Virus record (IMG/VR): IMGVR_UViG_3300017767_000153
Location: 1-22,423 of that record
Length of the DNA stretch: 22,423 nucleotides
From: a virus
Strand: one strand, 5' to 3'
Every line of letters starts with the position of its first letter. The stretch's first letter is position 1. The notes below the pieces were generated by a model. The model was not told the origin of the DNA and ran no database searches. It worked only from the letters and a program-made list of their open reading frames with translations. Position numbers and translations under genes: made by a program. Below, one piece after another: positions 1 to 22,423 of the stretch.

Positions 1-212
1 ATAGGTTCAGAGTTGTATGGGGTACGTGTAGCATACCAATCTTTTAACTTTGTAACATCTCCTAACTGTATTGTATTAGGAAAGTTCTTTTGTGCCACCT
101 CAATAGCATACTTGTCAATCTCACAAGCATAGTATCTATGGACAGGTATGTTAGCACGTTGTAAGGCTAACTGCCCACAACTCATGCCATCAAATAAACT
201 TAGTACATTCAT
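1..212 (-). CDS. C5 cytosine-specific DNA methyltransferase, N-terminal fragment
   Basis: This is the first 70 or so codons of a C5 cytosine methyltransferase, running off the left edge. The N-terminus has the AdoMet-binding motif I (Phe-Asp-Gly-Met-Ser-Cys-Gly, residues 7-13) and the acidic residue of motif II (Cys-Glu-Ile-Asp). The catalytic Pro-Cys motif would lie beyond the edge. By eye it differs from the start of the complete methyltransferase at 16573-17781 at about six of 212 positions, far closer than most other left/right pairs. The start codon follows the stop of the micro-protein at 214-300 by one base. As a phage enzyme it would modify phage DNA, probably against host restriction; its target site is unknown. 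Confidence 0.9.
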   Translation of the reverse strand, partial: MNVLSLFDGMSCGQLALQRANIPVHRYYACEIDKYAIEVAQKNFPNTIQLGDVTKLKDWYATRTPYNSEP

Positions 213-213
213 A

Positions 214-300
214 TTAGACTCCTATGTAGCATGAAAAGAATAATGCAATTATTCCTGTCACAATTAAAATTAATATTCTATCGTTATCATTAGGTAACAT
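214..300 (-). CDS. 28-residue single-pass membrane micro-protein
   Basis: A 28-codon gene whose product has a polar start (Met-Leu-Pro-Asn-Asp-Asn-Asp) followed by one hydrophobic helix (about residues 9-23, ILILIVTGIIALFF). An AAAGGAG ribosome binding site lies just upstream, directly next to a palindrome copy. I count it as real because a clear homologue with the same length and ending (Gly-Val-stop) occurs at 15924-16010 in the other arm. Its function is unknown; a small inner-membrane protein is the obvious reading. It sits between the coiled-coil gene and the methyltransferase. Confidence 0.75.
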   Translation of the reverse strand: MLPNDNDRILILIVTGIIALFFSCYIGV

Positions 301-313
301 TTTAATCTCCTTT

Positions 314-328
314 GTCCCAACTTGGGAC
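314..328 (-). repeat. Dispersed 15-bp palindrome, copy 1
   Basis: GTCCCAAGTTGGGAC when read on the minus strand, the coding direction here. It ends right at the AAAGGAG ribosome binding site of the micro-protein gene at 214-300. Confidence 0.95.
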
Positions 329-334
329 TTATAT

Positions 335-439
335 TTATAAACAATTACAAAACGTGTTAGTTATCGCCATCGCCATGATGTATGTAATATATAACACAAT
401 TACACCACCAAAGCAAATGGCGAATACTTTATATAGCAT
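335..439 (-). CDS. Possible 34-residue membrane peptide
   Basis: An open frame of 34 codons starting inside the last codons of the 429-1196 gene. The predicted peptide is strongly hydrophobic over about residues 4-27, consistent with one transmembrane helix. No clear ribosome binding site precedes the ATG, so expression would rely on translational coupling to the overlapping upstream gene. No counterpart was seen in the other arm, where the gap after the homologous gene is much shorter. Treat as a weak prediction. Confidence 0.3.
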   Translation of the reverse strand: MLYKVFAICFGGVIVLYITYIMAMAITNTFCNCL

Positions 440-1196
440 CTATGTAAACACGTAGATGTGTAGACTGATCTATTGATTGACCCCAATACGTAGCACCTGT
501 ACCCTTGAGTTCAGGCTTGATGTGTTGTCCACGTACTCTCATAGTGTATGACTCGTTATTAAGATATACTTTCATACCTCTTGTTAGCTTCTTGCCATAC
601 TCATCATTAGGTATCTCAGAGAATACATATCTGTGTCCTTTAGTATTAGCATTATCATAGTATAACTTTCTCCAATACTCTACGTGTTTACTTTCTCTAT
701 GTGCAAGATTTTCTGCTTGTTCTAGCAGTTCATCTCTCTCCTTGAGCATACCTTGTAGGTTCTCAACCTTAGTTGTGAGTCCAAGCAACCTATCCTCTTG
801 CTCTTGTAAGTTCTTCTTATATATCTTGTCATTGTTTTCAATGATGTCATCAGTCTTCTTCAAGTCTTCTTTTAACTCCTTGATTCGCATAACTCTACCT
901 CTATCTTGGTCTTTAACTTTAGCAGATGAAGTTTCTACTTGACCTTGTAACCTCTCAATCTTAGCAACTAAGTCTTTAGTTCTACCCATATGCTCTGACC
1001 TGTCAAGCATCTCCTCTTGCTCACACAACTTAGCAAATGCCCTGACCATATGTTGAAAGTCCATATGTGATATAGGTATGTGCTTATCTTCTGCTTCTGA
1101 ATAGTATGTCTTGTAGTTTAAGTCATACATATCACTTGCTAATTTACCTGTGCTAGTTGTTGCTCCTAGCATTTGTACTACTCTGTGTATCTTCAT
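429..1196 (-). CDS. Conserved phage protein with central coiled coil, early region
   Basis: A 255-residue protein that I do not recognise as a named family. The first 60 residues are well conserved with the 191-residue product of 15332-15907 (shared start Met-Lys-Ile-His-Arg-Val-Val, then a Lys-Leu-Ala-Ser-Asp-Met-Tyr-Asp block), as is the last 50-residue domain. Between them, about residues 65-175, lies a charged heptad-rich stretch predicted to be a coiled coil; it is roughly 60 residues longer here than in the other copy. The start codon overlaps the preceding stop (TAATG). Conserved ends and a variable coiled-coil spacer suggest a structural or scaffold-like adaptor, but the role is unknown. 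Confidence 0.85.
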   Translation of the reverse strand: MKIHRVVQMLGATTSTGKLASDMYDLNYKTYYSEAEDKHIPISHMDFQHMVRAFAKLCEQEEMLDRSEHMGRTKDLVAKIERLQGQVETSSAKVKDQDRGRVMRIKELKEDLKKTDDIIENNDKIYKKNLQEQEDRLLGLTTKVENLQGMLKERDELLEQAENLAHRESKHVEYWRKLYYDNANTKGHRYVFSEIPNDEYGKKLTRGMKVYLNNESYTMRVRGQHIKPELKGTGATYWGQSIDQSTHLRVYIDAI

Positions 1197-1369
1197 TATA
1201 CTAACTCCTTACCTTGAACATAGTTGTTATCTTTTTCTATTATGTGTGGTGCAGATTGCATGAAGAAGTCTACCATGTCTACTGCTTCCTGTTCTGACTC
1301 TGCTTCTACTGAATAGTAGAGGTAGCCATTCATACCTTCAATGTGTATTTTAAAAAAGTATTCTTTCAT
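1196..1369 (-). CDS. Small acidic hypothetical protein, 57 residues
   Basis: The reading frame extends upstream, but the ATG at 1369 has a good AGGAG site six to ten bases before it, so I start there. The upstream extension would cross a palindrome copy and is unlikely to be translated. The product starts Met-Lys-Glu-Tyr-Phe-Phe-Lys-Ile-His and contains an acidic helical segment (Ser-Glu-Gln-Glu-Ala-Val-Asp). No family recognised and no counterpart seen in the right arm. It is translationally linked to the next gene by a TAATG junction. Confidence 0.7.
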   Translation of the reverse strand: MKEYFFKIHIEGMNGYLYYSVEAESEQEAVDMVDFFMQSAPHIIEKDNNYVQGKELV

Positions 1370-1387
1370 ATTCGTCTCCTGTGTTGT

Positions 1388-1402
1388 GTCCCAACTTGGG
1401 AC
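1388..1402 (-). repeat. Dispersed 15-bp palindrome, copy 2
   Basis: GTCCCAAGTTGGGAC on the coding strand, in the leader of the 1196-1369 gene, seven bases upstream of its AGGAG site and just after the stop region of the 1407-1808 gene. Confidence 0.95.
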
Positions 1403-1406
1403 ATGG

Positions 1407-1808
1407 TTAAATGTAAACTTTGGGGTTACCATTTGAGGAATCCATGTTAATCATACCTACCCAATCACTTGGAATGTAATTCCATTCTTTAGGTTTGTAT
1501 TGGTTATCACTCATGCCTTGATGCATGAAGTAGTCATCTGTATAGGGGTTATACTTTACTCTATCCCAATCGTCAAGATATACCATACGTGATGGCTCTT
1601 CCCTTGACTCTGATATATAACCTACTGCAAAAGCATGAACATTCTTCTTGCCCTCTTGTCGCACTCGCTTTTGTCCACCCTTACGGACAACAAACTTAGC
1701 ATCTTCAAGAACAACCCATGACTTATGATCTTTTACTAAACCACTCTTGCAATCTTGTATGCTCCAACAGTTTCTATGTAAGTTCCAATAGACTCTAACC
1801 TTTTGCAT
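1407..1808 (-). CDS. Conserved phage hypothetical protein, 133 residues
   Basis: Homologous to 16013-16408 in the right arm over its whole length (shared start MQKVRVYWNLH, shared Lys-Phe-Val-Val-Arg-Lys-Gly-Gly-Gln block, shared end Asn-Pro-Lys-Val-Tyr-Ile). The N-terminal part is a short tryptophan-rich beta-like segment followed by a His-Ala-Phe-Ala-Val-Gly motif. I do not recognise a named domain. An AGGAGAGG site precedes the ATG. In this arm it lies before the coiled-coil gene; in the other arm it lies after it, so the order has been shuffled between the two genomes. Confidence 0.85.
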   Translation of the reverse strand: MQKVRVYWNLHRNCWSIQDCKSGLVKDHKSWVVLEDAKFVVRKGGQKRVRQEGKKNVHAFAVGYISESREEPSRMVYLDDWDRVKYNPYTDDYFMHQGMSDNQYKPKEWNYIPSDWVGMINMDSSNGNPKVYI

Positions 1809-1935
1809 AAAACCTCTCCTGATGTTGTTGTTTAATTTTACGTTGCATCTTCCTGTTAAACTTCCACATATTTTTATTCTTAGTATTAGGCTTTTTCCTA
1901 ACAGGTATCTTTTGAAATGTGTCTTGACTATTCAT
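1795..1935 (-). CDS. Small basic hypothetical protein, 46 residues
   Basis: A 46-codon frame rich in Lys, Arg, Gln and Asn (one stretch reads Lys-Met-Gln-Arg-Lys-Ile-Lys-Gln-Gln-His). Its ATG overlaps the stop of the 1928-2083 gene and its end overlaps the start of the 1407-1808 gene, the tight arrangement of a translated operon gene. It resembles in composition the small basic protein at 18997-19134, but the similarity is too weak to call homology. Function unknown; nucleic-acid binding is conceivable from charge only. Confidence 0.6.
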   Translation of the reverse strand: MNSQDTFQKIPVRKKPNTKNKNMWKFNRKMQRKIKQQHQERFYAKG

Positions 1936-2083
1936 TTGTAATCTCCTCAATAATTACGTCATTATAACCTCTAGCTTTCCAATCGTCTGCATCTCGCTTG
2001 GCATCATTGTAGCTCTTGTAGTAATCATCGTTACCACCTACCCAAACTATGTATCTCCAACCATTTGCATAATCTGTATCCAT
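1928..2083 (-). CDS. Conserved small protein with IVWVGGNDDYY motif
   Basis: A 51-residue product clearly homologous to 14935-15102 in the right arm: both share a block of Tyr-Ile-Val-Trp-Val-Gly-Gly-Asn-Asp-Asp-Tyr-Tyr, then Asp-Ala-Lys-Arg-Asp-Ala-Asp and Trp-Lys-Ala, and end with a Val-Ile-Ile-Glu strand. The pattern beta strand, helix, beta strand suggests a compact globular mini-domain. GAGGAG lies eight to ten bases upstream, inside the end of the preceding gene. Function unknown. Conservation of a protein this short in both arms supports it being real. Confidence 0.8.
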   Translation of the reverse strand: MDTDYANGWRYIVWVGGNDDYYKSYNDAKRDADDWKARGYNDVIIEEITNE

Positions 2084-2087
2084 AATA

Positions 2088-2264
2088 TTACTCCTCTGTA
2101 AAGAATGCTTGTTTATATCTTATAGTGCCTTCCACAATAGCTATAGCTTCATTAAGTCTTTTCAAGTTATACTTGTTCTTTATGTGTATAGGCACTTGTG
2201 GATTAGTCTCCAAACTATTTTTAGTTTGTAACAATAATGATAACAGTTCTCTATTCTTTTCCAT
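2088..2264 (-). CDS. Small helical hypothetical protein, 58 residues
   Basis: A 58-codon frame starting Met-Glu-Lys-Asn-Arg-Glu-Leu-Leu with a strong AAGGAG site. The sequence is predicted largely helical: a Leu-rich N-terminal helix, a short Pro-containing turn, and a second amphipathic helix (Leu-Asn-Glu-Ala-Ile-Ala-Ile-Val-Glu). No family recognised and no counterpart found in the other arm. The ribosome binding site directly abuts palindrome copy 3. Confidence 0.7.
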   Translation of the reverse strand: MEKNRELLSLLLQTKNSLETNPQVPIHIKNKYNLKRLNEAIAIVEGTIRYKQAFFTEE

Positions 2265-2276
2265 TTGATACTCCTT

Positions 2277-2291
2277 GTCCCAACTTGGGAC
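2277..2291 (-). repeat. Dispersed 15-bp palindrome, copy 3
   Basis: GTCCCAAGTTGGGAC on the coding strand, joined directly to the AAGGAG site of the 2088-2264 gene, so an RNA hairpin here would sit against the ribosome landing site. Confidence 0.95.
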
Positions 2292-2301
2292 ATTGTTAAT
2301 G

Positions 2302-2985
2302 TTAATACTTCTTTACTTTCTCAACGATAGTGTCTGTCGTGCCATGTTGATAGCACAACAGACAATCCTTACACTTTTGACCTGTACAATTCTGATCGTC
2401 AACATACTCATCTTCTAACACATTATTGAATGTCTTGTCAAAGTGCTTGGGTGGTTTGCTCAAGATCGTACCTACTTTTGGATTACTGTAAATAATAATA
2501 AGGTTTTTAGGTTTATCTCTTGAGTCAAAAAATGGTTTAATAATATCTGTACGTTTAGTCCACAAGGCGAATATGCAATGTGGGTTGTGTTCTGCAATAC
2601 GACAATAGTTCTCTATGTGTGTAAACTTATTATATCTCTTGATAACTTTGCCCTTTGAGTCCACAGTCTCAGTACGTAATTCGCCATGTGCATCAAGTCT
2701 TTTGTATGCCACAAGATACGTAGGTATATTACTGCGTTCAAGCAATCGTTCTGCTAAATGCTCATTGCGAGATAATGCAGGTTGCATATTCTTGCGATAA
2801 GAACCAAGCATGACGTGACTATAGCAAACACCACAGATGTCAACGACTTTACCTGCCTTGTCATTTTTAGCTTTGGCTTTGATGTATCTGTCGTAGCAGA
2901 AGCCATTGGTAACTGTATTGTCGCTAATAGCAGTCAAAGACTCAAGTTTGCCTGTCATCTTTGATACGTGTATATCTTGTAACAT
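2302..2985 (-). CDS. Cysteine-containing GP88-like phage protein
   Basis: A 227-residue protein that I associate with the phage Gp88 family, from its start (Val-Ser-Lys-Met-Thr-Gly-Lys-Leu-Glu-Ser) followed by an early Cys cluster (Gly-Phe-Cys-Tyr, then Cys-Gly-Val-Cys-Tyr) and a C-terminal cluster of four Cys (Cys-Thr-Gly-Gln-Lys-Cys-Lys-Asp-Cys-Leu-Leu-Cys). The Cys pattern suggests a bound metal or iron-sulfur cluster; the biochemical role of the family is not established to my knowledge. A GGAG six bases before the second in-frame ATG (2985) makes that the likelier start than the ATG at 2997. No counterpart in the right arm within the window. Confidence 0.7.
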   Translation of the reverse strand: MLQDIHVSKMTGKLESLTAISDNTVTNGFCYDRYIKAKAKNDKAGKVVDICGVCYSHVMLGSYRKNMQPALSRNEHLAERLLERSNIPTYLVAYKRLDAHGELRTETVDSKGKVIKRYNKFTHIENYCRIAEHNPHCIFALWTKRTDIIKPFFDSRDKPKNLIIIYSNPKVGTILSKPPKHFDKTFNNVLEDEYVDDQNCTGQKCKDCLLCYQHGTTDTIVEKVKKY

Positions 2986-3018
2986 ATGTAACTCCATAAG
3001 TAATAGTTAAAATTTAAG

Positions 3019-3041
3019 TAGGCAGTTTTACAAGATGCCTA
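3019..3041 (-). promoter_or_regulatory. Hairpin in the leader of the GP88-like gene
   Basis: A perfect 6-bp stem (TAGGCA/TGCCTA) with an 11-base loop in the 84-base gap before the GP88-like gene, between palindrome copy 4 and the start codon. There is no T tract, so it is not an obvious terminator. It may shape the leader RNA. Confidence 0.35.
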
Positions 3042-3060
3042 GCTTCTCCTCTCGTTGTGT

Positions 3061-3075
3061 GTCCCAACTTGGGAC
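3061..3075 (-). repeat. Dispersed 15-bp palindrome, copy 4
   Basis: GTCCCAAGTTGGGAC on the coding strand, six bases after the stop of the 3082-3408 gene. It is the only leader copy not next to a ribosome binding site for a recognised gene, although a GAGAGGAG lies shortly downstream. Confidence 0.95.
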
Positions 3076-3081
3076 TTTTGG

Positions 3082-3408
3082 TTATGCTACCAACTTCTGT
3101 GCTAGTCTAGACTTGAAAGCAACATACCAATTCTGCGTAACTCTAGGCTTACCACGTCTATCATAAGCATGGAATGATGAGAACTTAGAACCAAAGTTGA
3201 ATCTGATTAAAGGCTCACCTGACTTGCCACCATTACCCTTGCTAACAAACCAACCCTTGACTTTGATTCTATTCTTATCGCCTTGATATCTAAAAGGCTT
3301 GTACCCTTTAAGTTTAAGATAAGTTAAAGTTAAAAGGATTCGTATAGGTGTGAAGCCACCCTCTATAACTTGACCTTTTGCGATATCGTTAAAATTGATA
3401 ATAAACAT
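3082..3408 (-). CDS. Basic hypothetical early protein, 108 residues
   Basis: Starts Met-Phe-Ile-Ile-Asn-Phe-Asn with an AGGAG-type site seven to eleven bases upstream. The product is basic and aromatic-rich, with a Gly-Asn-Gly-Gly-Lys-Ser-Gly-Glu loop in the middle and a Phe-His-Ala-Tyr-Asp segment. No domain recognised. The small protein at 13169-13393 in the right arm shares a vague pattern (a Gly-x-x-Phe-x-x-Phe-His and a Val-Ala-Phe-x-x-x-x-x-Gln-Lys) and also follows an early promoter, so they may be distant relatives; this is an inference from a few residues only. Confidence 0.7.
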   Translation of the reverse strand: MFIINFNDIAKGQVIEGGFTPIRILLTLTYLKLKGYKPFRYQGDKNRIKVKGWFVSKGNGGKSGEPLIRFNFGSKFSSFHAYDRRGKPRVTQNWYVAFKSRLAQKLVA

Positions 3409-3451
3409 ATAGAAATCTCCTTTGTTAAATGTTAATGTTTATCTTGCTTAC

Positions 3452-3488
3452 ACCCTACCATAGGATATAAGAGGTGTCAAATGGGACA
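3452..3488 (-). promoter_or_regulatory. Sigma70-like promoter A with palindrome half-site
   Basis: On the minus strand: TTGACA (3480-3475), 17-base spacer, TAGGGT (3457-3452), weak in the -10. The -35 box is fused to a half palindrome, giving TGTCCCATTTGACA (3488-3475), identical to that at promoter B. It would drive the 3082-3408 gene. Confidence 0.6.
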
Positions 3489-3653
3489 TCATATTCTCAA
3501 TAATGTATATACTGCACCACCTAATCCGAGTACACCCACTGTATATATAGCGATTGGTATCAGTCCTACGTTGTATAACATATCATTACCCATGATAATT
3601 ACAACGATTACAGATACGATTAATAAAGTTATTCCACCTAATTTTTCTAACAT
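3489..3653 (-). CDS. Small membrane protein with two transmembrane helices
   Basis: A 54-residue product with two hydrophobic segments (about residues 8-23 and 32-52) separated by a short Asn-Asp-Met-Leu-Tyr turn. A GGGGAG site seven bases before the ATG at 3653 makes this the likely start, although the frame extends six codons upstream. Two short helices with a tight turn are holin-like in shape, but the early position and lack of a neighbouring lysin argue against naming it a holin. Function unknown. Confidence 0.6.
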   Translation of the reverse strand: MLEKLGGITLLIVSVIVVIIMGNDMLYNVGLIPIAIYTVGVLGLGGAVYTLLRI

Positions 3654-3667
3654 TAGTTCTCTCCCCA

Positions 3668-3784
3668 TCAATCATTAGTTTTATTATAAAATTCTCTTAA
3701 CTCTTTTTGCATCTCTTTTGGTAGACTATCCCACCAAGACATTAAGATACTGTCTAGCAGTCTATATTTATCTTTAATTTTCAT
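3668..3784 (-). CDS. Small hypothetical protein, 38 residues
   Basis: The ATG follows the previous stop with no gap (TAAATG) and a GAGGAG site lies just inside the end of the preceding gene. The product (start Met-Lys-Ile-Lys-Asp-Lys-Tyr, with Met-Ser-Trp-Trp-Asp-Ser-Leu-Pro in the middle) is predicted helical with a Trp pair. Its end overlaps the region upstream of the two-helix membrane protein. No family recognised. Confidence 0.65.
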   Translation of the reverse strand: MKIKDKYRLLDSILMSWWDSLPKEMQKELREFYNKTND

Positions 3785-4099
3785 TTACTTCTCCTCAGTT
3801 GTTGGAGTCCCAACTTGGGACATTTGCTTTGCTCGTTGCTCTTTAATAAATGCCCTAGCTTTAGCTAACACACTTCGTCTATGCTCATCACGTTTAGCCA
3901 TAAGGTAATCATGCATGGCATTATCACTACCCAATGCACCACTAATCATGATAGGGTACATATCTATGGTCTGCTTACGTTCTGCGTTAGGTGTGAAGTC
4001 CCAAGATGATCTAAGGGTTTTCGTGTACCTAGCAGGGGTTGGCTTCCCATTCTCAAAGGCTAATTTGAGGTAAGCATTCTCGCCTTTAGTAATCGTCAT
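3785..4099 (-). CDS. Basic hypothetical early protein, 104 residues, with in-frame palindrome
   Basis: I place the start at 4099, with AAAGGA six bases upstream; the frame extends to 4129, but that extension is the translated palindrome copy 6 and part of the leader. The body is basic and helical (Lys-Arg-Asp-Glu-His-Arg-Arg-Ser-Val-Leu-Ala-Lys-Ala-Arg). Near the C-terminus palindrome copy 5 is read in frame as Ser-Gln-Val-Gly-Thr, giving a tail Met-Ser-Gln-Val-Gly-Thr-Pro-Thr-Thr-Glu-Glu-Lys, so a palindrome sits at a permissive end of a protein. No domain recognised; possibly DNA binding by charge. Confidence 0.7.
   Translation of the reverse strand: MTITKGENAYLKLAFENGKPTPARYTKTLRSSWDFTPNAERKQTIDMYPIMISGALGSDNAMHDYLMAKRDEHRRSVLAKARAFIKEQRAKQMSQVGTPTTEEK
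3807..3821 (-). repeat. Dispersed 15-bp palindrome, copy 5 (in frame)
   Basis: GTCCCAAGTTGGGAC on the coding strand, translated as Ser-Gln-Val-Gly-Thr seven residues from the end of the 3785-4099 product. Confidence 0.95.
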
Positions 4100-4112
4100 G
4101 TCTATCCTTTCT

Positions 4113-4127
4113 GTCCCAACTTGGGAC
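4113..4127 (-). repeat. Dispersed 15-bp palindrome, copy 6
   Basis: GTCCCAAGTTGGGAC on the coding strand, three bases before the AAAGGA ribosome binding site of the 3785-4099 gene. Confidence 0.95.
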
Positions 4128-4169
4128 ATCTAACTCGTTGAAATCAATACCTTTATTCAGTATGCTTAC

Positions 4170-4205
4170 ACTATACCACATACAAAACAAATGTCAAATG
4201 GGACA
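4170..4205 (-). promoter_or_regulatory. Sigma70-like promoter B with palindrome half-site
   Basis: On the minus strand: TTGACA (4197-4192), 16-base spacer, TATAGT (4175-4170). The -35 box is fused to a half palindrome (TGTCCCATTTGACA, 4205-4192) and a complete palindrome copy lies five bases further upstream. It drives the 3785-4099 gene and those beyond. Confidence 0.75.
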
Positions 4206-4210
4206 TGTAA

Positions 4211-4225
4211 GTCCCAACTTGGGAC
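4211..4225 (-). repeat. Dispersed 15-bp palindrome, copy 7
   Basis: GTCCCAAGTTGGGAC on the coding strand, just upstream of the half-site and -35 box of promoter B, where an activator or repressor would bind. Confidence 0.95.
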
Positions 4226-4231
4226 ACTTAA

Positions 4232-4306
4232 TCTATAACCTATAACCTACATACTACTGTCATCATCTATAACCTATAGCCTACAACCTACTATCATAAT
4301 TATGAT
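4232..4306. repeat. Imperfect direct repeat plus 14-bp palindrome
   Basis: Two copies of a roughly 30-base unit with a 34-base period (4232 onward and 4266 onward, both beginning TCTATAACCTATA) lie upstream of promoter B. They are followed by a perfect palindrome ATCATAATTATGAT (4293-4306). The stretch lies between a terminator and promoter B and has no coding frame. It could hold regulator binding sites. Confidence 0.6.
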
Positions 4307-4323
4307 GGACAGAATTTAGGCAC

Positions 4324-4354
4324 AAAAAAATCCCAAGCCATTTCTGACTTGGGA
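4324..4354 (-). terminator. Rho-independent terminator after the 4369-4977 gene
   Basis: On the minus strand a perfect 7-bp stem (TCCCAAG at 4354-4348 with CTTGGGA at 4337-4331) with a 10-base loop is followed by seven T residues. Its stem uses the same words as the dispersed palindrome (GTCCCAAG ... CTTGGGA), as if the palindrome had been split by a loop. Confidence 0.85.
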
Positions 4355-4368
4355 CTTGGTTTTATTTT

Positions 4369-4977
4369 TTATGATGCTTTTTTTGCAACTTGATCTATTG
4401 AGTAATCTGATATTTTTTGTGCTTCTTCACTTGAAGCAAAATCTATTAGTGAAAGTAAATCCTCACCAAATTCTGCAACCCAAATATCGGCAAAGTTTTT
4501 AAGTACATCTTCCTTAGTTCTAGGTGCAGAAGGTGTTTCTTCTGATGTCCCAACTTGGGACTCATCATTTTCAGAATTATCATTTTCAGACTTAGAAGGT
4601 GCAGGGTTAAAGTATGCATTAGTTTTTGAAACAACCCCACGTACCCCATTAACTTTTGAAGACTTGGCTTCTGCAGTTTGTGAAAATTCTACAATCTTTT
4701 CAATATCTGCAATTATTGATTTATAAGCACTTGTATCATTTTTGAATTGTCTCTTTTTGATAAGAACTTTTTTACCCTTGGCATTCTTTTTGAACTCAAA
4801 CATAGCCTTGTAACCATTCTCAAAAAGTTCTTCATTAGATGAAGATGTCAATTCTACACAAGCCATATACGTTGCACTATCTACACCCTTGGATAAATCC
4901 TTAAAGATGTCATTATTAAGTCTATTAGTTCTAGTAACATAAAGAGAAATAAAAGTATTTGCATTTAAGTTTGTCAT
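4369..4977 (-). CDS. First left-arm early protein, 202 residues, with in-frame palindrome
   Basis: Promoter-proximal gene of the left early strand, ATG at 4977 with AAAGG upstream. The N-terminal 125 residues look folded (mixed strands and helices, Lys-rich Lys-Lys-Asn-Ala-Lys-Gly-Lys-Lys segment). A disordered acidic Ser/Asn/Glu linker follows (about 128-152), then a helical C-terminus (about 153-202). Palindrome copy 8 is translated in frame inside the linker as Ser-Gln-Val-Gly-Thr. No family recognised. A folded domain with an acidic flexible tail and first place in an early operon recalls a single-stranded-DNA-binding or regulatory protein, but no motif supports either. No counterpart in the right arm. 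A terminator follows the gene. Confidence 0.75.
   Translation of the reverse strand: MTNLNANTFISLYVTRTNRLNNDIFKDLSKGVDSATYMACVELTSSSNEELFENGYKAMFEFKKNAKGKKVLIKKRQFKNDTSAYKSIIADIEKIVEFSQTAEAKSSKVNGVRGVVSKTNAYFNPAPSKSENDNSENDESQVGTSEETPSAPRTKEDVLKNFADIWVAEFGEDLLSLIDFASSEEAQKISDYSIDQVAKKAS
4547..4561 (-). repeat. Dispersed 15-bp palindrome, copy 8 (in frame)
   Basis: GTCCCAAGTTGGGAC on the coding strand, translated as Ser-Gln-Val-Gly-Thr in the acidic linker of the 4369-4977 product. Confidence 0.95.
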
Positions 4978-5018
4978 GATTTTTACCTTTCAAAGTAAAG
5001 TTGTTATTGATGTTTATG

Positions 5019-5046
5019 ATTATGCATAGTTTTAAAACATTGTCAA
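5019..5046 (-). promoter_or_regulatory. Sigma70-like promoter C for the first left early gene
   Basis: On the minus strand: TTGACA (5046-5041), 16-base spacer, CATAAT (5024-5019). A full palindrome copy ends two bases upstream of the -35 box. It would initiate about 35 bases before the ATG of the 4369-4977 gene. Confidence 0.75.
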
Positions 5047-5048
5047 AT

Positions 5049-5063
5049 GTCCCAACTTGGGAC
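5049..5063 (-). repeat. Dispersed 15-bp palindrome, copy 9
   Basis: GTCCCAAGTTGGGAC on the early-gene strand, two bases upstream of the -35 of promoter C. Confidence 0.95.
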
Positions 5064-5195
5064 TTGCTCAAACGTATAGTGGAAGCCAAATAGATATTTT
5101 GGGACATAGCGAAAAGAGAACGAAACAGGAACAAAAGTGTTGGGGTAGGGTATGCATAAAATAAAGAGAATAGGTATCATTTTTTATAATCGTAA

Positions 5196-5211
5196 TGTTT
5201 CACGTGAAACA
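5196..5211. promoter_or_regulatory. parS: Perfect 16-bp parS-type site (ParB binding)
   Basis: TGTTTCACGTGAAACA matches the near-universal bacterial chromosomal parS consensus at all 16 positions and is a perfect palindrome. Such sites are loaded by ParB, a CTP-dependent DNA clamp. No ParA or ParB gene is visible in the window, so binding would depend on a host protein or on a gene outside. It lies in the left divergent region, and no similar site was seen in the right arm. Confidence 0.75.
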
Positions 5212-5287
5212 ATTTAGGCAAGTGATACACTAACAGTTGACAATTATATAAAAAATCTAGGGTTTATAAGGGTTTAATGGGTAAAAA

Positions 5288-5302
5288 GTCCCAACTTGGG
5301 AC
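5288..5302 (-). repeat. Dispersed 15-bp palindrome, copy 10
   Basis: GTCCCAAGTTGGGAC on the minus strand, in the divergent region about 240 bases upstream of promoter C; it also faces the plus-strand operon promoter about 210 bases away. Confidence 0.95.
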
Positions 5303-5370
5303 ATAAAAATATTATTTTTCTTGCAGTTTGTCGCATAATATCAAAAAATTGTCTGTTTTCAATGCCACCT

Positions 5371-5443
5371 GCCACTGCCACTACCCCCCATACAGTACGC
5401 ATATACAGATAAATACACAGATAGGTAAAATTAAGTGTTAACC
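5371..5443 (+). other. Conserved non-coding block shared by both arms
   Basis: Starts GCCACTGCCACTACCCCCC and continues with a TACACAGATAGG segment and a GTGTTAAC. The right arm has the matching block on the minus strand at 11952-11881 (GCCACAGCCACACCCCCC, ACACAGATGGG, GTGTTAAC). Conservation without coding, at the same place upstream of the operon promoter, suggests a functional DNA or RNA element such as an origin or regulator site. Confidence 0.6.
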
Positions 5444-5509
5444 ACTACAAGCAAGTGATAAATGCCAACTACCTAGTGCCTTGTTTTTAATGGTTTTATA
5501 AAAGGGGGG

Positions 5510-5538
5510 TTGACAAAACACCAAAACTGCTATATAAT
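5510..5538 (+). promoter_or_regulatory. Consensus sigma70 promoter for the left small-protein operon
   Basis: TTGACA (5510-5515), 17-base spacer, TATAAT (5533-5538): a perfect match in both boxes and spacing. The right arm has the equivalent promoter. It should be recognised by the unmodified host polymerase and drives the genes from 5670 onward with a leader of about 125 bases. Confidence 0.9.
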
Positions 5539-5669
5539 TATGTATAACAGGTGTACAGGGAAAATGTATACATATAATAATGATATATATAACATATAAA
5601 TGTAATACATTTTAAATGAACCTCCTCCTATATGATTATCCCCGTACTATACAATAATAAGACTTGACA

Positions 5670-5882
5670 ATGAGAAAAAAATCAGTAAAACTATATACAC
5701 CAGAGAATATGCTGGAAGCATTTTATCATGCTATCCACACAAATACCTTGAATCGTTTACACATACCCCATAGTTCCGTGTTTTATGTTCGTGCAGCAAT
5801 AGAAGCGAAGACAGGAAAAAGATATACACTAAAACACGTAGAGAACGCAATGAAAGCAGAGGGAATGTTAAATGATGTTTGA
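5670..5882 (+). CDS. Conserved small phage protein, operon leader gene (left)
   Basis: A 70-residue basic protein homologous to 11448-11663 in the right arm. Both share Lys-Lys-Ser-Val-Lys-Leu-Tyr at the start, Ile-Pro-His-Ser-Ser-Val-Phe-Tyr in the middle, then Arg-Ala-Ala-Ile-Glu-Ala-Lys-Thr-Gly and a C-terminal helix Val-Glu-x-Ala-Met-Lys-Ala-Glu-Gly-Met-Leu. The two-helix C-terminal half resembles a small helix-turn-helix, but this is not certain. I start at the ATG at 5670, as an identical context (AAGACTTGACAATGA) precedes both copies; there is no strong ribosome binding site. Role unknown. Confidence 0.85.
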   Translation: MRKKSVKLYTPENMLEAFYHAIHTNTLNRLHIPHSSVFYVRAAIEAKTGKRYTLKHVENAMKAEGMLNDV

Positions 5883-6120
5883 GACATGGGTACTTGTATG
5901 CCTTATTGGTACACAGAATATATGCCATACACTGTCCGATTTACACGGACCTTATGAAACCAAGAAAGAATGTGTGGCACGTGCTTACGAAATAGCAGTG
6001 GACTTGCCAGAACATATGCCAAATTATGTTGCTGTTAAGTATAAATGTATTAAAAGCAAAGAAGACTTAGAAGGTAAGATAAACACAACATGGCAGCTAA
6101 ACGAAAAAAGGGTGGATTAA
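5872..6120 (+). CDS. Small phage protein with hydrophobic N-terminus and Cys (left)
   Basis: An 82-residue product homologous to 11195-11455. The start (Met-Met-Phe-Glu-Thr-Trp-Val-Leu-Val-Cys-Leu-Ile-Gly) is hydrophobic and may be a signal or membrane segment. Three conserved Cys follow (Ile-Cys-His, Glu-Cys-Val, Tyr-Lys-Cys), which could form disulfides outside the cytoplasm. A GAGGGA site inside the previous gene precedes the ATG by seven bases. The shorter protein at 8591-8773 has the same layout (hydrophobic start with Met-Gly-Thr, Cys pair) and may be a distant relative. Confidence 0.85.
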   Translation: MMFETWVLVCLIGTQNICHTLSDLHGPYETKKECVARAYEIAVDLPEHMPNYVAVKYKCIKSKEDLEGKINTTWQLNEKRVD

Positions 6121-6383
6121 AAGGCTTTACTCAAAAGAGTGGTGATATGCGTTCTACGAAGAGTGGAGCAGGTATGACCAAGAAGGGTGTTGCCAAGTAT
6201 CGTAGAGAAAACCCCGGTAGTAAATTAAAAACAGCAGTAACAGAGAAGAAGCCTACAGGTAAAAGAGCAGCTAGACGTAAATCATTTTGTGCTAGGAGTG
6301 CAGGACAGATGAAGAAGTTTCCTAAAGCAGCTAAAAATCCTAATAGTCGTTTACGACAAGCACGAAGAAGATGGAGATGTTAA
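6090..6383 (+). CDS. Basic DUF6321-like phage protein
   Basis: A 97-residue Lys/Arg-rich protein with the blocks Gly-Leu-Lys-Gly-Phe-Thr-Gln-Lys, Met-Thr-Lys-Lys-Gly-Val-Ala-Lys-Tyr-Arg-Arg, Asn-Pro-Gly-Ser-Lys-Leu-Lys-Thr-Ala-Val and Arg-Arg-Lys-Ser-Phe-Cys-Ala-Arg-Ser, ending Ala-Arg-Arg-Arg-Trp-Arg-Cys. I recognise this as a widespread phage family that I believe is DUF6321; the DUF number is from memory. It overlaps the previous gene by 31 bases in another frame. In the right arm the same slot is filled by a different basic protein (10950-11243). Possibly a DNA-condensing or virion-internal protein; unproven. Confidence 0.8.
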   Translation: MAAKRKKGGLKGFTQKSGDMRSTKSGAGMTKKGVAKYRRENPGSKLKTAVTEKKPTGKRAARRKSFCARSAGQMKKFPKAAKNPNSRLRQARRRWRC

Positions 6384-6384
6384 T

Positions 6385-6918
6385 ATGAGTAGTCCTGCAA
6401 GGAAAAAAGCCGAAGAAAAGGCAATGGAGCTTAAAAAGAAAGTAGGTAAACAACCAAAAAGAATAGTTGGTAAAACTTACGTGACTAAAGAGGGAGATAC
6501 TGTATCTGATATAGCAAAGTTAATGGGTACAACTGTTTCTAAAATTAAAGCAGCCAACGCTAGATTAAAAGATGTTAATAAATTACCTAAAGGTATAAGA
6601 TTAAAATTGCCTGTTACTAAAACTGCAGGTAATATTGGAACATTTGATGCAGAATCAAATCCATATAAAGAAGGTGAAAAAGTAAAACTACGTATGGGTG
6701 GCTCATTAAGACCTGTCCCTAAAGGTGGGGGAGGTAAAGGATTGTCTAAACTTCCTACTCAAGTTAGAAATAAAATGGGTTTTATGAATAAAGGGTCTCT
6801 TGCAACAAAGAAGAAAACTAAAAGCAAAGCTAAAGGTGGCAAGGGCATTATAGTTGTAAGCATAGGTGTAGGTAAAGTTAAACCTAAGAAAAAAACTAAA
6901 GCAAAAAAGAAGACATGA
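6385..6918 (+). CDS. LysM-domain protein with Lys-rich tail
   Basis: A 177-residue protein. Residues about 30-75 form a LysM domain (Val-Thr-Lys-Glu-Gly-Asp-Thr-Val-Ser-Asp-Ile-Ala-Lys, then Ile-Lys-Ala-Ala-Asn, ending Ile-Arg-Leu-Lys-Leu-Pro), a fold that binds peptidoglycan N-acetylglucosamine. The rest is a low-complexity basic Gly/Lys region with an Asn-Lys-Met-Gly-Phe-Met-Asn-Lys-Gly motif. The ATG comes one base after the previous stop. Peptidoglycan binding would suit a virion component acting at entry or exit. The right arm has a different protein in this slot that shares only the C-terminal Met-Gly-Tyr-Met-Lys-Lys-Gly-type motif. Confidence 0.85.
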   Translation: MSSPARKKAEEKAMELKKKVGKQPKRIVGKTYVTKEGDTVSDIAKLMGTTVSKIKAANARLKDVNKLPKGIRLKLPVTKTAGNIGTFDAESNPYKEGEKVKLRMGGSLRPVPKGGGGKGLSKLPTQVRNKMGFMNKGSLATKKKTKSKAKGGKGIIVVSIGVGKVKPKKKTKAKKKT

Positions 6919-7175
6919 TCTCTCGTAACTATGCTTCTGAATACAGAAAGTATCAAAAGCAACAGAAACAAAAGAAAGACAGAGCTAGTAGGAACGCAGC
7001 TAGACGTGTCATGCTTAAAAAGGGTAAAGTTACCAAAGGGGATGGCAAAGATGTCTCCCATAAGAATGGGAATCCTAGAGACAATAGACCCAAGAATCTT
7101 ACTGTAGAAAGACGCAGTAAGAATAGAAGTTATCGCAGAACTAGGACTGCAGGTAAACTTCATAGAACTGCATAG
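6915..7175 (+). CDS. HNH-like small basic phage protein
   Basis: An 86-residue basic protein with Lys-Gly-Asp-Gly-Lys-Asp-Val-Ser-His-Lys-Asn-Gly-Asn-Pro followed by Asn-Arg-Pro-Lys-Asn-Leu and Arg-Ser-Lys-Asn-Arg-Ser. This matches the core of HNH-type proteins (Asp-x-x-x-Val-x-His-x-Asp-x-Asn-x-x-x-Asn-x-x-x-Asn-Leu), but the first His of the usual pair is Ser here, so nuclease activity is doubtful. It overlaps the LysM gene by four bases (ATGA). No counterpart was found in the right arm operon. Marine phages often carry such a protein beside structural genes. Confidence 0.7.
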   Translation: MISRNYASEYRKYQKQQKQKKDRASRNAARRVMLKKGKVTKGDGKDVSHKNGNPRDNRPKNLTVERRSKNRSYRRTRTAGKLHRTA

Positions 7176-7190
7176 AAGGAGACAACAATT

Positions 7191-7361
7191 ATGCCGATGC
7201 ATGGTAAAAAGAAATCAAAGATGATGAACAAAGGTGGTGCTACCAAGAAGTCTAAAATGATGAATAAAGGTGGAGCTATGAAAAAAACAAAGTATATGGC
7301 TAAAGGTGGCATGAAAAAGACTATGGGTTATGCCCGAGGTGGAGCAGCTAGACGTAAGTAA
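7191..7361 (+). CDS. Lys/Met/Gly repeat micro-protein (left)
   Basis: A 56-residue protein starting Met-Pro-Met-His-Gly-Lys-Lys-Lys and built from about four 11-12-residue units of the type Lys-Lys-Ser-Lys-Met-Met-Asn-Lys-Gly-Gly-Ala. AGAAGGAG precedes the ATG. It ends in a TAATG overlap with the next gene. The right-arm counterpart (10118-10267) keeps the same start but has three 14-residue units. Lys-Gly-Gly repeats with Met pairs suggest a flexible polycation, perhaps packaged with DNA; function is not known. Confidence 0.75.
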   Translation: MPMHGKKKSKMMNKGGATKKSKMMNKGGAMKKTKYMAKGGMKKTMGYARGGAARRK

Positions 7362-8071
7362 TGTCCTACCTCATTAGTAACATCCCACACTTTAAGTGTT
7401 GGGTGCGAAGAGAGTTCACTTGTAATCACCAACAATATCATGGTGAGTTCCTTCATGCGTTAGCTTTTGCAGTCAATACCATACCCGATAGGTCATTGAG
7501 CTTCCAAGTTGTATTCACAGGTTGTACAGAAGATGAGAATGTACATGGTGGTGCAATGTGGGCAAGAATGCCAATACAGGCACTTGTAGCAGATATACCT
7601 GTAGATGAATGGGCAGAACCAATGGAAGACCATATATGTCAACCTTGGGATTGTGAAGCTAGAAACCATAGTGTCATTGTCATGGATAGAGTCAGTTCTT
7701 CCCCTTGGCTTTGTAAAATAGACAATGCATTTTATACTGCGAAATATTTATTCACAGTAGATTATACCGATAGCGAAATAGCAGATGATCCTGCACAACA
7801 CAAACAATCACACGTGATGTATTTGTTAGATGCAGGTGAGTGGACAGGTAACATTGTAGCATTACCAAATAACAGGGTAAGAGCAACAAGTCCTGCATTA
7901 TGGGTTACAGGAGAAGGTGCTCCTGACTTTGCTCCTTCACAGTGGTTACACTCTGCAGAAGCACATGAGTCTTACCTAGACCCCTTTACAACATTTAACA
8001 ATCTATACGAGGACAGAAGTGGCAGTAAAAAAAGCAAAAGCAACAATAAAAAAAGTAGCAGGAAAACTTAA
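7361..8071 (+). CDS. Conserved phage protein, 236 residues (left)
   Basis: Nearly collinear with 9399-10118. The shared start (MSYLISNIPHFKCWVRREFT) and Pro-Asn-Asn-Arg-Val-Arg-Ala-Thr-Ser-Pro-Ala-Leu-Trp block are typical of a protein common in marine phages and always hypothetical. It has many Trp, Tyr and Cys and a mixed beta pattern, followed by a Ser/Lys/Asn-rich tail. The right copy has a short extra acidic insertion after Phe-Thr-Gly-Cys. The gene overlaps the next by 53 bases. Its place among virion-side genes suggests a structural or assembly role, which is inference. Confidence 0.85.
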   Translation: MSYLISNIPHFKCWVRREFTCNHQQYHGEFLHALAFAVNTIPDRSLSFQVVFTGCTEDENVHGGAMWARMPIQALVADIPVDEWAEPMEDHICQPWDCEARNHSVIVMDRVSSSPWLCKIDNAFYTAKYLFTVDYTDSEIADDPAQHKQSHVMYLLDAGEWTGNIVALPNNRVRATSPALWVTGEGAPDFAPSQWLHSAEAHESYLDPFTTFNNLYEDRSGSKKSKSNNKKSSRKT

Positions 8072-8306
8072 AAAAGCTAGTAAAGCTCATGCAGGTCAAG
8101 CAAAGACGCTATCAGCACTTAAATTAAAAAGTGGTGGTAGCACAGTAAACAAAGCAGGTAACTATACCAAGCCTACTATGCGTAAGCGAATATTCAACAG
8201 AATAAAAGCAGGTGGCAAAGGTGGTGCTCCGGGTCAATGGTCTGCACGTAAAGCACAGATGATGGCTAAAGCCTATAAGTCAGCAGGTGGTGGATACAAA
8301 AACTAA
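8019..8306 (+). CDS. Conserved basic phage protein, 95 residues (left)
   Basis: Begins with GTG at 8019 after GAGGAC; the right-arm copy (9158-9442) begins with ATG at the same place. The product is Lys/Ala/Gly rich, with Lys-Ala-His-Ala-Gly-Gln-Ala-Lys-Thr-Leu, Asn-Tyr-Thr-Lys-Pro, Arg-Lys-Arg-Ile-Phe-Asn and Gly-Gln-Trp-Ser-Ala-Arg-Lys-Ala-Gln blocks identical in both arms. This family recurs in marine podoviruses without an assigned role. Strong basic charge suggests DNA or virion-core binding. It sits just upstream of a gene broken by the fold-back. Confidence 0.85.
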   Translation: MAVKKAKATIKKVAGKLKKASKAHAGQAKTLSALKLKSGGSTVNKAGNYTKPTMRKRIFNRIKAGGKGGAPGQWSARKAQMMAKAYKSAGGGYKN

Positions 8307-8506
8307 TGGCTAAGAAGAAAGACCCTAAAGTAGGTACAGGTAAAAAACCTAAAGGTTCAGATAGAAGGCTTTATACAGATGAAAACCCCAAAGACACTGT
8401 TAGCATTAAGTTTGCTACTGTATCGGATGCTAAAGCTACGATATCTAAAGTTAAAAAGATTAATAAACCATATGCGAGGAAAATACAAAATCGGATATAT
8501 GTTTAG
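8306..8506 (+). pseudogene. Truncated copy of the DPKVGTGKKPKGSDRR protein, cut at the junction
   Basis: The first 61 residues match the complete right-arm protein (8868-9158) almost perfectly, including Asp-Pro-Lys-Val-Gly-Thr-Gly-Lys-Lys-Pro-Lys-Gly and Tyr-Ala-Arg-Lys-Ile-Gln. Homology stops at about 8489, after which the frame reads five foreign residues (Asn-Arg-Ile-Tyr-Val) and ends. The missing part is the Lys/Ala-rich helical C-terminus. The broken end is direct evidence that the two arms are joined in the middle of genes. Confidence 0.85.
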
Positions 8507-8591
8507 CACACCCTGTTAATTCTTTTCCGTTGGATACAAAACTTTTAATTACACTAAAAGCTGCGTTTGCTGCTGCGAGTTCTGCTAACAT
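8460..8591 (-). pseudogene. Truncated small phage protein starting MLAELAAANAAF
   Basis: On the minus strand a gene begins at 8591 (TAATG overlap with the previous stop) with an Ala-rich helix, Met-Leu-Ala-Glu-Leu-Ala-Ala-Ala-Asn-Ala-Ala-Phe, then Ile-Lys-Ser-Phe-Val-Ser-Asn-Gly-Lys-Glu-Leu. I recognise this start from small marine phage proteins, usually longer, found near virion genes. After Ile-Ser-Asp-Phe-Val (about 8490) the frame runs into the inverted left arm and ends. It is the second gene cut at the junction. Confidence 0.75.
8480..8500. other. Fold-back junction between the two arms
   Basis: Plus-strand homology to the right arm ends at about 8489 in an A-rich stretch (ATACAAAA), and minus-strand right-arm sequence begins at once. 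The next 490 bases to about 8983 have no partner in the left arm. Genes on both strands are cut here. Confidence 0.75.
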
Positions 8592-8773
8592 TATCTTTTC
8601 CTTATAGGTTTACAATATGAAGTTATCGTTAAGTTTGGTCCTTCTTTTTGTGGTATGGTTGGTTGGTTATGCAGACGTTCTGCAAAGTAACGACATCTGT
8701 CAATGTCATCAAATCTTTGTGTTTGGTCTATCACTCTTGTTCCCATCATAAACACAAGCACAAACTCTATCAT
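8591..8773 (-). CDS. Small phage protein with hydrophobic start, 60 residues
   Basis: Starts Met-Ile-Glu-Phe-Val-Leu-Val-Phe-Met-Met-Gly-Thr, a short hydrophobic segment that may act as signal or anchor, followed by Asp-Arg-Cys-Arg-Tyr-Phe-Ala and a late Ser-Tyr-Cys-Lys-Pro. The Cys pair could be a disulfide. It is a familiar type in marine phage structural operons, without known function, and has a similar layout to the 5872 and 11455 proteins. The likely ribosome binding site (AGGGAG) lies in a hairpin 14 bases upstream. Confidence 0.75.
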   Translation of the reverse strand: MIEFVLVFMMGTRVIDQTQRFDDIDRCRYFAERLHNQPTIPQKEGPNLTITSYCKPIRKR

Positions 8774-8776
8774 TAA

Positions 8777-8890
8777 TTATACAGGTACTCCCTGTACCTC
8801 TTCTTCTTCGTGACAATCACAGTTGCACTCATCGCAATCGCAATCGTAACATTCACAAGTCTCACATCTATTTTTTCTTTTTTCGTTCAT
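8777..8890 (-). CDS. Metallothionein-like Cys-rich micro-protein, 37 residues
   Basis: A 37-codon frame. After a basic start (Met-Asn-Glu-Lys-Arg-Lys-Asn-Arg) come eight Cys at residues 9, 12, 14, 17, 19, 22, 24 and 26 followed by a His at 27, spaced as alternating Cys-x-x-Cys and Cys-x-Cys, with Asp and Glu between. The tail is acidic (four Glu) and ends Val-Gln-Gly-Val-Pro-Val. Alternating Cys-x-Cys and Cys-x-x-Cys is typical of metal-thiolate clusters as in metallothioneins. It overlaps the end of the 8868-9158 gene by 23 bases, and stops three bases before the next gene. No strong ribosome binding site was seen. No copy survives in the left arm, which ends before this point. Confidence 0.6.
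   Translation of the reverse strand: MNEKRKNRCETCECYDCDCDECNCDCHEEEEVQGVPV
8781..8799 (-). promoter_or_regulatory. Two competing hairpins over a possible ribosome binding site
   Basis: On the minus strand AGGTAC/GTACCT (8799-8794 and 8788-8783) forms a 6-bp stem with AGGGA in the loop. The overlapping ACAGG/CCTGT (8795-8791 and 8785-8781) forms a 5-bp stem that would instead pair part of that AGGG. They lie at the end of the Cys-rich gene, just before the 8591-8773 gene. Confidence 0.4.
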
Positions 8891-9158
8891 GTGCCTTCTT
8901 TAATTGTTCTTTTGCTTTTTTAGCGAGTGCTGCTTGTTCTTTCTTCCCAGATACTTTGGCTCGTTGTTCAAGGACAGTAAGGATTTGTATCTTCCTCGCA
9001 TATGGTTTATTAATCTTTTTAACTTTAGATATCGTAGCTTTAGCATCCGATACAGTGGCAAACTTAATGCTAACAGTGTCTTTGGGGTTTTCATCTGTGT
9101 ATAGCCTTCTATCTGAACCTTTAGGTTTTTTACCTGTACCTACTTTAGGGTCTGCCAT
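8868..9158 (-). CDS. Conserved basic phage protein, 96 residues (complete copy)
   Basis: The intact version of the truncated protein at 8306-8506. It starts Met-Ala-Asp-Pro-Lys-Val-Gly-Thr-Gly and has a central Asp-Thr-Val-Ser-Ile-Lys-Phe-Ala-Thr-Val block. A long basic helix forms the C-terminus (Gln-Ile-Leu-Thr-Val-Leu-Glu-Gln-Arg-Ala-Lys, ending in poly-Lys). The ATG overlaps the preceding stop (TAATG). Family seen in marine phages, function unknown. It is followed by the Cys-rich micro-protein. Confidence 0.85.
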   Translation of the reverse strand: MADPKVGTGKKPKGSDRRLYTDENPKDTVSIKFATVSDAKATISKVKKINKPYARKIQILTVLEQRAKVSGKKEQAALAKKAKEQLKKAHERKKKK

Positions 9159-9442
9159 TATCCTCTGTACCCACCACCTGCTGCCTTGTAAGCCTTTGCA
9201 GTCATTTGAGCTTTACGTGCAGACCACTGACCGGGAGCACCACCTTTGCCACCTGCTTTTATTCTATTGAATATTCTCTTACGCATTTCAGGTTTGGTAT
9301 AATTACCTGCCTTGTTTACTGTGCTACCACCACTTTTTAATTTAAGTGCTGCTAAAGTTTTTGCCTGACCTGCATGAGCTTTACTAGCTTTCTTTAATTT
9401 ACTTACTACTTTTTTTATTGTTTTTTTTGCTTTTACTGCCAT
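9158..9442 (-). CDS. Conserved basic phage protein, 94 residues (right)
   Basis: Right-arm copy of 8019-8306, with nearly all residues shared. I start at ATG 9442 (Met-Ala-Val-Lys), after GAGGA eight bases upstream, not at the upstream in-frame ATG at 9454, which lacks a site. It overlaps the end of the 9399-10118 gene by 44 bases in another frame, the same arrangement as in the left arm. Confidence 0.85.
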   Translation of the reverse strand: MAVKAKKTIKKVVSKLKKASKAHAGQAKTLAALKLKSGGSTVNKAGNYTKPEMRKRIFNRIKAGGKGGAPGQWSARKAQMTAKAYKAAGGGYRG

Positions 9443-10118
9443 TGGTATCCTCATATAGATTGTTAAATGTTACGGAAGGGTCTAGATAAGACTCATGAGA
9501 TTCAGCAGAATGAATCCACTGTGAAGGACTAAAATCAGGAGCACCCTCACCTGTTCTCCATAAGGCAGGACTTGTTGCTCTAACTCTATTATTAGGAAGT
9601 GCTACCACATTCCCTGTCCACTTTCTTGCATCTAACAAGTACATCACGTGTGACTGTTTATGTTGTGCAGGATCGTCTGCTATATCACTGTCTGTATAAT
9701 CTACAGTGAATAAATATTTACCTGTGTAGAAGCCATTGTCTATCTTACATAGCCACGGAGATGAACTAACTCTATCCATGATTGTAACTGCATGATGTCT
9801 TGACTCACAATCCCAAGGTTGACACAAATGATCTTCCATAGGGTCTGCCCATTCATCTACAGGTATATCTGCCACGAGTGCTTGTATAGGCATCCTTGCC
9901 CACATTGCACCACCATGCACGTTTTCATCAGGACCATCTTCCATATCTATTTCACAACCTGTGAATACGACTTGGAAACTTAATGACCTGTCAGGTATTG
10001 TGTTTACAGCTATTGCCATTGCATGAAGGAACTCACCATGATAGTTCTGATGATTACAAGTGAACTCTCTTCGTACCCAACACTTAAAGTGTGGGATGTT
10101 ACTAATGAGATACGACAT
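9399..10118 (-). CDS. Conserved phage protein, 239 residues (right)
   Basis: Right-arm copy of 7361-8071, with about nine in ten residues the same by eye. It has an extra short acidic insertion (Ile-Asp-Met-Glu-Asp-Gly-Pro-Asp) after Phe-Thr-Gly-Cys, and a His-His-Ala in place of Asn-His-Ser later on. Its C-terminal tail is Lys/Ser/Asn rich. TAATG overlap with the preceding repeat protein. Role unknown; probably virion-associated by position. Confidence 0.85.
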   Translation of the reverse strand: MSYLISNIPHFKCWVRREFTCNHQNYHGEFLHAMAIAVNTIPDRSLSFQVVFTGCEIDMEDGPDENVHGGAMWARMPIQALVADIPVDEWADPMEDHLCQPWDCESRHHAVTIMDRVSSSPWLCKIDNGFYTGKYLFTVDYTDSDIADDPAQHKQSHVMYLLDARKWTGNVVALPNNRVRATSPALWRTGEGAPDFSPSQWIHSAESHESYLDPSVTFNNLYEDTNGSKSKKNNKKSSK

Positions 10119-10267
10119 TATCTACGTTTAGCAGCACCACCTTTAGAGTACATCTTGGTCTTCTTCTTCATACCTGCTCCACCTTTAGAGTACATCTTTG
10201 TTTTTTTCTTCATTCCTGCTCCACCCTTGGAGTACATTTTAGTTTTCTTTTTTCCGTGCATAGGCAT
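10118..10267 (-). CDS. Lys/Met/Gly repeat micro-protein (right), three 14-residue repeats
   Basis: A 49-residue protein starting Met-Pro-Met-His-Gly like its left counterpart. It then consists of three near-identical units of Lys-Lys-Lys-Thr-Lys-Met-Tyr-Ser-Lys-Gly-Gly-Ala-Gly-Met (42 bases each at DNA level, the last incomplete) and a short Arg-rich end. AAAGGA precedes the ATG. The left copy has 11-12-residue units, so repeat length and number have changed between the genomes while the ends are kept. Confidence 0.75.
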   Translation of the reverse strand: MPMHGKKKTKMYSKGGAGMKKKTKMYSKGGAGMKKKTKMYSKGGAAKRR

Positions 10268-10270
10268 GGC

Positions 10271-10945
10271 TTATTTTCCTTTCTTTTTTGTATTGTCACT
10301 TATAGTGATCATCATTCCTACTGCTCCACCTTTACGATAGTCAGTGCTCCCTGTCTTCTTCTTCTTCATCATACCACCCTTTTTCATGTAACCCATCTTC
10401 TTGACCACATCGGGTGCTTTACTTTTTAATGCCTTCAATCCGGGATTAGTATTTGGTATTTTTTTAAGTGCTCCACCTTGACTCATAGCTTTAAACTCTA
10501 CCTCTGAATCTTTGCCTGACTTATCTGTCATGAATTGTTTTTTAGGTCTAGGTTTAGGTAAGTCTTTATCTGTTATCTTGGGTGGTGTTTTCTTTTTAGG
10601 TTTTTTAACTCCCTTAGTTTTAGTTTCTGCCTGTGCCTTACCCATCATAGCTTTTCTTTTATCTGCTTCAGTAAGAGTGGCATCACCCATCTTTTTTATT
10701 CCTAGTAAATCATTTATAATATCAGATATACTGTAAGCTGCTATCCCTGCTCCACCTACAGCTGTACCACCTACAAGTCTTTGTAATTTTTTCTCTGCTG
10801 CAACTCTATCTGTACCTACAATAATACTGTCAGTCTTTCTTCCGGGTTTACCTTCTACATCTATACCTAGTTTCTTCGCAATCTTTCGCTGTAAAGGCTT
10901 ACTCAATTTATTTATTGCACTTATAACTCCTGAAAAACTTGCCAT
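10271..10945 (-). CDS. Lys-rich phage protein with Ala/Gly hydrophobic segment, 224 residues
   Basis: Fills the slot of the left LysM protein but lacks a LysM domain. The N-terminus is helical and basic (Leu-Gln-Arg-Lys-Ile-Ala-Lys-Lys-Leu-Gly), a Gly/Ala-rich stretch follows at about 60-75 (Val-Gly-Gly-Thr-Ala-Val-Gly-Gly-Ala-Gly), then a long Lys/Pro-rich linker. The end has the Lys-Lys-Met-Gly-Tyr-Met-Lys-Lys-Gly-Gly motif shared with other proteins of this operon type. This looks like domain replacement with a conserved tail. The ATG comes two bases after the preceding stop codon's region. Function unknown; virion-internal protein possible. Confidence 0.75.
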   Translation of the reverse strand: MASFSGVISAINKLSKPLQRKIAKKLGIDVEGKPGRKTDSIIVGTDRVAAEKKLQRLVGGTAVGGAGIAAYSISDIINDLLGIKKMGDATLTEADKRKAMMGKAQAETKTKGVKKPKKKTPPKITDKDLPKPRPKKQFMTDKSGKDSEVEFKAMSQGGALKKIPNTNPGLKALKSKAPDVVKKMGYMKKGGMMKKKKTGSTDYRKGGAVGMMITISDNTKKKGK

Positions 10946-10949
10946 TATA

Positions 10950-11243
10950 TCACCATTTTACTTTATGAGACCAATACTTAGCTGATAGCTTTGTAGTTGG
11001 TTTACCTTGAGCATCATGTCTAGCATAATAGCTCTTCTTACGTGCCTTATCTTTAGCACTAGTAGGATTCTTACCTGCTCCCTTTACACCTTGTTGACCA
11101 AACCTGATCAACTTCATCTTATGTCCTTCTACTGCTAGTACGACATGAGACTTCGTTTTATGATCGGGTGTTCTCTTTGCTTTGTTTACACCCTTTAGTC
11201 CATGCTTCTTGAGTAATGCTGCTTTTCTTTTTTCGTGTGCCAT
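10950..11243 (-). CDS. Basic phage protein with KKHGLKGVNKAKRTP motif
   Basis: A 97-residue basic protein, Ala-Leu-Leu-Lys-Lys-His-Gly-Leu-Lys-Gly-Val-Asn-Lys, then Thr-Pro-Asp-His-Lys-Thr-Lys-Ser-His and Leu-Ile-Arg-Phe-Gly-Gln-Gln-Gly, ending Lys-Tyr-Trp-Ser-His-Lys-Val-Lys-Trp. I recognise the type from marine phage genomes, always next to virion genes and without known role. It occupies the slot that holds the DUF6321-like protein in the left arm, and overlaps the previous gene by 49 bases. Confidence 0.8.
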   Translation of the reverse strand: MAHEKRKAALLKKHGLKGVNKAKRTPDHKTKSHVVLAVEGHKMKLIRFGQQGVKGAGKNPTSAKDKARKKSYYARHDAQGKPTTKLSAKYWSHKVKW

Positions 11244-11455
11244 TGTGTTTTTATTTTACCCTTTAAGTCTTCTTGTACTTTCATACATTTATACTTTACA
11301 GCTTCATAATTAGGCATATGTTCAGGCAATTCTACTGCTATCTCATAGGCTCTCTCAATACACTGTTGTTTATTCTTGTATGGTCCGTACTCATCTACTA
11401 AAGTATGGCATAATGGACTTCCCATAGCACAGATTAATACCCATGTCTCAAACAT
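11195..11455 (-). CDS. Small phage protein with hydrophobic N-terminus and Cys (right)
   Basis: Right-arm copy of 5872-6120 (shared Phe-Glu-Thr-Trp-Val-Leu, Cys-His-Thr-Leu, Leu-Pro-Glu-His-Met-Pro-Asn-Tyr and Val-Lys-Tyr-Lys-Cys). The hydrophobic start may be a signal or membrane segment and three Cys are kept. GAAGGA lies upstream inside the preceding gene. It differs at the C-terminus, where the sequence overlaps an unrelated neighbour in this arm. Confidence 0.85.
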   Translation of the reverse strand: MFETWVLICAMGSPLCHTLVDEYGPYKNKQQCIERAYEIAVELPEHMPNYEAVKYKCMKVQEDLKGKIKTQWHTKKEKQHYSRSMD

Positions 11456-11663
11456 CTTCTAACATTCCTTCTGCTTTCATCGCAGTTTCTACGTGCTTTA
11501 GTGTATAACGGACACCAGTCTTAGCTTCTATCGCAGCACGAATGTAGAATACGGAACTGTGAGGAATATGTATCTTGTGTAATGTGTTATTATGTAAGGC
11601 ATCATAGAATGCTTCTAATATATTACCCTCAGGTATGTATAGTTTTACTGATTTTTTCTTCAT
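11448..11663 (-). CDS. Conserved small phage protein, operon leader gene (right)
   Basis: Right-arm copy of 5670-5882, 71 residues, with one extra residue in the N-terminal part (Glu-Gly-Asn-Ile-Leu versus Glu-Asn-Met-Leu). First gene after the consensus promoter at 11796-11824. The start context AAGACTTGACAATGA is identical to the left copy. It overlaps the next gene by eight bases. Function unknown. Confidence 0.85.
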   Translation of the reverse strand: MKKKSVKLYIPEGNILEAFYDALHNNTLHKIHIPHSSVFYIRAAIEAKTGVRYTLKHVETAMKAEGMLEDV

Positions 11664-11714
11664 TGTCAAGTCTTATTTAAAATTATGTTGGTACGGAGGG
11701 GAATAGTTACTACT

Positions 11715-11774
11715 TCATTTAAGTGTTCATTTATATGTTTATATATTTTAAGTTAATATCATTTAAGTGTACAT
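11715..11774 (-). repeat. Two 16-bp direct repeats in the right operon leader
   Basis: TCATTTAAGTGTTCAT (11715-11730) and TCATTTAAGTGTACAT (11759-11774) differ at one base and lie between the promoter and the first gene. They may bind a regulator. The left leader has no clear equivalent. Confidence 0.5.
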
Positions 11775-11795
11775 CTAAATGAACAGTTATACCTA

Positions 11796-11824
11796 ATTAT
11801 ACCCGATTTTTATTCTTTTGTCAA
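11796..11824 (-). promoter_or_regulatory. Consensus sigma70 promoter for the right small-protein operon
   Basis: On the minus strand TTGACA (11824-11819), 17-base spacer, TATAAT (11801-11796), both perfect. It matches the left-arm promoter in position, boxes, spacing and flanks (GGGTTGACAAAA upstream, TTA then GTATAAC downstream). Confidence 0.9.
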
Positions 11825-11880
11825 CCCCAAAAATAAAATATATTTTACTTGACACCTATATTTGACAGTTAACCCATGTA

Positions 11881-11952
11881 GTTAACACTCCAATTTTCCC
11901 ATCTGTGTATTTGTACATGATACGTAACGTGTACGGGGGGTGTGGCTGTGGC
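11881..11952 (-). other. Conserved non-coding block, right copy
   Basis: Minus-strand partner of 5371-5443, just upstream of the operon promoter. It begins GCCACAGCCACACCCCCCG. The GGTAGGGTAT patch follows directly at about 11954-11963, without the roughly 220-base parS-bearing segment found in the left arm. Confidence 0.6.
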
Positions 11953-11963
11953 TATACCCTACC

Positions 11964-12536
11964 TTGTTCACCTTTTGTTCTACTTTTCTGCAGATATTTT
12001 ATTGTTTTATACCTTTTGATACTAAAAAACTATTTAAAATATAGCTAACCTATTGATATTGTTACATTTTATATACTCTAAACTACTGTTTATTTAACAG
12101 TTACCTTTGCATATCCTTCATTACGTCAAGATATACCCATATTTTGTTTAACCTAAAATTCGTCTATAAAATTCGTATACTATATAATACAAAATAAAAC
12201 TTTTTTATATTCACTAACTATTTAACATTTTATTTAATTTTTTTTTAATACTTAACTATTTGATTTTATTAAACAAATTACTAATTGATAAAAAATAATT
12301 AACTTTTTTTCATATTAGCTATTTACATTTACGAATTTTTAAATAATAATGTTTACATGATCGAAGCTAACTAGCTAAGTTCATTAAGAGTAAAGAAGGT
12401 TTTAATTGAGTAAAAGCGTTCTTTTAATAAGCAAGTAAAATGTAAGTCTTATTAATCGCAACAAAACAAATAAAAGTTTCTAGTTTTTAGATAAAAGTTA
12501 CAGTAACAATCTTCTAAAAACATTTTTTAAAAAACT
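11964..12536. other. Very AT-rich non-coding stretch with AACTATTT repeats
   Basis: About 570 bases without a convincing gene in any frame. It is strongly AT-rich, with long A and T runs. AACTATTT occurs at 12028-12035, 12216-12223 and 12254-12261, with AGCTATTT at 12317-12324. An easily melted region with short repeats beside replication genes could be an origin, but nothing proves this. Confidence 0.4.
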
Positions 12537-12566
12537 CTTGACGGATAAAGTTAAAAATGTAACGAT

Positions 12567-12881
12567 CTAGACAAGATAAAGACATACGACCTAGTCTCTA
12601 AATGGGTGCAAGTGCGAACTTTAAATCGATCTTATCAAGGGTAAATCCCCTATACGATAAATGCGAATGCTTATCCATACGTGGGCAAGACGTGAGCTAA
12701 CTAGGTGTGCCAATCGAGTATATAACGTGAAATATACGAATGACGTAACACCCTAACACTAGACAAGCGACCAAGTGTAGTTTGTAAAAGATAGGACAAG
12801 TGCGACTAGAAAAATCCTAGGGTGGCAACGAGTGATAAGTGGGCGAGAAATATAAAGAGACTAGTTTTGTGTGTTGTCTAG
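12567..12881 (+). ncRNA. Probable structured non-coding RNA, about 315 nt
   Basis: A stretch with more G and C than its AT-rich flanks and no long open frame. Two nested long-range pairings close it: CTAGAC (12567-12572) with GTCTAG (12876-12881), and CTAGTCTCT (12591-12599) with AGAGACTAG (12856-12864), a perfect 9-bp helix. Inside are TTATC/GATAA (12632-12636, 12656-12660) with an inner GGG/CCC hairpin; GTATAT/ATATAC (12718-12723, 12732-12737) with an 8-base loop; and CACCCTA/TAGGGTG (12749-12755, 12818-12824) enclosing ACACT/AGTGT (12756-12760, 12774-12778). An alternative GGTGT/ACACC pair competes with one of these. I do not recognise tmRNA, RNase P, a tRNA or a known riboswitch. Strand is inferred from the plus-strand genes that follow. 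A weak TTGACG -35 box precedes it at 12538, but its start point would cut the outer helix. No equivalent exists in the left arm. Confidence 0.6.
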
Positions 12882-13068
12882 TCTGCCTTCTCTTAATATC
12901 CTGATCAGGTGAGAATCAAAGTGTAAAAGCGAGGTTAAATCTACATTACTATACTATATGAAAAGTTAGCTATGAGTTTAAGTAAAAGACACTTGGGTTA
13001 AGTAACTATAATGAATGCCTAATCGTATCAAGATACATATGTCATATAACGAATGAGAAATATTAAAT
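12882..13068. other. Leader between the structured RNA and the early genes
   Basis: No gene seen. The only clear feature is the palindrome CCTGATCAGG at 12900-12909, just after the structured RNA. Confidence 0.4.
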
Positions 13069-13069
13069 G

Positions 13070-13100
13070 GGGTTACAGTTTAAATTATTTATTGTAACCC
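13070..13100 (+). promoter_or_regulatory. 8-bp stem upstream of the right early promoter
   Basis: GGGTTACA (13070-13077) pairs perfectly with TGTAACCC (13093-13100) over a 15-base loop. It is not followed by a T tract. It ends two bases before the -35 box at 13103, so it may be an operator, or a weak terminator for RNA coming from upstream. Confidence 0.5.
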
Positions 13101-13102
13101 TC

Positions 13103-13132
13103 TTTACATTCCCTATTATACGTGGGTATAAT
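13103..13132 (+). promoter_or_regulatory. Sigma70-like early promoter, right arm
   Basis: TTTACA (13103-13108), 18-base spacer, TATAAT (13127-13132). It lies about 37 bases upstream of the first right early gene. Confidence 0.65.
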
Positions 13133-13168
13133 GCCCATATAACTTTAACTTATATAAGGAGTATAACT

Positions 13169-13393
13169 ATGTTTGTAATTGCAATAGCTACAAAACCATT
13201 GAATGATGGAACTAAAGGCAGAAGGTTTAATGTTTTCAATAAGAAGGGATTCTTTAGACTTAGAAAAGATAAGTCAAGGGGTTGGTTTAAAACTAACGTG
13301 GGTGCTACGTTCAAGCAGTTTCACTTTGGTAAACTTACTGTAGCCTTTGAGAAAGCTATGACTCAAAAACCTTTAAATCATTTTGCAGGATAA
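13169..13393 (+). CDS. First right-arm early protein, 74 residues
   Basis: I start at ATG 13169, with AAGGAG seven bases upstream; the frame extends back to 13067, but that part covers the promoter and hairpin. The product is basic and Phe-rich (Phe-Asn-Val-Phe-Asn-Lys-Lys-Gly-Phe-Phe-Arg-Leu). It may be a distant relative of the left early protein at 3082-3408 (both contain Gly-x-x-Phe-x-x-Phe-His), but the evidence is slight. First place in an early operon suggests a host-takeover or regulatory protein. Confidence 0.7.
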   Translation: MFVIAIATKPLNDGTKGRRFNVFNKKGFFRLRKDKSRGWFKTNVGATFKQFHFGKLTVAFEKAMTQKPLNHFAG

Positions 13394-13400
13394 GTGCGAC

Positions 13401-13434
13401 TTGACATAGGTACAATACTGTAATAGTGTTGTAC
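13401..13434 (+). promoter_or_regulatory. Possible promoter overlapped by an inverted repeat
   Basis: TTGACA (13401-13406) with TAGTGT 17 bases on (13424-13429) could be a promoter. Over it lies an inverted repeat of 10-base arms with one mismatch, GTACAATACT (13410-13419) and AGTGTTGTAC (13425-13434), with a 5-base centre. This looks like an operator or a 5-prime hairpin controlling the 13471-13698 gene. Confidence 0.5.
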
Positions 13435-13470
13435 CCACATATAATAGGATTAACAATAGAAGGAGCAATC

Positions 13471-13698
13471 ATGGAAAAAGCTAAAATAAATAAGAATGAG
13501 ATTAAAGCTAAGACTAAAGAGGAATTAGAAATGTTAGTTTATGAATTATGGGTTAACTATTTCGTTCCTGATGATACTGATAAAGGACAAACTCATCTTT
13601 TCAATATGAGATTCAACAAAATTAAAAGACAAAAGACACACTTTACTGATATTGATTATCAAAAGTGTAGAATAAGTAACGGAAAATTATACATATAA
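13471..13698 (+). CDS. Early hypothetical protein, 75 residues
   Basis: Start chosen at ATG 13471, with AGAAGGAG eight bases upstream; the longer frame begins inside the promoter. The product has a Lys-rich helical start (Lys-Ala-Lys-Thr-Lys-Glu-Glu-Leu-Glu-Met-Leu-Val-Tyr-Glu-Leu-Trp) and a basic C-terminal half. No family recognised. The same AGAAGGAGCAA(T/C)C leader precedes the next gene. Confidence 0.7.
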   Translation: MEKAKINKNEIKAKTKEELEMLVYELWVNYFVPDDTDKGQTHLFNMRFNKIKRQKTHFTDIDYQKCRISNGKLYI

Positions 13699-13712
13699 TA
13701 GAAGGAGCAACC

Positions 13713-14303
13713 ATGATAACGACTAAAAATATAATCGCAATATACAAGTTAGCCAATGCGAATGAAATAAAACATGGGTTAACGTGGTACGTAAATGCTA
13801 ACTCAGATTGCAAAAAGATTGCGACACAATTAGAGTTACCAATTCATATTGTGATAGGGGTAGTGAGTGCATTATCACCTAACAATAAATGGGAACGTAA
13901 CATTATCAATGCCAAGGAACTATGCGAGGCATTTATTAATGGTCAAGATATGGATAGCATCAAGGTTAGTACGTATCACAAAATGAAACAAAAGGCATGG
14001 CATATATTGGAGACAATGCCAAGCTATGATGAAACTATAACTATACTTAATGGTAAAAAGATTGTATCATTCTTTAGGAATATTAGTGGTGATGAAACAG
14101 ATATTACTATTGATGGACACGCAAGGAATATATACTACAACGATAGACAAGGCTTGACTACACCTAACACTAACATTAGGAAGCTAGAGTACCTAGATAT
14201 TCAAAAGGCATATCAACGTGCCTCTAAAAAGCTAGGCATCAAGGCATATGAATTACAAGCTATAACATGGGTAGCATGGAGACGTATACATGGAATTAAG
14301 TAA
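13713..14303 (+). CDS. HhH-GPD-like phage protein (DUF7178 type)
   Basis: A 196-residue protein with Val-Ser-Ala-Leu-Ser-Pro-Asn-Asn-Lys-Trp-Glu-Arg-Asn near residue 52, Lys-Ile-Val-Ser-Phe-Phe-Arg-Asn-Ile in the middle, Ile-Thr-Ile-Asp-Gly-His-Ala-Arg-Asn and a C-terminal Glu-Leu-Gln-Ala-Ile-Thr-Trp-Val-Ala-Trp-Arg-Arg. I recognise this pattern from a phage family that I recall as DUF7178. The all-helical layout and the Asp in Ile-Asp-Gly-His recall helix-hairpin-helix DNA glycosylases, which is a fold inference and not a demonstrated activity. Excellent AGAAGGAG site. It overlaps the next gene by 14 bases. Confidence 0.7.
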   Translation: MITTKNIIAIYKLANANEIKHGLTWYVNANSDCKKIATQLELPIHIVIGVVSALSPNNKWERNIINAKELCEAFINGQDMDSIKVSTYHKMKQKAWHILETMPSYDETITILNGKKIVSFFRNISGDETDITIDGHARNIYYNDRQGLTTPNTNIRKLEYLDIQKAYQRASKKLGIKAYELQAITWVAWRRIHGIK

Positions 14304-14571
14304 CATATCTAACAATAGGTTAGTACCTATATACTTAATGAGTTCATACTTATACTATGAACATGATAAGAATGTATTAGACGATACACAATTCGATTAT
14401 CTATGTAAAAGGATATTAGATAATTGGGATAACATTACACATATACACAAACACTTGATAGATAAAAATAACTTGAAGGCAGGTAGTGGATATGGTATAA
14501 GCTATACCAATATGATCATGAGTAGTGCATTAGATTGGTATGAAACTGAAACTAAAAAGGAGAATGAATAA
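14290..14571 (+). CDS. DNA ligase LigA-related small protein
   Basis: A 93-residue protein with Tyr-Leu-Met-Ser-Ser-Tyr-Leu-Tyr-Tyr-Glu, then Val-Leu-Asp-Asp-Thr-Gln-Phe-Asp-Tyr-Leu-Cys-Lys, the pattern of domain Ia of NAD-dependent DNA ligases (Tyr-x-x-x-Asp-x-x-x-x-Ser-Asp-x-Glu-Tyr-Asp-x-Leu). Phage proteins of this size are commonly annotated LigA-related. It lacks the nucleotidyltransferase domain with the catalytic Lys, so it is not a ligase. Domain Ia binds NMN of NAD in the true enzyme, so NAD binding is conceivable. Confidence 0.65.
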   Translation: MELSNISNNRLVPIYLMSSYLYYEHDKNVLDDTQFDYLCKRILDNWDNITHIHKHLIDKNNLKAGSGYGISYTNMIMSSALDWYETETKKENE

Positions 14572-14942
14572 TGAAGGCATATTTAGTGAATGCAAAAGAT
14601 GAATACGTTGTAGAAGTAGACTGTAAAGACTACGACCACAAAAGAGAACTACTTAATTGTAGAATGCTAGAACTATATCCTTACAAAGTAAATGGTAATG
14701 ATATATGGACTGACGAAGAGGGCAACCTAAAAGAGTACAATTATTTCTTTACTCTTGATGACGTTATGATTAGTGGCAACGCAATAATACTAAGCTATGA
14801 TGATGAAGGAGAATCTACTGACGTTAAGGACTTGACAATACAAGAATTAAAGAGTAGGGTTAAGTACATGGGTAAAAGATATATAGATCAAGAGAAATTA
14901 TTTAGTAACTTTACAATAGAGGAGTGGAAGATAAATGGATAA
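14571..14942 (+). CDS. Early hypothetical protein, 123 residues
   Basis: An acidic protein whose start overlaps the preceding stop (TAATG). N-terminal half with beta-like pattern (Met-Lys-Ala-Tyr-Leu-Val-Asn-Ala), a Tyr-Phe-Phe-Thr-Leu-Asp-Asp-Val-Met-Ile-Ser-Gly-Asn-Ala-Ile-Ile-Leu strand pair at about 65-82 and a helical C-terminus (Thr-Ile-Gln-Glu-Leu-Lys-Ser-Arg-Val-Lys-Tyr). No family recognised. It overlaps the next gene by eight bases. Confidence 0.7.
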   Translation: MKAYLVNAKDEYVVEVDCKDYDHKRELLNCRMLELYPYKVNGNDIWTDEEGNLKEYNYFFTLDDVMISGNAIILSYDDEGESTDVKDLTIQELKSRVKYMGKRYIDQEKLFSNFTIEEWKING

Positions 14943-15102
14943 GGTAATATTAGAAATTGAAAATGATTTAGCTAATAAGTATAAGTACATAGTTTGGGTA
15001 GGGGGTAATGATGACTACTATAAGCACTATAAAGATGCAAAAAGAGATGCAGATGAATGGAAAGCTAAAGGCTATGATGACGTAATAATTGAACAAATAT
15101 AG
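14935..15102 (+). CDS. Conserved small protein with IVWVGGNDDYY motif (right)
   Basis: A 55-residue homologue of 1928-2083. Identical core Tyr-Ile-Val-Trp-Val-Gly-Gly-Asn-Asp-Asp-Tyr-Tyr-Lys, followed by Asp-Ala-Lys-Arg-Asp-Ala-Asp-Glu-Trp-Lys-Ala and Asp-Asp-Val-Ile-Ile-Glu; the first 12 residues differ. GAGGAG lies about ten bases upstream of the ATG. Function unknown. Confidence 0.8.
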   Translation: MDKVILEIENDLANKYKYIVWVGGNDDYYKHYKDAKRDADEWKAKGYDDVIIEQI

Positions 15103-15113
15103 GAGTATGAATA

Positions 15114-15335
15114 ATGTTACATTGGAAAACTAGAGAAGAGATGGGAGATGGTTTTATGTTTAATAAATCTGAACATTCAGATACACAATACAATTCTCTA
15201 CAAGCGATACAACCTCATGAAAAAAATACTATGAGAACTAAGTATCTTGTTAGGGATTGGTGGACTACTAAACAACTAAGAGAACTACGTGATTTTATAA
15301 ATGAAACTTTAATAGAAAGGACAGACACACAATGA
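15114..15335 (+). CDS. Early hypothetical protein, 73 residues
   Basis: ATG at 15114 with AGGAG eight bases upstream, inside the end of the preceding gene. The product has an early Lys-Thr-Arg-Glu-Glu-Met-Gly-Asp segment and a C-terminal amphipathic helix (Lys-Gln-Leu-Arg-Glu-Leu-Arg-Asp-Phe-Ile-Asn-Glu). No family recognised and no left-arm partner. It ends in an ATGA overlap with the coiled-coil gene. Confidence 0.65.
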   Translation: MLHWKTREEMGDGFMFNKSEHSDTQYNSLQAIQPHEKNTMRTKYLVRDWWTTKQLRELRDFINETLIERTDTQ

Positions 15336-15907
15336 AAATACATAGAGTAGTAACCATGCTAGGTGCAACCACTAGTAGTGGCAAACTAGCAAGTGATATG
15401 TATGACTTGAATTATAAGACATACTATTCAGAAGGAGAAGATAAACATATACCTATATCACACATGGACTTTCAACATATGGTTAGATCATTCGTAAAGT
15501 TATGTGATCAAGAGGAGATGTTAGATAGATCAAAGCATATGGGTACGACTAAAGACTTGGTTAATACTGTTGAAGAACAAGAGAATAAAATACTAGGATT
15601 GACTACAGACATAGCGAATCTACAAGAAAGATGTAATACTAAAGATGATATTATAGAAAGTTTACATAAGAAATTGTACAATATAGTAGCACTCAAAGGA
15701 CACTACTATACTTTTAGTGAAGTACCACAAGATGCAGAAGGCAAGGAGTTTGTCAAGAACTGTAGGAAGTATCTTAACAAGGAGTCATACAACATAAGAG
15801 TGAAAGGACAACACCTCAAGAAGGAATTGTATGGACAAGGTAGGGCATATCATGGTGCAAACATGGAAGACTCTACACACATGAGAGTTTATATTGACAC
15901 TAAATAA
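15332..15907 (+). CDS. Conserved phage protein with central coiled coil, short form
   Basis: A 191-residue homologue of 429-1196. The N-terminal block (MKIHRVVTMLGATTSSGKLA) and C-terminal block (Tyr-x-x-Lys-Glu-Ser-Tyr-Asn-Ile-Arg-Val-Lys-Gly-Gln-His) are well kept, while the coiled-coil middle (about 65-125) is about 60 residues shorter. The start overlaps the preceding stop. Conserved ends with a length-variable spacer hint at a bridging protein. Function unknown. Confidence 0.85.
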   Translation: MKIHRVVTMLGATTSSGKLASDMYDLNYKTYYSEGEDKHIPISHMDFQHMVRSFVKLCDQEEMLDRSKHMGTTKDLVNTVEEQENKILGLTTDIANLQERCNTKDDIIESLHKKLYNIVALKGHYYTFSEVPQDAEGKEFVKNCRKYLNKESYNIRVKGQHLKKELYGQGRAYHGANMEDSTHMRVYIDTK

Positions 15908-15923
15908 AAATGGGAGTATAACT

Positions 15924-16010
15924 ATGTTACCAAATAACAACGACACAATAGTAATTTTAATTGTGAGTGGGATATTAGTATTGTTCTTCTCAACATACAT
16001 GGGAGTTTAG
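15924..16010 (+). CDS. 28-residue single-pass membrane micro-protein (right)
   Basis: Homologue of 214-300: start Met-Leu-Pro-Asn-Asn-Asn-Asp, one hydrophobic helix (IVILIVSGILVLFF) and end Met-Gly-Val. GGGAG lies nine bases before the ATG. In this arm it follows the coiled-coil gene and precedes the 16013-16408 gene, and in the left arm it directly precedes the methyltransferase. No palindrome precedes it here. Confidence 0.75.
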   Translation: MLPNNNDTIVILIVSGILVLFFSTYMGV

Positions 16011-16012
16011 AT

Positions 16013-16408
16013 ATGCAAAAGGTTAGAGTCTATTGGAATTTACACAAGAAAACTTGGAGTGTACAAGACTACAAGAGTGGTCTAGTAGTTGACCATCAAC
16101 CTACTATGGTTTTAGAACAAGCAAAGTTTGTTGTAAGAAAAGGTGGTCAAGAAAGAGTTAGAAAAGAGGGCAAGAAAAATGTTCATGCCTTTGCAGTTGG
16201 TTTAATATCTACTGATCAAGACAAGACAAAACACTTCCCACATTATTATAGAGTCAAGTATAATCCACATACTGATAACTATTTTATGCAACAACGACCT
16301 GATGACAACCAATATAAACAAAAAGAATGGAGTTACATATCAAAAGATTTTGAGGGTACAATATATATGGAGTCAACAGAAAACCTTAACCCAAAAGTTT
16401 ATATATAG
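16013..16408 (+). CDS. Conserved phage hypothetical protein, 131 residues (right)
   Basis: Homologue of 1407-1808 over its whole length, with two or three short gaps. Shared blocks include Lys-Val-Arg-Val-Tyr-Trp-Asn-Leu-His, Val-Arg-Lys-Gly-Gly-Gln-Glu/Lys-Arg-Val-Arg and Asn-Val-His-Ala-Phe-Ala-Val-Gly. GGGAG lies seven bases upstream inside the preceding gene. Function unknown. Confidence 0.85.
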   Translation: MQKVRVYWNLHKKTWSVQDYKSGLVVDHQPTMVLEQAKFVVRKGGQERVRKEGKKNVHAFAVGLISTDQDKTKHFPHYYRVKYNPHTDNYFMQQRPDDNQYKQKEWSYISKDFEGTIYMESTENLNPKVYI

Positions 16409-16417
16409 GAGTATAAC

Positions 16418-16576
16418 ATGAATGTAGGAGATAAAATAAAAGTCATAGACCAAGAAATTTATGGTGTCATAGTACATGACTTTGGTAATGAGATTGTCAT
16501 TGAAGATGAAGATGCAGAAACAGATGACAATACATTATGCTTTAAAAAATCAGAGGTAGAGGAGATAACATTATGA
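16418..16576 (+). CDS. Small acidic protein, 52 residues
   Basis: Starts Met-Asn-Val-Gly-Asp-Lys-Ile-Lys-Val-Ile-Asp, a pattern of a small beta-barrel (a KOW or Tudor-like start of alternating strands), followed by an Asp/Glu-rich middle and a Cys-Phe-Lys-Lys-Ser-Glu-Val-Glu end. AGGAG seven bases upstream. It overlaps the methyltransferase start (ATGA). The domain guess rests on strand pattern only. Confidence 0.65.
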   Translation: MNVGDKIKVIDQEIYGVIVHDFGNEIVIEDEDAETDDNTLCFKKSEVEEITL

Positions 16577-17781
16577 ATGTACTAAGTTTATTTGATGGCA
16601 TGAGTTGTGGGCAGTTAGCCTTACAACGTGCTAACATACCTGTTCATAGATACTATGCTTGTGAGATAGACAAGTATGCTATGGAGGTAACACAAAAGAA
16701 TTTTCCTAATACAATACAGTTAGGAGATGTTACAAAGTTAAAAGATTGGTATGCTACACGTACCCCATACAACTCTGAACCTATAACCCTACTTCTAGGT
16801 GGCTCACCTTGTCAGGGATTTTCTTTTGCAGGAGATCAGTTGGCATTTGATGACCCACGTTCCAAGTTATTCTTTGAGTTTATAAATGTTATGAATGACT
16901 TAAAACCTGAGTACGTGCTACTTGAGAATGTTAGAATGAAGAAAGAGTTTGAAGATGTAATCACAGAGCATATGGGATTTCCCCCACAGTTACTTAACTC
17001 TAGTGTTAAATCTGCACAGAACAGATGGAGAAACTATTGGTTTGGTAAAAGAATGAATGACCCATTATGTAGTGGTAAGTATATGCAGATACCAATACCA
17101 CCTATGGAAGATTTAGGTTTAGTGTTACGAGATATACTACAAGAGGATCATGGAGAGCCACCTGTACCTATCAATGAACGTAATGCTAGACATCATAAAC
17201 ACCCATACCAAAAGTCTCTGTGTGCTACTGCTACAATGTACAAGGGAGCAGGTAATAATGGTATGACACTTGTTGATAGACTGATACCTGTAGGAGATGC
17301 AGAAGAGTATGCACACTACAATTACAGAGCAACAAAGCAAGTGTATCACATGAATGGTAAAGCACCTACACTATTGACTATGCAAGGTGGCAATAGAGAA
17401 CCAAAGGTAGCTACATATTCCACCAAGGGTGGTCGCATTGTTAATCGTAGGCTAGATGCAGAGGGTGTACGTAAAGATTACCAAATGGATTTACCATTGA
17501 CACCACAAGTAGAGATACGTGATGATGATAAAACTAATTGTCTTACGACTGTACAAAAAGATAATGTTGTGGTAGAAGGTATGACATGGAGAAAGCTAAC
17601 ACCTATTGAGTGTGAGAGATTGCAGACACTACCTGATAATTACACAGAGGGTGTATCAAAGACACAACGATACAAGATGATTGGTAATGGTTGGACAGTA
17701 GATGTGATTGCTCATATACTCAAGGGCATACAGTCAGATGAGTGGCATGAAATGTATAACAACAATAAGGAGATGGTATAA
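16573..17781 (+). CDS. C5 cytosine-specific DNA methyltransferase
   Basis: A complete 402-residue enzyme that moves a methyl group from AdoMet to C5 of cytosine in DNA. Motif I is Phe-Asp-Gly-Met-Ser-Cys-Gly (7-13). The catalytic motif IV is Gly-Gly-Ser-Pro-Cys-Gln-Gly-Phe-Ser (about 77-85), with Cys as nucleophile. Motif VI is Leu-Glu-Asn-Val (about 119) and motif VIII Gln-Asn-Arg-Trp-Arg (about 148-152). The C-terminal motifs IX and X include Arg-Leu-Gln-Thr-Leu-Pro and Met-Ile-Gly-Asn-Gly-Trp-Thr-Val. The variable region between VIII and IX (about 160-350) sets the target, which cannot be read by eye. No restriction enzyme is beside it, so self-protection of phage DNA is likely. Confidence 0.95.
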   Translation: MNVLSLFDGMSCGQLALQRANIPVHRYYACEIDKYAMEVTQKNFPNTIQLGDVTKLKDWYATRTPYNSEPITLLLGGSPCQGFSFAGDQLAFDDPRSKLFFEFINVMNDLKPEYVLLENVRMKKEFEDVITEHMGFPPQLLNSSVKSAQNRWRNYWFGKRMNDPLCSGKYMQIPIPPMEDLGLVLRDILQEDHGEPPVPINERNARHHKHPYQKSLCATATMYKGAGNNGMTLVDRLIPVGDAEEYAHYNYRATKQVYHMNGKAPTLLTMQGGNREPKVATYSTKGGRIVNRRLDAEGVRKDYQMDLPLTPQVEIRDDDKTNCLTTVQKDNVVVEGMTWRKLTPIECERLQTLPDNYTEGVSKTQRYKMIGNGWTVDVIAHILKGIQSDEWHEMYNNNKEMV

Positions 17782-17981
17782 TGGACATGAATGAATATTA
17801 CAAACAACTAGAAGGTTTTTCTATAAACAAATATTTAGGAGAGGGAGAAGATGGCTTCCCTAAATTCTTATTGAAAGCACCTAACTATGCACCTGTTACG
17901 ATTGAAGTATCTGCAGATGAAGAGGGTAACTATGGTGGGTTCTTGTTTATAAGTCCTGATGCAAAGGAGACTTCACAATGA
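17781..17981 (+). CDS. Small acidic hypothetical protein, 66 residues
   Basis: Overlaps the methyltransferase stop by one base, with AAGGAG upstream. The product (Met-Asp-Met-Asn-Glu-Tyr-Tyr-Lys-Gln-Leu-Glu-Gly-Phe) has a central Pro-Lys-Phe-Leu-Leu-Lys-Ala-Pro and a beta-like C-terminus with Tyr-Gly-Gly-Phe-Leu-Phe-Ile-Ser. No family recognised. Co-translated with the methyltransferase. Confidence 0.7.
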   Translation: MDMNEYYKQLEGFSINKYLGEGEDGFPKFLLKAPNYAPVTIEVSADEEGNYGGFLFISPDAKETSQ

Positions 17982-18139
17982 AAATTAAACGTGGATACGA
18001 TAAATTGTTTCTAGATATAACTGTAGATGTTTTACAAAACATGATTGCAGATTCAGTAAGCAAAGGTAACAAAGAAGATGTTAAACAATTAGATAGAGTT
18101 TTAGGTTTAGTTGTTTTAGAAAGGGAAAGCTATGACTAA
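17978..18139 (+). CDS. Small helical hypothetical protein, 53 residues
   Basis: ATGA overlap with the preceding gene, and AAAGGAGA upstream. The product is one long predicted helix with Leu and Val at regular spacing (Leu-Phe-Leu-Asp-Ile-Thr-Val-Asp-Val-Leu, then Arg-Val-Leu-Gly-Leu-Val-Val-Leu-Glu). No family recognised; its end overlaps the next start by eight bases, as in a coupled operon. Confidence 0.6.
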   Translation: MKIKRGYDKLFLDITVDVLQNMIADSVSKGNKEDVKQLDRVLGLVVLERESYD

Positions 18140-18338
18140 GAAGAAAGATACAAGGCGAGATGCTTGGAACTTTGATTACTTAGGATTGAAAGCATATGGT
18201 ACGACTACACCTAGGAAGTATCACGATTGGGTGTACATGGCAGATGACCAAATAAATAAGGTGTTGAAGACAGTTATTGTATTGGTATATGCCTATGGTT
18301 TCTTTGTAGCGATAACAGATATATGGGAGAATCTATAA
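18132..18338 (+). CDS. Small membrane protein, one transmembrane helix, 68 residues
   Basis: Basic start (Met-Thr-Lys-Lys-Lys-Asp-Thr-Arg-Arg-Asp) and a hydrophobic helix at about 45-62 (Val-Leu-Lys-Thr-Val-Ile-Val-Leu-Val-Tyr-Ala-Tyr-Gly-Phe-Phe-Val). GAAAGGGAAAG precedes the ATG. Next to another membrane protein gene, so the two may act together at the membrane. Function unknown. Confidence 0.65.
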   Translation: MTKKKDTRRDAWNFDYLGLKAYGTTTPRKYHDWVYMADDQINKVLKTVIVLVYAYGFFVAITDIWENL

Positions 18339-18694
18339 TGACTAAGGTAGTATATGATACATGGCAATCTGTAATGAACCATGAACGTAATCCATTGCGA
18401 CACATACCTGACTTGAACACTAGGCATATGGTTATGCAAGTGTTAGCATGGATGTGGTGCATAGTATTCTCTATGTACTTTAGTAGTATGTGGATGTTTG
18501 GTATAACTGCAGTTGCTCACATATTTTTATTAGGTGCTATAGCTATAACTGTAGCTACGTTTGAAACTGCAAAGAGAAAGCCTAAATTCTTTATAAAGAA
18601 AGGCTATCACACACCAAGCAGAAGTAGATATATGTATTACAAAGGCAAGAGAATTAAGTATGATGATAACGATATAGGAGGAGAACATGAATGA
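18338..18694 (+). CDS. Membrane protein with two transmembrane helices, 118 residues
   Basis: Start at ATG 18338, overlapping the preceding stop, with GGGAG eight bases upstream; the frame extends five codons further back. Two hydrophobic segments at about 33-51 and 54-73 with a very short turn (Phe-Ser-Ser-Met-Trp-Met-Phe-Gly) are followed by a basic, Tyr-rich tail of about 40 residues. N-terminal 30 residues are cytoplasmic-like. Function unknown; a superinfection or membrane-remodelling role is possible but unsupported. Confidence 0.65.
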   Translation: MTKVVYDTWQSVMNHERNPLRHIPDLNTRHMVMQVLAWMWCIVFSMYFSSMWMFGITAVAHIFLLGAIAITVATFETAKRKPKFFIKKGYHTPSRSRYMYYKGKRIKYDDNDIGGEHE

Positions 18695-18864
18695 TGTATA
18701 AATACTCATTAGGAACTGAAGTTCAAGGAGCAGAGTATATTCAAGGAAACCTTGTTTCAATAGCTGAAGGTAAGATAGTGAAAAGAAAAAGGTGGAGTGG
18801 AGAAAATTGGTATACTCTAGATGTAGGAGAAGTTTTTTTAGAAGATGAGATAAAGGAGATATAA
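18691..18864 (+). CDS. Small hypothetical protein, 57 residues
   Basis: ATG at 18691 has AGGAGG nine bases upstream. An alternative ATG follows at 18694. The product (Met-Met-Tyr-Lys-Tyr-Ser-Leu-Gly-Thr-Glu) has a strand-rich middle with Lys-Ile-Val-Lys-Arg-Lys-Arg-Trp-Ser-Gly and a Val-Phe-Leu-Glu-Asp-Glu end, a pattern of a small beta-barrel. No family recognised. Confidence 0.6.
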   Translation: MMYKYSLGTEVQGAEYIQGNLVSIAEGKIVKRKRWSGENWYTLDVGEVFLEDEIKEI

Positions 18865-18865
18865 A

Positions 18866-19000
18866 ATGTGGCATAGAATAACAGACTTTTTTAATATAGA
18901 GTATCACAAGAACTATGGCGAGGGTACAAAGTTTGACCTTGACTATGGTAAGTTGCTAATCATAGCATTATGTGTTTACATAGCAATTAAGGTATCATGA
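18866..19000 (+). CDS. Small membrane protein, C-terminal helix, 44 residues
   Basis: Begins Met-Trp-His-Arg-Ile-Thr-Asp-Phe-Phe and ends in a hydrophobic helix (Leu-Leu-Ile-Ile-Ala-Leu-Cys-Val-Tyr-Ile-Ala-Ile). AAGGAG ten bases upstream, and an ATGA overlap with the next gene. A tail-anchored type micro-protein; function unknown. Confidence 0.6.
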   Translation: MWHRITDFFNIEYHKNYGEGTKFDLDYGKLLIIALCVYIAIKVS

Positions 19001-19134
19001 AGATAAAAAGTATTAATCCAATAGCACGACTACTTGCTTATACAAGGAAGAGAAAACAAATCGTACCACCTAAAAAAGGTAAAGGTTCATACAATAGAAA
19101 GAACAAACAGAGACGAGTTGACATTTCTAAATAA
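18997..19134 (+). CDS. Small basic phage protein, 45 residues
   Basis: Met-Lys-Ile-Lys-Ser-Ile-Asn-Pro-Ile-Ala-Arg start, then Arg-Lys-Arg-Lys-Gln-Ile-Val-Pro-Pro-Lys-Lys-Gly and Tyr-Asn-Arg-Lys-Asn-Lys. I recognise the type (Ile-Asn-Pro-Ile-Ala-Arg plus a basic tail) from marine phage genomes, where it is short and unassigned. It starts within the preceding stop (ATGA). It is the last gene before the 68-base gap with palindrome copy 11. Confidence 0.65.
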   Translation: MKIKSINPIARLLAYTRKRKQIVPPKKGKGSYNRKNKQRRVDISK

Positions 19135-19165
19135 ATCTTATATAAGCAAGTATCACTTAACCAAA

Positions 19166-19180
19166 GTCCCAAGTTGGGAC
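19166..19180 (+). repeat. Dispersed 15-bp palindrome, copy 11
   Basis: GTCCCAAGTTGGGAC on the plus (coding) strand, in the only gap of the right early region after 15.9 kb, nine bases upstream of the AAAGGAG site of the DUF932 gene. Confidence 0.95.
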
Positions 19181-19202
19181 ATATTTTTGAAAGGAGACTA
19201 AC

Positions 19203-20057
19203 ATGCCATTAGATGCATACATACCACACCTCTTCACATTAGAGGACACTAATCTAGACTTTAAAGTAAAGTATGAGGACACTAAGTTTACAGGTAAAAG
19301 ATACGTAAGAAACTCTGTAACAGGAGAATACTTGGGTATCGTAGGAGATAAGTTCTCAACTGTAAATCACGTGAACTTCTTCAATGGTATCAAGAAAGTT
19401 ATACAGGAGAATAGACACCCTGTTGACCTTGATGGTGCAAAAGTAAATATAAAGACAGGAAGAAACAATGCCTTTGTATTCTTAGACATTACGTTACCTA
19501 ATGTAAAGCATACGATCACAACTGCTAAACACCAAACAGTAATCAATGAGAGAATCATTGCTCTGCATGGCATAGATGGTTTAACATCTAACCAAGTATA
19601 CTTTGGTGCTATTGATAGCTACTGTTCCAATGGACAAGTTGGTGGAGAGTTTGACCTCATCAAGATGAAGAACACAAGTGGCTTCACTATGGGTAGACTA
19701 ATAGCAGAAGTTAAGTTAGCTAAGAGTAACTTTGACTTACGTTGTGAGATGATGCAGAAGTGGGCAAACATACCACTCAAAGTAGATGGTAAAGATTTCT
19801 TGAGTAAGCTAATCAAGTCAGAGACTATGGCTAAGAAGATGTACGAGTTAGCTTGTCAGGAGATATCTAGACGAGGTAAGAATGTTTATGCTCTGTACTC
19901 TGCCTTCACTAATTACTCATCATACGCAGATGAGAGAAATGGTTTCAACATACGTAATACAGGCTTTGATACAAAAGCAGAGACCATGTGGAAGAGAGAA
20001 CAAGAGGTAGCAAAGTGGATTTCTTCACCTCAATTTAAGTCTCTATTGGTGGCATAA
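19203..20057 (+). CDS. DUF932-family phage protein
   Basis: A 284-residue protein of the DUF932 (phage/plasmid-like) family: Tyr-Leu-Gly-Ile-Val-Gly-Asp-Lys-Phe-Ser near residue 44, then Gly-Arg-Asn-Asn-Ala-Phe-Val-Phe-Leu-Asp, a central Ser-Tyr-Cys-Ser-Asn-Gly-Gln and a C-terminal helical part with Leu-Tyr-Ser-Ala-Phe-Thr-Asn-Tyr. The family is common in phages and plasmids beside replication genes; its biochemical role is unclear to me. Strong AAAGGAG site. It is the first of a block of four tightly linked genes (DUF932, integrase, primase, helicase). Confidence 0.8.
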   Translation: MPLDAYIPHLFTLEDTNLDFKVKYEDTKFTGKRYVRNSVTGEYLGIVGDKFSTVNHVNFFNGIKKVIQENRHPVDLDGAKVNIKTGRNNAFVFLDITLPNVKHTITTAKHQTVINERIIALHGIDGLTSNQVYFGAIDSYCSNGQVGGEFDLIKMKNTSGFTMGRLIAEVKLAKSNFDLRCEMMQKWANIPLKVDGKDFLSKLIKSETMAKKMYELACQEISRRGKNVYALYSAFTNYSSYADERNGFNIRNTGFDTKAETMWKREQEVAKWISSPQFKSLLVA

Positions 20058-20998
20058 TGAAAGTTCAGGAATTACTCAAAGAGTATTATATATCCTTTGA
20101 ATACAATAACTTACGAGCAGAAACTAAAGCACAGTATAAGTATTTTTTAGGTATAGTTTGCTCTACAAGTGTGGTTGATGGCATAGAGTTAGGCAGTTAT
20201 AAACTGTCTAGCTTGACCACCAAACTTGCCAAGTTGTCTTACAACAAATGGTGTGAGAGAGGTGTGTCATTTGCTAATCATCTTATGTCTGTCATTAGGG
20301 TGTTGCTTAATTACGGAATCAACATGGAGCATTGTAATATGAATCCATTTAGTAATATAAAGAAACGTGTCGTTACACACAGAAAAGTTGTTTGGACTAA
20401 AGATGACGTTATCAGGTTTCTTGATACTGCTTACTCTGATTTTAAAACAAGGAGCATTGGCTTGATTGCACAGATGGCATACGAATGGTGTCAACGTATT
20501 GGAGATATGAGAGTTCTTGAGTGGTCTAATCTTGATCTAGATGCTAAACGTATGCAGATACAACAGTCAAAGCGAAGAGCAGAAGTATTTTTACCTATAT
20601 CGGATGAGTTACATGAAATGTTAGTACAACAACAGGATGATTATGGGTTTCAAAAGTATGTAGTTCCTCGCCCACGACCCTTCAGAGGCTCATACAAGCC
20701 TTATTCACTCACTAAACTACCAATCATAGCTAGGAAAGTTATGACCTCTGCAGGACTATCTAATGAGTTACGATTAAGTGACTTACGTAGAACAGGCACA
20801 GTTGAAATGGTTGATGCAGGTGTATCTATGGGTAATATTATGTCTGTCACAGGACATGCTAACCCACAATCTGTTAAACCTTACATGAAAAATACATTCA
20901 CAAGTGCTAACTTGGCATTACAAGCACGTAGAAATTTGACAGATGAAAAAACCTGTGCTACAAGCATGTTAAATGCCGACAAGGAAGGATACTTATAA
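20057..20998 (+). CDS. int: Tyrosine recombinase (integrase)
   Basis: A 313-residue site-specific recombinase that would insert and excise phage DNA. The N-terminal core-binding domain (about 1-105) is followed by the catalytic domain. Visible active-site residues are Arg in Gln-Arg-Ile-Gly-Asp-Met-Arg (about 155), a Lys in the Gln-Gln-Ser-Lys-Arg strand (about 178), Arg in Leu-Ser-Asp-Leu-Arg-Arg-Thr-Gly (about 246), His in Gly-His-Ala-Asn (about 270) and the nucleophile Tyr nine residues later (Lys-Pro-Tyr-Met). The usual His before the second Arg (His-x-x-Arg) is Ser here. The start overlaps the DUF932 stop. No attachment site was recognised. It suggests a temperate phage, though no repressor was seen. 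Confidence 0.9.
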   Translation: MKVQELLKEYYISFEYNNLRAETKAQYKYFLGIVCSTSVVDGIELGSYKLSSLTTKLAKLSYNKWCERGVSFANHLMSVIRVLLNYGINMEHCNMNPFSNIKKRVVTHRKVVWTKDDVIRFLDTAYSDFKTRSIGLIAQMAYEWCQRIGDMRVLEWSNLDLDAKRMQIQQSKRRAEVFLPISDELHEMLVQQQDDYGFQKYVVPRPRPFRGSYKPYSLTKLPIIARKVMTSAGLSNELRLSDLRRTGTVEMVDAGVSMGNIMSVTGHANPQSVKPYMKNTFTSANLALQARRNLTDEKTCATSMLNADKEGYL

Positions 20999-21002
20999 TA
21001 AC

Positions 21003-21785
21003 ATGTATAATGTATACACTTATATTGAAGACTTAGACATACGTAATGGAGAAACAAAAAGACTGAACTGTCCTGCATGTAATTCATACAAGACGTTTAC
21101 AGTTACCAACAACATGGGTTCTCTGTTATGGAATTGTTACAAAGCATCTTGTAATGTACGAGGGAGTTCACGTGTTCACATGACTGTTGAGGAGATACGT
21201 GACATCAAGCAAGTGTCCCAAGTTGGGACATCATTTGAAATGCCTGAGTATATCGTGCCACATGGCTACAGGAGAGAGGTTATGACTTTCTGTGAACTGT
21301 GGGACTTAGATGTGGATAAACTTGACTTGTTGTACGATGTCAAAGAAAGTAGAGTTGTCTTTCCTATCAAAGATAATGGCAGGATTGTTGATGCTACAGG
21401 TAGGTCAGTCTACCGAAAGTTACCTAAATGGAAAAGGTATGGTTCTTCGGACTTGCCATATGCATTTGGTTGTGGTAGTATCGCAATAGTAGTAGAGGAT
21501 TGTGTCAGTGCAGGTGTTATTGGCAGTGATGTATATGTTGGGGTAGCTGTGTTGGGTACATCATTATCGGATTCACACAAACTGTTCCTTTCACAGTTCT
21601 CTACTGCAATAATCGCACTTGACCCTGATGCACTACCCAAGTCTTTTGCATTTGCTAAAGAGTTACGATCACATGTCAAGGATATTAAGATACTCAAGTT
21701 GCATGACGATTTGAAGTATAGGAGACAAGAAGACGTAGATAATTTAAAACTATTAACCCCAAAGGAGACACAGATATGGAATTAG
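21003..21785 (+). CDS. DNA primase (zinc finger and TOPRIM), with in-frame palindrome
   Basis: A 260-residue primase that makes RNA primers at the fork. The N-terminus has a zinc-binding motif (Cys-Pro-Ala-Cys at about 23-26, then Cys-Tyr-Lys-Ala-Ser-Cys 20 residues on). The TOPRIM domain shows Val-Val-Glu-Asp-Cys-Val-Ser-Ala (acidic residue of the first motif) and Leu-Asp-Pro-Asp-Ala (the Asp-x-Asp motif). Unlike T7 gp4, it is not fused to the helicase. Between finger and TOPRIM, palindrome copy 12 reads Ser-Gln-Val-Gly-Thr. ATG 21003 follows AGGAAGGA at a long spacing; an in-frame ATG at 20973 is an alternative. Confidence 0.85.
   Translation: MYNVYTYIEDLDIRNGETKRLNCPACNSYKTFTVTNNMGSLLWNCYKASCNVRGSSRVHMTVEEIRDIKQVSQVGTSFEMPEYIVPHGYRREVMTFCELWDLDVDKLDLLYDVKESRVVFPIKDNGRIVDATGRSVYRKLPKWKRYGSSDLPYAFGCGSIAIVVEDCVSAGVIGSDVYVGVAVLGTSLSDSHKLFLSQFSTAIIALDPDALPKSFAFAKELRSHVKDIKILKLHDDLKYRRQEDVDNLKLLTPKETQIWN
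21215..21229 (+). repeat. Dispersed 15-bp palindrome, copy 12 (in frame)
   Basis: GTCCCAAGTTGGGAC on the coding strand, translated as Ser-Gln-Val-Gly-Thr in the linker between the primase zinc finger and its TOPRIM part. Confidence 0.95.
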
Positions 21786-22423
21786 CACTAGTAAGAAGTT
21801 TGATGGATAAATCATTCTATGATGCTCATCGTGGAGCAAAGTGTCCTGATAGATTATTCAGTAAGGATGCTAGGAAGGTTAAGCAGTCTATTGACAAAGC
21901 CATGAGCAGGTATGAAAGAACTGTTACACCTGATGAGATAGAGGCATTGTTTATGTCAAGCAATCCGACTCTCACAACTGCACAGAAACAAGCATACTCA
22001 CATTTGTTTAGACAGATAAAGAGTGAGCAACCTATGGGAGAAGATGTTGCACAAGAAGTATTGTCAAAGTTATTTCAACAAGTCGTTGGCGAGGACATTG
22101 CTAACATAGGCTTTGATTACGTTAATGGCTCACACTCGTCACTAGAACCTATACGTAACATACTAGAGATATACGGAGATGATTTTACACCTAACCTTAA
22201 CGTGGAGTGGGATGATATGGAGATTGATACACTATTAGCTAAGAATGATTTGGAAGCACGTTGGTCGTTTAACGTGCCTAGTTTAACAAGACAGGTAGAA
22301 GGCATCAATGCAGGACATCTCATAGAGATAGGTGCTAGACCTAATACAGGTAAGACTAGCTTTCACTCTAGTATTATAGCAGGTCCTGATGGCTTGGCAC
22401 GACAAGGTGCAAGTTGCATCATC
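21776..22423 (+). CDS. Replicative DNA helicase (RecA/DnaB type), N-terminal part
   Basis: 216 codons, open to the right edge, overlapping the primase stop by ten bases in another frame with AAAGGAG upstream. The first 170 residues are an N-terminal domain without recognised motifs. The ATPase domain then begins, with a Walker A Gly-Ala-Arg-Pro-Asn-Thr-Gly-Lys-Thr-Ser (about 193-202) preceded by Gly-His-Leu-Ile-Glu-Ile, as in T7 gp4 and DnaB helicases. Walker B and the rest lie beyond the window. With the primase before it, it should unwind the phage replication fork. Confidence 0.85.
   Translation, partial: MELALVRSLMDKSFYDAHRGAKCPDRLFSKDARKVKQSIDKAMSRYERTVTPDEIEALFMSSNPTLTTAQKQAYSHLFRQIKSEQPMGEDVAQEVLSKLFQQVVGEDIANIGFDYVNGSHSSLEPIRNILEIYGDDFTPNLNVEWDDMEIDTLLAKNDLEARWSFNVPSLTRQVEGINAGHLIEIGARPNTGKTSFHSSIIAGPDGLARQGASCII

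Follow-up and report, generated by a model that had tools for sequence, protein, structure and literature searches.

Dispersed 15-bp palindromes in HMO-2011-type marine phages as candidate lineage-specific operators of the early region

A chimeric contig from an HMO-2011-type phage

The window, by which we mean the whole stretch of DNA that was analysed, is a contig from IMG/VR with a length of 22,423 b. Sequence similarity assigns it to an HMO-2011-type podovirus: the terminase of a near-identical contig (G001) is 79–80% identical to those of Puniceispirillum phage HMO-2011 and Roseobacter phage CRP-1, and the tyrosine integrase of the window is 56% identical to the HMO-2011 integrase. Phages of this type have been described as dominant in the ocean, many of them with an integrase, and for one integrase-bearing member, CRP-3, integration has been demonstrated (PMC9038755). 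The survey paper on the group names no repressor and no regulatory site (PMC9038755).

Judged from related contigs, the window is chimeric, with positions 8490–16571 (no strand assigned) derived in inverted form from a second, related phage that lacks both the palindromes described below and the first early gene. In two contigs from other samples (G001 and G006) base 1 is joined to 16572–22423, at 98.6–99.7% identity, and 1–8489 continues onward into late genes; 16572–22423 are thus the true neighbours of the window's left arm. With this second phage, the methyltransferase gene is shared at 97% over a 213-bp stretch and the late genes at 84% over 1.2 kb; the join may be either an assembly artefact or a true recombinant. 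The foreign segment also contains a 42-nt repeat in three tandem units (10129–10254). Neither this segment nor its relatives carry any such 15-bp site, which accounts for the gap between the sites ending at 5302 and starting at 19166.

Twelve exact copies of a 15-bp palindrome

The exact 15-bp palindrome GTCCCAAGTTGGGAC is present in 12 copies in the window. Ten of these read GTCCCAACTTGGGAC on the plus strand, i.e., they have the G centre on the minus strand; the other two (19166 and 21215) have it on the plus strand. An earlier note on this DNA had reported twelve exact copies with perfect arms, with a G at the centre on the transcribed strand in every case, and had held that chance could not explain them. 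All of its coordinates are correct, arms and centres are as described in 12 of 12 copies, and shuffles of the window gave 0.25 matches even with up to three mismatches. No variants with one or two base changes were found in the window, and the sequence identity among the copies ends at the 15-bp borders.

The places of the sites also agree with the classes that had been given. Five lie in gene leaders: 314–328 (minus strand) in that of a small ORF before the methyltransferase gene, 13 nt before the start codon with the ribosome binding site (RBS) in between; 1388–1402 (minus) and 2277–2291 (minus) in those of a 78-aa and a 58-aa gene; 4113–4127 (minus) in that of a 114-aa gene, between its promoter and RBS; and 19166–19180 (plus) in the leader of the DUF932 gene, which is the best-sampled orthologous site. 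Two are found beside TTGACA promoters. At 5049–5063 (minus) the first early promoter (TTGACA-16-CATAAT, 5019–5046, minus) has a site that ends 2 bp before its -35 box, an arrangement kept in the contigs G003, L299, L302 and L041, and the site at 4211–4225 (minus) is located upstream of the second early promoter (TTGACA-16-TATAGT, 4170–4197, minus), about 13 bp before its -35 box. Three copies lie in frame inside genes, encoding SQVGT, and all of these fall in linkers or termini: close to the C-terminal end encoded by the second early gene, of 114 aa (3807–3821, minus), in a low-confidence linker of the first early protein (4547–4561, minus) and in a variable linker of a primase-like gene (21215–21229, plus). 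The remaining two are located directly after the stop codon of a 108-aa gene (3061–3075, minus) and in the divergent early/late control region (5288–5302, minus).

The first early gene (4369–4977, minus) encodes 202 aa and is directly followed by an intrinsic-terminator-like hairpin (4328–4357, minus). Site and terminator are arranged likewise in L272, L290, L286 and G008. A split copy of the site, GTCCCAAG...CTTGGGA, forms part of the terminator stem.

Distribution across related phages

In G001 (47 kb), the longest contig from the window phage, we counted 13 copies, in G002 (55 kb) 11 and in G003 (25 kb) 12; every one of them falls within the early-gene half. No one-mismatch variant was seen among the matches listed for G001 and the other contigs of the window clade. 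The sites are over-represented in non-coding DNA: 7/12, 5/11 and 8/12 of the early-region copies were fully intergenic, although non-coding DNA makes up only 12–16% of this region.

In the cultured phages HMO-2011, CRP-1 and CRP-345 the site version is 14 bp long. HMO-2011 carries five sites of GTCCGACAGCGGAC, one of them reversed, and GTCCAANNTTGGAC occurs five times in CRP-1 and six times in CRP-345. We found no site array in CRP-2, CRP-9, CRP-13, CRP-207, CRP-235, CRP-603, ctYwJ313 or HTVC033P, and no description of the 15-mer in the literature searched. A prophage search of 84,980 species genomes yielded no lysogen of the clade; its only matches were two distinct phage contigs filed in MAGs, both without sites. 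Another phage group, reached via a DUF7178 gene (L456–L500, e.g., L470 2347–2664), has 16-bp TGTCA-N6-TGACA dyads that are partly clustered within about 320 bp, like an ordinary immunity region.

Site types change in concert between lineages

At the same places, relatives of the window phage carry other sequences, of the GTCAC, GCCAC, TTAAC, GTGAC, TGTCA and GTCCG types. The DUF932 leader, with its conserved flanks, was found in more than 40 contigs with 15-bp dyads of GTCCC, GTCAC, GTCAT, GCCAC, TTAAC, TTCCC or GTCGT. A single type is used throughout each genome (TTAAC five times, GTGAC eight times, TGTCA 7–10 times, GTCCG four times). In L168/L238 GTCCC is replaced by GTCAC at three orthologous sites, in both arms together; the orthologue of site 1388 reads GTCACAAGTTGTGAC and that of site 21215 has the GTCAC form. 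The types are exchanged in concert across a genome, and switches are seen between phages whose DUF932 proteins are 94–100% identical. A trans-acting factor that co-evolves and changes its specificity would be expected to leave such concerted switching behind, and the fast exchange between near-identical phages looks like the diversification of immunity groups. Scans for the GCCAC and GTCAC versions did not recover a contig with the full early region.

The orientation of the centre base is a bias

All 114 sites counted across 15 contigs have G or C at the centre; read on the transcribed strand, 96 have G and 18 have C. The fixed orientation proposed in the earlier note therefore holds in the window (12/12) but not among its relatives. 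The 13th copy, at position 10643 of G001, is reversed relative to transcription, and in the DUF932 leader some phages have a G centre and others a C centre, with flanks that are otherwise almost identical. Random orientation in relatives, which had been named as evidence against the proposal, is found in part, as the 4:4 ratio in L189 and the mixed DUF932 leader show. Orientation is thus a bias, not a rule. Given a coding-strand G/(G+C) of 0.576, G at 12 of 13 centres has a P of about 0.008 per genome, with the sites not being independent of each other. The bias is partly expected from G-rich coding strands, and a symmetric dimer does not fully explain it (84%).

The first early gene is the leading candidate for the regulator

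All loci with a homologue of the first early gene have sites (20 loci from 14 contigs), and where the gene is absent sites were seen in 0 of 22 contigs. The count covers contigs in which the divergent gene is accompanied by 2.5 kb or more of the early side and includes near relatives, so that it corresponds to roughly six operator types versus three or four clades without sites. Because the sites of L254/L294 are imperfect dyads, recognised by their repeated half-sites, we also looked for repeated 11-mers in the contigs lacking the gene and found none. Without recourse to a profile, an ORF of ∼200 aa is seen in the contigs with sites, at 640–870 b from the divergent gene. Contigs without sites have no ∼200-aa ORF there, the nearest being one of 119 aa at 59 b (L494) and one of 178 aa at 1257 b (L225).

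Since the gene and the sites are found either together or not at all in these contigs, we consider the gene product the most likely regulator. It has no homologue of known function. AlphaFold predicts a confident N-terminal domain (pLDDT about 90), for which a fold search returned no significant match in the PDB or a viral library; another prediction, with L189 as the seed, was of low quality (pLDDT 51). The first genes of HMO-2011 and the CRP phages are putative homologues. One contig, G008, has GTCCC sites, yet the identity between its first early protein and that of the window is only about 23%, and the co-occurrence could reflect a shared module instead of direct binding. A best-hit scan of the G008 genes for a shared specificity gene returned nothing.

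Other candidates were considered as well. The DUF932 gene occurs together with the sites, yet its product is excluded as the binder, as identical proteins (L264 versus L268/L270) are found beside GTCGT and TTAAC sites. The 73-aa protein of the divergent region is likewise excluded, being near-identical in G008 (GTCCC) and L290 (TGTCA), and a ParB/KorB protein was dismissed as binder since a ParB domain was present in 0 of 11 phage records. Among the best 25 families per list for the 65 hypothetical proteins of HMO-2011 and G002, there was no HTH or ParB family.

Proposed operators of a dimeric regulator and alternative readings

We propose, with a probability of roughly 0.6, that the 15-mers are operators of a phage-encoded dimeric regulator. 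A dimer would bind the palindromic sites at early promoters, in gaps and in tolerant linkers of the early operon, and the bound protein would block both initiation and elongation of early transcription, as stoperators do. It would most likely be the product of the first early gene (4369–4977), with its own promoter, a site next to the -35 box and a terminator directly behind. Each phage lineage would then have its own operator sequence and, by extension, its own immunity specificity. An operator had been among the functions suggested earlier, and the dyad sites, their confinement to the early region, their concerted, lineage-specific change and their co-occurrence with the first early gene support it; that a protein binds, that binding represses and that the purpose is lysogeny or immunity is what we infer from this pattern.

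The earlier note had also offered a translational control hairpin. If the site acted as RNA, a phage protein would bind a 5–6 bp hairpin and so bring about antitermination (boxB/nut-like) or control translation near the RBS. The boxB of lambda has the same size, 15 nt, many copies lie directly before an RBS, a terminator follows the first early gene, the G centre is favoured 96:18, and the GTCCC hairpin folds at -7.4 kcal/mol. The half-sites of L254/L294, however, are TTAAC or TTACC (TTAMC) in any combination, leaving a C.T arm mismatch in most sites; because they vary independently, RNA pairing is broken. Likewise, the sites of L286/L290/L291 (TGTCAAY-S-RTTGACA) have an inner Y on one side and an R on the other that vary independently. 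In those of L189 (GTGACNA-S-TNGTCAC) positions 6/10 are free and 7/9 mostly dyad-symmetric, and this symmetry of loop positions, seen in L189 and L290, has no reason in pairing. The TTAAC version folds at only -1.1 kcal/mol, the centre flips at the same site in relatives, and two sites are located upstream of their adjoining promoters. We therefore regard an RNA function as very improbable and the sites as almost certainly DNA dyads, not RNA hairpins; with orientation only a bias and half-sites varying independently, the suggestion that orientation points to RNA or to directional spread is not supported.

Alternatively, the sites could be DNA operators at which the protein activates early transcription or both activates and represses it. 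Two of them are found shortly before -35 boxes (2 bp for 5049, about 13 bp for 4211), where activators bind, and this arrangement is conserved, but most sites are located away from promoters in transcribed gaps or genes, where an activator needs none, which makes activation unlikely. It is less likely still that a host protein is the binding partner, or that the sites have some other DNA function, such as partition, replication or protection from a host enzyme. The lack of a recognisable phage DNA-binding family and the host-type parS in the same control region would fit; against this, CRP-2, CRP-9 and CRP-13 share the host of CRP-1 yet have no sites, the site type changes between near-identical phages, the sites co-occur with a phage gene, and the phages have no ParB. 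A mobile palindromic element (REP-like) spread by copying, also raised in the earlier note, would explain many exact copies in one genome. Flanks are not shared, with identity confined to 15 bp, orthologous places are kept and their sequence swapped in concert instead of insertion places varying, decayed copies were not seen, and the late half has no sites, so that this origin seems exceedingly improbable.

Comparison with known systems

Among known systems, the sites are best read as functioning most like the stoperators of Cluster A mycobacteriophages and the SPBRE of Bacillus phage SPbeta. Stoperators (L5, Bxb1, TipsytheTRex) are many short repressor sites spread genome-wide over promoters and short intergenic gaps, mostly in one orientation and with lineage-specific sequence (PMC6550527, PMC9283540). 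The phages studied here share the lineage-specific sequence and, as a likeness in placement only, the many sites at promoters and in intergenic gaps of transcribed regions; their centre base stands at 96 G to 18 C and flips at orthologous sites. The L5 site is an asymmetric 13-mer bound by a monomer and occurs 20–30 times, whereas here 15-bp dyads (14-bp in HMO-2011/CRP) occur about 5–13 times. A stoperator repressor has an HTH and a second DNA-binding domain; we found no L5-type repressor, no HTH protein and no fold match for the candidate. Because the site is a dyad and such a repressor is lacking, we do not count the system as a member of the Cluster A stoperators. The L5 gp82 and gp88 families are found among the marine early genes (window 1407–1808; HMO-2011 433–1182 and 1550–1951).

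SPBRE is a 15-bp element repeated in the intergenic regions of one phage, as here, and its binding protein, MrpR, which has a tyrosine-recombinase fold, stayed unknown for decades (PMC10516654). The sites described here differ in being perfect dyads that also lie inside genes and are exchanged between lineages. A tyrosine integrase is present, and it is likewise found in phages without sites (e.g., CRP-2, CRP-207, L198, L212); the candidate repressor has no recombinase-fold assignment. The KorB operators (OB) of plasmid RK2 are scattered palindromes, about a dozen in number, in which the centre base is S. They resemble the phage sites in this and in that some are far from promoters, but KorB is a ParB-family CTPase, and no element-encoded ParB-family protein was found in the 11 phage records. 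The lambda nut/boxB system shares the 15-nt hairpin and the terminator after the first early gene and differs in that neither pairing nor orientation is kept in the phage sites.

It is possible, and we offer this tentatively, that the first early gene represents a new repressor family of no recognisable fold, with dispersed dyad operators and fast diversification into immunity groups, i.e., a palindromic, independently evolved counterpart of the stoperator system. If this is true, the first early gene family would define immunity groups in one of the most abundant phage groups of the ocean. Operator sequences are now given for at least eight operator types, including those of three cultured phages, along with a candidate gene, so that lysogeny control and superinfection immunity in marine phages become directly testable. 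The exchange of operator types can be read from metagenomes alone.

A chromosomal-type parS in the control region

The divergent control region contains, between two 15-bp sites, an exact bacterial chromosomal parS (5196–5211, TGTTTCACGTGAAACA), identical to the parS of Hyphomonas neptunium (PMC7022226). L041, G008 and the further operator types that were checked lack it. We found no ParB domain in the phages, and the phage parS may recruit host ParB. The sequence is exact in G001, G002, G003, G005, G006, L298 and L299 and has one mismatch in L302. In L300, L299 and L302 (about 7650–7930) the control-region sites are spaced about 239–262 bp apart with parS between them, conserved amid diverged sequence.
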